From positions 1,984,001 through 2,048,000 of the forward strand of contig NZ_JAHWXN010000001.1 of the NCBI RefSeq assembly GCF_023091245.1: DNA of 64,000 nt, written 5' to 3'. Shown here piece by piece: positions 1-64,000 of this stretch. The translations under genes were made by a program, and so were the position numbers. The number at the start of each line of letters is the position of its first letter. Position 1 is the stretch's first letter. The stretch is from Microbacterium croceum. Lineage in GTDB: Bacteria; Actinomycetota; Actinomycetes; Actinomycetales; Microbacteriaceae. The notes below the pieces were generated by a model. That model worked only from the letters and a program-made list of their open reading frames with translations, did not search any database and was not told the origin of the DNA.

Positions 1-1012
1 TCCACGGGCTGGAGAAGCCGTTGCCGAAGAGCGGATGCTCGCCGGCGCGCTCGAGAACCTTGGTCCAGATCTTCTCGGAACGGCCGGTGAGGTCGGCACT
101 GCGCCCCAGCAGGGCGAAGAGGGGATCGCGGAGCACCCAGACCGCCGCTCCGCCGAGCGCCGCGGTGCCGATCGCGATCGCGTAGATCCTGGTGCGCGCC
201 CCGGGAGTGCGTGCGCGCCGCATGGCGAGTGCCACCACGAGAACGACGGCGACGGCCGCGGCGCAGACGAACGCTGTCGCTGATGACGTGCGGATGAGGA
301 AGTACGCCGCCAGCAGCATCCAGAGAGCGAGCGTCGTGCGCCACCGGGCCCGTGCGGCGAACAGCACTCCGAAGGTGATGATCGCGAAGAGGGAGATGAT
401 GGCGAGCAGATTCGCGTTGCCGACGATGCCCTGGATGCGCCCGCCGTCGAGCAGGTTGTCGCGCACCCAGTACCACTGCGGATCGATCTTGCCGTCCGGG
501 AGGGTGAGGAAGTTCGGCAGGAGCGGCCCGTGCAGGACCAGCGACACCCAGAGCTCGAGCGCGAGCGAGAGCCCCAGGATCCACTTGAATGCCGAGGAGA
601 GCGCGCGGATGATCTCGTTCCAGGTGAGAACGTGCACGAGGAAGAGGGCGTTCAGCGTCACCGCGGCCAGCAGCCCCCAGGTGATCAGGGTGGGTCCGCG
701 CCATTGCGACCACGCCACGGAGACCAGCGCGAGGGTCGTGTAGCCGAGCGCGGTCCACGGCAGACGCCGCCACCGGAAGGGTTGCGGGCGGTTCTTGGCG
801 ATCATCGGCACGCCGATGGCGATCGTGGCGAGGGTGAAGAGGGCGAGCACGACCGCCGCGCCCACGAACCCGAGGAGGTTGTACACGGCGGAGTGGGCGA
901 ACGTCACGATCAGGACGAGGATCGCGTAGCCGCGCAGCAAGAGATGCCCCGTCGACTCACGCTCTGGTGCGGTGGGCCGGGCCGCGACCGGGTGCTTTGT
1001 GTACTGAGCCAT
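1..1012 (-). CDS. O-antigen ligase family membrane protein, 3' end outside window
   Basis: At least 337 codons are read on the minus strand with no stop before the window edge. The product is a polytopic membrane protein with about nine hydrophobic segments, a large loop in the middle and a late segment reading GRSADLTGRSEKIW then HPLFGNGF. That arrangement matches the Wzy/WaaL (O-antigen ligase) family, which polymerises or transfers lipid-linked glycans at the outer face of the membrane. ATG at 1012 is chosen because TAGCCT lies 7 nt upstream, matching the leaderless promoters elsewhere here. It diverges from manA, which fits a surface-glycan context. The polymer is unknown. Confidence 0.75.
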   Translation of the reverse strand, partial: MAQYTKHPVAARPTAPERESTGHLLLRGYAILVLIVTFAHSAVYNLLGFVGAAVVLALFTLATIAIGVPMIAKNRPQPFRWRRLPWTALGYTTLALVSVAWSQWRGPTLITWGLLAAVTLNALFLVHVLTWNEIIRALSSAFKWILGLSLALELWVSLVLHGPLLPNFLTLPDGKIDPQWYWVRDNLLDGGRIQGIVGNANLLAIISLFAIITFGVLFAARARWRTTLALWMLLAAYFLIRTSSATAFVCAAAVAVVLVVALAMRRARTPGARTRIYAIAIGTAALGGAAVWVLRDPLFALLGRSADLTGRSEKIWTKVLERAGEHPLFGNGFSSPW

Positions 1013-1025
1013 CGCGTTCAGGCTA
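1013..1025 (-). promoter_or_regulatory. Predicted leaderless promoter of the ligase gene
   Basis: The -10 hexamer TAGCCT (1020-1025, minus) ends 7 nt before the ATG at 1012, so transcription would begin at or next to the start codon. Confidence 0.5.
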
Positions 1026-1068
1026 CCGCGCCGCACCCGGCGCGTCGCTGAACGTCGCTGAGCGGCTC

Positions 1069-1080
1069 TACGCTGGGGGC
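1069..1080 (+). promoter_or_regulatory. Predicted leaderless promoter of manA
   Basis: TACGCT (1069-1074) lies 6 nt before the manA ATG. The gap is a G run that could also act as a weak Shine-Dalgarno, so leaderless translation is not certain. Confidence 0.45.
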
Positions 1081-2211
1081 ATGCTGCTGAGTCTGACCAA
1101 CACTCCCCGTGATTACGCCTGGGGTTCGACCTCGTTCCTGGCCGAGCTGGAAGGGCGTTCACCATCGGGGGCTCCGGAGGCCGAGGTCTGGTTCGGCGAT
1201 CACCCCGGTGACCCGGCGGATGTCGACGGTGACGGCACTCTGGATGAGATCACCGGCGGCCGGCTCCCGTACCTGCTCAAGCTGCTCGCCGCAGCGCGGC
1301 CGCTGTCCATCCAGGTCCACCCGACGTTGGCCCAGGCGCAGCAGGGCTGGGCAGCGGAGAGTGGCAAGGCTCTCGATGACCCGACACGCAACTACCGGGA
1401 CGACAACCACAAGCCGGAGCTGATCGTTGCGTTGAGCGAGACGTTCCAGTCGTTGAGCGGGCTGCGTCCCGTCTCCGACACGTTGGTCCTGATCGACGCG
1501 CTCGGGGAGGGGGCGGGTGTGTCGGCACTCCGTGCGCGCCTGTCCGGTGATGCCGATGTGCTCCGCGACACGATCAGCTGGCTGCTCAGCGGTGACGCGC
1601 AGTCAGAGGTGGACGAGATCATCGCGGCGGTGACCGCGGCAGCCGAGGGCGCGGATGCGGGGGAGTGGAACGCCGCGATCCAGGCGATCGCCGGAGTCGC
1701 TCAGACGTATCCGGGAGACCCCGGGGTCGTGGTCGCCCTCCTCATGAACCACGTCGTCCTCCGCCGGGGCGAGGGGCTCTTCCTCCGTGCGGGACTGCTG
1801 CACGCATACCTCGAGGGACTCGGGGTGGAGATCATGGCGGCGAGCGACAACGTCCTGCGCGGCGGACTCACTCCCAAGCGCATCGATGTTCCTGAACTGC
1901 TCACGATCCTGGACTCGGCGCCCGCTGAGGTGCCCGTGCTGCGCCCCGCCGCCGATGGTGCCGTCACGTCCTACCCGGTGCCGGTCGCGGACTTCGCGCT
2001 CGACCGAGTGACGCTGACGGGGGGCGCCGTCGCGCGAGCGGTCGCTGGCGACACGATGGTGCTCGCGACCGCCGGTGACGTTGCGATCGAGACCGTGTCG
2101 GGCGAGGTGCGGACGGTGCCGGTGGGGAGCGCCGCCTTCGTGTCGGCCGACGAACCCGAGCTGCGCCTCAGCGGGGTGGGTGAGGCGTTCATCGCCGCGC
2201 CCGGTCGCTGA
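1081..2211 (+). CDS. manA: Mannose-6-phosphate isomerase, class I
   Basis: This 376-residue protein interconverts fructose 6-phosphate and mannose 6-phosphate, feeding GDP-mannose for glycolipid and glycan synthesis in the cytoplasm. Type I phosphomannose isomerase signatures are visible: the metal-site stretch IQVHPT near residue 76, the DNHKPEL segment near 110, and the LRAGLLHAYLEG and NVLRGGLTPKRID blocks near 235-265. The length is normal for bacterial ManA. The reading frame opens upstream at 967, but the conserved N terminus (MLLSLTNTPRDYAWG) begins at 1081. The manA-whiB2 neighbourhood is shared with other Actinobacteria. Confidence 0.95.
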   Translation: MLLSLTNTPRDYAWGSTSFLAELEGRSPSGAPEAEVWFGDHPGDPADVDGDGTLDEITGGRLPYLLKLLAAARPLSIQVHPTLAQAQQGWAAESGKALDDPTRNYRDDNHKPELIVALSETFQSLSGLRPVSDTLVLIDALGEGAGVSALRARLSGDADVLRDTISWLLSGDAQSEVDEIIAAVTAAAEGADAGEWNAAIQAIAGVAQTYPGDPGVVVALLMNHVVLRRGEGLFLRAGLLHAYLEGLGVEIMAASDNVLRGGLTPKRIDVPELLTILDSAPAEVPVLRPAADGAVTSYPVPVADFALDRVTLTGGAVARAVAGDTMVLATAGDVAIETVSGEVRTVPVGSAAFVSADEPELRLSGVGEAFIAAPGR

Positions 2212-2225
2212 CAGTCGTTCTCGTC

Positions 2226-2267
2226 GTCGGCGTGTCGTCGCAAGACGGATTGCCGCGACACGCCGAC
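2226..2267 (+). terminator. Hairpin after manA
   Basis: A perfect 12-bp inverted repeat (arms 2226-2237 and 2256-2267, core TCGGCGTGTCG) with an 18-nt loop begins 14 nt after the manA stop. No T tract follows, so termination is inferred. Confidence 0.5.
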
Positions 2268-2316
2268 ATATCGTCAAGAACCTTCAAGAGGTGATTGAGG
2301 GTTTACTATCTGCGAC

Positions 2317-2345
2317 TTGACCGGAGCGAATCACACGGGTGTAAT
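2317..2345 (+). promoter_or_regulatory. Promoter of whiB2 (-35/-10)
   Basis: TTGACC (2317-2322) and TGTAAT (2340-2345) are separated by 17 nt, a canonical housekeeping sigma-factor layout. The predicted transcript start near 2352 leaves a leader of about 43 nt before the ATG at 2395. Confidence 0.55.
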
Positions 2346-2394
2346 TAGGTATGCACGGCCCGCCGGGGGGCGGAGACAGGGTTGGGAGATCGAG

Positions 2395-2712
2395 ATGACG
2401 GGATACCGTTCCGACGTACCGGAGAACTGGTTCGTCGATCCGATCAACCTCGGAGTGCCCGGCGTCCGCAAGCCGGGCTCCGACGACGACACCGCTCTCG
2501 GCTGGCAGAGCGAAGCGCTCTGCTCGCAGACCGATCCCGAGGCATTCTTCCCCGAGAAGGGTGGCTCCACGCGGGACGCCAAGCGCATCTGCACGTCCTG
2601 CGATGTCCGGGGCGAGTGCCTCGAATACGCGCTGAACAACGATGAGCGCTTCGGCATCTGGGGCGGTCTCTCCGAGCGCGAGCGCCGTAAGCTCAAGCGC
2701 CGCGCCAGCTGA
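2395..2712 (+). CDS. whiB2: WhiB-family iron-sulfur transcription factor (WhiB2/WhmD type)
   Basis: This 105-aa WhiB-like protein has the four cluster-binding cysteines at 43, 66, 69 and 75 (pattern C-x22-CxxC-x5-C), the DPEAFFP segment, the GIWGG turn and a basic C terminus (ERRKLKRRAS) for DNA or sigma-factor contact. WhiB2/WhmD proteins act in septation and sporulation control in Actinobacteria; the subtype rests on the roughly 35-residue N-terminal extension and on the position next to manA and DUF3499. The frame extends upstream to 2317, but that ATG lies inside the -35 element, so ATG 2395 after GGGAGATCGAG is preferred. Confidence 0.9.
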   Translation: MTGYRSDVPENWFVDPINLGVPGVRKPGSDDDTALGWQSEALCSQTDPEAFFPEKGGSTRDAKRICTSCDVRGECLEYALNNDERFGIWGGLSERERRKLKRRAS

Positions 2713-2811
2713 ACCGGATCGTGGGCGACCGCCGCGGACCCTCTGAGCATCCGCGGGGACGGCTTCGCAGGCGCGCCGCAGGCGGTGCCTCAGCGTCAGC
2801 CGCCTCACGCA

Positions 2812-2826
2812 TAGGCTGACCACGTC
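2812..2826 (+). promoter_or_regulatory. Possible promoter of the glycosyltransferase gene
   Basis: TAGGCT (2812-2817) lies 9 nt before the ATG at 2827, predicting a leader of only 2-3 nt. Confidence 0.4.
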
Positions 2827-5800
2827 ATGCCAGCCCGAGTTCACGCCATCATCGTCGCCCGCGCCGGATCCTCGTCCCGCGCGCAGCTTCTCCGCACGCT
2901 GGAAGCCTTGCGCTCTCAGACCACTCCCGTCGCCGCCGTCACCCTCGTGGTGTGCGGAGATGCGGGTTCGGCTCGGGAGAGCGACGCGGTCGCACGCACC
3001 GTCGAGGGGATCATCGAGGCGCGTAGCACCACGTCTTTCGCGGAGGCGATCGAGCTCGCTCGTCCTCGGGTGGCGGAGGACGCGGCGATCTGGCTGCTGG
3101 CGCAGGACACCGCTCCGCACTCCCGAGCGCTGGAGCGTCTGACCGGCATGCTGGAACGTTCCCCGTCCGCGGCGATCATCGCCCCCAAGCTGGTGGCCAC
3201 CGACAACGATCGCGAGATCGTCTCGCTGGGTGTGAGCATGACCGCGCTGGGGCGCTCGGTCGAACTCGCCGCCGGCGAACTCGACCAGGGCCAGCACGAC
3301 GGCGTGGACGACGCGCTCGGCGCCGACATCCGTGGGATGCTGATCCGCGCCGAGGTCCGCGACGCGCTACGTCCTGACCCGGCTCTGGCCGGGGCAGATG
3401 AGGGACTCGACCTCGGGGTGCGTGCGCGCCTCATCGGCGGTCGGGTCGTGCTGGCGCCGAGTGCACGCGTCGCCGTCTCACCCGGCGGCCCCGCTGCACT
3501 TCCCGCGGGATCCGCGCGTCGCGCCTTCGTCACTCGACTCGCGCAGCTGCATCGCCGATTGGCGTACGCTCCCGCGATCACCGTGCCGCTGCACTGGCTC
3601 AGCCTGCTGCCGCTCGCACTGTGGAGATCCACGACCCATCTGATCGGCAAGCGTCCGGAGTCCGTCCTTCCCGAATGGGGCGCCGCGCTGACGGCGATGG
3701 CGCGCTTCGGCGCGGTCGCCCGTTCCCGCGGACGGATCCGTTCGTCGCGGACGTCGTCCTGGGCGAGCATCGCCCCGTTGCGCGTCACCGGCTCGCAACT
3801 ACGTCGACGTCTCGACGACGGGCACGGCAGCGAAGGGGGAGCGGTCAGCGAGCTGCGGTTCTTCTCCGGCGGCGGCGCGTGGGCGGTCCTCGCCGCTCTG
3901 GTCGTCAGCATCACGGCGTTCACCACCGTCCTCGCCTGGCCCGCGATCGGCGGCGGGGGACTGCTCCCGCTGCGCGAGACGGTCGCGGCGTTGTGGACGG
4001 ACGCGGCCTGGGGTCTGCGCGGTGTCGGGGTCGACGTCGTGGGCCCCGCCGACCCGTTCGCGGCGATCATCGCGATCCTCGGCTCGTTGTGGCCGACGGC
4101 TCCCACGTTCTCCCTCATCCTGCTCTGGATCCTCGCGCTGCCGCTCGCCGTCCTGGGAGGGTGGTTCGCGGCAACCCGGGTGACCGACCGCGCCGGCCTG
4201 CGCATCTTCGCCGGTGTCGCCTGGGCTCTGGCGCCAACGTTCCTGACCGCGCTCGTGGAGGGGCGTCCCGCCGCAGTGCTCGTCCATCTGCTGTTGCCGT
4301 GGCTGTTCCACACGGCGGTCGTCGCTCATCGCTCATGGGGAGCGGCAGGCGCGGCATCGCTGCTGTTCGCCGCCGTCGTCGCCTGCGCCCCTTCACTGGC
4401 CCCCGCGCTTGCGCTGCTCTTCGTGATCGCGCTCGGAATCACGCTGGGGACCGCGCAGTTCCGCGGCGCGGTTCGCCTGCTCTGGCTTCCGATCCCGACC
4501 ATCGCGCTGTTTGCGCCGCTGGCGTTCTGGCAGCTGTCGCACGGCAGCCCGCTCGCGCTACTGGCTGATCCAGGGTTCGTCACGGGGAGCAACGTGACAG
4601 CGGACGCCACGGGTCGACTCGCGATCGCCACGGGTTTCCCTACGGCGGATCTCGCCGGATGGGCGCAGTTCTCACTGCTGCCGCTGGGAGCCTGGGCTGC
4701 CGTGCTCTGCGCGCCGCTGGCGCTGCTCTCCCTCGCCGCGGCGATCGCACCGCGATGGCGGGCGGGCATCACTCTGTTGGTGGTGGCCGCTGCGGGCCTG
4801 GCCACCGCGTTCCTCGTCGTGGGGATCACCGTGAGCTTCGCCCAGGGCGAGCCCATCGCCATCTGGCCGGGCACCGGATTGAGTCTCGCCTGGATCGGAG
4901 TCGTGGGGGCGGCGCTCGTCACGCTGGACACGGCGCTGACTGCGTCACGGGTGCGCGTCTTCGCCGCAACGGTCGCGGCGCTCGCGTTGATCCTCTGCGC
5001 GACGCCTGCGCTGACGGCATTTCACGCCGATCGATCGGCGCTCACCAACGGCCCGCAGTCGACCCTGCCCGCGTACGTCGCCGCGCAGGCCGCCGCGGAC
5101 GCGCCCGTCGGGACGCTGGTGCTCACGCCCCAGAACGACGGCGGCCTTGCCGTCGACGTGGTCTGGGGGGCAAGCGAGACGCTCGGATCGCAGACGACCA
5201 TGATCTCCACCGCCACCGAACCGCAGGGGACCGATATCTCGACGCTCTCGGTCGATCTCCTCTCGGCGCGTGACTTCGACGCGCCGTCAGAGTTGGCGGC
5301 GCAGGGCATCGCCTACGTATTGCTCGCACAGAAGGACGGAGGCGAAGGCGACAAGGCCCGCGCCCTGCGCACTTCCGCCACCGCATCGATCGACCAGCGC
5401 GCGGGGTTCGTCCACGCCGGCACGACCGAACGCGGAGTGCTCTGGCGTGTCGAGTCGGATGTCGGTCCGCGCGCGCCGTTGAGCGCTGCGCAGCAGGGGA
5501 CCGCTCGGCTGGTGATCACGGTGCAGTTGCTCGTCATGCTCGCCGCGCTGCTGCTCTCGGTGCCGACCAGAGCTTCACGCCGCGCCGCGCGCGCGCAGTC
5601 GCGTATCGTCGGCCGCGCCTCTGAGGAGCCGTTGATCCTGCCGCGTCACGCGGAGGAGTTCCCGGACGAGGCACCGTTCTCCACGGACGCGGACGCAGAC
5701 GCACCGGCGGAGTCGGTCGTTCACGTGGGCCCAGAGGGCGGTGCAGATGGAGATACACCGGCAGACGCGGACACGGTGAGAGCGGCTGAGCCACGAACAC

Positions 5801-5976
5801 AGGACGATGCCGATGCCGAGCCGGGCGTGAGTGAGGCTGCGGCGTCTTCGGTACCGACCGACGGCGAGCCGGACGCAACTGTCGGGGAGCTCGAAGCTGA
5901 CCGGCAGCCGACGCAGCCGGGTGCGGATGCTGACGACCCTGTGGTGCACGACCGTGAGGCGGAGGACGGCCGATGA
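2827..5976 (+). CDS. Large membrane glycosyltransferase (GT2-like N-terminal domain)
   Basis: This is a 1049-residue protein. Residues 1-235 resemble a GT-A family 2 domain (ten-residue opening beta strand MPARVHAIIV, later WLLAQDTAP where a DxD would be expected). From about residue 350 there are around a dozen transmembrane helices, then a soluble extracytoplasmic region (about 740-890), one last helix near 895-915 and a strongly acidic Asp/Glu/Ala tail of about 130 residues. It probably moves sugars to an envelope acceptor. The gene overlaps the DUF5719 gene by 4 bp (ATGA), so the two are probably translated together. The metal-binding motif is not clear, so activity is inferred and the substrate is unknown. 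Confidence 0.75.
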   Translation: MPARVHAIIVARAGSSSRAQLLRTLEALRSQTTPVAAVTLVVCGDAGSARESDAVARTVEGIIEARSTTSFAEAIELARPRVAEDAAIWLLAQDTAPHSRALERLTGMLERSPSAAIIAPKLVATDNDREIVSLGVSMTALGRSVELAAGELDQGQHDGVDDALGADIRGMLIRAEVRDALRPDPALAGADEGLDLGVRARLIGGRVVLAPSARVAVSPGGPAALPAGSARRAFVTRLAQLHRRLAYAPAITVPLHWLSLLPLALWRSTTHLIGKRPESVLPEWGAALTAMARFGAVARSRGRIRSSRTSSWASIAPLRVTGSQLRRRLDDGHGSEGGAVSELRFFSGGGAWAVLAALVVSITAFTTVLAWPAIGGGGLLPLRETVAALWTDAAWGLRGVGVDVVGPADPFAAIIAILGSLWPTAPTFSLILLWILALPLAVLGGWFAATRVTDRAGLRIFAGVAWALAPTFLTALVEGRPAAVLVHLLLPWLFHTAVVAHRSWGAAGAASLLFAAVVACAPSLAPALALLFVIALGITLGTAQFRGAVRLLWLPIPTIALFAPLAFWQLSHGSPLALLADPGFVTGSNVTADATGRLAIATGFPTADLAGWAQFSLLPLGAWAAVLCAPLALLSLAAAIAPRWRAGITLLVVAAAGLATAFLVVGITVSFAQGEPIAIWPGTGLSLAWIGVVGAALVTLDTALTASRVRVFAATVAALALILCATPALTAFHADRSALTNGPQSTLPAYVAAQAAADAPVGTLVLTPQNDGGLAVDVVWGASETLGSQTTMISTATEPQGTDISTLSVDLLSARDFDAPSELAAQGIAYVLLAQKDGGEGDKARALRTSATASIDQRAGFVHAGTTERGVLWRVESDVGPRAPLSAAQQGTARLVITVQLLVMLAALLLSVPTRASRRAARAQSRIVGRASEEPLILPRHAEEFPDEAPFSTDADADAPAESVVHVGPEGGADGDTPADADTVRAAEPRTQDDADAEPGVSEAAASSVPTDGEPDATVGELEADRQPTQPGADADDPVVHDREAEDGR

Positions 5977-7355
5977 GCAGCAACCGAGGAGTCCGCGTCG
6001 TCGCGACCGGCGCCCGTGTGGTCGTCGGCGCGGCCGTCGCCGTGGCCTGCGTTGTCGGAGTCGTCACCGCGATCCATGCGCCCTGGCCGGAGGTGCGTCA
6101 CGATCCGGCGCAGGTGCGGGTGACGCCACTGCCGGGCGACAGTGTGCTGGTCTGCAACGGCGACCTGCGGGCACTCGGGCGGGACACCGCCAACCCTCTG
6201 GGGATGTGGTCCGCCGCATCGCCCACGCTCACCGTCGATGGCACGTCCGGTGCGCCTCAGATCGGGACCCTGCAGGTGCCCGATCTCGTGGGTGCGGGCG
6301 AGGTACGCACCGTCACCGGCGCCGTCGAGGGGCGGACCGCACCGCTGATCGCCGCGACGGAGTCCGCCACGGTGGAGGCGGACGACCTGCGTGGGTTCGC
6401 CGTGCTGCCCTGCGGCACACCGAGACTGGAGTCCTGGCTCGTCGGGGGCACCGTCGACACGGGCGCTTCCGACCTCATCGTCTTGACGAACGCCGCACAG
6501 GTGCCGTCCACCGTGACCTTGTCCGTCTACGGCACGAGCCGCAGCACGCGGACCGTCATCGTCCCCGCGGGGACGCAGGTGGCGCTCCCGCTCACATCGA
6601 TCGCCGCGGGCAATTCGCTCCCCGTGGTGGAGGTCGCCGCCGATGGTGCGCCGGTGCGCGCCGTGCTGCAGTCGTCGCTGGTGCGCACCCTGGATCCGGC
6701 GGGGGTCGACCTGCAGGAAGCGGTCGCAGGTCCGCAACTGCATCCTGTGTTCGCCGGCGTGCAGTCGTTCGCCGCCGACGGAGACGATGCCGACATGACG
6801 GTGCTGCGCATGCTGTCGCCGGCGGATGCCGCGCAGGCGCGCGTGACCGTCCGTGCCTCGGGATCGAGCGGCATCGCGAACGAGTTCACCGTGTCGCTGT
6901 CGGCAGGGGAACCTGCCGAAGTATCGCTGAGCGGGCTGGCACCGGGCACGTACAGTGTGCAGATCGACGCCGACGCCCCGATCGTCTCGGCGGTCAGACA
7001 GCAGGATGCTCTCGTCCGCGGCTCCGATTTCTCCTGGATGACTCCTGCGCCGGAGATCGACTCCGATGCCCTCCTGGCGGTGCCCGCAGGGCCGAGCCCC
7101 CGACTTCATCTGGTGAACGAGACCGATGCGGACGCCACCGTCACCCTCGAGCCGACGAATGGGAGACCGGCGACCGAGGTCACCGTTCCGGCGAAGGGAT
7201 CGATCGACACCGCGGTCGCGCAGCGGACGGCGTATCTGCTGAGCACTACCGGCACCGTACATGCGGCGATCACCATGAGCGCAGAGGGCGAGCTCGCGGG
7301 GTGGCCCGTGCAGCCCAGCGCCGGGGCGGCGGAGAGCATCACGGTCTATCCGTGA
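5973..7355 (+). CDS. DUF5719 family membrane-anchored protein
   Basis: This 460-residue protein has one N-terminal transmembrane helix (about residues 12-32) followed by a long extracytoplasmic part rich in short beta-type repeats, Thr and Val, without a recognisable catalytic motif. The family is recognised from its fixed place behind the giant GT2 membrane protein in Actinobacteria, with ATG overlapping the upstream stop (ATGA at 5973). It is probably a partner subunit of that glycosyltransferase on the outer face. The function is unknown. Confidence 0.7.
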   Translation: MSSNRGVRVVATGARVVVGAAVAVACVVGVVTAIHAPWPEVRHDPAQVRVTPLPGDSVLVCNGDLRALGRDTANPLGMWSAASPTLTVDGTSGAPQIGTLQVPDLVGAGEVRTVTGAVEGRTAPLIAATESATVEADDLRGFAVLPCGTPRLESWLVGGTVDTGASDLIVLTNAAQVPSTVTLSVYGTSRSTRTVIVPAGTQVALPLTSIAAGNSLPVVEVAADGAPVRAVLQSSLVRTLDPAGVDLQEAVAGPQLHPVFAGVQSFAADGDDADMTVLRMLSPADAAQARVTVRASGSSGIANEFTVSLSAGEPAEVSLSGLAPGTYSVQIDADAPIVSAVRQQDALVRGSDFSWMTPAPEIDSDALLAVPAGPSPRLHLVNETDADATVTLEPTNGRPATEVTVPAKGSIDTAVAQRTAYLLSTTGTVHAAITMSAEGELAGWPVQPSAGAAESITVYP

Positions 7356-7380
7356 CCGGGGCCGCCGTCCTCGGGAGCGA

Positions 7381-7806
7381 TCAGTGGTCGTGTCCGAGAT
7401 CCCACGGCTCGCGTCCGACGTATTCGGCTGCGGCACGGAAGACGGCGCTCTCGATGGCCATCCGTCGGTGAGCGTTGTCGTCGTGACCGGGAGGGAGCAT
7501 CCGCTCGATCGGCAGGCGGAAGAGCACGATGCGGCGCTGGTCGCGGTCGAGGTACCACCGGGGCACCTCCTCCGTCACCTCGAAGCCGGGCATGGCGCCG
7601 ATCTCGAAGCGCACGTCCTGCAGCTCCGGCCAGGTGCCGCGGAGGAACTCCACGGCGGTCCCGACAGTCAGATCGAAACGGTCGATCCGCCCGTCCAGCG
7701 GTGCCAGCGGCGGCCTCACGACCTCACTGCGGCCGAGTCGGCCATGACGGCCATGGCGCGCGCCGCGCCGCGGAGCGGCGGAGGAGGCACTGCGACGACG
7801 AGGCAT
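7381..7806 (-). CDS. Zincin-like metallopeptidase-family protein (PF06262 type) without HExxH
   Basis: This 141-residue protein has a basic, low-complexity N terminus (about 30 residues) and a compact domain that I assign to the zincin_1 family, the type of M. tuberculosis Rv3259 beside DUF3499 and whiB2. The usual HExxH metal site is absent: the equivalent helix reads HRRMAIESAVFRAA, with only one flanking His. A peptidase activity is therefore doubtful. The gene is convergent with the DUF5719 gene and divergent from DUF3499. Its start is supported by TAGACT 6 nt upstream. Confidence 0.75.
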   Translation of the reverse strand: MPRRRSASSAAPRRGARHGRHGRLGRSEVVRPPLAPLDGRIDRFDLTVGTAVEFLRGTWPELQDVRFEIGAMPGFEVTEEVPRWYLDRDQRRIVLFRLPIERMLPPGHDDNAHRRMAIESAVFRAAAEYVGREPWDLGHDH

Positions 7807-7818
7807 GTCGAAAGTCTA
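7807..7818 (-). promoter_or_regulatory. Predicted leaderless promoter of the zincin-like gene
   Basis: TAGACT (7813-7818, minus) with a 6-nt gap to the ATG at 7806. Confidence 0.55.
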
Positions 7819-7873
7819 GGCGCTGGAGCCGTGCGTCGCGGCGCGGCATCGTCTCGCTCGCCCGGTCAGGACG

Positions 7874-7886
7874 TACGCTGATCGTG
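7874..7886 (+). promoter_or_regulatory. Predicted leaderless promoter of DUF3499
   Basis: TACGCT (7874-7879) with a 7-nt gap to ATG 7887. An in-frame GTG at 7884 is an alternative start. Confidence 0.5.
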
Positions 7887-8093
7887 ATGAACGGACGACT
7901 CTGCTCGAAGGTCGGATGCGCGCGGGAAGCCGTGGCGACCCTCACCTACGATTACGGCGATCAGATGGCCGCGCTCGGGCCGCTGGGCCTCGCGGATCAC
8001 CCGCACGCGCACGATCTCTGTGGCCCGCATGCCGATCGACTCTCGGTACCGGCCGGGTGGCTCGTGGTGCGTCACGAGGCGCTGCGCGCCTGA
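7887..8093 (+). CDS. DUF3499 family small protein
   Basis: This 68-residue protein matches the DUF3499 pattern: N-terminal CSKVGC, then EAVATLTYDYGDQMAALGPL, then HAHDLCGPHADRLSVPAGW. The pairs Cys-x4-Cys and Cys-x2-His suggest a small zinc-binding module. The Rv3258c homologue is conserved next to whiB2 and manA; its role is not established. The upstream part of the frame is rejected because the promoter-like TACGCT lies directly before ATG 7887 and the family starts here. Confidence 0.85.
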   Translation: MNGRLCSKVGCAREAVATLTYDYGDQMAALGPLGLADHPHAHDLCGPHADRLSVPAGWLVVRHEALRA

Positions 8094-8193
8094 GCAGTTT
8101 CCTCGACACGCGATCACGGCGGGCCTGGGGCGGATGACGGTCTGGATATCCTGACGGCGGACGTGCCACGGCGGCGCGCCAGGAAAGGCTGTC

Positions 8194-9120
8194 GTGATCG
8201 TCTGGCGTCGCTGGATCTTCCCCCTGCTCCTTGTCATCGTCCTCGGGGCGAGTGCTGCCGCTCTGGTGAAGATCGCGTTCTTCCCCGACCGGGCAGAGAG
8301 CATGGTGAGCCCGGAGGCGAACATCGTCGATCCCGTGGTCGCGGTCGAGCGCGGCTCCGTGGTCAACGCTCTGACCTTGAACGGCAACATCGCCCGGGAC
8401 GAGGCGTATACGGTGCGTAGCGAGAACGACGGCACGGTGATCGCGGTGGAGGTTCGTGAAGGAGCCACTGTCGCCAAGGGGCAGAAGCTCTTCACGGTCC
8501 GGCAGGAGTACCCGCGCAAGGACTTCGACGTGCTGGCGCCCGAGGCCGGCGAGGTCTCCGAACTCGCCCTGGTCAAGGGGCAGATGACGACCGTGGGGTC
8601 CGAGGTCTACACGCTTACTCCGAGCCGCTACCACCTGCTCGCGACGGTGGAGCCTGTGCAGCTCTACCGACTGGTCAACGCCCCGAAGGAAGGCACGGTC
8701 ACCGTGACGGGCGGCCCTGCGCCGTTCGCCTGCACCGGCGTGCGGGTGCAGGTCACCGCCGAGGGCACGGCGAGTGTGCGCTGCGCGATCCCGACGGATC
8801 AGACCGTGTTCGCCGGTCTTCCCGCCACCATGGATCTGGCGCTCGGAGAGGTCGATGATGCCCTCGTCATTCCTGTGACCGCCGTGCAGGGCGGCGCAGA
8901 ATCCGGGAACGTCTGGGTCGACGCGGGCGACGGTGCGGAGCCGGAGATGCGGGCGGTCGTGCTCGGAGTGAACGACGGCACGATGGTCGAGGTCACCGAG
9001 GGGCTCGAGGAGGGCGACAGCATCCGTCAGTTCGTCCCTGGATTCGTGGCCCCGGTGGAGGAGTTCTGCTACGAGGTATCCCCGGGCGTCGAGCAGTGCG
9101 ACAGCGGGACGAGCTGGTGA
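8194..9120 (+). CDS. MacA-like periplasmic adaptor of an ABC exporter
   Basis: This 308-residue membrane-fusion protein has an N-terminal anchor helix (about residues 7-27), a short barrel-sandwich region (GTVIAVEVREGATVAKGQ and the return strand near 115) and C-terminal beta domains ending in the exposed segment EEFCYEVSPGVEQC, whose two Cys may form a disulfide. It lacks the long coiled coil of Gram-negative MacA, as expected without an outer membrane. GTG at 8194 is preceded by AGGAAAGG at 8181. The next gene starts by 4-bp overlap. The adaptor probably links to the MacB-type ATPase and permease that follow; the substrate is unknown. Confidence 0.8.
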   Translation: MIVWRRWIFPLLLVIVLGASAAALVKIAFFPDRAESMVSPEANIVDPVVAVERGSVVNALTLNGNIARDEAYTVRSENDGTVIAVEVREGATVAKGQKLFTVRQEYPRKDFDVLAPEAGEVSELALVKGQMTTVGSEVYTLTPSRYHLLATVEPVQLYRLVNAPKEGTVTVTGGPAPFACTGVRVQVTAEGTASVRCAIPTDQTVFAGLPATMDLALGEVDDALVIPVTAVQGGAESGNVWVDAGDGAEPEMRAVVLGVNDGTMVEVTEGLEEGDSIRQFVPGFVAPVEEFCYEVSPGVEQCDSGTSW

Positions 9121-9917
9121 CGCTCGTCGCTCTGGAGGACGTCGAGAAGAGCGTCCTCCTCGCCGATGACTCGCGCCTGGACATCCTTCGGGGGATCACG
9201 CTCTCCGTCGCCGCCGGCGATCACGTCTCGATCGTCGGGCGCTCGGGTTCGGGCAAGTCCACGCTGCTGAACATCCTCGGAATGCTGGATTCGCCCACAT
9301 CCGGCACCGTCGCCTTCGAAGGCCGAGAGGTGCGCAAGATGCGTTCCGGACGCCTCGATCGGGTGCGCGGAGACAATGTCGGGTTCGTGTTCCAGCAGTT
9401 CAACCTGTTGCCTGGCCGCACGGCGCTCGACAACGTCATGATGCCTCTCGGGCATGCCAGGGGGCGTCTGTTCTGGAACCGTCGTCAGATCGCGGCCGAC
9501 ATGTTGGAGCGGGTCGGACTCGGCCACCGGATCGAACAGATCGCCGACCGGCTCTCCGGCGGCGAGCAGCAACGCGTGGCCATCGCCCGTGCTCTCGTGC
9601 GCAAGCCTGTGCTGATCCTCGCCGACGAGCCGACCGGAGCTCTCGACATCGAGACGGGTGCGTCGGTGATGTCGCTGCTCGACGAGGTCGCGACAGAGAC
9701 GGATGCGGCATTGGTGACCATCACGCACGACCTCCACGTCGCCGCCAGGGCACGAAGGCACTATCGGCTCGACGCGGGACGACTGGAAGAAGCGGATCTG
9801 CGTCGCGCCTTCGAGGCATCGACGCTGTCGGAACCCGTGCCGTCCGAGGGCACCACCGCGCCACCCGCACCGGCGCCCCTGCCGCCGCTGCCCGCGGCGA
9901 ACGGTGTGGGCGCATGA
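9117..9917 (+). CDS. ABC transporter ATP-binding protein, MacB/LolD type
   Basis: This 266-residue ATPase has Walker [10 protein letters not shown], the signature [15 protein letters not shown], Walker [13 protein letters not shown] and an H-loop in TITHDLH. It belongs to the MacB/LolD subfamily that powers mechanotransmission exporters. GTG 9117 overlaps the stop of the adaptor gene by 4 bp (GTGA); an in-frame GTG at 9096 would add seven residues. The C terminus carries a Pro/Ala-rich tail of about 30 residues not needed for the ABC fold. In Gram-negatives MacB fuses ATPase and permease; here they are separate genes. Confidence 0.9.
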
Positions 9918-11128
9918 GCGGCTTCCTCGGCGCGTTGTCGGATGCGTGGGCGGAGATCCGTGTCCACAAGCTCCGGGTGCTGCTGAGCCTGATCGGGATC
10001 GCTGTGTCGGTCGGAGCCCTGACAGCGGTCGTCGCGATCTCGGAGTATCAGAAGCAGTTCCAAACCGAGCAGTCCGACCGCTTCGGCGGGCGGGCAGCGA
10101 CGATCGTGGTCAACGTCAGCAACGACGACGGCACGCCTGTCGACTTCGATGACTTCGACGAGCGGTTCGCCCGTGTCTCCGAGCGATTCGGATTCAGTCA
10201 CACGGCACGCATCGTCGGGAGCATGACGCAGGGCGTGCAGCTGCCTGACGGCGTCACCGATGTCGGTGCGCGGCTGATCGATCCCCTGTACCCGCAGATC
10301 CATCGTGAGGTCCTGCTGGACGGACGCTGGTTCGTGGATTCGGACCTCGAGGCGCTCGCGCCGCCAGCCGTGATCACGGAGGCGCTGTGGGACCGGATCG
10401 GAAGGGTGCCACTCGCTCAGCACCCGACGCTGTCCCTCACCGGTGGGGCAGGAGGCACGTATCAGGTGGTCGGAGTCGTGGCGAGGCAGGGACTCGGCGA
10501 CGAGGAGCTCCGGATCGATCTGCTCTACGACGCCTATCGCTCGCGAGTCGATGCGCTGCCGGAGGGTGTGTGGCCGCAGTACGAGGTCTGGGTCGGCGAG
10601 GACCAGGCCGACGAGATCGGCCCGGTGCTGGCGATGGACCTGCGTGCAGGGCTGCCGGAGGGGCAGACGGTGTCGGTGAGTCGTTCGGACTGGGCCGCGC
10701 AGCAGGGTGCCCTCGACGTGCAGGCGACGTTCGAGATGATCACCGGCGGCATCGCGGCCCTGATCCTCGCACTCGGGGCCCTCAGCCTCATCAACATCCA
10801 GCTGGTCGCGATGCGGCAGCGCGTGCGCGAGATCGGCGTGCGTCGCGCCTTCGGTGCGACGTCAGGGCGCGTCTTCTTCTCGGTCTTCCTGGAGAGCCTC
10901 GTCGCCACGACGGTGGCGGGAGTGGTCGGGATCGCGATCGTCGTGGCGATCCTCCGCTCCGACTGGGTGGTGACGTCGCTGTTCTACGGCATCCAGGACG
11001 TCCCGCCGTTCCCGATGCGGGCGGCACTCGTCGGCCTGGTCGCGTCCGTGATCGTGGGAGCCCTCTCGGGATTCATCCCCGCACTCGTCGCCCTGCGCGT
11101 GAAGGTGATCGACGCGATCAGATTCTGA
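9914..11128 (+). CDS. ABC transporter permease, MacB/FtsX type
   Basis: This 404-residue permease has one helix near residues 22-42, a large extracytoplasmic MacB_PCD-like domain (about 45-270) and three C-terminal helices with the FtsX-family stretch MRQRVREIGVRRAFGAT between the first two. It starts by ATGA overlap with the ATPase, so adaptor, ATPase and permease form one translationally coupled operon. The likely job is extrusion of a peptide, drug or lipid from the membrane; no substrate gene is nearby. Confidence 0.9.
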   Translation: MSGFLGALSDAWAEIRVHKLRVLLSLIGIAVSVGALTAVVAISEYQKQFQTEQSDRFGGRAATIVVNVSNDDGTPVDFDDFDERFARVSERFGFSHTARIVGSMTQGVQLPDGVTDVGARLIDPLYPQIHREVLLDGRWFVDSDLEALAPPAVITEALWDRIGRVPLAQHPTLSLTGGAGGTYQVVGVVARQGLGDEELRIDLLYDAYRSRVDALPEGVWPQYEVWVGEDQADEIGPVLAMDLRAGLPEGQTVSVSRSDWAAQQGALDVQATFEMITGGIAALILALGALSLINIQLVAMRQRVREIGVRRAFGATSGRVFFSVFLESLVATTVAGVVGIAIVVAILRSDWVVTSLFYGIQDVPPFPMRAALVGLVASVIVGALSGFIPALVALRVKVIDAIRF

Positions 11129-11134
11129 TCCGGC

Positions 11135-11159
11135 GGGCCCGCGAGCGAAAGGCGGGCCC
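11135..11159. terminator. Terminator between the MacB-like operon and the RDD gene
   Basis: A perfect 8-bp GC stem (GGGCCCGC at 11135-11142, GCGGGCCC at 11152-11159) with a 9-nt loop sits between the two convergent stops. It is symmetrical, so it can serve both strands; there is no T run. Confidence 0.6.
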
Positions 11160-11163
11160 CGGT

Positions 11164-11973
11164 TCAGACGCCGACGCGACGACCCGTGAGCTTCTCGGCG
11201 CGGCGGTCGGCGTTCTCGAGCGCCCGACGCTCGCGCTCGCGACGCAGCACCGTGATCCCCACCAGTACCTGCTCGGGCGGGGCTGCAGGCAGAGGGGAGA
11301 CGAAGGGCGCGGCTTCGGCGAGCAGATCCGTCGCCACGCGATCACGGGCGGTCGGCACCATGCGCGACGCGCTCTGCAGGAACTGGGAGATGCGGCGCGC
11401 GAGGCGATCGGGCAGGCGCGCGACATCGGCGATCTGCGCCCATGCCTGCAGCCCTGCCGGCAGCACCGGCACGTGCGGGACCAGCTGTGGAGTGCGCACG
11501 CGCTGGCTGTAGGTGCCGGCGACCAGATCTCCGAGTCGCTGCGAGCGGGCGTTGAACGCACCGGTGAGCACAGCGAGGCCGCCGAAGGTCATGTAGATCT
11601 CCAGCACCCCGAGCAGCGCGCGGATGAAGGCGTGGCGGAAGCCGGCTGCCCCGCCGTCGACGCGCACGATGCGGCCGCCCACGGCGAGCTTGCCGAGGCT
11701 GCGCCCCTTCAAGGCGACCTCCATCGTGATCGGCAGCACCACGAAACTCACCACGATCGCGGAGACGGTCGCGATACGATCGGTCGCCTCATCGAGCACT
11801 CCGGCGTCGGTCAGCCAGATGCGCAGGAAGATCCACAGGAGGAAGACGGCGAAGCCGAGCAGCATATCGATGAGGGCGCCCAGCGCGCGCAGCAGGAAGC
11901 CGATGGGCTGCACATCGATCGCGACGGCTTCTCCGGACAGCACCTCGTCGGAGGCATCGATCGGCGTGGACAT
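11164..11973 (-). CDS. RDD family membrane protein
   Basis: This 269-residue protein has a two-to-three-helix RDD domain (about residues 18-165), including the marker FLLRALGALIDMLLG and the conserved GRSLGKLAVGGRIV segment, followed by a cytoplasmic Arg-rich tail of about 100 residues. RDD proteins are of uncertain function (transport in some cases). It faces the SpoIIM gene; the same RDD-SpoIIM pairing next to DUF58/MoxR is recalled from M. tuberculosis Rv3690-Rv3695. The start codon (CAT at 11971-11973) shares two bases with an ATG on the other strand. Confidence 0.85.
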   Translation of the reverse strand: MSTPIDASDEVLSGEAVAIDVQPIGFLLRALGALIDMLLGFAVFLLWIFLRIWLTDAGVLDEATDRIATVSAIVVSFVVLPITMEVALKGRSLGKLAVGGRIVRVDGGAAGFRHAFIRALLGVLEIYMTFGGLAVLTGAFNARSQRLGDLVAGTYSQRVRTPQLVPHVPVLPAGLQAWAQIADVARLPDRLARRISQFLQSASRMVPTARDRVATDLLAEAAPFVSPLPAAPPEQVLVGITVLRRERERRALENADRRAEKLTGRRVGV

Positions 11974-11976
11974 GAG

Positions 11977-11989
11977 TACAGTAAATCAG
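11977..11989 (+). promoter_or_regulatory. Predicted leaderless promoter of the SpoIIM gene
   Basis: TACAGT (11977-11982) is followed by 7 nt and GTG 11990. The hexamer lies only 4 nt from the start codon of the opposing RDD gene, so control of the two must interfere. Confidence 0.5.
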
Positions 11990-12982
11990 GTGGATGCTGA
12001 TGCGCTGACGGATGCACGCCGCGCCGAGTGGCAGCGGCTGGATGAGCTCAGCCGCGCGCGGCTGGACGGCCGGGGCGTCGACGAGCTCATCGTTCGGTAC
12101 CGTGCGGCGTCAGCGGATCTCGCCGAGCTGAAGACCTCCGTAGGCGATTCACCGCAGGGGGCGTACCTGTCGACCATCCTCGTGCGCGCGAGGCTGCGAC
12201 TCACGGGCGCGTCCGACAACATCCTCACGCAGATCGGGCGATTCTTCGCCCTGCAGCTGCCGGCAGCGCTGTATCGGCTGCGGTGGCTCACGCTCATCAT
12301 CGCACTGAGCTTCATCGCGGTCGCGGTCGGCACGGCCGCCTGGATCGCGAGCGACCCCGCCCTCATCGCGACGCTCGGGCCGCCGGACGCCCTCGAGCAG
12401 TATGCCGACGAGAGCTTCACCGGCTACTACACCGAGAACCCGGCAGCGGTGTTCATGGGCATGGTGTGGACCAACAACGCCTGGATCGCCATGCAGTGCG
12501 TGCTCTTCGGCGTGACCGGGATCTGGCCGATCTACATGCTCGTGCAGAATGCGATGGGTCTGGGGGTGTCTGGTGCCGTGATGGTGGCACACGACCGTGC
12601 AGATGTCATGGTGCTCTACATCCTCCCGCACGGGATGCTCGAGATGACCTGCATCTTCGTGGCCGCCGCTGCCGGACTCAGGGTCTTCTGGGCCTGGGTG
12701 GCCCCGGGCCACCGCTCGCGCGGCGACGCATTGGCGACGGAAGGACGCGCCCTGGCGACGGTGGCGATCGGACTCGTCTTCGCACTGTTCCTCGCAGGGC
12801 TCGTCGAAGGATTCGTGACCGGCTGGGCGCTGCCCTGGCCGCTGAAGATCGGCATCGGAGGCGCCGCGCTCGCGATCTTCCTGATCTACATGGTGGTGAT
12901 CGGCGGTCGGGCGCATCGGCGTGGCGAGACCGGCGACCTGATCGAGTACGAGGCGGGGACGCCGCGACTGGTCGCGGGCTGA
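11990..12982 (+). CDS. Stage II sporulation protein M (SpoIIM) family membrane protein
   Basis: This 330-residue protein has a soluble N-terminal third with charged helices (about 1-95) and six or more transmembrane helices. It contains the SpoIIM-family run NNAWIAMQCVLFG near residue 162 and ILPHGMLEM near 208. In Bacillus, SpoIIM helps peptidoglycan hydrolysis during engulfment; in non-sporulating Actinobacteria its role is unknown and it accompanies MoxR/DUF58 genes. GTG 11990 is preferred because of the -10-like hexamer upstream; ATG 11972 would add six residues and overlap the RDD start codon. Confidence 0.85.
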   Translation: MDADALTDARRAEWQRLDELSRARLDGRGVDELIVRYRAASADLAELKTSVGDSPQGAYLSTILVRARLRLTGASDNILTQIGRFFALQLPAALYRLRWLTLIIALSFIAVAVGTAAWIASDPALIATLGPPDALEQYADESFTGYYTENPAAVFMGMVWTNNAWIAMQCVLFGVTGIWPIYMLVQNAMGLGVSGAVMVAHDRADVMVLYILPHGMLEMTCIFVAAAAGLRVFWAWVAPGHRSRGDALATEGRALATVAIGLVFALFLAGLVEGFVTGWALPWPLKIGIGGAALAIFLIYMVVIGGRAHRRGETGDLIEYEAGTPRLVAG

Positions 12983-13010
12983 TGGCGAGTGCGCCGGCGG
13001 CGCCGCCGCG

Positions 13011-14318
13011 TCAGAGCCGTCCCGCGGCTTTCAGCTCGAGGTAGCGGTCGGCGATGCGCGGCGGCAGCTCTTCGGGATCCGCGGCGATCGCCTCTCCACC
13101 GGCACGGCGGATCGCATCGGCCACGTTCTCCGCGTCGCGCAGCGTCCGTTCCGCGGCGGCGGCCAGGTAGACCTCTTCCCGAGAGCCGCGTTGCTGTGCG
13201 AGCGCGGCGACGTCGTCGTCCGTGACCGAGCCGACCAGGATGGTCGTCGCGCGGGACGCGTTCGGGAATGCGCCCAGGAACCCCCGCGCGGACTCTGCGG
13301 CATCTTGAGCAGTCAGGACCACGATCAGTGAAGGACGGGTGGTCAGCGTGCGCACGGCGGCGAACGCACCGTGCCAATCGGTGTCGACCAGCCGCGCATG
13401 CACGGGCGCCATGGCATCGGTCAGGGCGGGGAGCAGCGCCGCGCCGTCGACCCCGGTCACCCTGCCGCGCACGACGCGGTCGTACATGAGCAGGTGCACA
13501 TGGTCGCCGGCACGGGAGGCGAGTGCAGCCAGCAGGAGGGCGGCCTCGAGGGCGGCATCCACGCGTGTGCCGTCACCGACGCGGGCGGCGGCCGTGCGCC
13601 CCGTGTCGATGATGATCACGACGTGCCGGTCGCGCTCCGGTCGCCAGGTCCGCAGCATCGTCGTGCCGGCCCTGGCGGTGGCGCGCCAGTCGATCGAGCG
13701 GACGTCGTCGCCGCGTACATATTCACGGAGCGAGTCGAACTCGGTGCCCTGCCCGCGCACCTGGATGCTGGTGTTGCCATCGAGCTCGCGCAGCCGGGCC
13801 AGTCGCGACGGGAGATGCTTGCGCGACGTGAACGCCGGCAGCACGCGGATGGCGCCGCGCACCGCATGACGGGCCTGTCGGCCCGCGAGGCCGAGGGGGC
13901 CGCGCGAGCGCAGCATCACGAACTCGCTCACCAGCTCGCCACGACGACGGGGGAGCAGCGGGATCGCGACACGTGCGCGCTCGCCCGGCGGGATGAGCAG
14001 CGTCTGCCTGGCGGGCTCTGCGCCTGCCGTCGGCTGCCATGCGTCACGGAGGAGTCCGTGCAGGTTCCGCGGGCCGTGGTTGTGCACGGCGACGCTCACC
14101 GGCACCGGTTCGCCCAGGCGAGCGCGGGCGGGAACGCGACGCGACACCGTCACCGTCCGCGGGCTCGCCGCCAGCGCGACGTCGAGGCCGGTGAGCACGG
14201 CGCACAGCGCGACCCACCCGCCCGCCACGGCATACGGCGGATACCCCGCGAGTCCTGCGAGGACCAGCGGGATGACGCCGAGGGAGAGAGCGACGGCGAG
14301 GCGGCCGGTGACGAACAC
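13011..14318 (-). CDS. DUF58 domain protein (VWA-like)
   Basis: This 435-residue protein has two N-terminal transmembrane helices (about 8-45), a beta-rich segment, and the DUF58 hallmark REYVRGDDVRSIDWRATAR near residue 205, followed by a VWA-like fold (VVIIIDTGRTAA near 242). DUF58 proteins work with MoxR AAA+ ATPases as putative chaperone or metal-insertion modules. GTG 14318 begins 1 nt after the moxR stop. It is the last gene of the five-gene minus-strand operon that begins at 18582. Confidence 0.9.
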   Translation of the reverse strand: MFVTGRLAVALSLGVIPLVLAGLAGYPPYAVAGGWVALCAVLTGLDVALAASPRTVTVSRRVPARARLGEPVPVSVAVHNHGPRNLHGLLRDAWQPTAGAEPARQTLLIPPGERARVAIPLLPRRRGELVSEFVMLRSRGPLGLAGRQARHAVRGAIRVLPAFTSRKHLPSRLARLRELDGNTSIQVRGQGTEFDSLREYVRGDDVRSIDWRATARAGTTMLRTWRPERDRHVVIIIDTGRTAAARVGDGTRVDAALEAALLLAALASRAGDHVHLLMYDRVVRGRVTGVDGAALLPALTDAMAPVHARLVDTDWHGAFAAVRTLTTRPSLIVVLTAQDAAESARGFLGAFPNASRATTILVGSVTDDDVAALAQQRGSREEVYLAAAAERTLRDAENVADAIRRAGGEAIAADPEELPPRIADRYLELKAAGRL

Positions 14319-14319
14319 C

Positions 14320-15345
14320 TTAGATCGGCACCCGGGTCTGCTGTACGACCGAGGTCAGCACGGCATCGGCGGAGACACCCTCCATCTGCGCGTCCGGTCG
14401 CAGCTGCAGCCGATGGCGCCACACGGGCACCAGCATCGTCTGTACGTGGTCGGGCGTCACCGCCGAGGAGGCGTTGAGCCAGGCCCAGGCCTTCGCCGCC
14501 GCCAGCAGACCGGTCGAGGCGCGGGGGCTCGCGCCGAGCTCGACCGACGGCGACTGGCGGGTGGCGCGGGCGAGGTCGACGACGTAGCCGAGCACGTCGT
14601 CGGTGACCTCCACGCGCCCCGCGGCCACCTGCGCCGCGCGGATCTCGTCGGCGCTGACGACGGCTTCGACGCCGGTCAGCTCACGGGGAGAGAAGCCCTC
14701 GGCGTGGCGGCGGAGCACGGACACCTCCGCATCGCGCTCCGGCATCCCCACGACCAGCTTCATCAAGAAGCGGTCGAGCTGAGCCTCCGGGAGCGAGTAG
14801 GTGCCCTCGTGCTCGATCGGGTTCTGCGTGGCTGCGACCAGGAACGGCTCCGGCAGCACGCGGCTCACGCCGTCGGCCGACACCTGGCGCTCCTCCATCG
14901 CCTCCAGCAGTGCTGCCTGAGTCTTCGGAGGTGTGCGGTTGATCTCGTCCGCGAGCAGGATCTGCGTGAAGACGGGGCCGGCGCGGAAGTCGAACTCGCC
15001 GGTGCGCGCGTCGTACACGAGCGATCCGGTCACATCGCCCGGCATGAGGTCGGGGGTGAACTGCACGCGCTTGGTGTCAAGCCCCAGCGCCCGGGCGAAC
15101 GAGCGCACGACCAGCGTCTTCGCGACCCCGGGCACGCCCTCCAGGAGCACATGGCCGCGGGCGAGAAGCGACACGAGCAGTCCGGTGACGGTGCCGGCCT
15201 GGCCCACGACGGCCTTGTCGACCTCGGTGCGCACACGGTGCATCGCCTGGCGCAGTGCGGCGTCGTCGGCGGGAATGTTCTCAGCGGTCACGTGATGCCC
15301 TCGGCTTCCGTCGGGATGGGTGGATGCGGCGTCGGATGATGTCAT
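14320..15345 (-). CDS. moxR: MoxR family AAA+ ATPase
   Basis: This 341-residue ATPase has Walker A GVPGVAKT, Walker B LLADEINR, the sensor-1 region LVAATQNPIEHEG, and the arginine-finger and lid regions expected for MoxR. MoxR proteins remodel or mature partner proteins, typically with a VWA/DUF58 partner, which is the next gene. ATG 15345 overlaps the previous stop by 4 bp; an internal GTG at 15291 is a shorter alternative start. The recalled mycobacterial equivalent is moxR2 (Rv3692). Confidence 0.95.
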   Translation of the reverse strand: MTSSDAASTHPDGSRGHHVTAENIPADDAALRQAMHRVRTEVDKAVVGQAGTVTGLLVSLLARGHVLLEGVPGVAKTLVVRSFARALGLDTKRVQFTPDLMPGDVTGSLVYDARTGEFDFRAGPVFTQILLADEINRTPPKTQAALLEAMEERQVSADGVSRVLPEPFLVAATQNPIEHEGTYSLPEAQLDRFLMKLVVGMPERDAEVSVLRRHAEGFSPRELTGVEAVVSADEIRAAQVAAGRVEVTDDVLGYVVDLARATRQSPSVELGASPRASTGLLAAAKAWAWLNASSAVTPDHVQTMLVPVWRHRLQLRPDAQMEGVSADAVLTSVVQQTRVPI

Positions 15346-16529
15346 CCGTCGTCCCTGGTCGTGTGAGTGGTGGCTTCGACGGCGGTCTCGAGGTCGCTGA
15401 GTCGTCGCGCGAGTTCGATCAGCGCGGCGTCGTCGGTGGGAAGAGGGCCGGCGAGCAGCGCCTGAAGCGTTCCGCGAGGAATGCGCAGGCGATCGGACGC
15501 GGCATCGGCGACGTCGTCCACCCCCGCGTGCGCGGCCAATCCGAGGCGACGCGCGAGCCGGCGCTGGGCCCCGTCGCGGAGTGTCTCCGCGGCGTGCGCG
15601 GAATCGGCTGCCTTCGCCGTCAGGCGCGCACGCCCGTGCATCGTCTCGGAGGCGCGCACGGTGACGGGGAGGGTCTCGGCGACCAGCGGCCCGAAACGCC
15701 GGCCCCGCCAGACCGCCGCGGCGACACCGGCGAGGAGCAGCAGCAGGATCGCCGGGGTGAGCCAGTCGGGCGTGAGCGAGCCGAGGGTGTCCTCCGACTG
15801 TCCTTCGATGTCCGAGTCCCCGAACGTCGGGACGTACCAGACGACCCGATCGGTCTGTCCGAGCAAGGCGAGCGCCAGGGCCGCATTGCCGTCCTCGGCC
15901 AGATACGCGTTGCTGAAGAGCTTCGACCCCTCCACGACGACGTGCCGTCCGCCCCTCCGGTCATCAACGAGCACGGCGGCGCCGGTCGCATCGCCGAAGC
16001 AGGCGGCGACGCCATCCGCCGGAGTGAAGAGCCGGTCGGGGCGGATGGCGCCGACACGGGCGAACTCGGGGAGGGCGCACTCCGCCGCCACGGCGGGCGA
16101 GGTCCCCGGTGCATCCTCACCGATGCGCAACAGACTGAGGAGCCGGCTGCCTGTCGACAGGAACACCACATGGTCCGCCGGCTCCATGAGCGCGGTCAGA
16201 CCGTCGTCGCTGAGCGTGTACGGGTTCGCCATCACCAGCGTCGTGTGCTCATCGATCGCTGCACGGGCGTCCGTGCGCGATCGGGTCACGATCACCTCGA
16301 TGCCCTGATCACGCAGGATCTCCGCCAGCGCGAGTGCTCCGGCATCGTTGCGCCCCTCAGGATCCAGCCCACCGTGCCTGCCGGGGGCGCTCGCGCTCAC
16401 ACGCAGGGCGATGAAGGCGACGCCGATGACCAGCGCGGCGATGATCAGCCATCCGATCAGCGTGCGCCAGCGCAGAGGCCGACGCTCCGCCGTCGACGGC
16501 GGCGAGGTCTGGTCAGCGGCGAGGGTCAT
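15342..16529 (-). CDS. DUF4350 domain membrane protein
   Basis: This 395-residue protein has one N-terminal helix (about 25-45), an extracytoplasmic DUF4350 domain (LDPEGRNDAGALALAEILRDQGI near 57-80), a second helix near 260-280 and a cytoplasmic C terminus of about 110 residues. The family is found only with MoxR/DUF58/DUF4129 neighbours and has no known activity. Start and stop both overlap neighbouring genes by 4 bp, so translation is coupled. Confidence 0.8.
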   Translation of the reverse strand: MTLAADQTSPPSTAERRPLRWRTLIGWLIIAALVIGVAFIALRVSASAPGRHGGLDPEGRNDAGALALAEILRDQGIEVIVTRSRTDARAAIDEHTTLVMANPYTLSDDGLTALMEPADHVVFLSTGSRLLSLLRIGEDAPGTSPAVAAECALPEFARVGAIRPDRLFTPADGVAACFGDATGAAVLVDDRRGGRHVVVEGSKLFSNAYLAEDGNAALALALLGQTDRVVWYVPTFGDSDIEGQSEDTLGSLTPDWLTPAILLLLLAGVAAAVWRGRRFGPLVAETLPVTVRASETMHGRARLTAKAADSAHAAETLRDGAQRRLARRLGLAAHAGVDDVADAASDRLRIPRGTLQALLAGPLPTDDAALIELARRLSDLETAVEATTHTTRDDG

Positions 16530-17164
16530 GCGAGCACCGCCTCCGGGCGACGGGCGCGGAGTCGGTCGTCCGTGTCCGCCAGCTCACGGTAGCTCTCCGC
16601 GTTCGCCGGATGGCGCAGGTAACGGACATCGTCGAACGACACCGCCGCACGCCGCACGGCGCTGCTCTCGTCGGCGAACACCGTGCTCGCCTCACGGGCG
16701 ATGGCCTGCGCCGTGGCTCCGGGCGCGGGGTCGATCAGGTCGCGTTCCAGCAGCCCGCGAGCGAGCGCGCGGAACCGCAGGATCGTCGCCGTGTCCCAGT
16801 CGCCATCGCGTGCGCTGCGGTCGGCATCCGAACGCAGCTGCGCGGCGCTCCGATCGTCAGCGGCACCCAGAAGATCGCCACGCGCGGAGCGGACGCTCCT
16901 GGCGCGGCGTGGCCTGCCCCAGATGATGAGGGCGATGACCAGCGCCGCGACGATGATGACGCTGACGATGATGAGAGCGGCCGGACCGACGTTCGCGCCG
17001 TTCTCCGAGGTGAACAGGTCGCGCAGGAAGCGTCCGATGTCGCGTGCGAAGAGGTCGAACCAGGTCGGCTTCGCGTCGGCGTAGCGAGGGTTCGCGAGTT
17101 CTTCCTGGGCCCAGCGCCGCGCCTCGTCGCCGTCGGGTACGTAGACATCGAACGATCGGCTCAT
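16526..17164 (-). CDS. DUF4129 domain membrane protein
   Basis: This 212-residue protein has a single central transmembrane helix (about 62-86). The cytoplasmic C-terminal DUF4129 region has the pattern DWDTATILRFRALARGLLERDLIDPAPGAT and a late SYRELADTDDRLR. In some lineages DUF4129 is fused to transglutaminase domains; here it stands alone. It overlaps both the upstream GPDPase_memb gene and the downstream DUF4350 gene by 4 bp. Confidence 0.8.
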   Translation of the reverse strand: MSRSFDVYVPDGDEARRWAQEELANPRYADAKPTWFDLFARDIGRFLRDLFTSENGANVGPAALIIVSVIIVAALVIALIIWGRPRRARSVRSARGDLLGAADDRSAAQLRSDADRSARDGDWDTATILRFRALARGLLERDLIDPAPGATAQAIAREASTVFADESSAVRRAAVSFDDVRYLRHPANAESYRELADTDDRLRARRPEAVLA

Positions 17165-18582
17165 GCCGAACCGTCACCATCGGCGCCGGGAGCCGTCCAG
17201 GCGCCGTCGGCCGGAGGCGCCCACGTGCGTCCGCTCGGTGCTGGCGGCATCGCGGGAGGCAGGGTGCCGGCAGTGGAGATCGGCGGTGGGGCCGGCGCGA
17301 ACGCCGGAGGCTGCGTCGCCGTCCCGGGGTATTGATAAGAGGGGTCTTGCTGACCGGGGTACTGCTGCGAAGGGTGTTGCTGCCCCGCGTATGGCGGCGC
17401 GGAGGGAGCCGCCTGCTGCGGGCCGGGATAGGCAGGAGCCGCGTACTGCGGCGGATATGCGTATCCGGTCGACATCATGACGTGCTCCGGAACCTGCCGC
17501 GGCGGCGGCGCCTGTGAGACGGCTCGGCTCGGATCCACGACGTACGGGTCGCCGAGCTGCTCGTCGGTCCACCCGAGATCGCGCCGCTCCACATGGGAGA
17601 TCAGCGTCTGGTCCAGACCCTCGTACCTCATCCGGCAGTCGAGGTAGACCAGCGCGGAGCCGGTGCTCTGCACGACGAGCGTGATCGCCTGGAGGACGAG
17701 GAGGAGGATCTGGGGTGCGATCAATGTGAACACGTAGCCGACGATCGCGCTGGGCTCCGTGGCCCCCGTCGGCGCGACGACCGATCCGAGCAGAGAGCTG
17801 AGCAGGGTGACGGGCACGCTCACGACCTGCATGGCGAGTCCCATGATCGCGCTGATCAGGAACGTCACACCCCAGGCGACCCAGAAGCGGCCGCGGGTCA
17901 GACGCCACGAACGCACGAGCGCCTCGCGGAAACGCGCGCCCTCGAGCACCAGGACCGAGGGGACGAGGAGGAGCTTGGTCGACAGCCATACCACGAGCGG
18001 GACGCACGCGAGCGCGATCAGGATCACGACGACCACCAGCACACCGATGAGCTCCGCACTCCCGCCGAGACCGCCGGCGATGAACGCGCCGATGATCACC
18101 GCGACGACCGCGAGGAGCCCGAACACGGCGATCACCGACAACGACGAGAAGCCGGCGAGGCGCCAGAAGGCGGGTGTCATCTTCTTCCACAGCATCCGCA
18201 GCGTCGCCTTCACCCCGATCGCCGCGTAGCCGATGTCCGCGGCGACGACGCCCTGCATGATCGCGGTGAAAGCGATCGAGGCGAGACCGACGACGAGGCC
18301 GGCCACGATGTTGACCGCGATGGTTCCCGCCAGCACCGCCTCGAAGTCGGGAGAGCCGACCGGGACCGTCTCCAACCGGGCGAAGCTGGTGAACAGGACG
18401 ACACCCATGACCCCGGCTGTGGCCAGTACGACGATCAGCTGGATGACGACCGCGAAGCCGAACAGCACTTTCGGGTTGTGTCGCAGCGCTGCGAACGCCT
18501 TTCCCAGCAGCATCCCGAATGTCAGCGGATGAAGGGGGATGATGCCCTTCTTCGGGGCAGGGGTCCACATCTGACCGCTCAC
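17161..18582 (-). CDS. GPDPase membrane-domain (DUF975-like) protein with Pro/Gln-rich tail
   Basis: This 473-residue integral membrane protein has six hydrophobic segments from residues 25 to 305, of the glycerophosphodiester phosphodiesterase membrane-domain type, but has no catalytic phosphodiesterase domain. The last 110 residues are a low-complexity Pro/Gln/Tyr/Ala tail with repeated QQ-P-Y units. GTG 18582 is chosen because GGAGG lies 8 nt upstream and because the family begins with W-x-P then GIIPLHPL. ATGs at 18588 and 18621 in frame are alternatives. It heads the DUF4129-DUF4350-MoxR-DUF58 operon and diverges from mtrA. Confidence 0.8.
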   Translation of the reverse strand: MSGQMWTPAPKKGIIPLHPLTFGMLLGKAFAALRHNPKVLFGFAVVIQLIVVLATAGVMGVVLFTSFARLETVPVGSPDFEAVLAGTIAVNIVAGLVVGLASIAFTAIMQGVVAADIGYAAIGVKATLRMLWKKMTPAFWRLAGFSSLSVIAVFGLLAVVAVIIGAFIAGGLGGSAELIGVLVVVVILIALACVPLVVWLSTKLLLVPSVLVLEGARFREALVRSWRLTRGRFWVAWGVTFLISAIMGLAMQVVSVPVTLLSSLLGSVVAPTGATEPSAIVGYVFTLIAPQILLLVLQAITLVVQSTGSALVYLDCRMRYEGLDQTLISHVERRDLGWTDEQLGDPYVVDPSRAVSQAPPPRQVPEHVMMSTGYAYPPQYAAPAYPGPQQAAPSAPPYAGQQHPSQQYPGQQDPSYQYPGTATQPPAFAPAPPPISTAGTLPPAMPPAPSGRTWAPPADGAWTAPGADGDGSA

Positions 18583-18665
18583 AGGCATTCCCTCCGTCGT
18601 GCGCTCCCATCGTGTCATATCCCTCGCCTGGTGCGCAGACCTGGGGACCCCGGGACTGGGTGCCA

Positions 18666-18678
18666 TAAGGTAACAGTT
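18666..18678 (+). promoter_or_regulatory. Predicted leaderless promoter of mtrA
   Basis: TAAGGT (18666-18671) with a 7-nt gap to ATG 18679; no convincing Shine-Dalgarno sequence lies between. Confidence 0.5.
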
Positions 18679-19359
18679 ATGACCTCACGCATTCTTGTGG
18701 TCGACGACGACACCGCGCTCGCCGAGATGATCGGCATCGTGCTGCGCACGGAGGGTTTCGAGCCGGTGTTCTGCGCCGACGGAGCACGGGCCGTCGACGA
18801 GTGGCGCGCCCAGCGCCCTGACCTCGTCCTGCTCGACCTCATGCTCCCGGGGATGGACGGGATCGAGATCTGCACCCGCATCCGCGCAGAGTCCGGCGTC
18901 CCCATCCTCATGCTCACAGCCCGGAGCGACACGGCCGATGTGGTGCGCGGCCTGGAGGTCGGAGCGGACGACTACATGGTCAAGCCCTTCAACCCGAAGG
19001 AACTGGTCGCCCGGATCCGTACCCGGTTGCGCCCGACGCCCCAGGCCACGATCGAACAGCTCCGAGTGGGTGATCTCACTGTCGACGTCGATGCGCATGA
19101 GGTGCGCAGAGGCACCACGCCGATCGCCCTCACCCCGCTCGAGTTCCAGCTGCTGGTCGCGCTCGCGTCGAAGCCCCAGCAGGTCTTCTCGCGGGAGATG
19201 CTGTTGGAGCAGGTGTGGGGGTATCACTACAAGGCCGACACCCGGCTGGTGAACGTGCATGTGCAGCGTCTGCGAGCCAAGGTGGAGCTCGACCCGGATA
19301 ACCCCAAGATCGTGATGACGGTGCGGGGCGTCGGCTACCGTGCCGGGAGCGTCGGCTAG
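18679..19359 (+). CDS. mtrA: Response regulator MtrA (OmpR family)
   Basis: This 226-residue regulator has a receiver domain with acidic pocket D9-D11, phosphoacceptor Asp53 (LLDLMLPGMDG) and switch Lys (VKPFNPKEL), and an OmpR-type winged helix at about 130-226 (TPLEFQLLVALASKPQQVFSRE, ending GVGYRAG). MtrA is the essential actinobacterial regulator of cell-wall hydrolases, osmotic response and division. The fixed order mtrA-mtrB-lpqB supports the symbol. The frame is open far upstream, but homology begins at 18679. Confidence 0.95.
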   Translation: MTSRILVVDDDTALAEMIGIVLRTEGFEPVFCADGARAVDEWRAQRPDLVLLDLMLPGMDGIEICTRIRAESGVPILMLTARSDTADVVRGLEVGADDYMVKPFNPKELVARIRTRLRPTPQATIEQLRVGDLTVDVDAHEVRRGTTPIALTPLEFQLLVALASKPQQVFSREMLLEQVWGYHYKADTRLVNVHVQRLRAKVELDPDNPKIVMTVRGVGYRAGSVG

Positions 19360-19365
19360 GCAGCC

Positions 19366-21051
19366 ATGGCCGTGACGACGACGACCACCACGGCGGTCGC
19401 CGTACTCCGCGACTGGCGCAGCTGGCCGACGGTGCTCTCGGCCCTCTGGCGCCGGTCGCTGCGGTTCCGCACGCTGACCATCACCCTCCTCGCGACGTCA
19501 TTGGCCATCCTCGTCACGTGCGTGACCATGGCGCTCGTGATCCAGAACGACCTGTTCGTATCGCGCAAGAACGTCGTGCTCGAAGACGCCAGACGCGCCA
19601 TCGACGATGCGCAGCGCAAGCTCGACGTCGCAGAAGTCGGCGATGACCCCGCCGCGCTGCAAGACCTCTGGCGGAGCATCACCGAGGGCTTGGCCCGGAA
19701 CTCGAGCGCCGAGCAGCTGGCGGGGTTCCGCATCGACAAGGGGCCGAACGCACCTGGGGTGAACGGTTTCACCCTCAGGGGTCTGACGGCGAATCAGCTG
19801 AGCGATGGACTGCGCAACCGGGTGACGGAATTCGACTATCTCCAGGCGTGGCAGTCGCTCGCGCTGGTGAGCGAAGCGGGGAGGGAGGTACCGGGGATCG
19901 TCGTCGGTCAGCAGCTCCAGGTCCCGCAGGCCGGTCCTTTCGAGATCTACCTCGCGTACGACCTCGACGATGCCGATCAGACACTCGTCTTCGTGCAGCG
20001 CACGCTATGGATCGCCGGGATCGGTCTGGTGGCGATCGTGGCGGCCATCTCGTGGATCGTGCTGCGAACGGTGTCGACACCGATCATCCAAGCAGCAGAG
20101 ACGAGTGCTCGGCTGGCGTCGGGCGACCTCGGCGTGCGGCTGGAGGTGCACGGCGAGGACGAGCTGGCCACCCTCGGCAGGTCCTTCAACGCCATGGCTG
20201 ACAGCATCGAGGCGCAGATCAAGGAACTCGGCGAACTCTCGATGGTCCAGCAGCGGTTCGTCTCGGATGTCTCGCACGAGCTGCGCACGCCGCTGACGAC
20301 CATCCGCTTGGCGGCGGACATGCTGAACGACCAGCGGGACGAGTTCGCCCCGACCACTGCACGCACAGCGGAGCTGCTGTACACGCAGGTGCAGCGGTTC
20401 GACATCCTGCTGTCCGACCTGCTCGAGATCAGCCGCTACGACGCAGGGTCGGTGCAGCTCGAGCTGGAGGCGACGAGTCTCGCTCACGTCGCGGAGGACG
20501 TGATCGAGCAGATGCGCCCACTGGCTGAGGGCCGCGGCACCGAGCTCAGGCTCGTCGCGCCTGGCGGGTACTCGCCGGTCGACATGGACCCGCGTCGTGT
20601 GCGCCGGGTGCTGCGCAACCTGATCGGCAACGCGATCGAGCACGGCGAGGGGCGACCGATCGTCATCACCGTCGACAGCAATCAGCACGCGGTGGCGGCC
20701 GGCGTCCGCGACTTCGGCATGGGTATGGAACCGGGCGATGCGGAGCGCGTGTTCGACAGGTTCTGGCGCGCAGATCCTTCGCGACAACGCACGATCGGCG
20801 GCACCGGGCTGGGGCTCTCGATCGCTCTGGGCGACGCGACGCTGCATGGCGGAACGCTCGAGGTGTGGTCGAAGCTCGGAGACGGGACCAACTTCGTGCT
20901 CACGCTGCCGCGCCATGGCGCCGTGCTGGAGGGGGCGAGCCCGATCCCACTCGAGCCGCAGGAGCCGTTGGCCGAGATCGGCGATGCGACGCAGCCGATC
21001 TCGCTCGCCGATCTCGCGAGAGAGCTTCTCGATCGAGAGGATGAGTCATGA
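19366..21051 (+). CDS. mtrB: Sensor histidine kinase MtrB
   Basis: This 561-residue kinase has transmembrane helices at about 36-58 and 218-240 enclosing a 160-residue extracytoplasmic sensor, then HAMP, then an H-box with phosphoacceptor His304 (VSDVSHELRTPL), and a HATPase domain with N box NLIGNAIEHG, G1 DFGMGM and G2 GTGLGLSIA. It phosphorylates MtrA. The first 35 residues are cytoplasmic and open with a Thr run. It begins 6 bp after mtrA and overlaps lpqB by 4 bp. Confidence 0.95.
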   Translation: MAVTTTTTTAVAVLRDWRSWPTVLSALWRRSLRFRTLTITLLATSLAILVTCVTMALVIQNDLFVSRKNVVLEDARRAIDDAQRKLDVAEVGDDPAALQDLWRSITEGLARNSSAEQLAGFRIDKGPNAPGVNGFTLRGLTANQLSDGLRNRVTEFDYLQAWQSLALVSEAGREVPGIVVGQQLQVPQAGPFEIYLAYDLDDADQTLVFVQRTLWIAGIGLVAIVAAISWIVLRTVSTPIIQAAETSARLASGDLGVRLEVHGEDELATLGRSFNAMADSIEAQIKELGELSMVQQRFVSDVSHELRTPLTTIRLAADMLNDQRDEFAPTTARTAELLYTQVQRFDILLSDLLEISRYDAGSVQLELEATSLAHVAEDVIEQMRPLAEGRGTELRLVAPGGYSPVDMDPRRVRRVLRNLIGNAIEHGEGRPIVITVDSNQHAVAAGVRDFGMGMEPGDAERVFDRFWRADPSRQRTIGGTGLGLSIALGDATLHGGTLEVWSKLGDGTNFVLTLPRHGAVLEGASPIPLEPQEPLAEIGDATQPISLADLARELLDREDES

Positions 21052-22775
21052 TCCATCGCCGTGACAGACGGATGCTGCGGGTCCTCGCCCTGGCGGCTGC
21101 CGCGTTGCTGCTCCCTGCGTGCGCGGGGCTGCCGACGAGCGGCGACGTGAACGTCGGACTCGAACTGGGCGAGGCGCCGGAGGACAACGACATCCTCTTC
21201 ATCGCATCGGGGCCGGCGCCGGGCGCGAGCCCGCAGGAGATCGTGGAGGGTTTCCTGGAAGCAGCGATCACCCCCGCGGAGAACTGGAGCATTGCTCGCA
21301 CCTTCCTCACCCCGGAGCTGCAGCCGACCTGGCGTCCGGGCGTCGGAGTGTCGGTCGACACCGCCGTGGGGGCCCGCACCATGACCTCGACGATCCCTGA
21401 CGAGGGCGATGAAGGTGCCGAGGATGCGACATCGGGCGACGTGACGGTGCAGTTCGATCTCGTCGCGAACGTCGACGAGTCCGGCGCGTACTCCGAATCC
21501 GTGGGGGCGTCCACCGCGACGTTCACCGTCGAGCGACTCGACGACGGCGAATGGCGCATCGCGAAAGCACCGGACGGCATCGTGATCGATGAATCACGGT
21601 TCTCCTTGGTGTTCGACGGCTATCCGCTGCAGTATTTCGATCACGATTGGTCGCATCTCGTTCCGGACGTGCGTTGGTTCCCGCGGCGCACCAGCATCGC
21701 GACGACCGTCACGCAGGCGCTCATCAACGGGAGCGCCAGTCCCTGGCTCGAGCAGTCGGTGCAGTCGGCGTTCCCCGCCGACGTGCAGCTCGCGGAGGAT
21801 GCTGTTCCGATCGGTCCTGAGCAGGTGGCGGAGGTCGCGTTGACCGGACCTGACACGCGCCTGAACCAGACCACCCTCGCGCGTATGCGTACCCAGCTCC
21901 AGGCGACGTTCGAGGCCTCCGGGGTGCACGTGTCGCAGGTGCGCTTCACTCTTGACGGTCGTCCGCTCAACGCGGGCATCGTGAAACTGAGCGAGGAGAC
22001 CATCGACCCCGGTTCGCTCGTCCTCACCGACGACGCGTTCGGCGCGATCGTCGGAGACCAGATCGCGCCGATACCCGGGATCAGCGACGAGATCCTCGGC
22101 CTCTCGCAGGAGATCACCGCGATCGACGTCGCCGCCGACTCCTCGCACGCCGCCGTGCATCTCGCCGACGGGCGCATCTACCTCGCTGGAAACGGCCGGA
22201 TGGACGAGCTCGACACCCCGGCCACGACCGTGTCGCCGTCGATCGATCCGTTCGGCTACACCTGGACCGTGCCCTCGAACGACCCGGGTGCGGTGCAGGC
22301 ATGGGGGAGCGATGCCAGCCCCAACGCGGTGGCCACGGCCTGGTCCAACGCATCGGCGATCTCCGCGATGCGTGTGTCCTCCGATGGTTCGCGCGTCGCC
22401 GCCGTCGTCACCGTGGGCGGTCAGTACTGGGTCGTCGTCGCAGCGATCGTCAGGGAGAACGGCGTCCCCGTCGAACTCGGACCCGTCAAGCAGCTGACCA
22501 GGATCGATGGCGCCGCGGATGACCTGGTATGGCTGGGACCCACGCGTCTGGGTGTGCTGATCCCCGGGGAGGGCTCGCCCTTGCTCACCCAGATGGTCGG
22601 CGGGCCGGGGACGGCGGAGGCTGCCCCTGCCGATGCGGTCTCGCTCGCAGGATCTCGCACGATCGGCGGAGTGCGCGTGCTGAACGCCGAGTCGACGCTG
22701 TTCGCGCACGCCGGATCCGCGTGGCGGGAGATCGCCTCGGACGTTCGGGTCCTGGCGACACGCGCCGGCGAGTGA
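21048..22775 (+). CDS. lpqB: Lipoprotein LpqB (GerMN domain)
   Basis: This 575-residue lipoprotein has a short basic N region, hydrophobic core and lipobox LLPAC with lipidated Cys25. A GerMN-like domain (about 165-320) is followed by a propeller-like LpqB C-terminal region. LpqB interacts with MtrB outside the membrane and modulates MtrA signalling in mycobacteria. ATG 21048 overlaps the mtrB stop by 4 bp, so the sensor and its accessory lipoprotein are co-translated. Confidence 0.95.
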   Translation: MIHRRDRRMLRVLALAAAALLLPACAGLPTSGDVNVGLELGEAPEDNDILFIASGPAPGASPQEIVEGFLEAAITPAENWSIARTFLTPELQPTWRPGVGVSVDTAVGARTMTSTIPDEGDEGAEDATSGDVTVQFDLVANVDESGAYSESVGASTATFTVERLDDGEWRIAKAPDGIVIDESRFSLVFDGYPLQYFDHDWSHLVPDVRWFPRRTSIATTVTQALINGSASPWLEQSVQSAFPADVQLAEDAVPIGPEQVAEVALTGPDTRLNQTTLARMRTQLQATFEASGVHVSQVRFTLDGRPLNAGIVKLSEETIDPGSLVLTDDAFGAIVGDQIAPIPGISDEILGLSQEITAIDVAADSSHAAVHLADGRIYLAGNGRMDELDTPATTVSPSIDPFGYTWTVPSNDPGAVQAWGSDASPNAVATAWSNASAISAMRVSSDGSRVAAVVTVGGQYWVVVAAIVRENGVPVELGPVKQLTRIDGAADDLVWLGPTRLGVLIPGEGSPLLTQMVGGPGTAEAAPADAVSLAGSRTIGGVRVLNAESTLFAHAGSAWREIASDVRVLATRAGE

Positions 22776-22879
22776 GGCCACGCTGTCACTCCGACTGCAC
22801 CGGGGTCATGTCTGCGCCGTTCTCCTCGAGGAGCGGTCGCCGTTGCCTCGCGCTGTGCGTGAGCGCGGATGATCGACGC

Positions 22880-23566
22880 ATGCATTCTCAGTCGCGTCTC
22901 GGGACGGTGCTGCGGGGTATCGGTGCGGAGATGGCGGCGCTCCTTCTCGCAGCGTCGTGCGCAGGCTGCGATGAGCCAGGCGAGCTGCTCTGCGCTGCGT
23001 GCCGCGTCGGGCTCATGCCGCGCCCGGTGGAGATACGCACGCCGCAGGGGCTCGCCGTGCGCGCAGCGCTCCCGTTCGAGGGAGTGCCAGCCCGTTGCAT
23101 CCGTCGGCTCAAGGATTCCGGCGAGTCGTCGCTCGTGCGCCCACTGGGCCGAGTCCTGAGCGCAGTTCTCGATGGGGCTTCGTCGCCCGACGCGCTGATC
23201 GTCCCGGTGCCCACCAGTCGTGCAGCATTTCGTCGGCGCGGCTACCGCGTGCCCGAACTGCTCGCACGCTGCGCGGGCGCCTCGCCGCATCGGCTGCTCG
23301 CGGTCGCCTCTCGGAGGGCCGATCAGCGCGGCCTCGACGCCCGTTCACGCCGGGACAACGTGCAGGGCAGCATGCACGCCCGCAGACGCGGTCATGCGGA
23401 GCGGGTCATCCTCGTCGATGACGTCGTCACGACAGGAGCCACCCTCGACGAAGCGGCGAACGCCCTCACCGACGCAGGATTCGACGTGCTCTTCGCCGTC
23501 GCGCTCGCCGCCACTCCGCGTCACCGGAGACTCATCGAGGACTCATCGGCGACACGGAGGAAATGA
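22880..23566 (+). CDS. ComF family phosphoribosyltransferase-like protein
   Basis: This 228-residue protein has an N-terminal zinc-finger-like part (CAGCDEPGELLCAACR near residues 21-36) and a type I phosphoribosyltransferase fold with the PRPP loop VILVDDVVTTGATLDEA near residue 180. ComF proteins act in DNA uptake in competent bacteria, while the biochemical role in Actinobacteria (Rv3242c type) is unknown. The start at 22880 gives the usual family length; ATG 22808 is also in frame and would add 24 residues. It lies between lpqB and hpf, as in mycobacteria. Confidence 0.85.
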   Translation: MHSQSRLGTVLRGIGAEMAALLLAASCAGCDEPGELLCAACRVGLMPRPVEIRTPQGLAVRAALPFEGVPARCIRRLKDSGESSLVRPLGRVLSAVLDGASSPDALIVPVPTSRAAFRRRGYRVPELLARCAGASPHRLLAVASRRADQRGLDARSRRDNVQGSMHARRRGHAERVILVDDVVTTGATLDEAANALTDAGFDVLFAVALAATPRHRRLIEDSSATRRK

Positions 23567-23592
23567 CCCGTGACATCCGCCCACAGGCAGAC

Positions 23593-23598
23593 TACGGT
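23593..23598 (+). promoter_or_regulatory. Possible -10 element for hpf
   Basis: TACGGT lies about 62 nt before the hpf start, leaving room for a leader that carries a strong Shine-Dalgarno (AAGGAGG at 23649-23655). Confidence 0.35.
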
Positions 23599-23660
23599 TG
23601 GGGGTCACAAGGCGACCACGGTCCGCCCTTGGCCGGGAGGACCGGGACAAGGAGGCAGCA

Positions 23661-24317
23661 ATGGAAACGAGCATCGTTGGCGTCGGGGTGGGTATCACTG
23701 ACCGATTCCGCACCGTTGTCGAAGAGAAGATCGCCAAGATCCAGACGTTTGCCGGACGAGCGCAACGACTGGACGTGAAAGTCACGCATCGCGCGTATCG
23801 CAACGGCCGAGTTCCGGATGAAACCGTCGAGCTCACGCTGATCGGCAAGGGGCCGGTGGTGCGAGCGGAGGCGACCGACGGCGACAAGTTCGTCGCCCTC
23901 GATCTGGCAGTCGACAAGATGTCCGAGCAGCTGCGACGCGCGAAGGAGAAGCGAGTCGACGGCCGACAGCACCCGCGTGGCGCGCACTTCGAGAAGGGCA
24001 GCGGTGCCCTGGAAGGGATCGATGTTCAGCCGGCATCCGTGGAGGTTCTCCACGCTGTCGCGACGGGCAATGTTCCAGTGCAGAACACCGACGACGAGGT
24101 CTACTCGCCCGTCGTCATCCGCACCAAGAGCTTCGAGGCGGAGTGGATGACTGTCGAGGAGGCCGTCGACCGCATGGAGCTCGTGGGACACGACTTCTTC
24201 CTGTTCGTCGACGTCCGCAGCGATCACCCCAGTGTCGTGTATCGACGCAAGGGGTGGGATTACGGCGTGATCGCATTGAGCACCCAGGCGCCGCCGACGG
24301 AGGCCCTCGCGTCCTGA
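23661..24317 (+). CDS. hpf: Ribosome hibernation-promoting factor, long form
   Basis: This 218-residue protein has an N-terminal RaiA/YfiA-type ribosome-binding domain (about 1-100) joined by a variable linker to the C-terminal HPF dimerisation domain (about 155-218, VIRTKSFEAEWMTVEEAVDRMELVGHDFFLF). The long form joins two 70S ribosomes into inactive 100S dimers in stationary phase or starvation. The start is fixed by AAGGAGG 5 nt upstream. The order comF-hpf-secA is widely conserved in Actinobacteria, although here two minus-strand genes separate hpf from secA. Confidence 0.95.
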   Translation: METSIVGVGVGITDRFRTVVEEKIAKIQTFAGRAQRLDVKVTHRAYRNGRVPDETVELTLIGKGPVVRAEATDGDKFVALDLAVDKMSEQLRRAKEKRVDGRQHPRGAHFEKGSGALEGIDVQPASVEVLHAVATGNVPVQNTDDEVYSPVVIRTKSFEAEWMTVEEAVDRMELVGHDFFLFVDVRSDHPSVVYRRKGWDYGVIALSTQAPPTEALAS

Positions 24318-24336
24318 GCTGAGACCTGAGACGAAG

Positions 24337-24368
24337 AGCGGCCCGGTTCCGAGAGGAACCGGGCCGCT
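24337..24368. terminator. Strong bidirectional terminator after hpf
   Basis: A perfect 14-bp stem (24337-24350 with 24355-24368) closed by a GAGA tetraloop lies between the convergent stops of hpf and the Gly-rich protein gene. Confidence 0.8.
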
Positions 24369-24382
24369 GTGATGTCCGGGCG

Positions 24383-25705
24383 TCAGTCGAAGATGCCGTC
24401 GAGCAGGCTGCCGATCACGAGACCGCCGAGGATGCCGGACGCGATGTCGCCGCCGCCTCCGCCGCGTCGTCCGCCGCCGCCCCAGCCGCCGCCGCCCCAG
24501 CCGTCGTCCTGGGGGCGCGAGGAGTCGATGTCGCGCTGGGCTAGTTGGAGGGCCTCCGAGGCGAGGTGAGCGACACGGCGGGCAGCGGCGAGTGCCGCCT
24601 CACGGGTCTCCTCGGCAGGGAGCATGTCGGACAGATCGATGCGCAGCCGTTCGGCCTCAGCGAGACGCGTGCGCGCGTCGGCGCCGATCCACCCGCGATG
24701 GCCGGCGATCAGGCCGCGTGCGACACCCAGCTGCCGGTCGGCATCGTCGATCGCGTGCTGCACCACCTGCAAGGAAGGCAACGGGTTGGCCGCGCGGTGC
24801 TTGGCCGTCGCGATCGCCTCGTCGAGGGCCGTGTTGGCATCGCGGAGCTGTGAGAGCTCGGCGAACGGATCGTTCCGCGCTCCGGACGGGGCGAGCGCAG
24901 CCAGTGCGGACTGCAGTGCGGACATGGCCGACGTGACGGCGGGCACCTGCGGCGCGGTGCGCGCCGCGATCAGATCGCTGCGGGAGTCCGCCACCACCTC
25001 GGCGAGCGTCGACTCCGCGCGCAGCGCCTCGATCTCGAAGTCCTCGACCGCATCGAGCAACGCCGAGGCCCGTCGAGTCGCTTCCGTGGCTGTCTCCAGC
25101 GCGACGTTCGCCTCTTCGTTCTGCTTCGCAGCCCTGCGGCGCTCCGATACGGAGGCGCCATGGACGGCGAAGGCGATGAGCTGTTCTGCTTCCGCTGCGC
25201 TCGCGGCGATCTGCGTCATGGCGGAATCGGCGTAGCGGCTGGAGAGACGTTCGACAGCGGCTTTCGTCTGGGGGATCCGTGCGCTGAGCGATTCGGCTTC
25301 GGCGCGTACCTGCGCGATGATCTCGGGTGCCCGGCGCACCTTCGCGACCGACGCGGCGAGCACATCCGTCTTCTCGTCGAGCAGATCCTGGGCCCAATCG
25401 CAGAGCTGGACGATGCGCGCATTGCGTGTGCGCAGCTCCTCCGGCGTATCCGGGATCTCATCGTGGTTCAGCTGGTGCATCTGGAACGCCTCGCGCAGGT
25501 GTGTGCGGACTGCGGCGAGAGCCGTGCGCAGATCGGCGGTCAGCGACTCGCCCAGCTCCGCCTCGGCGAACGACAGCTCATCGGATGTGGTCCGGATGCG
25601 CTCGTCCGCCGCGACCAGTGCCTGTTCCGCACGCCGTGCGAGATCGGCGTCCTGAGCGGCGAGTGCTTCCTGCTCGCGCTTGCGTCTGCCCCAAATTCCA
25701 GCCAT
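24383..25705 (-). CDS. Coiled-coil protein with Gly-rich tail, resembling the C-terminal part of TPM-domain proteins
   Basis: This 440-residue soluble protein is almost entirely Ala/Glu/Arg-rich helix with heptad character up to about residue 385, then a Trp/Gly tail (GWGGGGWGGGG) and a final hydrophobic stretch (IASGILGGLVIGSLLDGIFD). That organisation matches the region after the TPM_phosphatase domain of actinobacterial membrane proteins, but here there is no TPM domain, no signal peptide and no clear transmembrane helix. The start is supported by TAGGAT 6 nt upstream. A role in membrane or envelope stress is only a guess. Confidence 0.6.
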   Translation of the reverse strand: MAGIWGRRKREQEALAAQDADLARRAEQALVAADERIRTTSDELSFAEAELGESLTADLRTALAAVRTHLREAFQMHQLNHDEIPDTPEELRTRNARIVQLCDWAQDLLDEKTDVLAASVAKVRRAPEIIAQVRAEAESLSARIPQTKAAVERLSSRYADSAMTQIAASAAEAEQLIAFAVHGASVSERRRAAKQNEEANVALETATEATRRASALLDAVEDFEIEALRAESTLAEVVADSRSDLIAARTAPQVPAVTSAMSALQSALAALAPSGARNDPFAELSQLRDANTALDEAIATAKHRAANPLPSLQVVQHAIDDADRQLGVARGLIAGHRGWIGADARTRLAEAERLRIDLSDMLPAEETREAALAAARRVAHLASEALQLAQRDIDSSRPQDDGWGGGGWGGGGRRGGGGGDIASGILGGLVIGSLLDGIFD

Positions 25706-25717
25706 GAGCCGATCCTA
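25706..25717 (-). promoter_or_regulatory. Predicted leaderless promoter of the coiled-coil gene
   Basis: TAGGAT (25712-25717, minus) with a 6-nt gap to ATG 25705. Confidence 0.55.
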
Positions 25718-25776
25718 CTTTCCGCGGGCGTTGCGATGGCTGAGCATCCGCTCCAGGCGAACGCCGGAGTGGTGCG

Positions 25777-26367
25777 TCAGGCCCCGCCGACCCGGGCCGG
25801 TCTGCCTCGTCTCGGGCGCTCCGTCGCGAGGGGGAGTGCGGTTCCGGAGTGCTCAGACAGGCGCTGCTCGACATGATCGAGCCATCGGGTCTCGGCCTCT
25901 GCGGCAGAGAGCATCGAGTCCATCACCAGCGACCAGGCGAGCTCTTCCGGCCCGCCCGCCGTCTCGCCGCTGTAACTGGTCTGCTGCAGCGTGCGCAATC
26001 GGGCGAGCGACTCAGCGCGCTGAGCGCGGATGACCGCCGCGACGTCGATTCCGGGGAGCGTGGCCGCGATGGCGAGCTTGACGGCGAGCTCATCCCGAGT
26101 GGTGGTGCTGCGGACAACGGGCGAGGCCAGCCAGCGGGCGACCTCGAGGGAACCGTCGTCGGTGATCTGCCAGTAGACATGACCGCGTTCGTCGGCCTCG
26201 CCCCGCCGGACGAGCCCGTCCCGTTCGAGGCGTTCGAGGGTGTTGTAGATCTGCCCCACGTTGAGCGACGACGTCGCTCCCGTCCGTCTGTCGTACTCGT
26301 GCTTCAGCTGATAGCCGTAGCACGGGCCCTGATCCAGGATGGCGAGCAGGCTCTGGCGCACAGACAT
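25777..26367 (-). CDS. PadR family transcriptional regulator
   Basis: This 196-residue protein has the PadR winged helix at about 1-85 (LLAILDQGPCYGYQLKHEYDRRTG, then LNVGQIYNTLERLERDGLV and the wing HVYWQITDDG) and a C-terminal helical dimerisation region (about 95-180). PadR proteins repress detoxification or efflux genes and their own gene in response to small molecules. ATG 26367 follows AGGAGATCACC. An inverted repeat at 26398-26415 overlaps its -10 element, suggesting autorepression. No efflux gene is adjacent, so the wider target is unclear. Confidence 0.9.
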   Translation of the reverse strand: MSVRQSLLAILDQGPCYGYQLKHEYDRRTGATSSLNVGQIYNTLERLERDGLVRRGEADERGHVYWQITDDGSLEVARWLASPVVRSTTTRDELAVKLAIAATLPGIDVAAVIRAQRAESLARLRTLQQTSYSGETAGGPEELAWSLVMDSMLSAAEAETRWLDHVEQRLSEHSGTALPLATERPRRGRPARVGGA

Positions 26368-26397
26368 GGTGATCTCCTGTCGGGACGAATGCGATAC

Positions 26398-26415
26398 CGA
26401 GTATATGCATACTCG
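26398..26415 (-). promoter_or_regulatory. PadR operator overlapping the -10 element
   Basis: CGAGTAT-ATGC-ATACTCG is a perfect 7-bp inverted repeat with a 4-nt spacer. It contains TATACT on the minus strand (26400-26405), a near-consensus -10 about 32 nt before the PadR start, so bound protein would block its own promoter. Confidence 0.65.
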
Positions 26416-26550
26416 ACATGCACCTATCGATGATCGGGAGAGTCGCGTGCAGGCGACGTGCAGGTCACGGGCCGGTAACATGACAACATATGCCTGGCGA
26501 TCGTCTGCACGTCCGCCGGCTTTCGACCCACCAACAGGGAGATGACATCC

Positions 26551-29361
<2,811 letters not shown>

Positions 29362-29377
29362 GAACACGCTGTGAGAT

Positions 29378-29403
29378 GGGGTCGGTCCAGAAGGATCGGC
29401 CCC
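29378..29403 (+). terminator. Rho-independent terminator after secA
   Basis: An 11-bp stem with two G-U pairs (29378-29388 with 29393-29403) and an AGAA loop is followed by TTCTCGTT. It begins 16 nt after the secA stop. Confidence 0.75.
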
Positions 29404-29441
29404 TTCTCGTTACCGGTGCACGCAGATGGGAGGATGAGGCC

Positions 29442-30137
29442 GTGACCAGTGCCGATGCGGTCGTCCTCGAATCCACGAAGGTGGCTGGCCGGCTTCGCGA
29501 TGCCATTCTCGACGGGATCCGTTCTCCCGGCAGCCGCCTGATCGAACGGGACTTGGCCGCCGAGTTCGGCGTCAGCCGGGTTCCGGTGCGCGATGCCCTC
29601 AAGATCCTCGAGGCGGAGGGACTGGTGACGCTTCGACCGCGGACCTGGGCGATCGTGCGCGAGTTCACCGACTCGGACATGACCGATCTCGACGAGGTCC
29701 GTTCGGTTCTGGAGCCGCTCGCCTTCCGTCTGGCGGCGGAGCGGCATCGTCCCGATGGCCTGGAGAAGTTGCGGCGGGCTCTCGATGAGCAGACGATCAG
29801 TGCTGCCGCGGGTGATCCGGTCGCGGCGCGCCGGGCAGCGAACGACTTCCACGAGCAGGTGACGGTCCTCGCCGAGAACCGTCTTCTCAGCGACCTCATG
29901 CAGGGCATGCGCAGCACGTTGCGCTGGGGTCTGGCGCAGCACGACGATCTCGCCGACATCACCGAACAGCACCGAGTGCTCTTCCAGGCGATCAGTGAGC
30001 GTGACGGCGATCGTGTGGAGGCGCTCGCGCTGGAGCACATCGACAGCAGCCGGCGTGCGCGCGAGGCGCACCTGCACGCCTCGAGGAGTGCAGGCTCGTC
30101 CTCAGCGGTGCACGAGGGCTCCTCGGGACGGTTGTAG
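29442..30137 (+). CDS. GntR family transcriptional regulator (FCD domain)
   Basis: This 231-residue protein has an N-terminal winged helix (about 10-75, LIERDLAAEFGVSRVPVRDALKILEAEGLV) and a C-terminal helical FCD ligand domain (about 85-215, with the metal or ligand residues in DFHEQV and the late EQH). FadR/VanR-type regulators sense organic acids. GTG 29442 follows GGGAGGATGAG; the frame opens at 29376 inside the secA terminator, so the longer form is unlikely. Its TAG stop forms the first half of the alaA promoter hexamer. Confidence 0.85.
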   Translation: MTSADAVVLESTKVAGRLRDAILDGIRSPGSRLIERDLAAEFGVSRVPVRDALKILEAEGLVTLRPRTWAIVREFTDSDMTDLDEVRSVLEPLAFRLAAERHRPDGLEKLRRALDEQTISAAAGDPVAARRAANDFHEQVTVLAENRLLSDLMQGMRSTLRWGLAQHDDLADITEQHRVLFQAISERDGDRVEALALEHIDSSRRAREAHLHASRSAGSSSAVHEGSSGRL

Positions 30138-30146
30138 GCTTGCTCG
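30135..30146 (+). promoter_or_regulatory. Predicted leaderless promoter of alaA, built on the GntR stop codon
   Basis: TAGGCT (30135-30140) with a 6-nt gap to ATG 30147; its first three bases are the TAG stop of the preceding gene. Confidence 0.55.
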
Positions 30147-31373
30147 ATGACACCATCGCGCACCTTCGACCAGTCGTCGAAGCTCAAGAACGTCCTGTAC
30201 GAGATTCGCGGAAACGCCCTCGTCGAGGCGGCGCGTCTGGAGGCAGAGGGACATAAGATCCTCAAGCTGAACACCGGGAACCCGGCGATCTTCGGATTCG
30301 ATGCGCCGCACCAGATCGTCCATGACATGCTGGCCGCGCTGCCCACGGCGCACGGCTACAGCGACAGCAAGGGGATCATCTCCGCGCGTCGTGCGGTGGT
30401 CAGCCGCTACGAGGAGATCGAGGACTTCCCGCGCTTCGGACCGGACGACGTCTACCTCGGCAACGGAGTGTCCGAGCTGATCACGATGACCATGCAGGCG
30501 CTCCTCGACGAGGGGGACGAGGTCCTGATCCCCGCGCCGGACTACCCCCTGTGGACGGCGATGACGAGCCTCGCCGGCGGCACGCCGGTGCACTACATCT
30601 GCGACGAGCAGGATGCCTGGCAGCCCGATCTCGAGGACATCCGCGCCAAGATCACTCCGCGCACCAAGGCGCTCGTGATCATCAACCCCAACAATCCGAC
30701 GGGAGTGGTCTACTCCCGGGAGATCCTCGAAGGGCTGGTCCAGATCGCACGGGAGCACCAGCTCCTGCTGCTCTCGGACGAGATCTACGATCGCATCCTC
30801 TTCGACGGCGCAGTCCACATCCCGACGGCCACGTTGGCGCCCGATCTGCTGTGCCTGACGTTCAACGGCTTGTCCAAGACGTACCGCGTCGCCGGATATC
30901 GTTCCGGATGGCTCGTGATCACCGGGCCGCAATCGCACGCCAAGGGCTTCATCGAGGGGATCACGCTGCTGGCGTCGACACGCCTGTGCCCGAACGTGCC
31001 CTCACAGCACGCGCTGCAGGCTGCGCTGTCGGGCGTGCAGTCGATCGATGCCCTCATCGCCCCCACGGGGCGTCTGCGTGAGCAGCGAGACATCGCATGG
31101 GAGGGACTGGAGCGGATTCCGGGGGTGTCCTGCGTCAAGCCGGAGGGGGCGTTGTACGCCTTCCCGCGGCTCGACCCCGATGTGCACGAGATCCGCGACG
31201 ACGCGAAGCTCGTCTACGACCTGCTGGTCTCCGAGCACATGCTGCTGGTACAGGGAACCGGTTTCAATTGGCCGACCCCTGATCACCTCCGCCTGGTCAC
31301 GCTCCCTGAGCCGCGCGTGCTGAGCGAAGCCGTCGAGCGACTCGGGAACTTCCTCGCGAGCTACCGCCAGTAG
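30147..31373 (+). CDS. alaA: Pyridoxal-phosphate aminotransferase, AlaA type
   Basis: This 408-residue class I/II aminotransferase makes alanine from pyruvate using glutamate. The PLP-binding Lys lies in FNGLSKTYRVAGYRSGW (about residue 246), with the NPNNPTGVVYS block near 180 and the substrate Arg in the C-terminal LRLVTLPE segment. The opening (SSKLKNVLYEIRGNAL) is typical of AlaA/AspC-like proteins. Its last 77 bp overlap the 3' end of the opposing CpaE-like gene. Confidence 0.9.
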   Translation: MTPSRTFDQSSKLKNVLYEIRGNALVEAARLEAEGHKILKLNTGNPAIFGFDAPHQIVHDMLAALPTAHGYSDSKGIISARRAVVSRYEEIEDFPRFGPDDVYLGNGVSELITMTMQALLDEGDEVLIPAPDYPLWTAMTSLAGGTPVHYICDEQDAWQPDLEDIRAKITPRTKALVIINPNNPTGVVYSREILEGLVQIAREHQLLLLSDEIYDRILFDGAVHIPTATLAPDLLCLTFNGLSKTYRVAGYRSGWLVITGPQSHAKGFIEGITLLASTRLCPNVPSQHALQAALSGVQSIDALIAPTGRLREQRDIAWEGLERIPGVSCVKPEGALYAFPRLDPDVHEIRDDAKLVYDLLVSEHMLLVQGTGFNWPTPDHLRLVTLPEPRVLSEAVERLGNFLASYRQ

Positions 31374-32547
31374 CGTCAGGCGCGGGCGTCGGCCCGAGAG
31401 ACGCGACGACCCCGCGGATCGATGCCACGAACGCCGACCGCGGAGTCACATCCGACATCGGACGTGCGTGGAGCAGCGCAGCATCCGCCGCGCGCTGATC
31501 GAACGGGAGGAAGGCGACGTCCGTGATGCCGGCGAACCGCTCGAGCGTGCGCCGGATCTGACCGCGTGCATCGAGGCCGAGAGGTCCTGATCGCATGCGG
31601 TTGATGACGACGCTGGTGGGGGTCGTCCCGGCAAGGCGGCGCAGTTCGGCATGGTCGCGGAGAAGACGGCTGATGCCGACCGGATCCGCGGCGGCGACGG
31701 CGATGATCGCGTCGGCTTCCCGCACCGACGCCGTCGTCGCTGCATGCCGACGAGGGCCTGCCATGTCGTAGGTCGCCTCATCGTCGGCGTCGAATGCGCC
31801 GCTCACGTCGACGATGGTCTCGTCCGCCCAGAGGCGGCACGCCTGCAGCGTGGTCGTGAGGCGTGACGCCGACAGCTCGGGCCACCGTGTCGGCCGGTTG
31901 ATCCCCGGGAGCACATCGAGATCGCCGCCGCTGGTCTCGATGGTGCTCGCGAGCCGCGTGAGCTCGCGCGCATCGAGTCCGCCGAGTTCTGCCCGCCGGC
32001 AGGCCGCCGCGATCCCCGGGGCGTCGTCGCTGATCCCGAGCAGCAGCGCGAGCGACGGCGCGACGGTATCGGCATCGATGAGGGCGGTCCGCCGCCCGGC
32101 TCGCGCGAGTTCGACGGAGAGTTGCACAGCGACGGTCGAACGCCCTGGGGCGCCATGCGGTCCCCACACCGCGATCACCCGGGGTGCCCGCTGCGACTCC
32201 TTCGGGTGAGGTGATGCGGGCAGATCGCGGAGCAGTGCGGCGGCGACCTCCCAGCCACTCGCATCGGCCGGAAGCGGGGCGATGATCCCGAGCCGGCCGA
32301 GCGCGCGGCTGCCGGTCTCGCCCACGGGCAGGATGCGGACCCCCGCACGATCGCAGGCCGCGATCAGATCGGAGGTCAGGACCGAGCGCACCGCCGGCAC
32401 CACGAGAGCTTCGACGTCGGCGAGGAGTGGGCGGATGGCGTCGATCGCCGGTGCAGCGGTCGCGACCACGGTGAGACCCTCCCACTCCAGTTCCACGCTC
32501 AGCTCCCGTGCACGTGGCTCGGCGATCGCGATCAGGACCCTCGTCAC
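31297..32547 (-). CDS. CpaE/ParA-like P-loop protein with both P-loop lysines replaced
   Basis: This 416-residue protein has an N-terminal receiver-like domain (about 1-110) and a C-terminal MinD/ParA/CpaE-type domain (about 120-390). The Walker A position reads GPHGAPGRST (129-138), where CpaE/Ssd proteins have a KGGxGK-type loop: the signature Lys is His and the P-loop Lys is Arg136. Later blocks TALIDADTVAPSLALLLG and ETIVDVSGAFD follow the normal fold. ATP hydrolysis is therefore doubtful. GTG 32547 overlaps the SAF-protein gene by 4 bp. Tad-locus genes (TadA ATPase, pilin, prepilin peptidase) are absent, so the pair is an orphan CpaB/CpaE-like module. Confidence 0.75.
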   Translation of the reverse strand: MTRVLIAIAEPRARELSVELEWEGLTVVATAAPAIDAIRPLLADVEALVVPAVRSVLTSDLIAACDRAGVRILPVGETGSRALGRLGIIAPLPADASGWEVAAALLRDLPASPHPKESQRAPRVIAVWGPHGAPGRSTVAVQLSVELARAGRRTALIDADTVAPSLALLLGISDDAPGIAAACRRAELGGLDARELTRLASTIETSGGDLDVLPGINRPTRWPELSASRLTTTLQACRLWADETIVDVSGAFDADDEATYDMAGPRRHAATTASVREADAIIAVAAADPVGISRLLRDHAELRRLAGTTPTSVVINRMRSGPLGLDARGQIRRTLERFAGITDVAFLPFDQRAADAALLHARPMSDVTPRSAFVASIRGVVASLGPTPAPDATGGSSRGSSRVARRLRSARAAQGA

Positions 32548-33164
32548 GAGCCCGATCCCACCGGAACCACCGAGAGGGCGGAGCCGCCGGTGACGGCGCC
32601 GAGCACGTCCGCGACGTCTGCGCGGTCGATCACCACCTCCACGGCGACTCCCGACTGCGCGAGCACGCCGTCCGGCTCCCGCACATCGCGCACGATCACG
32701 TCCGCGACCAGGATGCGCGGCACGTCGAATGTACGCCCGTCTTCGCGCGGCGGGGCATGCCAGAGCTCGACGACGGCTCCGGCCATCACCTCATCGGGCA
32801 CCGCGGTCGCGCTCTCCACCACGATGGTGGTGGTGCGGTTGTCGTCGGCGTCGCCGACGGCCGAGACCGGAATCAGCTCGCCCGCGACGACAGTCCGCGC
32901 CGCGACACGTCCTGGCGCCAGATCCTGCGGCGTCACGTAGTCGTCGCCGAGCGGGCCGAGCCCCACCTCGACCACCTGGAAGTCTCCTGACACGAGTGCT
33001 TCACCCTGCGTGATCGTCCTGGTCGCCTGCAGTGCGGGAGCGGTGCGATCCGAGGACGAGACGATGAGCCAGACACCGGAGATGGACAGGACGATCAGGG
33101 CGATGCCGATGAGGAACCGGACGTCTCCCCAGAAGGCGCGCCGCGGACGAGAGGGAGTGGTCAT
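32544..33164 (-). CDS. SAF-domain membrane protein (CpaB-like)
   Basis: This 206-residue protein has a basic N terminus, one transmembrane helix (about 15-36) and an SAF domain (about 45-105, RTITQGEALVSGDFQVVEV then TPQDLAPGRVAARTVVAGEL), followed by a beta-rich C-terminal part. SAF domains occur in CpaB/FlgA pilus and flagellar proteins. No pilus genes are near. ATG 33164 fits the family N terminus but has no good Shine-Dalgarno; ATG 33173 and GTG 33179 are alternatives. A DnaA-type box lies 41 nt upstream. It is co-translated with the CpaE-like gene. Confidence 0.75.
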   Translation of the reverse strand: MTTPSRPRRAFWGDVRFLIGIALIVLSISGVWLIVSSSDRTAPALQATRTITQGEALVSGDFQVVEVGLGPLGDDYVTPQDLAPGRVAARTVVAGELIPVSAVGDADDNRTTTIVVESATAVPDEVMAGAVVELWHAPPREDGRTFDVPRILVADVIVRDVREPDGVLAQSGVAVEVVIDRADVADVLGAVTGGSALSVVPVGSGS

Positions 33165-33200
33165 GGCGAACATCGTCACAGAGATCAGGGCACTGGCGGT

Positions 33201-33213
33201 CGAGTTATCCACA
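33201..33213 (+). promoter_or_regulatory. DnaA-box-like site, first copy
   Basis: CGAGTTATCCACA contains a perfect DnaA box (TTATCCACA, 33205-33213). It lies 41 nt upstream of the SAF gene start and 50 nt upstream of the HTH gene start. An identical 13-mer occurs at 34176. Confidence 0.55.
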
Positions 33214-33262
33214 GGAGCGCAGGGGAGTGGGGCTGTGCAGGCCCGTGGGGGAGAATGGGCTC

Positions 33263-33541
33263 ATGCCTGAATCGTTGCCCGTCGTCCCGCGCTTTCTCGC
33301 GCCCGCGCAAGTCGCGGAGCTGCTGCAGATCGGCGTCGGCGAGGTCATCGACCTCGTGCAGGAGGGCGAGCTCCGAGGCGTGCAGGTCGGAGCACCGGCG
33401 CGCTGGCGGGTCGAGGAGGTGAGCGTGGAGGAGTACCTCGCGGCGCAGGTGGAGCACTCCCGGCGGATGGCGCTGTGGAGACAGTCGCAGGTCGCGAGTT
33501 TTCCCGAGGTCTGGGGGGCGTCGACGGTTCAAAGGACCTGA
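33263..33541 (+). CDS. Small helix-turn-helix (excisionase/MerR-like) DNA-binding protein
   Basis: This 92-residue protein consists of a single winged-helix HTH of the excisionase/BldC type (LAPAQVAELLQIGVGEVIDLVQEGELRGVQVG, then ARWRVEEVSVEEYLAAQ) and a short C-terminal helix. ATG 33263 has GGGGGAG 10 nt upstream and GAGAAT 6 nt upstream, so either SD-led or leaderless translation is possible. It diverges from the SAF/CpaE-like operon and may control it. The 3' end overlaps the next gene by 13 bp. Confidence 0.8.
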   Translation: MPESLPVVPRFLAPAQVAELLQIGVGEVIDLVQEGELRGVQVGAPARWRVEEVSVEEYLAAQVEHSRRMALWRQSQVASFPEVWGASTVQRT

Positions 33542-34140
33542 TCGCTCCCCGTGCGCAGCGCGATGAGCGCCGCGAACGGGATGATTCGGAACCCTTGCAC
33601 CGCGGCTGCGATCCGTGCGGTGCCGGCGTCATGGACCGCCAGGTCGAGATGGTCGGAACCTGCACGATCGATCGTCCCGTGCACATCGTCGCCGATCGCC
33701 AGGCTCAGGTGCACGGGAACACGTCGGCGGGCGAGATCCCGGAGAACGAATCCGAGGCTCATTCGCTCGCGGAGTGGGCTTCCGGGCTCGGAGACATCTT
33801 CCAGGCTCGTCAACACACTGCCGTGATCCGCACGGATCGCGCGGATCGCGTCCAGCGGCATGATCCGGGTCGACCGCCCCAGGAGCAGGTCGTCTCCCGG
33901 CGCGGATTCCGCGGCCACCCAGTCGGCACCGAGCGCGCGCATCGTCACGGGGAGGCGACGTCCGTCCGCGAGCTCCAGCGTCACGGTCGCTCGTGCCTGA
34001 CACAGATGCCGTAGGCGGGCGCGGAGATCAAGGCGCGAGATGCGCAGCCGTTCGGACTCGGCGCTGAGCACCGCGCGCTCCGTCTCCCACTCCGCAGCCA
34101 GCTGACCTTCGAGGTCTTCGAATAGGCGATCCCAATGCAC
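33529..34140 (-). CDS. Conserved actinobacterial protein of unknown function
   Basis: This 203-residue soluble protein has an N-terminal helix (WDRLFEDLEGQLAAEWETE) and two beta-rich halves, each with a strand pattern that resembles an Sm-like barrel (TVTLELADGRRLPVTMRALGADWVAAES and VPVHLSLAIGDDVHGTIDRAGSDHLDLAVHD), which looks like an internal duplication. I recognise no catalytic motif. GTG 34140 is supported by TACGCT 7 nt upstream. A DnaA-type box lies 40 nt upstream, at nearly the same spacing as the one before the SAF gene. Confidence 0.7.
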   Translation of the reverse strand: MHWDRLFEDLEGQLAAEWETERAVLSAESERLRISRLDLRARLRHLCQARATVTLELADGRRLPVTMRALGADWVAAESAPGDDLLLGRSTRIMPLDAIRAIRADHGSVLTSLEDVSEPGSPLRERMSLGFVLRDLARRRVPVHLSLAIGDDVHGTIDRAGSDHLDLAVHDAGTARIAAAVQGFRIIPFAALIALRTGSDQVL

Positions 34141-34153
34141 GGATTCGAGCGTA
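34141..34153 (-). promoter_or_regulatory. Predicted leaderless promoter of the 203-aa unknown
   Basis: TACGCT (34148-34153, minus) with a 7-nt gap to GTG 34140. Confidence 0.5.
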
Positions 34154-34175
34154 GGTGAGCTGCCGGTTCCATATA

Positions 34176-34188
34176 CGAGTTATCCACA
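34176..34188 (+). promoter_or_regulatory. DnaA-box-like site, second copy
   Basis: CGAGTTATCCACA again, identical to 33201-33213. Its core TTATCCACA (34180-34188) lies 40 nt upstream of the unknown gene on the minus strand, over the expected -35 region, and 76 nt upstream of the Rv3235-family gene. Confidence 0.55.
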
Positions 34189-34263
34189 TACCTTCGCTGC
34201 GCACCCCTCAGAGGTACCGCGCTCGTGCTCGACTGGCCGTCCGTCTTCCCCAGGAGAGAACCG

Positions 34264-34653
34264 ATGATGAGCGTGCACGAGTACTTCGCCCCCCAGCCCA
34301 CCTCGACGGCCGAGCTGCCGGATCCCGCGCCGCTCTTGCGCAGTCTCACGCAGGGGGTGCTGGAGGCACTGGCCGGGGTGAGGGAGGTCGACCAGCTCGC
34401 GCGCTGGTTCAGCGAGGATGCGTATCGCAATCTCGTGAGCCGGGCGAACCTTTCTGCCAGAGCGCGCAGCGCACGGGGCGTTGCGCCGGCTCGCCCGACG
34501 TTCGAGGTCCGCTCGATCAGGGTGTCCGAGCCGCTCGACGGCATCATCGAGGCGGTGGCCGTCGTGGCAGGGCCGGGGCGTACTCGCGCAGTCGCGATCC
34601 GTCTGGAAGGACTGGACCGTCGGTGGCGGGCGACCTCGCTGGCGGTGCTCTGA
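34264..34653 (+). CDS. Rv3235 family protein
   Basis: This 129-residue protein has a short disordered opening, a helical segment (LLRSLTQGVLEALAGVREVDQLARWFSEDAYRNL, about 23-56) and a C-terminal beta domain (FEVRSIRVSEPLDGIIEAVAVV, then RTRAVAIRLEGLDRRWRATSLAVL). This pattern is the Rv3235 family found close to secA in Actinobacteria; the function is unknown. ATG 34264 (or 34267) follows AGGAG at good spacing, and the longer frame from 34225 is less likely. Confidence 0.8.
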   Translation: MMSVHEYFAPQPTSTAELPDPAPLLRSLTQGVLEALAGVREVDQLARWFSEDAYRNLVSRANLSARARSARGVAPARPTFEVRSIRVSEPLDGIIEAVAVVAGPGRTRAVAIRLEGLDRRWRATSLAVL

Positions 34654-34665
34654 TCGAAGTCGCCG

Positions 34666-34677
34666 TAGGCTGGGGGA
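34666..34677 (+). promoter_or_regulatory. Predicted leaderless promoter of pdtaS
   Basis: TAGGCT (34666-34671) with a 6-nt gap to GTG 34678. The gap GGGGGA is too close to the start to act as a Shine-Dalgarno. Confidence 0.55.
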
Positions 34678-36165
34678 GTGTCAACGCTTAGTGATCTCGC
34701 CCATGCGCAGGGCCGTCTGACCGACAACGACGTCGAATGGCTTCACCGCCTCGCGGGGGACGGGCAGTTGCTCGCCGACCTCGCATCGGCCGATATCGTC
34801 GTGTGGATCCAGACCGATGACGGCTCGTTCATCGCTGTCGCGCACGCGCGGCCGAGCGGGGCGGCGACGCTCTTCTACCGCGACATCGTCGGCGAGCGTG
34901 TACGGCCGCAGTGGCGCACGCAGGTTCAGGGTGCATTCGACTCCGCCGAGATCGTCGACTCCTCCTCGCCCGACTGGTTCGAGGAGACGCCGACCAGGGT
35001 CCGAGCCGTGCCCATCGTGGTCGGCCGACAAGGAGGAGGCGGGACGGCCGCGACGGCCATCGGTGTCGTCACGCGCCACACGAACCTGGGCGAGGTGCGG
35101 ACGCCGTCACGCCAGCAGATCACGTTCGACGAGTGCGCGAACGACCTGTTCCGCATGATCGCCGACGGCAGCTTCCCCGATCTGGCAGCTCCCACGTCGC
35201 CTCGGCGCGGCGCGCCTCGCGCCTCGGACGGGCTCATCCGCATCGACGTTGATGGCATCACGACCTTCGCGAGCCCCAACGCTCTCTCTGCCTTCAACCG
35301 CATGGGCTTCGACGACGAGTTGGAGGGGGAGTCTCTCGCCGAGGTCACCACACGTCTGGTGCCTCCGTCTCGCCAGGTCGATGAGTCTCTCCCCGTCGTG
35401 GTGACGGGCCGCGCGCCCTGGCGCACCGACATTGAAGCGCGCGGGGTCACCGTGTCGTTGCGTGCCATCCCGCTGAAGGATCACGGCACCCGAATCGGCG
35501 CGATCGTGCTCTGCCGCGACGTCTCCGAGCTGCGCCATCAGGAGCAGGAGCTCATCACCAAGGACGCGACGATCCGCGAGATCCATCATCGCGTGAAGAA
35601 CAACCTGCAGACGGTCGCCTCCCTGCTGCGGATCCAGGCTCGCCGGACCCACTCCGATGAGGCTCGCGACGCGCTCACGCAGGCCATGCGCCGGGTGGAC
35701 TCGATCGCCGTCGTGCACGACACGCTCGCGCAGGGGCTGACGCAGAAGGTCGACTTCGACGAGGTCTTCCATCGCGTGCTCAAACTCGTGGCCGAGGTCG
35801 CCTCTGCCCCCAACACGCGGGCGCGGACTCAGCTCACCGGACGCTTCGGCGTGCTGCCGAGCGAGTACGCCACTCCTCTCGCGCTCGCTCTCACCGAGGT
35901 CGTCACGAACGCGGTCGAGCACGGTCTCGCAGGCCAGGGGGGCAGCATCGCTATCGACGCGGCCCGCACCGATGAGAGCCTTCGGGTGACGGTGAAAGAC
36001 ACCGGACACGGTCTTCCCGAGGGGCGCATTGGGCAGGGACTGGGGACTCAGATCATCCGCACGCTCATCCAAGGCGAGCTCGGGGGGACGATCGAGTGGC
36101 ACGGCAGCGAGGGCGATGGCACTGAGGTGATCATCGACATCCCGCTGCGCTGGCTGACCAAATGA
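34678..36165 (+). CDS. pdtaS: Sensor histidine kinase PdtaS (HisKA_2 type)
   Basis: This 495-residue cytosolic kinase has an N-terminal GAF-like domain (about 10-155), a PAS-like domain (about 180-290), a HisKA_2 H-box (REIHHRVKNNLQTVASLLRIQARR, near 303) and a HATPase_c_2 domain (LTEVVTNAVEHGL, then DTGHGLP and GLGTQIIRTLI). PdtaS signals to the ANTAR RNA-binding regulator PdtaR, which is not in this window. The recalled neighbour whiB1 in M. tuberculosis (Rv3219/Rv3220c) is also the neighbour here, convergently arranged. Confidence 0.9.
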   Translation: MSTLSDLAHAQGRLTDNDVEWLHRLAGDGQLLADLASADIVVWIQTDDGSFIAVAHARPSGAATLFYRDIVGERVRPQWRTQVQGAFDSAEIVDSSSPDWFEETPTRVRAVPIVVGRQGGGGTAATAIGVVTRHTNLGEVRTPSRQQITFDECANDLFRMIADGSFPDLAAPTSPRRGAPRASDGLIRIDVDGITTFASPNALSAFNRMGFDDELEGESLAEVTTRLVPPSRQVDESLPVVVTGRAPWRTDIEARGVTVSLRAIPLKDHGTRIGAIVLCRDVSELRHQEQELITKDATIREIHHRVKNNLQTVASLLRIQARRTHSDEARDALTQAMRRVDSIAVVHDTLAQGLTQKVDFDEVFHRVLKLVAEVASAPNTRARTQLTGRFGVLPSEYATPLALALTEVVTNAVEHGLAGQGGSIAIDAARTDESLRVTVKDTGHGLPEGRIGQGLGTQIIRTLIQGELGGTIEWHGSEGDGTEVIIDIPLRWLTK

Positions 36166-36170
36166 CAAAA

Positions 36171-36203
36171 GCCGGACGAGGTCGCGATGCGACATCGTCC
36201 GGC
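36171..36203. terminator. Terminator between pdtaS and whiB1
   Basis: A long hairpin with outer arms GCCGGACGA/TCGTCCGGC and inner arms GTCGC/GCGAC around GAT. On the minus strand it is followed by TTTTGTCATTT, so it looks intrinsic for whiB1; on the plus strand it lies 5 nt after the pdtaS stop. Confidence 0.75.
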
Positions 36204-36277
36204 GGCATCAGGGGAAAGAACCCGCCATGGCCTCCGTGGAGGTCAGCAGGCCCGTTGTGCGTCGGCGCGTGCCTCGG

Positions 36278-36526
36278 TCAGGAGGCGCGGCGGGCGCGAG
36301 CGGCGCGGCGCTTCAGCGCGCGGCGCTCGTCTTCGGAGAGGCCTCCCCAGACACCCGAATCCTGGCTGGACTCGAGGGCGTACTGGAGGCAGATCTCAGT
36401 GACCGTGCAGGTGGCGCAGACAGCCTTCGCCTTCTCGATCTGATCGACGGCCGGACCGGTGTTCCCGACGGGGAAGAACAGTTCGGGGTCGACGGTCAAG
36501 CAGGCGGCCTTGTCGCGCCAGTCCAT
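36278..36526 (-). CDS. whiB1: WhiB-family iron-sulfur regulator WhiB1
   Basis: This 82-residue WhiB-like protein has cluster cysteines at 9, 37, 40 and 46, the DPELFFPVG segment, the GVWGG turn and a basic tail (RRALKRRAARARR). WhiB1 is an essential nitric-oxide-sensitive [4Fe-4S] regulator that binds the primary sigma factor in M. tuberculosis. ATG 36526 follows GAGGAG; the frame extends upstream to 36679 without homology. The subtype rests on the short N terminus and position beside pdtaS. Confidence 0.9.
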   Translation of the reverse strand: MDWRDKAACLTVDPELFFPVGNTGPAVDQIEKAKAVCATCTVTEICLQYALESSQDSGVWGGLSEDERRALKRRAARARRAS

Positions 36527-36690
36527 GGGAGCTCCTCGGTGTGGGATTTCAAGAGATGTCGCGACGCGACGACTCGATTCGGGTGGCGGCTCGGGTTCCG
36601 CTACCCTGTTCAGATGCGGACGGATGTCCGCGAATTGTGATGCGAGCGAATCGCCCGCCCCACGCCGCTGTGGGAGCACATGACGCTGTC

Positions 36691-36696
36691 TATTCT
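36691..36696 (+). promoter_or_regulatory. -10 element of the small membrane protein gene
   Basis: TATTCT, a near-consensus -10, lies 5 nt before an in-frame ATG at 36702 and 63 nt before the GTG start at 36759. Confidence 0.5.
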
Positions 36697-36758
36697 GTTA
36701 CATGAAACCTGCGAAATCAAGGGTTTTCATCCTTCTCATTCGATTCTCAGGAGACATC

Positions 36759-37145
36759 GTGCGTGCACCAGGACTCGCTACCGCGGCCGCAGCCGTACTC
36801 GCCCTCGAGGGGGCGGCCCTCGTCGTATTCGCGATCATCGAGCTCATGGGGCTGGGGGCAGGAGATGCCGCCTCGCTGCCGACTGCCATCGCTCTCATCG
36901 TGCTGACGTTGATCGGGGCGGCGGCGCTGCTCGCCTTCGCCGTCGGCGCCCGCAAGGGACGATCCTGGGCTCGGTCCGGAGGCGTCGTCTTCCAGGTCCT
37001 GGCCGTCGCCCTCGCTCTGGCCTCCTTCACGTTGCAGCCCATCCCCTGGGCGTTCACGGTGGGAGTCGGCGCGCCGGGCATCGTCGGCTTCGTGCTGCTC
37101 ATCGCCAGCGCTCGTCGTGAGAGCGAGAGCTCCGCAGCGGAGTGA
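36759..37145 (+). CDS. Small four-helix membrane protein
   Basis: This 128-residue protein has four transmembrane helices (about 6-26, 41-62, 73-94 and 100-118) separated by short loops with Gly and an RKGRSWARSG turn. No functional motif is visible; small actinobacterial membrane proteins of this layout are common and mostly unstudied. GTG 36759 has AGGAG 6-7 nt upstream; ATG 36702, right after TATTCT, would add 19 basic residues and cannot be excluded. It diverges from whiB1 and is convergent with bcp. Confidence 0.7.
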   Translation: MRAPGLATAAAAVLALEGAALVVFAIIELMGLGAGDAASLPTAIALIVLTLIGAAALLAFAVGARKGRSWARSGGVVFQVLAVALALASFTLQPIPWAFTVGVGAPGIVGFVLLIASARRESESSAAE

Positions 37146-37157
37146 GCACCTCGCTCG

Positions 37158-37631
37158 TCAGGCGTCGATGCCGAGGAGCTTGCGGAGTCGTGCGACGTGT
37201 CCGGTCGCCTTGACGTTGTACTGCGCGAGCGTGATGACGCCGTTCTCATCGAGAACGAATGTCGAGCGGAGGACGCCCTCGACGACCTTGCCGTAGTTCA
37301 TCTTCTCGCCCCACGCGCCGTAGGCGTCGTGCACCGCGTGGTCGGGGTCACTCAGCAGCGTGAAGGTGAGACCGTCACGCTCACGGAACTCCGCGAGCGT
37401 GGCCGGCTCGTCGCGAGAGATGCCGATGACCCGGTAGCCGGCCCCCTGCAGCGAGGAGATGCTGTCGCGGAAGTCGCAGGCCTGTGTGGTGCACCCCGGC
37501 GTCATCGCGGCGGGGTAGAAGTACAGGACCGTCTTCTGGCCGTGGAGGTCGGACAGGCGCACGGTCGCGCCGTCCTGGTCCAGCAGGGCGAAGTCGGGGG
37601 CGGGGGATCCGGTTTCGAGGCGCTCAGTCAC
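37158..37631 (-). CDS. bcp: Thioredoxin-dependent thiol peroxidase (Bcp/PrxQ)
   Basis: This 157-residue peroxiredoxin reduces peroxides in the cytoplasm. The peroxidatic Cys lies in MTPGCTTQACDFRD (about residue 47), with a second Cys five residues later as in two-Cys PrxQ. The N-terminal DFALLDQDGATVRLSDL and YFYPAAMTPG blocks are typical. GTG 37631 is supported by TAGGCT 6 nt upstream. It lies just downstream of rsgA on the same strand with a 9-bp gap. Confidence 0.92.
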   Translation of the reverse strand: MTERLETGSPAPDFALLDQDGATVRLSDLHGQKTVLYFYPAAMTPGCTTQACDFRDSISSLQGAGYRVIGISRDEPATLAEFRERDGLTFTLLSDPDHAVHDAYGAWGEKMNYGKVVEGVLRSTFVLDENGVITLAQYNVKATGHVARLRKLLGIDA

Positions 37632-37643
37632 CCGCCCAGCCTA
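37632..37643 (-). promoter_or_regulatory. Predicted leaderless promoter of bcp, built on the rsgA stop codon
   Basis: TAGGCT (37638-37643, minus) with a 6-nt gap to GTG 37631; its TAG is the stop codon of rsgA. Confidence 0.55.
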
Positions 37644-38711
37644 TCGTCCTGGTGACTGCTCGGCCTTGTCGGCGAAGGTCTGCAGAAGGCGCTGGAGCGA
37701 GTCCAACCGAGCGCTCTCGGCCTCGCTGAGCTCTCCGCGTTCCTCGGCCTCGATCAGGGCGCAGTCCGGGGCGTCGGCGAGATGTGTGCAGCCGCGGGGG
37801 CAGTTCTCGGCGATGAGGGCGAGCTCCGTGAAGGCCGCCAGGATGTTGGCGGGCTCTACGTGGCCGAGCCCGAACGAGCGCACACCGGGGGTGTCGATGA
37901 CCCAACCCGAGCCCTCGGCTCCCTCGTAGCGGAGTGATACCGTCGAGGAGGAGGTGTGGCGTCCGCGACCGGTGACCTGGTTCACGTGGCCGGTGGCTCG
38001 CTTCGCGCTGGGGACGAGCTCGTTGACGAGGGTCGACTTGCCGACTCCGGAGTGGCCGACGAAGACGGTCGAGTGGCCGACGAGAGCGGTGCCGATCTCC
38101 TCGGTGGGCATCTCTTCGCGGGCACTGGTGAAGACACGCAGGTCCAGTCCGTCGAAGTGCGAGAGGAACGTCGTCGGATCGGCGAGATCGGTCTTGGTGA
38201 CCACGAGCAGCGGCCGGATGCCGGCGTCGAGCGCGGCCACGAGATAACGGTCGACCAGGCGCGCGCGGGGCTCCGGATCGGCGGCGGCGACGACGATCAG
38301 CATCTGGTCGGCGTTCGCGACGATCACGCGTTCCACCTGGTCGGTGTCGTCGGCGCTGCGGCGGAGGAGGGAAGTGCGCTCGACGATGCCGACGATGCGG
38401 CTGAGCGTTCCCTCAGCGCCCGAGGTGTCGCCGACGACCCGCGCCTGGTCTCCGGTGACGATCGGCATGCGTCGGAGTTCTCTGGCCCTGGTCGCCGAGA
38501 TGAGGTGCTCATCATCGGTTCCCTCTTCCAGCAGGACGGTGTAACGCCCGCGGTCGACACCGAGAACGCGGCCGATGACGGCGTCTTCGTGCGCGGGGCG
38601 ACGCTTGGTCCGTGGGCGGTTGGCCTTGGGGTTCGGTCGCGTGCGGATCGTGCTCTCGTCGTAGTCCTCGAAATCGTCATCGAGGTCGTCGGAGTCGCTG
38701 AGCCAGCTCAC
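37641..38711 (-). CDS. rsgA: Ribosome small-subunit-dependent GTPase RsgA
   Basis: This 356-residue circularly permuted GTPase acts in 30S maturation. After an acidic N terminus (DSDDLDDDFEDYDES) comes an OB domain, then G4 (TKTDL), G1 (GHSGVGKSTLVNEL) and G3 (DTPGVRSFGL), and a C-terminal zinc knuckle (CPRGCTHLADAPDC). GTG 38711 overlaps the aroA stop (GTGA), so rsgA is co-translated with aroA, as in many Actinobacteria. Confidence 0.95.
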   Translation of the reverse strand: MSWLSDSDDLDDDFEDYDESTIRTRPNPKANRPRTKRRPAHEDAVIGRVLGVDRGRYTVLLEEGTDDEHLISATRARELRRMPIVTGDQARVVGDTSGAEGTLSRIVGIVERTSLLRRSADDTDQVERVIVANADQMLIVVAAADPEPRARLVDRYLVAALDAGIRPLLVVTKTDLADPTTFLSHFDGLDLRVFTSAREEMPTEEIGTALVGHSTVFVGHSGVGKSTLVNELVPSAKRATGHVNQVTGRGRHTSSSTVSLRYEGAEGSGWVIDTPGVRSFGLGHVEPANILAAFTELALIAENCPRGCTHLADAPDCALIEAEERGELSEAESARLDSLQRLLQTFADKAEQSPGR

Positions 38712-40033
38712 GCGCCAGCGCCTCGCAGCATCCGTTCCCAGAGCAGGGTGAACTCGGGGAGGGTCTTGGCCGTGGTTCCGATGTCGTCGATCTCGACGCC
38801 GGGGACGCGCAGACCGATCAGGGCGCCGGTGGTCGCCATGCGGTGGTCGTGATGCGCTGCCCATCCGCCGCCGTGCAACGGCCGGGGGATGATGCGCAAA
38901 CCGTCGGAGAGTTCCTCCGCCTCGCCGCCGAGGGCCCGGATGTTGCCGATGAGTGCGGCGATGCGATCGGTCTCGTGCAGACGGATGTGACCGATGCCGC
39001 GGATCGTGGTCGGCGACTCGGCGAAGGCCGCGAGTCCCACGATCGTGGGCGTCAGCTCACTCGCCGCCGATAGATCGAGGTCCAGTCCGCGGATGCCGTT
39101 TCCGGCGCGCACGGTGAGCGCACCGCCGTGGCGGCTGGCGTGGGCGCCCATCGCCTGGAGGATCTCGGGGAGCAGCGCACCAGGCTGCGTCGAGTGCGAG
39201 GGCCAGCCGGTGATCGACACGGATCCGCCCGTGATGAGCGCCGCCGCGAGGAACGGCGCGGCGTTGGAGAGATCGGGCTCGATCGCGATCTCCTTGGCCC
39301 GGGGCACGCCGGCCTCGACGAGCCATTCGCCCACTGCGGGACGTTCGATCCGGATGCCGCGTCGGCTCAGCGACTCGATCGTCATGTCGATGTGCGGCAG
39401 GCTCGGCAGATGCTCACCGGTGTGGACGAGGTGGAGCCCGACGTCGAAGCGGGGTGCAGCCAGGAGGAGCCCGGAGACGAACTGGCTCGAGGCGGAGGCG
39501 TCGATCTCGACGCGGCCCCCGCGGATGCGGCCGTGACCGCGGATCGTGAACGGCAGCGACCAGGTCCCTTCGTCGTCGATATCGACGCCGAGGTCGCGCA
39601 GGGCGCTGATGAGCCCGCCCATCGGTCGGTGCAGTGCGGTCTCGTGCGCGGTCAGATGCACGTCCTGCGCGGCGAGCCCGGCCAGCGGGGCGATGAATCG
39701 CATGACCGTTCCGGCCTGACCGCAGTCGACGGTCACTCCGCCGGTGAGCTTCGCGGGGGTCACGGCGAGGTCGGGACCGAACTCGCCGCCGGCATCCACC
39801 TCCTCGATTCCGACCCCGATCGCCCGCAGGGCGTCGACCATACGGCGGGAGTCGTCGGAGTGCAGCGGCGCCACCAGGCGTCCGGGTCCATCGGCGATGG
39901 CCGCGATGATCAGCTCGCGGTTCGTCAGCGATTTCGAACCCGGGATGGTGAGTGCGGCGTGCACCGCATCGTCGACGGTGGGCGCGATGTAAGCGCCCCG
40001 GACAGGGGGAGGGGAATACCTGTTGACGCTCAT
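38708..40033 (-). CDS. aroA: 3-phosphoshikimate 1-carboxyvinyltransferase (EPSP synthase)
   Basis: This 441-residue enzyme joins PEP and shikimate 3-phosphate in the shikimate pathway. Visible features are the [12 protein letters not shown] loop near 33, [17 protein letters not shown] near 105 with the GTxxR pocket, and the late RIHLHETDRI-type block ([20 protein letters not shown]). ATG 40033 matches the usual N terminus ([10 protein letters not shown]); the frame runs upstream to 40213 as shadow. The start codon lies inside the spacer of the sigma-R-type promoter on the opposite strand. Confidence 0.95.
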
Positions 40034-40038
40034 CGGTT
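40012..40038 (+). promoter_or_regulatory. Sigma-R-type promoter reading into sigR
   Basis: GGGAAT (40012-40017) and GTT (40036-40038) are separated by exactly 18 nt, matching the SigR/SigH consensus GGAAT-N18-GTT of Streptomyces and mycobacteria. The predicted start near 40044 leaves a leader of about 40 nt with GAAGGAG before ATG 40083. This implies positive autoregulation. The element lies within the first codons of aroA. Confidence 0.8.
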
Positions 40039-40047
40039 TCCACCTTA
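40034..40047 (-). promoter_or_regulatory. Predicted aroA promoter
   Basis: TAAGGT (40042-40047, minus) lies 8 nt before the aroA ATG, predicting a leader of 1-2 nt. It sits directly against the GTT of the opposing sigma-R-type promoter. Confidence 0.45.
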
Positions 40048-40082
40048 GTGAACGGCGACGCACACGCCGAGAAGGAGAGAGC

Positions 40083-40745
40083 ATGATCGCGACGTTGGAG
40101 CGCGGATCTGTGGACATCAGCGGCCTAGACTGGCCGGTGATGGATGACACCGCAACCGCAGACATCGTCGGCGACCCTCGACGCGAGTTCGAGGAGCAGG
40201 CGATCCCTTTCATGGATCAGCTCTACGCCGCAGCGATGCGTATGACGCGCAATCCCGCCGACGCCGCAGACCTCGTGCAGGAGACCTTCGTGAAGGCGTA
40301 CGGCTCCTGGTCGACCTTCTCTCAGGGCACGAACCTCAAGGCCTGGTTGTACCGGATCCTGACCAACACATACATCAACATCTATCGCAAGAAGCAGCGT
40401 GAGCCGTTCCAAGGAACGATCGACGAGCTCGAGGACTGGCAGCTCGGCGGTGCGGAGTCGACCACGGCGTCGCACAGCCGTTCCGCGGAGGCTGAGGCGA
40501 TCGACCGCATGCCGGCATCGGTGGTCAAGGATGCTTTGCAGGCCGTGCCGGAGGACTTCCGGCTGGCGGTGTACCTCGCTGATGTCGAGGGGTTCGCCTA
40601 CCAGGAGATCGCGGACATCATGAAGACGCCCATCGGCACCGTGATGAGTCGTCTGCACCGGGGCAGGCGCATGTTGCGGGAGCTGCTGGCAGATTACGCC
40701 GCGGAGCGGGGCATCGCCGCGGCCGACACGAGGAGCAGGAAATGA
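40083..40745 (+). CDS. sigR: ECF sigma factor SigR/SigH (thiol-oxidative stress)
   Basis: This 220-residue sigma factor has region 2 ([41 protein letters not shown], about 35-80) and region 4 ([29 protein letters not shown] near 170-200). It directs thioredoxin, protease and thiol-redox genes when disulfide stress inactivates RsrA. The long form starts at ATG 40083 behind GAAGGAG. An internal TAGACT precedes GTG 40137 and ATG 40140, allowing a product 18-19 residues shorter, as in the two SigR isoforms of Streptomyces coelicolor. It overlaps rsrA by 4 bp. Confidence 0.95.
40126..40136 (+). promoter_or_regulatory. Internal housekeeping promoter for a short SigR
   Basis: TAGACT (40126-40131) lies 5 nt before GTG 40137 and 8 nt before ATG 40140, both in the sigR frame, giving a possible leaderless transcript for a short constitutive form. 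Confidence 0.5.
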
Positions 40746-40987
40746 GCGACTGCGGCTGCGACAAAGCCCGTCAGGATCTGGAGGAGTACCTCCGCAACGA
40801 GGTCTGTAAAACCGAGCACACCGAGATCCGTGAGCACCTGGAGAACTGCCCGTCCTGCCGGGACGAGGCGTTGGTCGCCACCACGCTCACCGAAGTGGTG
40901 GCGCGAGCGTGCAAGGAGACAGCACCGGAGGAACTGCGCGACCAGGTCTTCGCGCGGCTGCGTGAGGTTCAGGCCAGCCAGCACTGA
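40742..40987 (+). CDS. rsrA: Zinc-binding anti-sigma factor RsrA
   Basis: This 81-residue ZAS-type anti-sigma factor carries the HxxxCxxC signature (His32, Cys36, Cys39 in [10 protein letters not shown]) with further cysteines at 4, 6 and 22. Zinc-bound reduced RsrA holds SigR; oxidation to a disulfide releases it. The ATG overlaps the sigR stop by 4 bp, so the pair is made in balance. Two N-terminal Cys (C4, C6) rather than one is slightly unusual and makes the exact redox pair uncertain. Confidence 0.93.
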
Positions 40988-41008
40988 TCGCGCGGGCGGC
41001 CCCCTGAG

Positions 41009-41020
41009 TAGTGTGGTCGG
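41009..41020 (+). promoter_or_regulatory. Predicted leaderless promoter of the Eis-like gene
   Basis: TAGTGT (41009-41014) with a 6-nt gap to ATG 41021. Confidence 0.55.
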
Positions 41021-42322
41021 ATGAGCTCCATCGATGCGCGGGATGTGCCCGCAGATACCACTTCGGCTGAACGGCTGGCCGCCACCGGACTCGAATACCG
41101 CGTCGTCGACTTCGCAGACGATGCGAGCTCCGCAGGGTTCCAGCGTGCTGTCGATCGCGGGTTCCTCGGGGCTGAGCCGACGGGCGACATGATCACCCAG
41201 GTCGCCAAGACCTTCGGCGCACGTCGGAACATCGGCGTGTTCGAGAAGAAGGCGCCGGACACGACGCTTCCGATAGCGACCATCAACTCGTGGGTGACTC
41301 CGCTGACGCTTCCTGGCGGTGGAGAGATCGACATGTGGGCGATCAGCGTCGTCACGGTCGCGGCGACACACCGACGCCGGGGCATCGCTCGCGCCCTGCT
41401 GGAAGGCGAGCTACGGGCCGCGGCATCCGCCGGTGTTCCCGTTGCCGGTCTCACGGTATCGGAGGCGACCATCTACGGCCGCTACGGCTTCGGCTCCGCG
41501 ATCCCGGTCGCGCGACTGACCGTCGATACTCGACGAGCCGGTTGGGGCGGTGCGAATCCTCCCGGACGCCTGGAGTATGTGGACCGTGACGCGCTCGCCG
41601 CCGACCTCGGGGCCGTGCACGAGCGTGCGCGCTCTGGCGTCTCCGGGCAGATCCCGGGCTGGCGTGGCCGCTGGGAAGGCTACGCGGGCGTCGCTCCGAC
41701 GACGGATCGAGACCACGCGCGGGGGGTGCGTTATCTCGACGAAGACGGAGTGCTCCGCGGAGTCCTCGCATACACCGTGACTGAGGCGAGCGGCACGTTC
41801 CGATTCCGGCTGGACGTGCGCCTGCTGGTCGCCGAGACGTCGGACGCGCGCGCTGCCCTGTGGCGATTCGCGTTGCAGCACGATCTCGTCGATGAGGTCG
41901 TCGCCGATCTCCGCCCCCTGGACGACCCGCTGCCGTGGCTCGTCGCCGATCCGCGCGGAGTGAAGCAGGAGGTGCACGACCACGGATGGCTGCGGGTGCT
42001 CGACGTTCCCGCGGCACTCAGCGCGCGACGGTTCTCCGCACCGCTCGACATCGTGATCGGTATCGACGACCCGCTCGGCTACACCGAAGGGCAGTGGCGG
42101 CTGCAGGTCGACCAGGAGGGCGTCGCCACCGTGGACCGCGCAGAGGGGGCGTCGGTCGATGCGCGCCTGGGCGTCGCCGCACTCTCCTCGCTCTACGCCG
42201 GCGGAGTGCGTGCGTCCTCGCTGCGCGGCGCTGGCCTGATCGACGCCGACGCAGCGACGGTCGAGAAGCTCGACCGGGCGTTCGTCGCGTTCCCTGCTCC
42301 TTCGCTCGACATCTGGTACTGA
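41021..42322 (+). CDS. Eis-like GNAT N-acetyltransferase
   Basis: This 433-residue protein has an N-terminal GNAT domain with acetyl-CoA loop VTVAATHRRRGIARALL near residue 115, a second GNAT-like region (about 170-300) and a C-terminal SCP2-like domain ending at the carboxylate in DIWY. Eis proteins acetylate aminoglycosides or host and bacterial amines; the C terminus takes part in the active site. The tripartite layout and length are normal for Eis. The substrate here is not known, and drug modification is not shown by sequence alone. Confidence 0.85.
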   Translation: MSSIDARDVPADTTSAERLAATGLEYRVVDFADDASSAGFQRAVDRGFLGAEPTGDMITQVAKTFGARRNIGVFEKKAPDTTLPIATINSWVTPLTLPGGGEIDMWAISVVTVAATHRRRGIARALLEGELRAAASAGVPVAGLTVSEATIYGRYGFGSAIPVARLTVDTRRAGWGGANPPGRLEYVDRDALAADLGAVHERARSGVSGQIPGWRGRWEGYAGVAPTTDRDHARGVRYLDEDGVLRGVLAYTVTEASGTFRFRLDVRLLVAETSDARAALWRFALQHDLVDEVVADLRPLDDPLPWLVADPRGVKQEVHDHGWLRVLDVPAALSARRFSAPLDIVIGIDDPLGYTEGQWRLQVDQEGVATVDRAEGASVDARLGVAALSSLYAGGVRASSLRGAGLIDADAATVEKLDRAFVAFPAPSLDIWY

Positions 42323-42339
42323 CCGGTCGGCGATAGCAC

Positions 42340-42381
42340 ACGCAGGACGGGCCCCGGCGATCGCCGGGGCCCGTCCTGCGT
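42340..42381. terminator. Perfect 42-bp palindromic terminator
   Basis: A perfect inverted repeat of 21 bases per arm (42340-42360 and 42361-42381) centred on CGATCG, between the convergent Eis-like and kgd genes. No loop bases are unpaired except the central turn. Confidence 0.8.
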
Positions 42382-42394
42382 TCCGTCCTGCTGA

Positions 42395-45300
42395 TCAGTC
42401 GATAGTGAGTGCCTCGCGCAGCAGGGTCGCCTGCTCGGCGGCATGCACCTTCGAGGAACCGGTGGCGGGCGACGCCGACGCCGTGCGGGCGACCGGACGG
42501 AAGGAGCGGTCGCCGGGCACGTCGGCGAAAGCCAGCGCCAGGAACGGCCAGGCGCCCTGGTTCTCCGGCTCCTCCTGCACCCACACCAGCTCGGCGTTCG
42601 GGTAGGAGTCCGTGATCGCCTTGAGCTCATCGATCGGCGTCGGGTACAGCTGCTCGATCCGGACGAGCGCGATCTCGGGGTTCGGCTTCTTCTCGAGCTC
42701 GGCTCGCAGGTCCCAATGCACCTTGCCCGAGTGCACGAGTACGCGCTTGACGGCGCTGCGGTCGAGGCCGCGGTCGTCGTCGAGCACCGGCTCGAAGCGA
42801 CCCTGCGTGAAGGCCTCGACGGGGCTCGTCGCGCCGCGCAGTCGCAGCATGGCCTTCGGTGTGAAGACGATCAGCGGCTTCCGGGGGCGTGCATAGGCCT
42901 GGCGGCGCAGCAGATGGAAGTACGACGCCGGCGTCGACGGACGCGACACGATCATGTTCTCCTGGGCGCACAGCTGCAGGAAGCGCTCGATGCGTGCCGA
43001 GGAGTGATCCGGTCCCTGACCTTCGTAGCCGTGGGGGAGCAGCAGCGTCACGCTCGACTGCTGGCCCCACTTCTGCTCTGCGGCGGAGATGTACTCGTCG
43101 ATCACGGACTGGGCGCCGTTGACGAAGTCGCCGAACTGCGCCTCCCAGAGCACGAGCGCCTCAGGCGCCTCGACGGAGTAGCCGTACTCGAAGCCCAGAG
43201 CCGCGTACTCGCTCAGCAGGGAGTCGTAGATGAAGAAGCGGCCCTGCGCATCGGACAGGTTCGACAGCGGCAGCCACTCCTGGCCGTTCGCGCGATCGTG
43301 CAGGGTGGCGTGACGCTGCACGAAGGTTCCTCGTCGCGCATCCTGACCGGCGAAGCGTACCGGGGTGCCCTCGACCAGCAGCGATCCGAACGCCAGCAGT
43401 TCGCCGAAGCCCCAGTCGATGTTGCCGTTGCGGCTCATGTCGAGGCGCTTCTCGAGCAGCTGCTGGATCTTCGGGTGCACCGTGAAGCCCTCTGGCTTGT
43501 TCACGAACGCATCGCCGATGAGCCGGATGACCTCGCTCGGTACACCGGTGACCTCGGGGGCTCCGACCTGGTCCTCGACGGGGAGGGCCTCGGGAGCGAC
43601 CGGCAGGGCGCCGGTCTCGGCGGCGTGTGTCTCGGCGAACGCGATCTCCAGACGGTTCTGGAAGTCGGCCTTCGCCTCGTCGTATTCCTGCTCGGTGATG
43701 TCACCGCGGCCGACGAGCGACTCGGTGTAGAGCCGGCGGACCGAACGCTTGGCCTGGATCAGATCCGTCATCAGCGGCTGCGTCATCGAGGGGTCGTCTC
43801 CCTCGTTGTGTCCGCGGCGGCGGTAGCAGACGAGGTCGATCACGACGTCGCGGTGGAAGCGCTCGCGGTACTCGAACGCGAGCTGCGCGACGTGGATGAC
43901 GGCCTCGGGGTCGTCGCCGTTCACGTGGAAGACCGGAGCCTGAATGGTCTTGGCGACGTCGGTGGAATACACCGAGGTGCGACCGTCGTTCGGCGTGGTG
44001 GTGAATCCGACCTGGTTGTTCACGACCACGTGGATCGTGCCACCGGTGCGGTAGCCGCGCAGCTGCGACATCTGCAGCGTCTCGACCACGACGCCCTGGC
44101 CGGCGAAGGCCGCGTCGCCATGCACGAGGATGGGCAGCCAGGCGAAGGTGCCGATCGGCTTGCGGTCCTGCTTGGCGCGGACGATACCCTCGAGCACGCC
44201 GTCGACCGTCTCCAGGTGCGAGGGGTTCGCCGCGAGGTAGACCGGAAGCTCCGACTTGTCGTCGGCGACGAACGTGCCCTCGGTGCCGAGGTGGTACTTC
44301 ACATCGCCGGAGCCGCGCTGGTTGCCCGGCATCTGGGTTCCCTCGAATTCGCGGAACACCTGGCCGTACGTCTTGCCGGCGATGTTGGTGAGCACATTCA
44401 GGCGGCCGCGGTGGGCCATGCCGATCGCAGCGCCTTCGAGGCCGGCGGTCGCCGCGCCCTGGAGGATCTCGTCGAGGAGAGGGATCAGCGACTCGCCGCC
44501 CTCGAGCGAGAAGCGCTTCTGGCCGACGAACTTCGTCTGCAGGAACGTCTCGAACGCCTCGGCCTCGTTCAGCTTGCGCAGCACGCGCAGCTGCTCGTCG
44601 TGGCCGGGCTTCTGGTACTTGAGCTCGACCTTCTCCTGGAACCAGCGGCGCTGTTCCGGGTCCTGGATGTGCATGTACTCGATGCCGAGCGTGCGGCAGT
44701 AGGAGTCACGGAGCACACCGAGGATGTCGCGAAGCTTGGCGACGCGACGCCCGCCGAATCCGCCGGTGACGAACTCGCGGTCGAGGTCCCAGAACGTCAG
44801 TCCGTGGCTCTCGATCTCGAGGTCGGGGTGCGAGCGCTGGACGTACTCGAGCGGGTCGATGTCGGCCATGAGGTGACCGCGCACGCGGAAGGAGTTGATG
44901 AGCTCCTGCACGCGGGACTGCTTGTCGACACGCTCGGCGAGGTCGACCGCGATGTCGGGGTTCCAGCGGATCGGGGCGTACGGGATGCGGAGAGCGGCGA
45001 AGATGTCGTCGTAGAAGCCGCGCTGCCCGATGAGCAGCTCGTGCACCTTCTTGAGGAACTCGCCGGAGCCGGCGCCCTGGATCACGCGGTGGTCGTAGGT
45101 GCTGGTGAGGGTGATCGTCTTGCCGATCGCCAGCTCGTTCAGCGTCTTCTCGCTCGCGCCCTGGAACTCGGCCGGGTACTCGAGGGCGCCGGCGCCGATG
45201 ATGCAGCCCTGGCCCTTCATCAGACGGGGGACCGAGTGCACCGTTCCGATGCCGCCGGGGTTCGTCAGCGACACCGTGGTGCCTTGGAAGTCGGCGGCGG

Positions 45301-46063
45301 TCAGCTTGTTGTTGCGTGCGCGGGTGACGAGGTCCTCGTAGGCGACCAGGTACTCCGTGAACGTCATGGTGTCGGCGCGCTTGATGCTGGGCACCATGAG
45401 CGCGCGGGTGCCGTCGGGCTTGGGGAGGTCGATCGCGATGCCGAGGTTCACGTGGGCCGGGGCGACGACCGATGCCTTCCCGTCGATCTCGGCGTAGAAC
45501 ACGTTCTGGCTGCGGAACTCGTCGAGCGTGCGGATGAGCGCCCAGCCGATGAGGTGGGTGAAGCTGACCTTGCCACCGCGCGTGCGCGCCATGTGGTTGT
45601 TGATGACGATGCGGTTGTCGATCATCAGCTTCGCCGGCACCGTGCGCACGCTGGTCGCCGTCGGGACGGTCAGCGACTCGTCCATGTTCGCGGCGAGGGT
45701 CTTGGGGAGACCACGCAGCGGGGTGACCTTGTCTTCCTCAGCGGACTCGGCGGCTTCCTTCGCACTGGGCTTCGGCGCCTGCGCGGGGATGGGAGCGGCA
45801 GCGGCCGGCTTGGTGGTCGTGCGTGCGACGGGCTGTGAGCCGATCACGGGAATGGGAGCGGTGACCGGGTGCGCGGGCTGCCCCGTCGGCTCCGCAGGAG
45901 CAGCTGCGCCGGTGGTGTCGGAGTGGTACTTCTCGAGGATCGGCCACCACTCCTTGTCCACGGAGTCGCGGTCCGCCTTGAACTGCTCGTAGAGCTCGTC
46001 GACGAGCCAGGAATTGGCTCCGAACCCCCCGTCGCCCCCGACGCCGGTCACCTGGTTCGACAC
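42395..46063 (-). CDS. kgd: Multifunctional 2-oxoglutarate metabolism enzyme Kgd (SucA with fused E2 domain)
   Basis: This 1222-residue TCA enzyme has a short E1o-specific N terminus (WLVDELYEQF), a Pro/Ala linker (about 50-115), an E2-type acyltransferase core with TYDHRVIQGAGSGEFL near 330, and the thiamine-diphosphate E1 region (about 370-1222) with MAHRGRLNVL and a central ThDP motif. This fusion, without its own lipoyl domain, is typical of Actinobacteria, where Kgd acts as 2-oxoglutarate dehydrogenase E1 and 2-oxoglutarate decarboxylase. GTG 46063 is chosen after AGAGGG; the frame runs to 46138. Confidence 0.95.
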   Translation of the reverse strand: MSNQVTGVGGDGGFGANSWLVDELYEQFKADRDSVDKEWWPILEKYHSDTTGAAAPAEPTGQPAHPVTAPIPVIGSQPVARTTTKPAAAAPIPAQAPKPSAKEAAESAEEDKVTPLRGLPKTLAANMDESLTVPTATSVRTVPAKLMIDNRIVINNHMARTRGGKVSFTHLIGWALIRTLDEFRSQNVFYAEIDGKASVVAPAHVNLGIAIDLPKPDGTRALMVPSIKRADTMTFTEYLVAYEDLVTRARNNKLTAADFQGTTVSLTNPGGIGTVHSVPRLMKGQGCIIGAGALEYPAEFQGASEKTLNELAIGKTITLTSTYDHRVIQGAGSGEFLKKVHELLIGQRGFYDDIFAALRIPYAPIRWNPDIAVDLAERVDKQSRVQELINSFRVRGHLMADIDPLEYVQRSHPDLEIESHGLTFWDLDREFVTGGFGGRRVAKLRDILGVLRDSYCRTLGIEYMHIQDPEQRRWFQEKVELKYQKPGHDEQLRVLRKLNEAEAFETFLQTKFVGQKRFSLEGGESLIPLLDEILQGAATAGLEGAAIGMAHRGRLNVLTNIAGKTYGQVFREFEGTQMPGNQRGSGDVKYHLGTEGTFVADDKSELPVYLAANPSHLETVDGVLEGIVRAKQDRKPIGTFAWLPILVHGDAAFAGQGVVVETLQMSQLRGYRTGGTIHVVVNNQVGFTTTPNDGRTSVYSTDVAKTIQAPVFHVNGDDPEAVIHVAQLAFEYRERFHRDVVIDLVCYRRRGHNEGDDPSMTQPLMTDLIQAKRSVRRLYTESLVGRGDITEQEYDEAKADFQNRLEIAFAETHAAETGALPVAPEALPVEDQVGAPEVTGVPSEVIRLIGDAFVNKPEGFTVHPKIQQLLEKRLDMSRNGNIDWGFGELLAFGSLLVEGTPVRFAGQDARRGTFVQRHATLHDRANGQEWLPLSNLSDAQGRFFIYDSLLSEYAALGFEYGYSVEAPEALVLWEAQFGDFVNGAQSVIDEYISAAEQKWGQQSSVTLLLPHGYEGQGPDHSSARIERFLQLCAQENMIVSRPSTPASYFHLLRRQAYARPRKPLIVFTPKAMLRLRGATSPVEAFTQGRFEPVLDDDRGLDRSAVKRVLVHSGKVHWDLRAELEKKPNPEIALVRIEQLYPTPIDELKAITDSYPNAELVWVQEEPENQGAWPFLALAFADVPGDRSFRPVARTASASPATGSSKVHAAEQATLLREALTID

Positions 46064-46150
46064 GCTCGATCGCCCTCTTTCATCGATGAATCTCACTGTG
46101 TGGGCACGCGGCGCAAAGATGCGCTCGGGCTCGCACACTCTCGATCCACA

Positions 46151-46156
46151 AGCCTA
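46151..46156 (-). promoter_or_regulatory. Possible -10 element of kgd
   Basis: TAGGCT on the minus strand, about 88 nt before the kgd start, leaves a leader of about 80 nt. Confidence 0.35.
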
Positions 46157-46211
46157 ACGTGTTTCCCTCTGGGAATCGTCGAACCATACGCCCAGATCCC
46201 CACGATCTGAG

Positions 46212-46223
46212 TAGCGTGGAGAC
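46212..46223 (+). promoter_or_regulatory. Predicted leaderless promoter of guaB1
   Basis: TAGCGT (46212-46217) with a 6-nt gap to ATG 46224. Confidence 0.55.
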
Positions 46224-47678
46224 ATGGAGTTCTCTGGTGAGCAGCCGACCGTCGATCTGACCTACTCGGATGTGTTCCTGGTGCCGCGCAGGTCCGCGGT
46301 CACCAGCCGTCTGCAGGTCGATCTCGCCCCGCAGGACGGCACGCCGGCGACCCTGCCGCTGGTGGCTTCCAACATGAACTCCGTGACAGGCCCGCGCTTG
46401 GCAGCCGTGCTCGCCCGCCGCGGAGGCATCGGTGTGCTGCCGCAGGACATGCCGCTGCAGGATCTCGATCAGGCGATTCGAGACGTGAAGGCGCAGCCGG
46501 TGCTGTGGGACACGCCTCTCGTGCTCTCGCCCGATGCTCCCGTCGCCGATGCTCTCCGGCTCCTGCCGGCGACGGCCGGCCATGGCATCGTCGTCGCCCA
46601 CGGCAGGGGAGAGATCGAGGTCGATCAGATCCTCGGCATCCTGCCGGCGACCCGCCTGGCCACCGCATTGCCCGACGCGCAGCTGGGCGACCTGGTCCGC
46701 ACCGGTACCCCGTCGCTCGACGCGGACGACATCGGATCCGAGCGGCACGCGTTCGACGTCATCACCGACGCCGGGGTCGAGATGGTCACCGTCATCCACC
46801 ACGGACACCTGGTCGGCACGCTGAGCGCACGCAGCGCTCTGCGGTCGACGCTGTACGGCCCGGCTCTCGACCGCGACGGCCGTCTCGCCGTCGCCGCGGC
46901 CGTCGGGATCAACGGCGACGTCGCGTCGAAGGCCAGGGCGCTCGCCGCCGCCGGGGTCGACGTGCTCGTGGTCGACACCGCGCACGGCCACCAGGAGGGG
47001 ATGCTGCGTGCCCTGCGCGCTGTCGCCGAGCTCGGCCTCGACATCCCCATCGTCGCGGGCAACATCGTCACCGCCGATGGCGTGAACGACCTCGTGGACG
47101 CCGGAGCGACGATCCTCAAGGTCGGAGTCGGGCCGGGAGCGATGTGCACGACGCGCATGATGACGGCGGTCGGCCGACCGCAGTTCTCCGCGGTCCTCGA
47201 GACCGCGCAGGCTGCGCGGGAGCTCGGCGCCCATGTCTGGGCGGACGGGGGAGTGCGCTACCCGCGCGACGTGGCCCTCGCGCTCGCCGCGGGCGCGGCA
47301 TCCGTCATGATCGGCTCGTGGTTCGCCGGCACGATCGAGGCGCCGGGCGCGCTCCAGCGCGACAGCGATGGGCGCATCTTCAAGGAATCGTGGGGGATGG
47401 CGTCGACCAAGGCCGTCCAGGCCCGCTTCGAGCGGCTCGACGCCTATGAGCGGGCACGCAAGGAGCTCTTCGCCGAGGGGATCTCGTCGTCGAAGATCTA
47501 CCTCGACCCGCTGCGCCCCGGCGTGGAGGATCTGCTCGACATGATCACCTCCGGCGTGCGGTCCTCGTTCACCTACGCGGGAGCCGCATCGGTTCCCGAG
47601 TTCCACGAGCGCGCACTGGTCGGCCTCCAGTCGGCCGCGGGATACGAGGAGGGGAAGGCCCTGCCCGTCAGCTGGTGA
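46224..47678 (+). CDS. guaB1: GuaB1 family IMP dehydrogenase-like protein (GMP reductase)
   Basis: This 484-residue TIM-barrel enzyme of the IMPDH/GMPR superfamily has a CBS-type insert (about 90-220), NAD-loop VVDTAHGHQEGM near 250, and the catalytic Cys in GVGPGAMCTTRMM near 308. Mycobacterial GuaB1 has been shown to be a CBS-regulated GMP reductase, which returns GMP to IMP, rather than an IMP dehydrogenase. It diverges from kgd and is recognised from the opening TVDLTYSDVFLVPRRS. Confidence 0.9.
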   Translation: MEFSGEQPTVDLTYSDVFLVPRRSAVTSRLQVDLAPQDGTPATLPLVASNMNSVTGPRLAAVLARRGGIGVLPQDMPLQDLDQAIRDVKAQPVLWDTPLVLSPDAPVADALRLLPATAGHGIVVAHGRGEIEVDQILGILPATRLATALPDAQLGDLVRTGTPSLDADDIGSERHAFDVITDAGVEMVTVIHHGHLVGTLSARSALRSTLYGPALDRDGRLAVAAAVGINGDVASKARALAAAGVDVLVVDTAHGHQEGMLRALRAVAELGLDIPIVAGNIVTADGVNDLVDAGATILKVGVGPGAMCTTRMMTAVGRPQFSAVLETAQAARELGAHVWADGGVRYPRDVALALAAGAASVMIGSWFAGTIEAPGALQRDSDGRIFKESWGMASTKAVQARFERLDAYERARKELFAEGISSSKIYLDPLRPGVEDLLDMITSGVRSSFTYAGAASVPEFHERALVGLQSAAGYEEGKALPVSW

Positions 47679-47706
47679 GCCGCGTCGCGATCTCAGAGGA
47701 TTTCGG

Positions 47707-47712
47707 TAGAAT
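47707..47712 (+). promoter_or_regulatory. -10 element upstream of the CNNM gene pair
   Basis: TAGAAT, a good -10 element, predicts a start near 47719, only 3-4 nt before the short upstream ORF. Confidence 0.5.
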
Positions 47713-47722
47713 CGTCGTCACC

Positions 47723-47791
47723 ATGGACGACCCTCCCAGTTGCAGTACCTCGCCCCACCGTCCGCCTCTCTCATCGGAGAGGAACCACTGA
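47723..47791 (+). CDS. Possible 22-codon upstream ORF coupled to the CNNM gene
   Basis: An ATG 3-4 nt from the predicted transcript start opens a 22-codon Pro/Ser-rich ORF (MDDPPSCSTSPHRPPLSS...) whose TGA overlaps the ATG of the next gene (TGATG at 47789-47793). The overlap would let terminating ribosomes restart on the CNNM gene. Whether it is translated is unproven; it may equally be ordinary leader. Confidence 0.4.
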   Translation: MDDPPSCSTSPHRPPLSSERNH

Positions 47792-49107
47792 TGGACTACA
47801 TCATGTTGGGCGTGGGGCTCCTGCTCACGGTCGGCACCGGCCTCTTCGTCGCGAGCGAGTTCGCACTGGTCAATCTCGACCGCGCGGAACTCGAGGCGCG
47901 GCAGTCGCGCGGGGAATCCCGACTCGCGCTCACCATCAGCGCACTCAAGCACACCTCCACGCACCTGTCGTCGGCGCAGCTCGGCATCACGCTGACCACG
48001 CTGCTGACCGGTTACACGATGGAGCCCGCGCTGTCGAACCTCCTGGGCCCGACGCTGATCGCCTGGAACATCCCGGAGGCGGCGGTCTCACCCATCGCGA
48101 CGATCGTGGCGATGCTGGTCGCGACCGTGCTGTCGATGATCCTCGGAGAGCTCGTCCCGAAGAACTTCGCCCTCGCGCTGCCTCTGGCCACCGCGAAGCT
48201 GGTCATCCCGTTCCAGATCGCCTTCACCACGATCTTCAAGCCGGCCGTGGTCGTGCTCAACGGGAGCGCCAACGGCGTGTTGCGCAGCATGGGCATCGAA
48301 CCGAAGGAGGAGCTCTCCGGCGCGCGCAGTGCCGAGGAGCTGTCCTCGCTGGTGCGCCGCTCGGCGAACGCCGGGCTGCTCGAGGCCGATACGGCCACGC
48401 TGCTGGACCGCACGCTGACCTTCGCCCGGCTCACCGCGGCCGATGTCATGACCGCCCGCCCGAGCATGCATGCGATCGCGGCGGGCGACTCCGCCGATGA
48501 CGTCATCCAGCTCGCCCGGCGTACCGGTCACAGCCGCTTCCCGGTGTACGACGACGACCTCGACGACATCACCGGAGTCGTGCATCTGAAGGCAGCCATC
48601 TCGGTGCCGCGCGAGCGCCGCACCGAGGTGCCAGTCGGTGCTCTGTCCACCGAGCCGCTGCGCGTGCCGGAGACGGTGCACGTCGACGCCCTCATCTCGG
48701 AGCTCCGGGCTCGCGGCTATCAACTGGCCGTCGTCGTCGACGAGTACGGGGGAACCGCCGGTCTGGTGACCCTGGAGGACCTGATCGAAGAGCTCGTGGG
48801 CGAGGTCGCCGACGAGCACGACCGTACGCGCGCCGGCGTGATCCGCGGACGTGACGGTGTCACGTTCCCCGGCGAGCTGCGCCCGGACGAGTTGCGCCAG
48901 CGGGCTGGGGTCGATGTGCCGGAGGGCGAGGTCTACGACACGGTCGGCGGCTACGTCATGAGTGTCCTGGAGCGCGTCCCCGCCGTCGGCGACGAGGTCT
49001 CCGTCGACAGCGGCGTGCTGCAGGTCGTCCGCATGGACGGCAGGCGGGTCGACCGCATCCGCTATGTCCCGAGTCCGAATCAGCCAGGAGAGGTGGCCCC
49101 CCGATGA
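47791..49107 (+). CDS. CNNM/CorC-family membrane protein with CBS pair
   Basis: This 438-residue protein has an N-terminal CNNM (DUF21) domain with four helices (about 1-170; opening GTGLFVASEFALVNLDRAELEAR), a CBS pair (about 205-340, with VVVDEYGGTAGLVTLEDLIEELVG) and a C-terminal CorC_HlyC domain (about 350-430, VYDTVGGYVMSVL). Such proteins transport or sense Mg2+ or Co2+; the old hemolysin name is misleading. ATG 47791 follows AGAGGAACC. It is co-translated with the next CNNM gene by an ATGA overlap. Confidence 0.9.
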   Translation: MDYIMLGVGLLLTVGTGLFVASEFALVNLDRAELEARQSRGESRLALTISALKHTSTHLSSAQLGITLTTLLTGYTMEPALSNLLGPTLIAWNIPEAAVSPIATIVAMLVATVLSMILGELVPKNFALALPLATAKLVIPFQIAFTTIFKPAVVVLNGSANGVLRSMGIEPKEELSGARSAEELSSLVRRSANAGLLEADTATLLDRTLTFARLTAADVMTARPSMHAIAAGDSADDVIQLARRTGHSRFPVYDDDLDDITGVVHLKAAISVPRERRTEVPVGALSTEPLRVPETVHVDALISELRARGYQLAVVVDEYGGTAGLVTLEDLIEELVGEVADEHDRTRAGVIRGRDGVTFPGELRPDELRQRAGVDVPEGEVYDTVGGYVMSVLERVPAVGDEVSVDSGVLQVVRMDGRRVDRIRYVPSPNQPGEVAPR

Positions 49108-50165
49108 GCGATTGGGGAGGACTCGCCTGGTTGGTCGTGCTGCTCGTGGCCAACGCCTTCTTCGTCGGCGCCGAGTTCGCAGTGATCTCCGCGCGGCGTT
49201 CGCAGATCGAACCGCGCGCCGAGCAGGGCTCGCGTGCGGCCAAGACCGCCCTGTACGCGATGGAGCATGCGACGCTCATGCTCGCGACCTCCCAGCTGGG
49301 CATCACGATCTGCTCTCTGCTGATCCTGAACGTCTCCGAACCCGCGATCCATCACCTGCTCGCCGTGCCGCTGCACGCATTCGGCTGGCCGGACGGCGCG
49401 GTGGATGCCGTGTCGTTCGTGATCGCTCTGCTGATCGTCTCGTTCCTGCACGTGGTGTTCGGCGAGATGGTGCCGAAGAACCTCGCGTTCTCGGTGCCCG
49501 ACCGCGCCGTGCTGATCCTCGCGACACCGCTCGTGTGGGTGTCGAAGGTGTTCATGCCGGTGATCTGGGCGCTCAACGCGGCGGCGAACGGCGTGCTGCG
49601 ACTGTTCCGCGTGGAGCCGAAGAACGAGGCGGCGTCGACGTTCACGCTCGATGAGGTGGCGACCATCGTGAACCAGTCCCGGCGGGAGGGTGTGCTGATG
49701 GACACCGCCGGCACGGTGGCGGCGGCCGTCGAGTTCACCGACAAGAAGGCGCGGGATGTCGCGGTGCCGCTGAGCGACCTCGTGACGCTGCCGCAGTCGA
49801 CCACGCCGGACGATATCGAGAAGGCGGTCGCGCGGTACGGGTTCTCGCGCTACGTGATCGTCGACGACGATGCGGTCCCGATCGGCTACGTGCATCTGAA
49901 GGACATCCTGCGCGCCTCCGAGGGGCCGGACGTCGAGACCAAGATGATCGAGCCGATCCCCTCGAAGCGCATCCACCACATGGTGCCCGTCCAGGAGGAC
50001 ACGGACCTGGAGGATGCGCTCGCGGTCATGCGCCGGGCCGGACGCCACTTGGCGAAGGTGCGCGATGCCGCGGGTCAGACGACGGCTGTGCTGTTCCTCG
50101 AGGACATCCTGGAGGAGCTCGTCGGAGAGGTGCAGGACGCGACGCGTCGCGTGCGCGGACACTGA
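49104..50165 (+). CDS. CNNM/CBS membrane protein, short paralogue
   Basis: This 353-residue paralogue of the preceding protein has the same CNNM opening (ANAFFVGAEFAVISARRSQIEPRA) and CBS pair, and stops after TAVLFLEDILEELVGEVQDATRR, so it has no CorC_HlyC domain. Tandem long and short copies are common in Actinobacteria and may assemble as a heterodimer; that is inferred from the coupled overlap at 49104-49107. Confidence 0.9.
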   Translation: MSDWGGLAWLVVLLVANAFFVGAEFAVISARRSQIEPRAEQGSRAAKTALYAMEHATLMLATSQLGITICSLLILNVSEPAIHHLLAVPLHAFGWPDGAVDAVSFVIALLIVSFLHVVFGEMVPKNLAFSVPDRAVLILATPLVWVSKVFMPVIWALNAAANGVLRLFRVEPKNEAASTFTLDEVATIVNQSRREGVLMDTAGTVAAAVEFTDKKARDVAVPLSDLVTLPQSTTPDDIEKAVARYGFSRYVIVDDDAVPIGYVHLKDILRASEGPDVETKMIEPIPSKRIHHMVPVQEDTDLEDALAVMRRAGRHLAKVRDAAGQTTAVLFLEDILEELVGEVQDATRRVRGH

Positions 50166-50175
50166 CCTTCTTCCG

Positions 50176-50218
50176 CGCGACAGGCCGTCGGCTCCCTGCG
50201 GGTCGGCGGCCCGTCGCG
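50176..50218. terminator. Terminator after the CNNM pair
   Basis: A 15-bp stem (50176-50190 with 50204-50218) with one A-C mismatch, one G-U pair and a 13-nt loop, between convergent stops. Confidence 0.6.
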
Positions 50219-50231
50219 GTGTGGAGCGAGG

Positions 50232-51299
50232 TCAGCGCCAGTGCGCGCGCTCGTACTGCGGCGGCCAGGCCACCTCGGCGCCGAGCTCGTGCGCGGCGCG
50301 GAGCGCGAAGTGCGGGTCGCGCAACCACTCGCGCCCCGCGAAGATCGCATCCGCCGCTCCGTCTGCCAGCACCTGCTCGGCCTGGGCCGCTGCGGTGATC
50401 AGGCCGACGGCAGACACCGGGATCCTGCCGCCCTGGCGCACGGTCGCGGCGAGCGGCACCTGGTAGCCGGGGAACACGCTGATCTGCTGGTGCGCGACCA
50501 GACCTCCACTGGAGACGTCGATGAGGTCGGCGCCGTGCTCCTCGGCCCATGTGCCGACGGTCGCGGCTTCCTCGGGCGTGAAGCCGCCCTCGGCATGGTC
50601 GGTGGCGGAGATGCGCACGAACAGGGGTACGTCGTCGCCGGCTGTCGCGCGCACGGCATCCACGACACGCAGAAGCAGTCGGGCGCGGTTCTCGAGGGGG
50701 CCGCCGTACTCGTCCTCGCGGAGGTTCGACAGCGGAGAGAGGAACTGGTGCAGGAGGTACCCGTGCGCGCCGTGCAGCTCGAGCACGTCGAACCCGGCGT
50801 CGAGGGCGCGGCGGGCGGCGGCGGCGAACGCGTCGACGATCCGCTCGATGCCGTCGGCGTCGAGCGCGACCGGTGCGGCGAAGCCCTCGTAGGCGATGTC
50901 GGAGGGAGCGGTCGTCGTCCAGCCGCCCTCGGCAGCGGGCACCGAACCCGAGCCCTCAGCCCAGGGCCACCATGTCGACGCCTTGCGGCCGGCATGAGCG
51001 AGTTGCACGCCGGCGACCGCGCCGCGGTCGTGGATCGCCTGCACGATCGGAACCCACGCGTCGCGCTGCTCGTCGTTCCACAGACCGACGTCTCGCGGGG
51101 AGATCCGCCCGTCCGGCACGACGGCCGTCGCCTCGGCGATGATCAGCCCGGCGCCGCCCGAGGCGAACTGGGCGAGGTGGGTGTGATGCCACTCCTGCAC
51201 GACGCCGTCCACGGCGCTGTACATGCACATGGGGGAGACCCACAGGCGGTTGCGGAAGGTGACGGATCGGATGCGCAGCGGGGAGAAGAGGATGCTCAC
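50232..51299 (-). CDS. Old yellow enzyme family NADH:flavin oxidoreductase (YqjM type)
   Basis: This 355-residue FMN-dependent ene-reductase has a TIM barrel with the class III OYE opening (LFSPLRIRSVTFRNRLWVSPMCMYSA), the HAGRKAS segment, the paired active-site His in LELHGAHGYLLHQFLSP, and the late FMN-phosphate part (ADAIFAGREWLRDPHF). It reduces activated double bonds; the natural substrate is unknown. GTG 51299 is chosen because TACCGT lies 6 nt upstream and homology begins at MSILFSP; the longer frame from 51329 is less likely. Confidence 0.9.
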   Translation of the reverse strand: MSILFSPLRIRSVTFRNRLWVSPMCMYSAVDGVVQEWHHTHLAQFASGGAGLIIAEATAVVPDGRISPRDVGLWNDEQRDAWVPIVQAIHDRGAVAGVQLAHAGRKASTWWPWAEGSGSVPAAEGGWTTTAPSDIAYEGFAAPVALDADGIERIVDAFAAAARRALDAGFDVLELHGAHGYLLHQFLSPLSNLREDEYGGPLENRARLLLRVVDAVRATAGDDVPLFVRISATDHAEGGFTPEEAATVGTWAEEHGADLIDVSSGGLVAHQQISVFPGYQVPLAATVRQGGRIPVSAVGLITAAAQAEQVLADGAADAIFAGREWLRDPHFALRAAHELGAEVAWPPQYERAHWR

Positions 51300-51311
51300 C
51301 GTTCGACGGTA
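51300..51311 (-). promoter_or_regulatory. Predicted leaderless promoter of the old yellow enzyme gene
   Basis: TACCGT (51306-51311, minus) with a 6-nt gap to GTG 51299. Confidence 0.55.
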
Positions 51312-51343
51312 CTCCGCGGTGAGTGTCACGAGGGCCGTCCGGC

Positions 51344-51355
51344 TAACGTGGAGTC
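51344..51355 (+). promoter_or_regulatory. Predicted leaderless promoter of nnrD
   Basis: TAACGT (51344-51349) with a 6-nt gap to ATG 51356. The divergent promoter is only 32 nt away. Confidence 0.55.
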
Positions 51356-52204
51356 ATGGTCGAGGTGCGCGAGTGGTCCCGCAGCGATACCGCACGATTC
51401 CTGCGGGTGCCGTCGTCGGGTGATGACAAGTACTCGCGCGGTGTCGTGGCCCTGCGCACGGGGTCGGCGATGTACCCGGGAGCTGCCGTGCTCGGCACCG
51501 AGGCGGCCTGGCGGGCGGGCTCCGGATTCGTCCGCTACGTGGGCGAGGGGCGTGCGGCGGATGCCGTGATCGCGCGGCGCCCGGAGACGGTCGTCGCCGC
51601 CGACACAGGGCGCACGCGGATCGACGCCTGGGTGATCGGCTCCGGCACGGACGCCGCGACCCGCACCGACGAGGAGACCGCGGCGCTGCGGCAGATCCTC
51701 GCCGGGACCGCACGCGTCGTCGTGGATGCCGGCGCGCTCGACCTCGCCGCCGGAAGCGCAGCGCCATTCGTGGTGACCCCGCACGCGGGGGAGTTCGCAC
51801 GATTGCGGGCGCAGCTGCGCCTCACACCATCGGACGATGCACAGCGCGCAGAGGCTGCTGTCGAGGTCGCTGCGCGGCTGGGCGGTGCGGTGCTCCTCAA
51901 GGGGGCGCGCACACTGGTCGCCGATACCGAGGGACGCGTGATCGAGGTCTCCGCCGGCACCGGCTGGCTGGCGACCGCCGGAAGCGGTGACGTGCTCGGC
52001 GGGGTGCTCGGTGCGCTGCTGGCCGCGAACCTCGACGCACCGCTCGCCGAGGCGGCGGCCGCTGCGGCCTGGCTCCACGGGTATGCCGGTCGTCTGGCGG
52101 CTGATGCGATCGGAGCCGGAGAACGCCAGGGACCAGGCCACCCGATCGTCGCCATGGACGTCGCGGAAGCCCTCCCGACGGCGATCGCGGACCTGCTCGC
52201 ATGA
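51356..52204 (+). CDS. nnrD: ADP-dependent NAD(P)H-hydrate dehydratase
   Basis: This 282-residue carbohydrate-kinase-like enzyme repairs hydrated NADH and NADPH. The family signatures are KYSRGVVALRTGSAMYPGAAVL near 25, TPHAGEFARL near 142, and GTGWLATAGSGDVLGGVLGALLA near 200 with the catalytic Asp. The epimerase half (NnrE), often fused, is absent here, so it must be encoded elsewhere. It is followed by the GT87-like gene with an ATGA overlap. Confidence 0.93.
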   Translation: MVEVREWSRSDTARFLRVPSSGDDKYSRGVVALRTGSAMYPGAAVLGTEAAWRAGSGFVRYVGEGRAADAVIARRPETVVAADTGRTRIDAWVIGSGTDAATRTDEETAALRQILAGTARVVVDAGALDLAAGSAAPFVVTPHAGEFARLRAQLRLTPSDDAQRAEAAVEVAARLGGAVLLKGARTLVADTEGRVIEVSAGTGWLATAGSGDVLGGVLGALLAANLDAPLAEAAAAAAWLHGYAGRLAADAIGAGERQGPGHPIVAMDVAEALPTAIADLLA

Positions 52205-53439
52205 CGCGCCGGCACACTGCACGGCTCGCGGCGCTGTGGATCGTCTTCCTCGCCGCGCACCTGCTCACCGCCTGGGTCGGATGGATCTACCCCAGTCAGC
52301 CCATGGGCGATGTCGTGCTGGTCTACGAGCCCTGGGCGTCGTCGGCGCTGGGCGGCGGCGCGATCGTGGGGGTCACCGAGACCTGGGTGTATCCGCAGCT
52401 CGCTCTCGTGCCGATGCTGCTCACCAAGGCGCTGTCCATGCCTCTCGTGCCTCTGCTCGGGGCGTCCGGCGCCTACCTGATCGCCTGGGCTGTTCTGGTC
52501 ACCGCGCTCGACGCGCTCGCCTTCGCCGCGCTGCTCGGGCGGTCTCCGTCACGGCCGCGCATCACGGCCGGGTGGTTCTGGTGTGCCGCGCTCCTGTTCC
52601 TCGGGCCGATCGCCCTGTACCGGATCGATGCGATCACCGTGCCGATCGCCGTCGTCGGCGGACTCTGGCTGTCGACGCGGCCGGCGCTCGCCGCCGCTCT
52701 GCTGACGGTCGGAGCATGGATCAAGATCTGGCCCGGCGCCCTGGTCATCGCCGCCGCGGTCGCGGTGCGGGCGCGCCTGCAGGTGCTGATCGCCGCCGCC
52801 GCGGTGACGGCGGGCATGATGGTGCTGCTCGTGCTGCTGGGCGCCGATAACGAGATCCTCGGCTTCCTCACCGAGCAGACCGGCCGAGGTCTGCAGATCG
52901 AGGCCGTCGCGGCGACGCCTTTCCTCTGGCTCGCGGTGGCCGGCAGCGCGCGCATCGAGTACAGCTTCGAGATCCTCACCTTCCAGATCTCGGCGGACGG
53001 CGTGGATGGTGTGCAGGCGTTGCTCACCCCGCTGATGGTGGTCGCGGTGATCGCGATCACGGCGCTCGGAGCGGTCAAGACGCTGGGCGGCGCCTCGTTC
53101 CACCGACTGTTCCCGCCGCTGGCGCTGGCGCTTGTCGCGGTGCTCATCGTCACGAACAAGGTCGGCTCCCCGCAATTCCAGACTTGGCTGATCGCACCGG
53201 TGGTGATCTGGCTGGTGTCGGATTCGGCCAGAGCACGGGTGCCCGCCCTGCTGGTGCTCGTGCTCTGCGCCCTCACCTGCCTCGTGTACCCGCTCAGTTA
53301 CGACGCACTGCTTGCCGCGGACCTGCTGCCCGTCCTCGTCCTCACACTGCGCAACCTGCTGCTCATCGTCCTTCTCATCGTCGGCATCCGCGCCTTGGTG
53401 CGGGTGCCCGCCGTCCGCTCATCGAACCATCAGGAGTGA
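52201..53439 (+). CDS. GT87-like polyprenyl-sugar mannosyltransferase family membrane protein
   Basis: This 412-residue protein has about eleven transmembrane helices and a first extracytoplasmic loop (YPSQPMGDVVLVYEPWASSALGG) with an Asp near the expected catalytic position of GT-C enzymes, and LYRIDAITVPIAVVGGLWLSTRPALAAALLTVGAWIKIWPG, typical of the DUF2029/GT87 group. Such enzymes add mannose or similar sugars from polyprenyl phosphates to envelope acceptors. ATG 52201 overlaps the nnrD stop. The acceptor is unknown. Confidence 0.75.
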   Translation: MTRRHTARLAALWIVFLAAHLLTAWVGWIYPSQPMGDVVLVYEPWASSALGGGAIVGVTETWVYPQLALVPMLLTKALSMPLVPLLGASGAYLIAWAVLVTALDALAFAALLGRSPSRPRITAGWFWCAALLFLGPIALYRIDAITVPIAVVGGLWLSTRPALAAALLTVGAWIKIWPGALVIAAAVAVRARLQVLIAAAAVTAGMMVLLVLLGADNEILGFLTEQTGRGLQIEAVAATPFLWLAVAGSARIEYSFEILTFQISADGVDGVQALLTPLMVVAVIAITALGAVKTLGGASFHRLFPPLALALVAVLIVTNKVGSPQFQTWLIAPVVIWLVSDSARARVPALLVLVLCALTCLVYPLSYDALLAADLLPVLVLTLRNLLLIVLLIVGIRALVRVPAVRSSNHQE

Positions 53440-53443
53440 AACC

Positions 53444-53791
53444 ATGCTGATCGCCTTCTCCGTCGCCCCCAGTGGAACCCCCGCCGAAGGACAGGAACGT
53501 GCAGGGGACTCCGTGCATGACGCGGTCGCCGCCGCCGTCAAGGTCGTGCGTGAGTCGGGTCTGGCTCATCGCACCACGAGCATGTTCACCGAGATCGAGG
53601 GCCCGGACTGGGACACCGTGATGAACGTGGTCAAGCGTGCGACCGAGGCCGTCATGCCGTTCGGTTCGCGGGTGTCGCTGGTGCTCAAGGCCGATATCCG
53701 TCCCGGGTACACGGGCGAGCTCGACGCGAAGATCGAGCGGCTGGAGGCGGCGCTCGACGGGGGTGTGGCGGGTGCCGTGGACCCGGCATAG
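53444..53791 (+). CDS. Thiamine-binding (MTH1187/YkoF-like) protein
   Basis: This 115-residue ferredoxin-like fold protein matches the MTH1187 family (PF01910): the FSVAPSG opening, SVHDAVAAAVKVVRESGLAHRTTSMFTEIEGPDWDTVMNVV and the late RVSLVLKADIRPG. Related proteins bind thiamine or hydroxymethylpyrimidine. ATG 53444 follows AGGAGTGAAACC. It stands at the end of the nnrD operon, 4 bp after the GT87-like gene; no thiamine transport gene is adjacent. Confidence 0.85.
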   Translation: MLIAFSVAPSGTPAEGQERAGDSVHDAVAAAVKVVRESGLAHRTTSMFTEIEGPDWDTVMNVVKRATEAVMPFGSRVSLVLKADIRPGYTGELDAKIERLEAALDGGVAGAVDPA

Positions 53792-53796
53792 TCTGC

Positions 53797-54681
53797 TCAG
53801 CGACAATCCACAGGTTCGGTCTGCAGTCCCGGCGTGAACGCCCCGACGGTGATCGCGTCGCCGTTCACGATCGTCTCGGCTGTGTAGACGTTCACACCGT
53901 CCGCGCCTTCCCAATAGGTGTCCGGCGCGACTCGATACGTTTCGGCGCTGTGCAATGCTCGCATGCCCTGATCTGTGGCTTCGTACGCGTAGGACACGAT
54001 GGCGCCTGGCTCGGTGGAGGGCTGAGCGGATCGGTGCGTGCCTTCCGAGACAGTGTCGTGCAGCTCGATCGAGTACAGCGACCCGCTCGCCCCTTTGAGA
54101 TACCACTGGCCCGACGGCGCCTGGAGCGCGAGGTGAAGCTCCTCGACATCCGGTTCGTCGTGGAAGAAGATCGAAAATTCCTCGCCTTCGCCGGTGTCAG
54201 GCTTCGCCGTCTCCAAGAAGTCCCAGGGAATGGTGATCCGCGAGCAGGCGGCGATGCCGGCGATGCCTCCCTCGACCTCGTCCAACCATCCGTCGGTCGA
54301 CTGCAAGAACCAGTACGCCGTCGACGACAGTGGGCTCAACGCAGAGTTCTTGATCACGATCCCCTCGGCGGCGATGTCGAGTGTCACGGATGCAAGAAAC
54401 TCATGGTCGTTCGCTCGCAGCTGGGCGTTGAGGGTCTGGGTCGCTGCGGCAGCCTGGTCTGCTGCCGCCTGCGCGGCGTCCAGCGCGGCGACGGACTGCA
54501 CGCCGATGAAGATGAGTGAGCCTGCTGTCGCCACGCAGGTGGCTGTGAGGAGAGTCTTCTCTCCCCAACGCTGCCAGTGCGATTGCGCCGCATCCGCAAG
54601 GTAGTCCTTGGCCTGTCTGGCCGCGGCAGCGCCCTCCTGATAGAAGGTCAATTCGGCGGCACGGCGGGAACGGCGGGACAT
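53797..54681 (-). CDS. Membrane-anchored protein of unknown function
   Basis: This 294-residue protein has a basic cytoplasmic opening (MSRRSRRAAELTFYQEG), one transmembrane helix (about 42-65), an Ala/Gln-rich coiled-coil (about 66-92) and a mostly beta extracytoplasmic or cytoplasmic domain with few repeats, ending in Cys. I recognise no family. Codon use is less GC-extreme than its neighbours (for example the segment 54150-54200), which could reflect horizontal transfer. ATG 54681 follows AGGAGAAAG. Confidence 0.65.
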   Translation of the reverse strand: MSRRSRRAAELTFYQEGAAAARQAKDYLADAAQSHWQRWGEKTLLTATCVATAGSLIFIGVQSVAALDAAQAAADQAAAATQTLNAQLRANDHEFLASVTLDIAAEGIVIKNSALSPLSSTAYWFLQSTDGWLDEVEGGIAGIAACSRITIPWDFLETAKPDTGEGEEFSIFFHDEPDVEELHLALQAPSGQWYLKGASGSLYSIELHDTVSEGTHRSAQPSTEPGAIVSYAYEATDQGMRALHSAETYRVAPDTYWEGADGVNVYTAETIVNGDAITVGAFTPGLQTEPVDCR

Positions 54682-54821
54682 CTTTCTCCTGATCGCTCTG
54701 GTCTGGGGATCACTCGATCGGATCCTATTCGGCGACTGGCTCTCCGCTCCGCAGACGTCGCGGGCATCGCCCCGAACACAGCCACACGACCGAGGCCGAG
54801 ATCGAGCGCGCCGGTGACCGC

Positions 54822-54833
54822 TAGCATGGTCAG
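54822..54833 (+). promoter_or_regulatory. Predicted leaderless promoter of the MFS gene
   Basis: TAGCAT (54822-54827) with a 6-nt gap to GTG 54834. Confidence 0.55.
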
Positions 54834-56063
54834 GTGAATCCCTCGACTCAATCGAGGGGTGCGGCGAAGAGGGCGCTCCTCTCTCTCGCCATCGGCAGCT
54901 TCGGAATCGGCATGACCGAGTTCGTGATCATGGGCCTGCTGCCCAACATCTCCTCCGACCTGCTCCCGTCGCTCTGGGCGACCAGCCAGGAGGACGCGCT
55001 GAGCCAGGCCGGCTGGTTGATTTCGCTGTACGCGCTCGGTGTTGTCATCGGCGCACCGACGATCGCCGGTTTCGTGGCCCGCTATCCGCGGCACCGAGTG
55101 ATGATCGTGCTCGCCCTCGCACTGACCATCTTCAACGCGCTCACCGTGGTCCTCCCGACGTTCGAGCTGGTCGGGATCTCTCGCTTCCTCGCGGGCCTCC
55201 CACATGGCGCCTACTTCGGCATCGGCGCGCTGGTCGCGGCCGATGTGATGGGCCCGGGCAACCGTGCTAAGGGAGTGGCGTTCATCCTCACCGGGCTCAC
55301 GGTCGCGAACGTGGTCGGGGTGCCGTTGGGCACCTATCTCGGCCAGCAGTTCGGATGGCGGGCGGCGTTCGCCGTCGTCGCCCTCGTCTTCGCCCTCGCC
55401 ACGCTCTGCATCACGTTCTTCGTGCCGAAGCGCCCCGGTGAACCCGGACGCACGATGCGCCAGGAGCTCGGGGTGTTCCGCATCCGCCAGGTGTGGTTCA
55501 CCCTTGGCGTCGGTGCGATCGGCTTCGGGGGTTTCTTCGCGGTCTACAGCTACGTCGCACCGCTGGTCACCGAGGTCGCCGGAGCGCCGGACTGGTTCGT
55601 GCCGATCGTGCTCGTGCTCATGGGCCTCGGGATGACGGCGGGAAACCTGGTCGGTGGGCACCTGGCCGACATCGACCTGCGCCGCACGCTCCTCTACGGA
55701 CTCGCGGCGATGGCAGTGGTGTTCGCGATGCTGGCGCTGCTGGCTTTCTGGATCGTGAGCCTGAGCCTCCTCGTCTTCGTCGTCGGATTCGTGTCGTCGG
55801 TGCTCAGCCCGACGATCCAGACGAGGCTCATGGACGTCGCCGGCGACAACCAGTCGATCGCCGCGGCGATGAACCATTCTGCACTCAACATCGGCAACAG
55901 TCTCGGGGCGTTCTTGGGTGGCGTCGTGATCGCCCTCGGATGGGGTTTCACCGCTCCGGCCTGGACCGGCGCGGCTCTGGCGATCGCGGGACTGCTGATC
56001 GCGCTGGTGTCGTACCGGATCGAAGCGCGTCGACCCGCGGCTCCGGTACGGGTCGCGTCGTAG
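54834..56063 (+). CDS. MFS exporter (AraJ/chloramphenicol-efflux-like)
   Basis: This 409-residue major facilitator has twelve transmembrane helices. The opening GSFGIGMTEFVIMGLLPNIS is typical of the drug/sugar efflux branch that includes AraJ and Cmx-like proteins, and the motif-A-like loop is ARYPRHRVMIV between helices 2 and 3. It likely exports small molecules by proton antiport; the sequence does not define a substrate. The GTG start is leaderless by prediction, and its TAG stop is used as the first half of the next promoter. Confidence 0.85.
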   Translation: MNPSTQSRGAAKRALLSLAIGSFGIGMTEFVIMGLLPNISSDLLPSLWATSQEDALSQAGWLISLYALGVVIGAPTIAGFVARYPRHRVMIVLALALTIFNALTVVLPTFELVGISRFLAGLPHGAYFGIGALVAADVMGPGNRAKGVAFILTGLTVANVVGVPLGTYLGQQFGWRAAFAVVALVFALATLCITFFVPKRPGEPGRTMRQELGVFRIRQVWFTLGVGAIGFGGFFAVYSYVAPLVTEVAGAPDWFVPIVLVLMGLGMTAGNLVGGHLADIDLRRTLLYGLAAMAVVFAMLALLAFWIVSLSLLVFVVGFVSSVLSPTIQTRLMDVAGDNQSIAAAMNHSALNIGNSLGAFLGGVVIALGWGFTAPAWTGAALAIAGLLIALVSYRIEARRPAAPVRVAS

Positions 56064-56072
56064 AGTGACGGG
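56061..56072 (+). promoter_or_regulatory. Predicted leaderless promoter of the NUDIX gene, built on the MFS stop codon
   Basis: TAGAGT (56061-56066) with a 6-nt gap to GTG 56073; its TAG is the stop codon of the MFS gene. Confidence 0.55.
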
Positions 56073-56678
56073 GTGAGCGACCCCGAAGAGTCCCTGCCCG
56101 TCGCCGGCACCGTCGTGCTGCTGCGCCCCGCTGCGGCCGGGTTCGAGGTGCTGCTGATCCGACGCCCCGATCGCGGATCGTTCGCGGGCGCATGGGTCTT
56201 CCCCGGTGGGAAGGTCGAGGAGATCGACCGGCGACCCGGTGGATCAGAGCGAGAGGATGCCCGCCGTGCCGGTATCCGCGAAACTCTCGAAGAGGTCGGC
56301 CTCGAGATCGGCGAGCTCGTGGTCCTGTCGCAGTGGCAGCCGCCGCGCGAGGCGCCGACCCGCATCCGCACCTGGTTCTTCCTGGCTGCGGCCCCGGATC
56401 AGCAGCCATCGCCCTCGGCCGATGAGGTGAGCGAGATCGCGTGGGTCAGCCCGGCGTCCGCCCTCGAGCGACACGGCGCCGGCGCGTGGACACTGTTCCC
56501 GCCGACCTGGATGACCTTGCACAGGCTCACGGCGTTCGATGACATCGCATCCGTTCTCGCCGCTGCCGGCACCGCCGACGTGTTCCAGACGCGTGTGCAC
56601 GACGAGGGCCGCGCGTTCGAATGGGCGCAGGGGCGGCTTGACGCCTCACGCCTGCCCTGGACGTTCGGCCCCGCCTGA
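56073..56678 (+). CDS. NUDIX hydrolase
   Basis: This 201-residue protein has a Nudix fold with the motif-like region GGKVEEIDRR...EDARRAGIRETLEEVGLEIGEL (about 45-85), matching Gx5Ex7REUxEExGU with an insertion between the first Gly/Glu and the REUxEE core, as in the NUDT7/CoA-type branch. It would cleave nucleoside-diphosphate-linked compounds; which one is unknown. GTG 56073 is the first plausible start; the preceding gene ends 10 nt before it. Confidence 0.85.
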   Translation: MSDPEESLPVAGTVVLLRPAAAGFEVLLIRRPDRGSFAGAWVFPGGKVEEIDRRPGGSEREDARRAGIRETLEEVGLEIGELVVLSQWQPPREAPTRIRTWFFLAAAPDQQPSPSADEVSEIAWVSPASALERHGAGAWTLFPPTWMTLHRLTAFDDIASVLAAAGTADVFQTRVHDEGRAFEWAQGRLDASRLPWTFGPA

Positions 56679-56692
56679 GCCGAGTCCCGTGG

Positions 56693-57901
56693 TCAGCTCT
56701 CGAGCAGTCGCCGCAGATGCGTGCCGACCGCTTCGCTCTCGATCAGGAAGCCGTCGTGGCCGAAGTCGCTCGCGAGCACCACGGCCTCGTTGCCGTCGAG
56801 AGTGTTCGGGACGCTGCGGGCGATCCGGTGCTGCCCGTCGACGGGGAAGAGCCGGTCGCTGTCGATGCCGAGCACGAGCGTGGTCGCGGTGACCGCGTGC
56901 AGAGCCTCTTCGACGCCACCGCGGTCGCGGCCGACATCATGCGAGTTCATCGCCTCGACGAGCGTGATGTAGCTGTTCGCATCGAAGCGGCGCGTGAACT
57001 TGTTGCCGTGGAAATCGAGGTACGACTCGACGGCGAATCGTCCACCGTGGCCGAGCGGCGACACATCCGACTGCCAGGAGCGCTGGAAGCGCTGGTTGAG
57101 CTCGATCGGACTGCGGTAGTTCAGCAGGGCCATGCGTCGGGCGAGGGCCAGGCCGCGGTGCGGACCGTCTCCGTCGCTCAGGTCGTAGTACTCGCCGCCT
57201 TGGAACCGGGGGTCCATGCGGATCGTGCCGATCTGCACGGTGTTCAGCGCGATCTGGTCAGCGGTGGTCACCGGGGGAGAGGAGAGCACCGCCAGACGCT
57301 CGACGCGTTCCGGATGCGTGATCGCCCACTCCAGGGCGTGCATACCGCCCATCGAGCCGCCGACGACCGCCGCCCAGCGGTCGATCCCCAGGGCGTCGGC
57401 GAGACGTACCTGCGCCGCCACCTGGTCACGGATCGTCAGGTAGGGGAACCGTGAGGCCCACTCGTAGCCGTCGGGGGCGACGCTCGCCGGTCCGGTGGAC
57501 CCCTGGCATCCGCCCAACATGTTGGGGGCGATCAGGAACCAGCGGTCGGTGTCGAGGGGGGCGCCGGGACCGGTGAGGTCCTCCCACCAGCCGGCCGTGG
57601 GGTGCCCGGCACCGGCGGGGCCGCGCACATGGCTGTCGCCGGTGAGGGCGTGCAGCACGAGCACGGCGTTGTCGCGTGCCTTGTTCAGCTCGCCCCAGGT
57701 CTCGTAGGCGAGGCGGATGCCGGGCAGCTCGCTCCCGCTCTCGGTGCGGAACGCCCCGAACGAGGCGAACCGTCGCCCGCCGACCGGGTCGCCATCACGC
57801 CAGGCTCCCGTGGCGGGAGGGCGCGCGCGCAGCAGGCGCACATCGGCCTCCGTCACGGGCGCCGATGGCACCGTGTCCTCGGAGGTCGTCTGCCAGTCCA
57901 T
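56693..57901 (-). CDS. metX: Homoserine O-acetyltransferase MetX
   Basis: This 402-residue alpha/beta hydrolase acetylates homoserine for methionine synthesis. The nucleophile elbow is VVGGSMGGMHALEW, with AYETWGELN and NMLGGCQGSTGPAS blocks upstream and the catalytic Asp/His in GIDSDRLFPVDGQ and DFGHDGFL. ATG 57901 matches the usual start; GAGAAT lies 6 nt upstream, so it may have its own promoter. It follows metY on the same strand after a 280-bp gap containing a strong hairpin. Confidence 0.95.
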   Translation of the reverse strand: MDWQTTSEDTVPSAPVTEADVRLLRARPPATGAWRDGDPVGGRRFASFGAFRTESGSELPGIRLAYETWGELNKARDNAVLVLHALTGDSHVRGPAGAGHPTAGWWEDLTGPGAPLDTDRWFLIAPNMLGGCQGSTGPASVAPDGYEWASRFPYLTIRDQVAAQVRLADALGIDRWAAVVGGSMGGMHALEWAITHPERVERLAVLSSPPVTTADQIALNTVQIGTIRMDPRFQGGEYYDLSDGDGPHRGLALARRMALLNYRSPIELNQRFQRSWQSDVSPLGHGGRFAVESYLDFHGNKFTRRFDANSYITLVEAMNSHDVGRDRGGVEEALHAVTATTLVLGIDSDRLFPVDGQHRIARSVPNTLDGNEAVVLASDFGHDGFLIESEAVGTHLRRLLES

Positions 57902-58126
57902 GGCTCCATTCTCGCCTGGCTGGACGACTGTCCGCCGAAAGTTACGGTGCGGGTGCCCGCGATGCCGCGGAGTTGCCCGGGTCAGAGGCCCAAATGGTCG
58001 CGTGTTCCGCATCCTCCCCGGGCGTTTCCCGTGGCGGGTGAGGCGTGCGCGGTACTCGATCGAGCTGGACAGTTGAGCGACAGTCGCACGGGCGGGCATC
58101 GAGCGGCGCGCAGAACGGCCGTGACG

Positions 58127-58164
58127 CAGAGATGCCCCGGACCTTCCGGTCCGGGGCATCTCTG
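58127..58164 (-). terminator. Terminator after metY
   Basis: A perfect 17-bp stem (58127-58143 with 58148-58164) with a TTCC loop lies 18 nt downstream of the metY stop. It separates metY from metX. Confidence 0.75.
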
Positions 58165-58181
58165 TTCTCTGAGGAGGAGAC

Positions 58182-59504
58182 TCAGGCGCGAGCGGCCTCC
58201 GTGACGCGGCGAGCCGCGGCGAGGGCCTGGTCGAGGTCGGCCTTGAGGTCTTCGATGTTCTCGATACCCACCGAGAGACGCACGAGACCGGGGGTGACGC
58301 CCGCGGTGAGCTGCTGCTCCGGAGTCAGCTGGGCGTGCGTGGTGGACGCCGGGTGGATGACGAGCGAGCGCACGTCGCCGATGTTGGCGAGGTGGCTGAA
58401 CAGCGAGAGGCTGTTCACGAACTCGCGACCGGCCTCCACGCCGCCCTTGAGCTCGAAGGACAGCACGGCACCGACACCCTTGGGGGCGTACTCGTTCGCC
58501 TTCGCGTACCAGGGAGAGGAAGGCAGACCCGAGTAGTTGACCGTCGCGACGTCGTCACGGTTGTCGAGCCACTCGGCGATCTCCTGCGCGTTCTGCACGT
58601 GGCGCTCGATACGCAGCGACAGCGTCTCGATGCCCTGGATGAGGTTCCAGGCGCTCTGCGGAGCGATCGCGGAGCCCAGGTCGCGCAGCAGCTGCACGCG
58701 CGCCTTGATGATGTACGCGAGCGCGTCGCCGACCGCGGCCGTGTAGCTCGCGCCGTGGTAAGAGGGGTCCGGAACCGTGAGGCCCGGGAACTTCTCGACG
58801 TTCTTCGACCACTCGAACGAGCCCCCGTCGATGATCGCGCCGCCGATGGTGGTGCCGTGGCCGCCGAGGAACTTGGTGACCGAGTGGACGACGATGTCGG
58901 CGCCGAACTCGAACGGACGGATCAGGTATGGCGTCGCGATCGTGTTGTCGACGATGAGCGGCACGCCGGACTCGTGCGCGACGTCGGCGACCGTGCGGAT
59001 GTCGAGGATGTTGATCTGGGGGTTGCCGATGGTCTCCGCGAAGAACAGCTTGGTGTTCGGGCGGACGGCGCGACGCCATTCCTCGGGGTCGTCCTGGTTC
59101 TCGACGAATGTGACCTCGATGCCGAGCTTCGCGAGCGTGTACTTGAACAGGTTGTAGGTGCCGCCGTAGATGGAGCTCGAGGCGACGAAGTGGTCGCCGG
59201 CTTCGGCGATGTTCAGCACGGCGAAGGTCGAGGCGGCCTGACCGCTGGCGAGGACGAGAGCGCCGGTGCCCCCCTCCAGAGCGGCGAGGCGCTGCTCCAG
59301 CACATCCTGCGTCGGGTTCTGGATACGGGTGTAGATGTTGCCGAACTCCGCGAGGGCGAAGAGGTTCGCCGCGTGGTCCGCGCTGTCGAAGACGTAGGAG
59401 GTGGTCTGGTAGATCGGCGTGGCGCGAGCCTTCGTGACCGGGTCGGGAGCGGCGCCCGAGTGAATCTGCTTGGTCTCGAAACGCCAGGTCTCGGGTGCGG
59501 ACAT
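58182..59504 (-). CDS. metY: O-acetylhomoserine sulfhydrylase (MetY type)
   Basis: This 440-residue PLP enzyme of the Cys/Met metabolism family makes homocysteine from O-acetylhomoserine and sulfide. Marks are the opening ETKQIHSGAAPDP, PIYQTTSYVF, NPTQDVLEQRLAALEGG, the PLP Lys in HSVTKFLGGHGTTIGG, and the C-terminal SVGIENIEDLKADL. Its length and the KFLGGHGT block favour MetY over cystathionine synthases. ATG 59504 follows GGGGGA. Its substrate is made by MetX, the next gene. Confidence 0.93.
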   Translation of the reverse strand: MSAPETWRFETKQIHSGAAPDPVTKARATPIYQTTSYVFDSADHAANLFALAEFGNIYTRIQNPTQDVLEQRLAALEGGTGALVLASGQAASTFAVLNIAEAGDHFVASSSIYGGTYNLFKYTLAKLGIEVTFVENQDDPEEWRRAVRPNTKLFFAETIGNPQINILDIRTVADVAHESGVPLIVDNTIATPYLIRPFEFGADIVVHSVTKFLGGHGTTIGGAIIDGGSFEWSKNVEKFPGLTVPDPSYHGASYTAAVGDALAYIIKARVQLLRDLGSAIAPQSAWNLIQGIETLSLRIERHVQNAQEIAEWLDNRDDVATVNYSGLPSSPWYAKANEYAPKGVGAVLSFELKGGVEAGREFVNSLSLFSHLANIGDVRSLVIHPASTTHAQLTPEQQLTAGVTPGLVRLSVGIENIEDLKADLDQALAAARRVTEAARA

Positions 59505-59555
59505 GTTGTTCCCCCTGGAACTCGTGGAAGGTCGATGGCAGATGCCGTTTCAGCG

Positions 59556-59582
59556 AGAGTACGGAACTTCGGGTCGTGTCAA
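59556..59582 (-). promoter_or_regulatory. Promoter of metY (-35/-10)
   Basis: TTGACA (59577-59582, minus) and TACTCT (59556-59561, minus) are separated by 15 nt, short of the usual 17 but with a perfect -35. The leader of about 45 nt has no SAM-riboswitch fold that I can see. Confidence 0.5.
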
Positions 59583-59639
59583 CAACGGGTGGGAAATGTG
59601 ACGTAACAGTGGGAGCCGCCGAAAAGACACGGAACATCG

Positions 59640-59651
59640 TACGGTGGAGGC
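59640..59651 (+). promoter_or_regulatory. Predicted leaderless promoter of the SDR gene
   Basis: TACGGT (59640-59645) with a 6-nt gap to ATG 59652; the gap GGAGGC resembles a Shine-Dalgarno but is too close to the start. Confidence 0.5.
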
Positions 59652-60434
59652 ATGGCCAACAGACGTGCAGTGGTGACAGGTGCGAGCTCGGGAATCGGTG
59701 CGGCGACGGTGCGCGCTCTCCGATCCAGCGGATGGGACGTCGTCGGCGTCGCGCGACGAGAGGATCGTCTCTCGGCGCTCGCCGCGGAGACCGGCGCATC
59801 GGCGATCGCCTGCGACCTGACCAACCCCGATGCCGTCGACGCGCTCGTCGCGGAGCTCGAGAAGTCCGGCCCCGTGCATGCGCTCGTGCAGGTCGCCGGT
59901 GGTGCCCGCGGGACCGATCGTGTCGAGGATGCATCGATCGAGGACTGGCAGTGGATGTTCGACGCCAACGTGCTCGCCACTCAGCGTCTCGTGGCCGGTC
60001 TCTTGCCGTCGCTGCGTCGTGCCGCGGCGGCCGACGGCCACGCCGACACGATCTTCGTCACCTCGACCGCCGCGCAGACCGCCTATGCAGGTGGGGCCGG
60101 ATACAACGCCGCGAAGGCGGCGGAGGCGATGTTGGTGCGTGTGCTCAGACAGGAGCTGAACGGCGAGCCGATCCGCGTCGTCGAGGTCGCCCCCGGCATG
60201 GTGCACACCGAGGAGTTCACGCTCAACCGCCTGGGTGGTGACGCAGTGGCGGCCGAGGCCGTCTACTCCGGGGTGGAGGCTCCGCTTCTTGCCGACGACG
60301 TGGCCGACGTCATCCGTTACGCGCTGGAGTCGCCCGGCCACGTGAACCTCGACCAGATCACGATGCGTCCGGTCGCACAGTCCGCCCAGCACCTCCTCGC
60401 GCGCGGGCCGCTGCGCGTGCGTTCCATCGACTGA
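59652..60434 (+). CDS. Short-chain dehydrogenase/reductase
   Basis: This 260-residue classical SDR has the nucleotide-binding [17 protein letters not shown] at residue 8, the NAG-like AGGARG, catalytic Ser in [14 protein letters not shown] and YNAAK (Tyr-x3-Lys). It is closest in style to YdfG-like serine/3-hydroxy-acid dehydrogenases. The late LNLDQI-like stretch ([11 protein letters not shown]) is typical of that group. The substrate is unassigned. It runs into ung with a 2-bp gap. Confidence 0.88.
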
Positions 60435-60436
60435 CG

Positions 60437-61162
60437 ATGGCGCGGACTCTCTCCGAGCTCGCCGCCGACGGCCAGATCGACGACGGATGGGCGCAGGCGC
60501 TCGCTCCGGCACAGGACGACATCACCGCGTTGGGGGAGCGGTTGAGGTCCGAGCAGGAGGCGGGCCGCGGGTATCTGCCCGAGGGGCGCAATGTGCTGCG
60601 CGTGTTCCAGCGGCCGCTCGCCGATGTGCGGGTGCTCATCACCGGTCAGGACCCGTACCCCACGCCAGGGCATCCGATCGGTCTGTCCTTCGCCGTCGAC
60701 CGAGAGGTCCGCCCGCTGCCGCGCAGTCTCGGCAACATCTACAAGGAGCGCGAGACCGACCTCGGCATTCCGCCTGCCCCGCACGGCGACCTCACGGCGT
60801 GGAGCGACCAGGGCGTGCTCCTGCTGAACCGCGTGCTCACGGTGCAGCCCGGCGCCGCGGGCTCTCACCGCGGCTGGGGATGGGAGAAGGTGACCGAGTT
60901 GGCGATCCGCACGCTCGTGGCGCGCGAGCAACCGCTGGTCGCGATCCTGTGGGGCAAGGATGCTGCGAACCTGCAGCCGCTTCTCGGTGAGACTCCGGTG
61001 ATCGCCTCGGCGCATCCGTCTCCGCTGTCGGCCCGCCGAGGCTTCTTCGGCTCCCGTCCGTTCTCGCGCGCGAATGCGGTGCTTGCGGGCATGGGCGCGG
61101 CACCGGTGGACTGGCGGGTGGAGGGCGAGCCCCTCGTTCCCTCAGCGCCCCCCTTTCCCTAA
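60437..61162 (+). CDS. ung: Uracil-DNA glycosylase, family 1
   Basis: This 241-residue enzyme removes uracil from DNA. The water-activating Asp72 is in [16 protein letters not shown], the central block is [24 protein letters not shown], and the minor-groove loop is [21 protein letters not shown]. The length is typical of actinobacterial Ung. It starts 2 bp after the SDR stop, so they may be co-transcribed, and its TAA stop forms the first half of the next promoter hexamer. Confidence 0.95.
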
Positions 61163-61171
61163 GCTGGGCGC
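61160..61171 (+). promoter_or_regulatory. Predicted leaderless promoter of the GNAT gene, built on the ung stop codon
   Basis: TAAGCT (61160-61165) with a 6-nt gap to ATG 61172; its TAA is the stop codon of ung. Confidence 0.55.
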
Positions 61172-61792
61172 ATGCAGTTCGAACCGGGGGACCGACGCCG
61201 TGTCCTTCCTCGTCATCTGCGCCCCGCCGTTCCGGTCGAGGTCTTCTCTTACACCATCCGGCCGGTCAGGGCCGTAGACCTCCCGCACGTGCGCGAGATC
61301 TACAACCACTTCGTGAGCAACTCCGCCGTGACTCTCGACGAACGGCGCAGCAGCATTCCGTACTGGCGGGAGAAGTTCGCACTGCTCACGAAGTTGAATC
61401 TGCCATTCCTCGTCGCGGTCTCACCGGCCGGCGTGGTGCTCGGCTATGCGCTCGCGCAGCCGTGGGCGGGGAAGAACGCCTACCGCTACACCGTCGAAGA
61501 TTCGATCTACCTCGGCCCTGGCGCTGGAGGGAAGGGTCTGGGAGCCGCGCTGCTGCAGGCGCTGATCGACGCGTGTGAACAGATCGGCATCCGCGAGATG
61601 GTCGCCGTGATCAGCGACAGCGGCGCGGAGGCATCGATCCGCCTGCACGCAAAGCTCGGTTTCGAGGAGGCCGGGCGCATGGGCCGCGTCGGCTACAAGT
61701 TCGGTCGCGAACTCGGCACGGTCTACATGCGGCGTGCACTGCGTCCGAGCGGCCGGCGCCGCGGACTCTTCTCGTCGAGCCGCGGCCGCTAG
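61172..61792 (+). CDS. GNAT family N-acetyltransferase (PPT/Pat-like)
   Basis: This 206-residue GNAT protein begins with about 28 basic residues before the conserved core ([31 protein letters not shown]), then an acetyl-CoA loop [23 protein letters not shown] and the late [18 protein letters not shown]. The EIYN...VTFE-like core resembles phosphinothricin-acetyltransferase and methionine-sulfoximine acetyltransferases, but the substrate is unproven. Its stop shares CTAG with the stop of the opposing oppF gene. Confidence 0.85.
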
Positions 61793-62598
61793 AGCGCGGC
61801 GGTGCCGGAGTCGCCCGCGGGGATCACCGGGATCGCCGCGAGCAGCGCCTTCGTGTAGCCGTGCTGGGGGTGCAGCAGCACGTCGGGTGTCGAGCCTCGC
61901 TCGACGATCGCCCCGTCCTTCATGACGACGATCGTGTCGCAGAGGTTCTGGACCACACCGATGTCGTGCGACACGAGCACAAGGGTGAGGTCCGTGGTGC
62001 GGCGCAGCTCGATCAGCAGCTCGAGGATCTGCGCGCGCACCGTGACGTCGAGCGCCGAGAGTGGTTCGTCGCCGATCAGGATCCGCGGGCGGTGCACGAT
62101 GGCGCGGGCGAGCGCGATCCGCTGGCGCTGCCCGCCGGAGAACTCGTGCGGGTAGCGATCCGCCATGTCGGGTTCGAGCCCGACCTGCGCGAGCACCTCG
62201 CGCACGCGGGCACGGCGGTCGCCCTCGATGTCGAGGGCCCACAGGGGCTCGCCGACGATCTGTCCCGCCGACATGCGGGGGTCGAGGGACGCATAGGGAT
62301 CCTGGAATACCAGCCCCGTCTCTCGGCGCAGCCAACGCAGCGACTTCGCGGAGGCGGATGCATCCACCGTGCGCCCTTCGACGCGCACGGTGCCGCTCGT
62401 CGGCCGGTCGAGGCCGAGCAGCAGACGGATCAGCGTGGACTTGCCGGATCCGGATTCGCCGATGATGCCCAGGGCCGACCCCTCGGCGACGTCGAGGTCG
62501 GTCGCGGCGAGCGCGGTCTGCGTGCGGGAGCGCTCGAAGGTCGACCGCTTCGGCACGAAGAAGTCGCGGCGCAGTCCGCGTGCTTCGATCAGACTCAC
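61789..62598 (-). CDS. Oligopeptide-type ABC transporter ATP-binding protein (OppF/DppF)
   Basis: This 269-residue ATPase has Walker [21 protein letters not shown], signature [15 protein letters not shown] and Walker [13 protein letters not shown], of the OppF/DppF subfamily that powers import of peptides, nickel or sugars. It overlaps the preceding OppD-type gene by 4 bp. It lies at the 3' end of the operon, with the stop codon embedded in a palindrome shared with the GNAT gene. Confidence 0.9.
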
Positions 62599-63386
62599 TG
62601 CGCGCCTCCATCCGGACGCCAGAGCGTCGCCGTCGCATCGCGCAGCAGCCCCTGTGTGATCGGCGACGTGGGAGCCGTGAGCAGGTGCTGCACAGAGGCG
62701 GCTTCGACCACCCGTCCGTGCTCCAGCACCACGCCCTCGGTCGCGACCTGGGCGAGCACGGCGAGATCGTGCGTGATGAACACCAGCGACATCCCCTCCT
62801 CCTCGACGAGGGAGAGCAGCAACGAGAGGATCTCCGCCTGGATCGTCACATCGAGCGCCGTGGTCGGCTCATCGGCGATCAGCAGTTTCGGGCGGCACGC
62901 GAGTGCCATCGCGATCGCCACGCGCTGACGTTGTCCTCCGGAGAGCTGGTGGGGGTAGCGATCCACGATCGATGCGGGATCGGGGAGGCGCACGCGGGCG
63001 GCCTCGGCGATCGCGCGTGCACGGGCCTCTCGTCGACCGATCCGCTCGTGGATGCGGATGGACTCTGCGATCTGACGGCCCACCGTCCGGATCGGGTTGA
63101 GGGCGGTTCGCGGCTCCTGGAACACGATGCCGATGTCGTCACCGCGCAGTCGGGCCAGTTCCCGGTCGGGCCGGCCGATCAGCTCGGTGCCGTTCCAGCG
63201 GATGCTCCCGCTCGTGGTCGCGCCGTCGGGCAGCAGGCCGAGCACGGCCAATGCCGTGAGCGACTTGCCCGATCCGGATTCGCCGATCAGGCCGAGGCGG
63301 GCACCGTCAGGCACGTCGAAGGAGATGCCGTCGACGACCCGGCGTCCGTCGATCTCGACGACCAGGTCCTGCACGGAGAGCGTCAT
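62595..63386 (-). CDS. Oligopeptide-type ABC transporter ATP-binding protein (OppD/DppD)
   Basis: This 263-residue ATPase has Walker [19 protein letters not shown], signature [15 protein letters not shown] and Walker [15 protein letters not shown]. The [20 protein letters not shown] part of OppD is present as [14 protein letters not shown]. It overlaps the permease stop by 4 bp (ATGA at 63383-63386). Together with the next gene it forms the asymmetric ATPase pair of a peptide importer. Confidence 0.9.
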
Positions 63387-64000
63387 GCGACCACCGCCGG
63401 GATGTGGGTCTCGGCGGCGCGGTGGCGCAGCGTCGGGTCGGTCGCCTCTCGCAGTCCGTCGCCGAGCAGATTCAGTGCGAGCACTGTGATCGTGATCGTG
63501 AGGCCGGGCCAGATCACCGATAGCGGATGCACGCCGACATAGCGCTGCAGGTCGGCGAGCAGGATTCCCCAGCTCGGCTCGACCACGGAGGCTCCGAAGC
63601 CGAGGTATGACAGACCCGCCTCGGCCAGCACGGCCACCGCCATCGACCATGACAGCTGCACGATGAACACGGGGGCCACGTTGGGCAGCAGGTGCCGCAC
63701 GAGGCTCTGTGCAGGGGTGAGCCCCGAGGCCTTGGCCGCCAGCACGAAGTCGCTCTGCTGCACGCGGCGCAGCTCGGGGCGCGTGACACGGGCGATGTTC
63801 ACGCCGAACCCGATGCCGACCGCCCAGATGACGACCCACAGCGATCCGCCCCAGACCGAGGAGATCATCATGGCGATCAGCAGGACGGGGAAGGCGATGA
63901 GGAGGTCGACGAAGACCGCGACCGTCTCACGGATCCACCGGGTGGTGAGGGCGCCGAGCGCGGCCAGGGCGATGCCGATCACGGTGGCGACGATGCCGGC
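63383..64000 (-). CDS. ABC transporter permease (OppC/DppC), 5' end outside window
   Basis: At least 205 residues are visible with no start before the window edge. They show three transmembrane segments, the EAA-type coupling loop (SDFVLAAKASGLTPAQSLVRHLLPNVAP) and the C-terminal LALNLLGDGLREATDPTLRHR typical of OppC/DppC. The missing N terminus (about 80-100 residues), a partner OppB-type permease and the substrate-binding lipoprotein probably lie beyond 64000. Confidence 0.88.
   Translation of the reverse strand, partial: AGIVATVIGIALAALGALTTRWIRETVAVFVDLLIAFPVLLIAMMISSVWGGSLWVVIWAVGIGFGVNIARVTRPELRRVQQSDFVLAAKASGLTPAQSLVRHLLPNVAPVFIVQLSWSMAVAVLAEAGLSYLGFGASVVEPSWGILLADLQRYVGVHPLSVIWPGLTITITVLALNLLGDGLREATDPTLRHRAAETHIPAVVA

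Follow-up and report, generated by a model that had tools for sequence, protein, structure and literature searches.

In Actinobacteria, 'TA-led' leaderless genes have been reported to make up more than 20% of genes, with a TANNNT hexamer approximately 12 bp before the start codon whose middle three bases carry little information (Zheng et al. 2011, PMC3160421). In the leaderless transcriptome of Mycobacterium, transcript mapping gave a TANNNT -10 element and no conserved -35 (Cortes et al. 2013, PMC3898074), and transcript mapping in the same genus placed an RTG codon at the first transcript base (Shell et al. 2015, PMC4633059). The hexamers considered here resemble those of PMC3160421 in both their spacing and their variable middle bases; as predicted promoters, they are the known actinobacterial leaderless promoter of these three studies.

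Four such hexamers coincide with the end of a gene in the window, i.e. the whole stretch of 64,000 nucleotides of Microbacterium croceum DNA that was analysed. A first-pass annotation had claimed that in four codirectional pairs the stop codon of the upstream gene is the first codon of TA(G/A)NNT, followed by six nucleotides and the next start codon. This arrangement is seen at 4/4 pairs, and the ORF ends and starts agree with the positions it gave, leaving a gap of 9 bp at each pair. The junctions were read directly from the sequence; the dual role of each hexamer is judged from the sequence, the ORFs and the relatives, while the genes were identified from their ORFs and Pfam matches. At the first junction (30135, plus strand; TAGGCT-TGCTCG-ATG), the hexamer at 30135..30140 is the TAG stop of a gntR-type gene and the predicted -10 of an alaA-like gene. 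The gntR-type gene (29376..30137, plus strand) encodes a GntR/FCD regulator (Pfam GntR+FCD), and it lies between secA (26542-29361), its upstream neighbour, and the alaA-like aminotransferase gene (PF00155, class I-II; 30147..31373, plus strand), whose ATG is the predicted transcript start. The closest named matches of the aminotransferase are from Microbacterium species, at 95% identity or less.

At the second junction (37643, minus strand; TAGGCT-GGGCGG-GTG), the hexamer at 37638..37643 is the TAG stop of rsgA and the predicted -10 of a bcp-like gene. The rsgA-like GTPase ORF (Pfam RsgA GTPase; 37641..38864, minus strand) has an uncertain start, placed at 38711 by the gene caller, and the bcp-like peroxiredoxin (PF00578, AhpC-TSA; 37158..37631, minus strand) starts with GTG. 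The third junction (56061, plus strand; TAGAGT-GACGGG-GTG) joins the TAG stop of an MFS transporter gene (PF07690, MFS_1; 54834..56063, plus strand) and the predicted -10 of a NUDIX hydrolase gene with a GTG start (56073..56678, plus strand) in the hexamer at 56061..56066. The fourth (61160, plus strand; TAAGCT-GGGCGC-ATG) does the same at 61160..61165 for the TAA stop of a uracil-DNA-glycosylase superfamily gene (PF03167, UDG; 60437..61162, plus strand) and a GNAT acetyltransferase gene with an ATG start (61172..61792, plus strand). Pfam agrees with the gene names proposed earlier, except that 'ung' is borne out only to the level of the UDG superfamily and 'alaA' only to that of a class I/II aminotransferase.

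In a first sample with 766 called starts, TANNNT peaks at -12 (72 starts), with 14 more at -13, and the remaining distances between 6 and 39 have 0-7 occurrences each. The full sample of 2.464 Mb comprises the window together with 20-kb stretches from four genomes: 60 from the window's own (G000, 3.68 Mb) and 20 from each of three more Microbacterium genomes (G021, G034 and G045). In it, 2255 genes were called using a simple codon-usage caller that is blind to promoters and disallows overlaps of more than 40 nt; its starts are approximate. In the window, it placed the GNAT start 117 nt late. A TANNNT hexamer precedes a start codon by 12 or 13 nt in 366 of the 2255 genes, compared with 13-30 at six control distances; start codons up to 45 nt away from the called one were considered, and genes starting less than 80 nt from the end of a stretch were skipped. 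No -35 element passed our display thresholds among the leaderless-like promoters of the full sample, and a -35 signature was dropped from further consideration.

For codirectional pairs whose called start lies no more than 250 nt from the upstream stop, we counted in-frame ATG or GTG codons of the next gene relative to that stop. Such a codon is found at +12 of 17 of the 52 TARNNT stops, compared with 10 of the 1309 other stops (Fisher 3e-19; four genomes, 2.464 Mb). This count had been named beforehand as one that could refute the proposed class, and the 9-bp spacing proved to be much rarer with stops that do not form TANNNT. At +13, the corresponding fractions are 6/52 for TARNNT, 2/146 for TARNNV, 2/157 for TGANNT and 7/1006 for TGANNV. 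The 23 TARNNT cases at +12 or +13 represent 22 unrelated pairs, rsgA-bcp alone being found twice. Six of the 23 have the 10-bp form TARNNT-N7-start, so that the 9-bp gap, while constant at the four pairs as originally noted, is not strict across the class. A fixed 9-bp architecture was rejected, as gaps of 10 bp also occur and so do TGA stops whose first base is the sixth of the -10. The latter arrangement was itself dropped as a general class: in the genome sample, TA is rightly placed in only 2 of 38 listed TGA cases with a start at +7 or +8.

The upstream stops of leaderless-like genes follow the same pattern when their positions are measured from the -10. Twenty-one stops fall exactly on the first base of the hexamer, 85 are spread over the 60 nt upstream of it (about 1.4 per nt) and 5 lie in the 60 nt downstream. 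This number is smaller than the 23 TARNNT cases because here the start may be no more than 45 nt away from the called one, a rule that excludes the GNAT junction of the window among others.

In principle, such junctions could be a coincidence: stop and start contexts that are each common would meet by chance and catch the eye of a pattern-seeking reader. Four cases occur in the one window, compared with two in the sampled 1.2 Mb of the same genome outside it (one with a 9-bp and one with a 10-bp gap), and there the +12 form (1/15 TARNNT stops vs. 3/620 others), taken alone, is not clearly in excess. Against this, the excess persists when the window is left out of the sample (13/47 TARNNT vs. 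10/1286 others; Fisher 2e-14) and in the three relatives alone (12/32 vs. 7/666), and the pile-up of stops on the -10 stands at 21 vs. about 1.4 per nt. The overlap of stop and -10 in the Microbacterium sample is thus commoner than chance. We consider chance an extremely unlikely explanation and reject it for the class overall, although the clustering in the window may be due to it.

The excess is unevenly distributed. A start at +12 is found at 7/13 TARNNT stops vs. 1/220 other stops in G021, at 4/14 vs. 0/222 in G034 and at 1/5 vs. 6/224 in G045, and the excess beyond the window is therefore owed mainly to two relatives. Among leaderless-like genes, the upstream stop falls on the -10 in 5/178 cases in the window's own genome (3 of these 5 being in the window), 8/61 in G021, 6/79 in G034 and 2/48 in G045. 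With the window excluded, 13 cases occur in 2.4 Mb (about 5 per Mb); the window's own density of four in 64 kb is a local excess that is not representative and not distinguishable from the luck of the window. As a rough guide without bearing on stops, TAGNNT-N6-ATG was counted against a reversed control in 100 genomes across the phylum. A clear excess is seen in the window's own genome (202 vs. 79) and in several others, for instance G143 (120 vs. 15), G066 (210 vs. 74) and G086 (138 vs. 34); in many of the 100 genomes it is missing or inverted. In 100 kb of one genome from another family, 10 leaderless-like promoters were found, one of which is reached by an upstream coding-like frame, and this frame is not the stop frame.

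The pairs might also be ordinary short-gap operons, the second gene being translated by termination-reinitiation or from a Shine-Dalgarno site and the TANNNT being there by chance. Gaps of 9-10 bp are operon-like, and reinitiation is possible at close stop/start spacing, according to a general statement in PMC4633059. However, the +12 spacing needs T as the sixth base: it is found at 6/146 TARNNV stops and at 4 of the 1163 TGA stops altogether (TGANNT 0/157, TGANNV 4/1006). Shine-Dalgarno-like words are also at background, occurring before 2/21 stop-on-promoter starts and 27/334 other leaderless-like starts, compared with 172/1592 in the coding background; among operon-like codirectional starts (gaps of -4 to 30) they are found in 315/608. 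This background level describes the class, the GNAT junction of the window lying outside the 21, while TANNNT stands approximately 12 nt before the start at all four junctions. Of the signs of operon coupling that were looked for, there is no excess of Shine-Dalgarno words (in the class) and no stop/start overlap (the gap being 9 bp at the four junctions). Together with the persistence of the -10 where the upstream gene is missing or ends elsewhere (see below), these results make the operon reading very unlikely.

The orthologous junctions in relatives separate the two functions of the hexamer. Upstream of alaA, the -10 is kept in 74/80 relatives (as TAGGCT, TATCCT, TACGCT and others), while the stop of a gntR-type gene falls on it in 4/80 and a gntR homologue is present upstream in 7/80. 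In 52/80 relatives, fewer than 300 nt separate the end of secA from the alaA gene downstream. The four alaA loci chosen for folding each have a strong, GC-rich hairpin with a short T tract just 5' of the -10 (-34.0 to -42.2 kcal/mol); the equivalent span of the window is gntR coding sequence with a weak fold (-18.7 kcal/mol). Given the adjacency of secA and alaA and the hairpin in the relatives, as opposed to the window, gntR was most likely inserted between secA and alaA so as to end on a pre-existing promoter.

For bcp, the -10 is kept in 29/30 loci (the window's own included), and the stop of the upstream gene lies on it in 16/30 (own included), before it in 9 and beyond it in 2, with no upstream homologue in 2. 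For GNAT, the -10 is kept in 28/30 loci, and the stop lies on it in 7/30 (own included, one doubtful), upstream in 10, downstream in 1 and elsewhere in 1. A second form of overlap occurs at this locus, TANNNTGA, in which a TGA stop starts on the sixth base of the -10 (9/30 loci); its frequency here is unlike that in the genome sample. The assignment of orthologues was mechanical, and four GNAT rows are doubtful when compared with the direct listing: the stop on the hexamer scored for L160 does not appear there, L157 has TGA on the sixth base, the stop of L148 was put 633 nt away, and L153 was scored without a hexamer though TAGGCT is visible before its ATG. For NUDIX, the -10 is present in 12/30 loci, with the stop on it in 8/30 (own included) and upstream in 4; no -10 was found in 18/30 relatives, all 18 at 38-55% identity. 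No TANNNT occurs at the control distance of 22/23 nt in any of the four orthologue sets. Conservation of the hexamer in relatives therefore does not depend on which gene lies upstream, least convincingly so for NUDIX. The -10 is mostly kept, whereas the stop is found at another position, in another frame or not at all. The predicted promoter is thus the constant and the stop the variable; the conserved element is the promoter, and the upstream stop is incidental to it.

The earlier proposal that the downstream genes have their own leaderless promoters is thus supported at the sequence level by the -12 peak, the coincidence test, the background level of Shine-Dalgarno words and the retention of the -10 without the stop, NUDIX being the least clear. 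We consider it highly probable (roughly 85%) that these are ordinary leaderless promoters whose -10 was captured as the stop of the upstream gene. Each downstream gene would have its own vegetative (SigA-type) promoter, with a TANNNT -10 approximately 12 nt before the start codon, from the first base of which transcription would begin, giving a leaderless mRNA. In this genus, the third base of the -10 is G or A in over half of such predicted promoters; as a result, the -10 already contains TAG or TAA. An upstream gene that lost its old stop, or that arrived before the promoter, would terminate at the hexamer if it were in that frame, and read-through in the other frames would enter the next gene. 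The captured stop would then persist because selection on the promoter holds the hexamer. The coincidence, its excess over chance, the retention of the -10 without the stop and the lack of Shine-Dalgarno words were all computed here; from these sequences we infer that transcription starts at the start codon, which sigma factor is used and in what order the events took place, the last being likeliest at alaA, judging from the neighbours in relatives.

The frames in which upstream genes reach these promoters bear on whether the overlap itself is selected, with the -10 serving as a fail-safe stop or coupling upstream translation and transcription to promoter use. Open coding-like upstream frames of 300 nt or more reach a leaderless -10 in 15 cases; the frame is the stop frame in 13/15 and another in 2/15, and all 13 stop-frame hexamers are TAG or TAA. 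Among divergent leaderless-like -10s, near which there is no codirectional upstream stop, TAG or TAA is present in 101/173, and 72/173 differ; this contrast with 13/13 favours selection of the overlap. In a count independent of the gene caller, the 279 TANNNT sites included 9 with the stop on the hexamer and 2 reached in another frame (8 more, inside one ORF, were set aside), compared with 0 and 3 among 165 TNNNAT control sites, which could start with a stop (54 inside one ORF), and 0 and 1 among 92 ATNNNA control sites, which cannot (41 inside one ORF). The same pattern would arise, however, if read-through in other frames were selected against, or if such cases were missed by the caller with its limit on overlaps. 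In addition, the stop moves in relatives, and a higher share of TAG/TAA among codirectional -10s was rejected, the difference being non-significant (93/141 with a stop 1-200 nt upstream vs. 101/173 divergent; P = 0.2). Selection on the overlap as such is consequently the rather unlikely reading, and capture of the hexamer as a stop remains the one we prefer.

Operon prediction usually joins codirectional genes that are 9-10 bp apart. For a definable subset of such pairs in Microbacterium this is probably wrong; these pairs can be found from sequence alone by the rule TARNNT-N6/7-RTG, in which the first codon is the stop. TGA accounts for 1163 of the 1361 codirectional stops in the four-genome sample; since 23 of the remaining 198 TAG/TAA stops lie on a promoter-like hexamer correctly spaced from the next start, stop-codon choice may partly be set by promoters. 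Speculatively, in GC-rich, leaderless-rich genomes the -10s might form a selected reservoir of stops, in which a promoter at a gene end is tolerated almost only as the stop of that gene; the two would then constitute a fused element, and a notable share of TAG/TAA could be kept by transcription and not by translation. We regard this extension as tentative and somewhat doubtful.

The claim that the class is undescribed agrees with the literature searched, in which no description of an overlap between a -10 and a stop was found; the search covered open-licence literature with a limited set of search words. The term 'stop codon' is absent from the main text of PMC3160421 and from PMC3898074, and the available portions of PMC4633059 yielded no -10 containing the stop of an upstream gene. 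For transcript starts of leaderless genes in Microbacterium, the literature search yielded a single paper, and its subject was Corynebacterium glutamicum. Within operons, sub-operons of Corynebacterium glutamicum have their own transcription starts (PMC3890552), and absA1/absA2 of Streptomyces coelicolor have a second promoter inside the upstream codirectional gene (PMC6457490); neither report, in its available portions, describes a stop codon lying on a -10. Deinococcus-Thermus (PMC12340547) differs from the window in belonging to another phylum and in the absence of 'stop codon' from the main text of that report, but its -10 directly 5' of the ORF and its leaderless expression match what is predicted for the window.

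Junctions in which the stop codon of one gene doubles as the start of the next gene's predicted leaderless -10 element (TANNNT) occur at a density of 4 per 64 kb in the window (at positions 30135 to 61172) vs. 2 per 1.2 Mb sampled elsewhere in the same genome, a surplus that the selection of the window may account for. Their share of leaderless-like genes differs by genome, namely: 8/61 in G021 and 2/48 in G045, both from other Microbacterium. Leaderless-like starts with TANNNT at -12 that lack the stop overlap are found in the window at 34678, 41021, 46224, 51356 and 59652 on the plus strand, and at 25705 on the minus strand.

In the alaA relatives L002, L005, L011 and L046, a strong hairpin that has a short T tract lies directly 5′ of the alaA promoter. 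At positions 26542-30147 of the window, secA and alaA are separated by a GntR/FCD gene, and no such hairpin precedes the alaA promoter. A Microbacterium-like alaA (82% identity) with its promoter is also carried by L059 (JACEFY010000059.1), a contig filed as Stenotrophomonas maltophilia, which is probably contamination in that assembly.

At the GNAT junction, relatives exhibit a second kind of overlap between stop codon and -10 element, TANNNTGA, in which the upstream TGA starts at the sixth base of the -10 (loci L143-L147, L151, L162, L168 and L170). The gene gap is 4 bp in L143-L147, L151 and L162. It is 5 bp in the two loci of the N7 form, L168 and L170, where 7 nt separate the -10 hexamer from the start codon.
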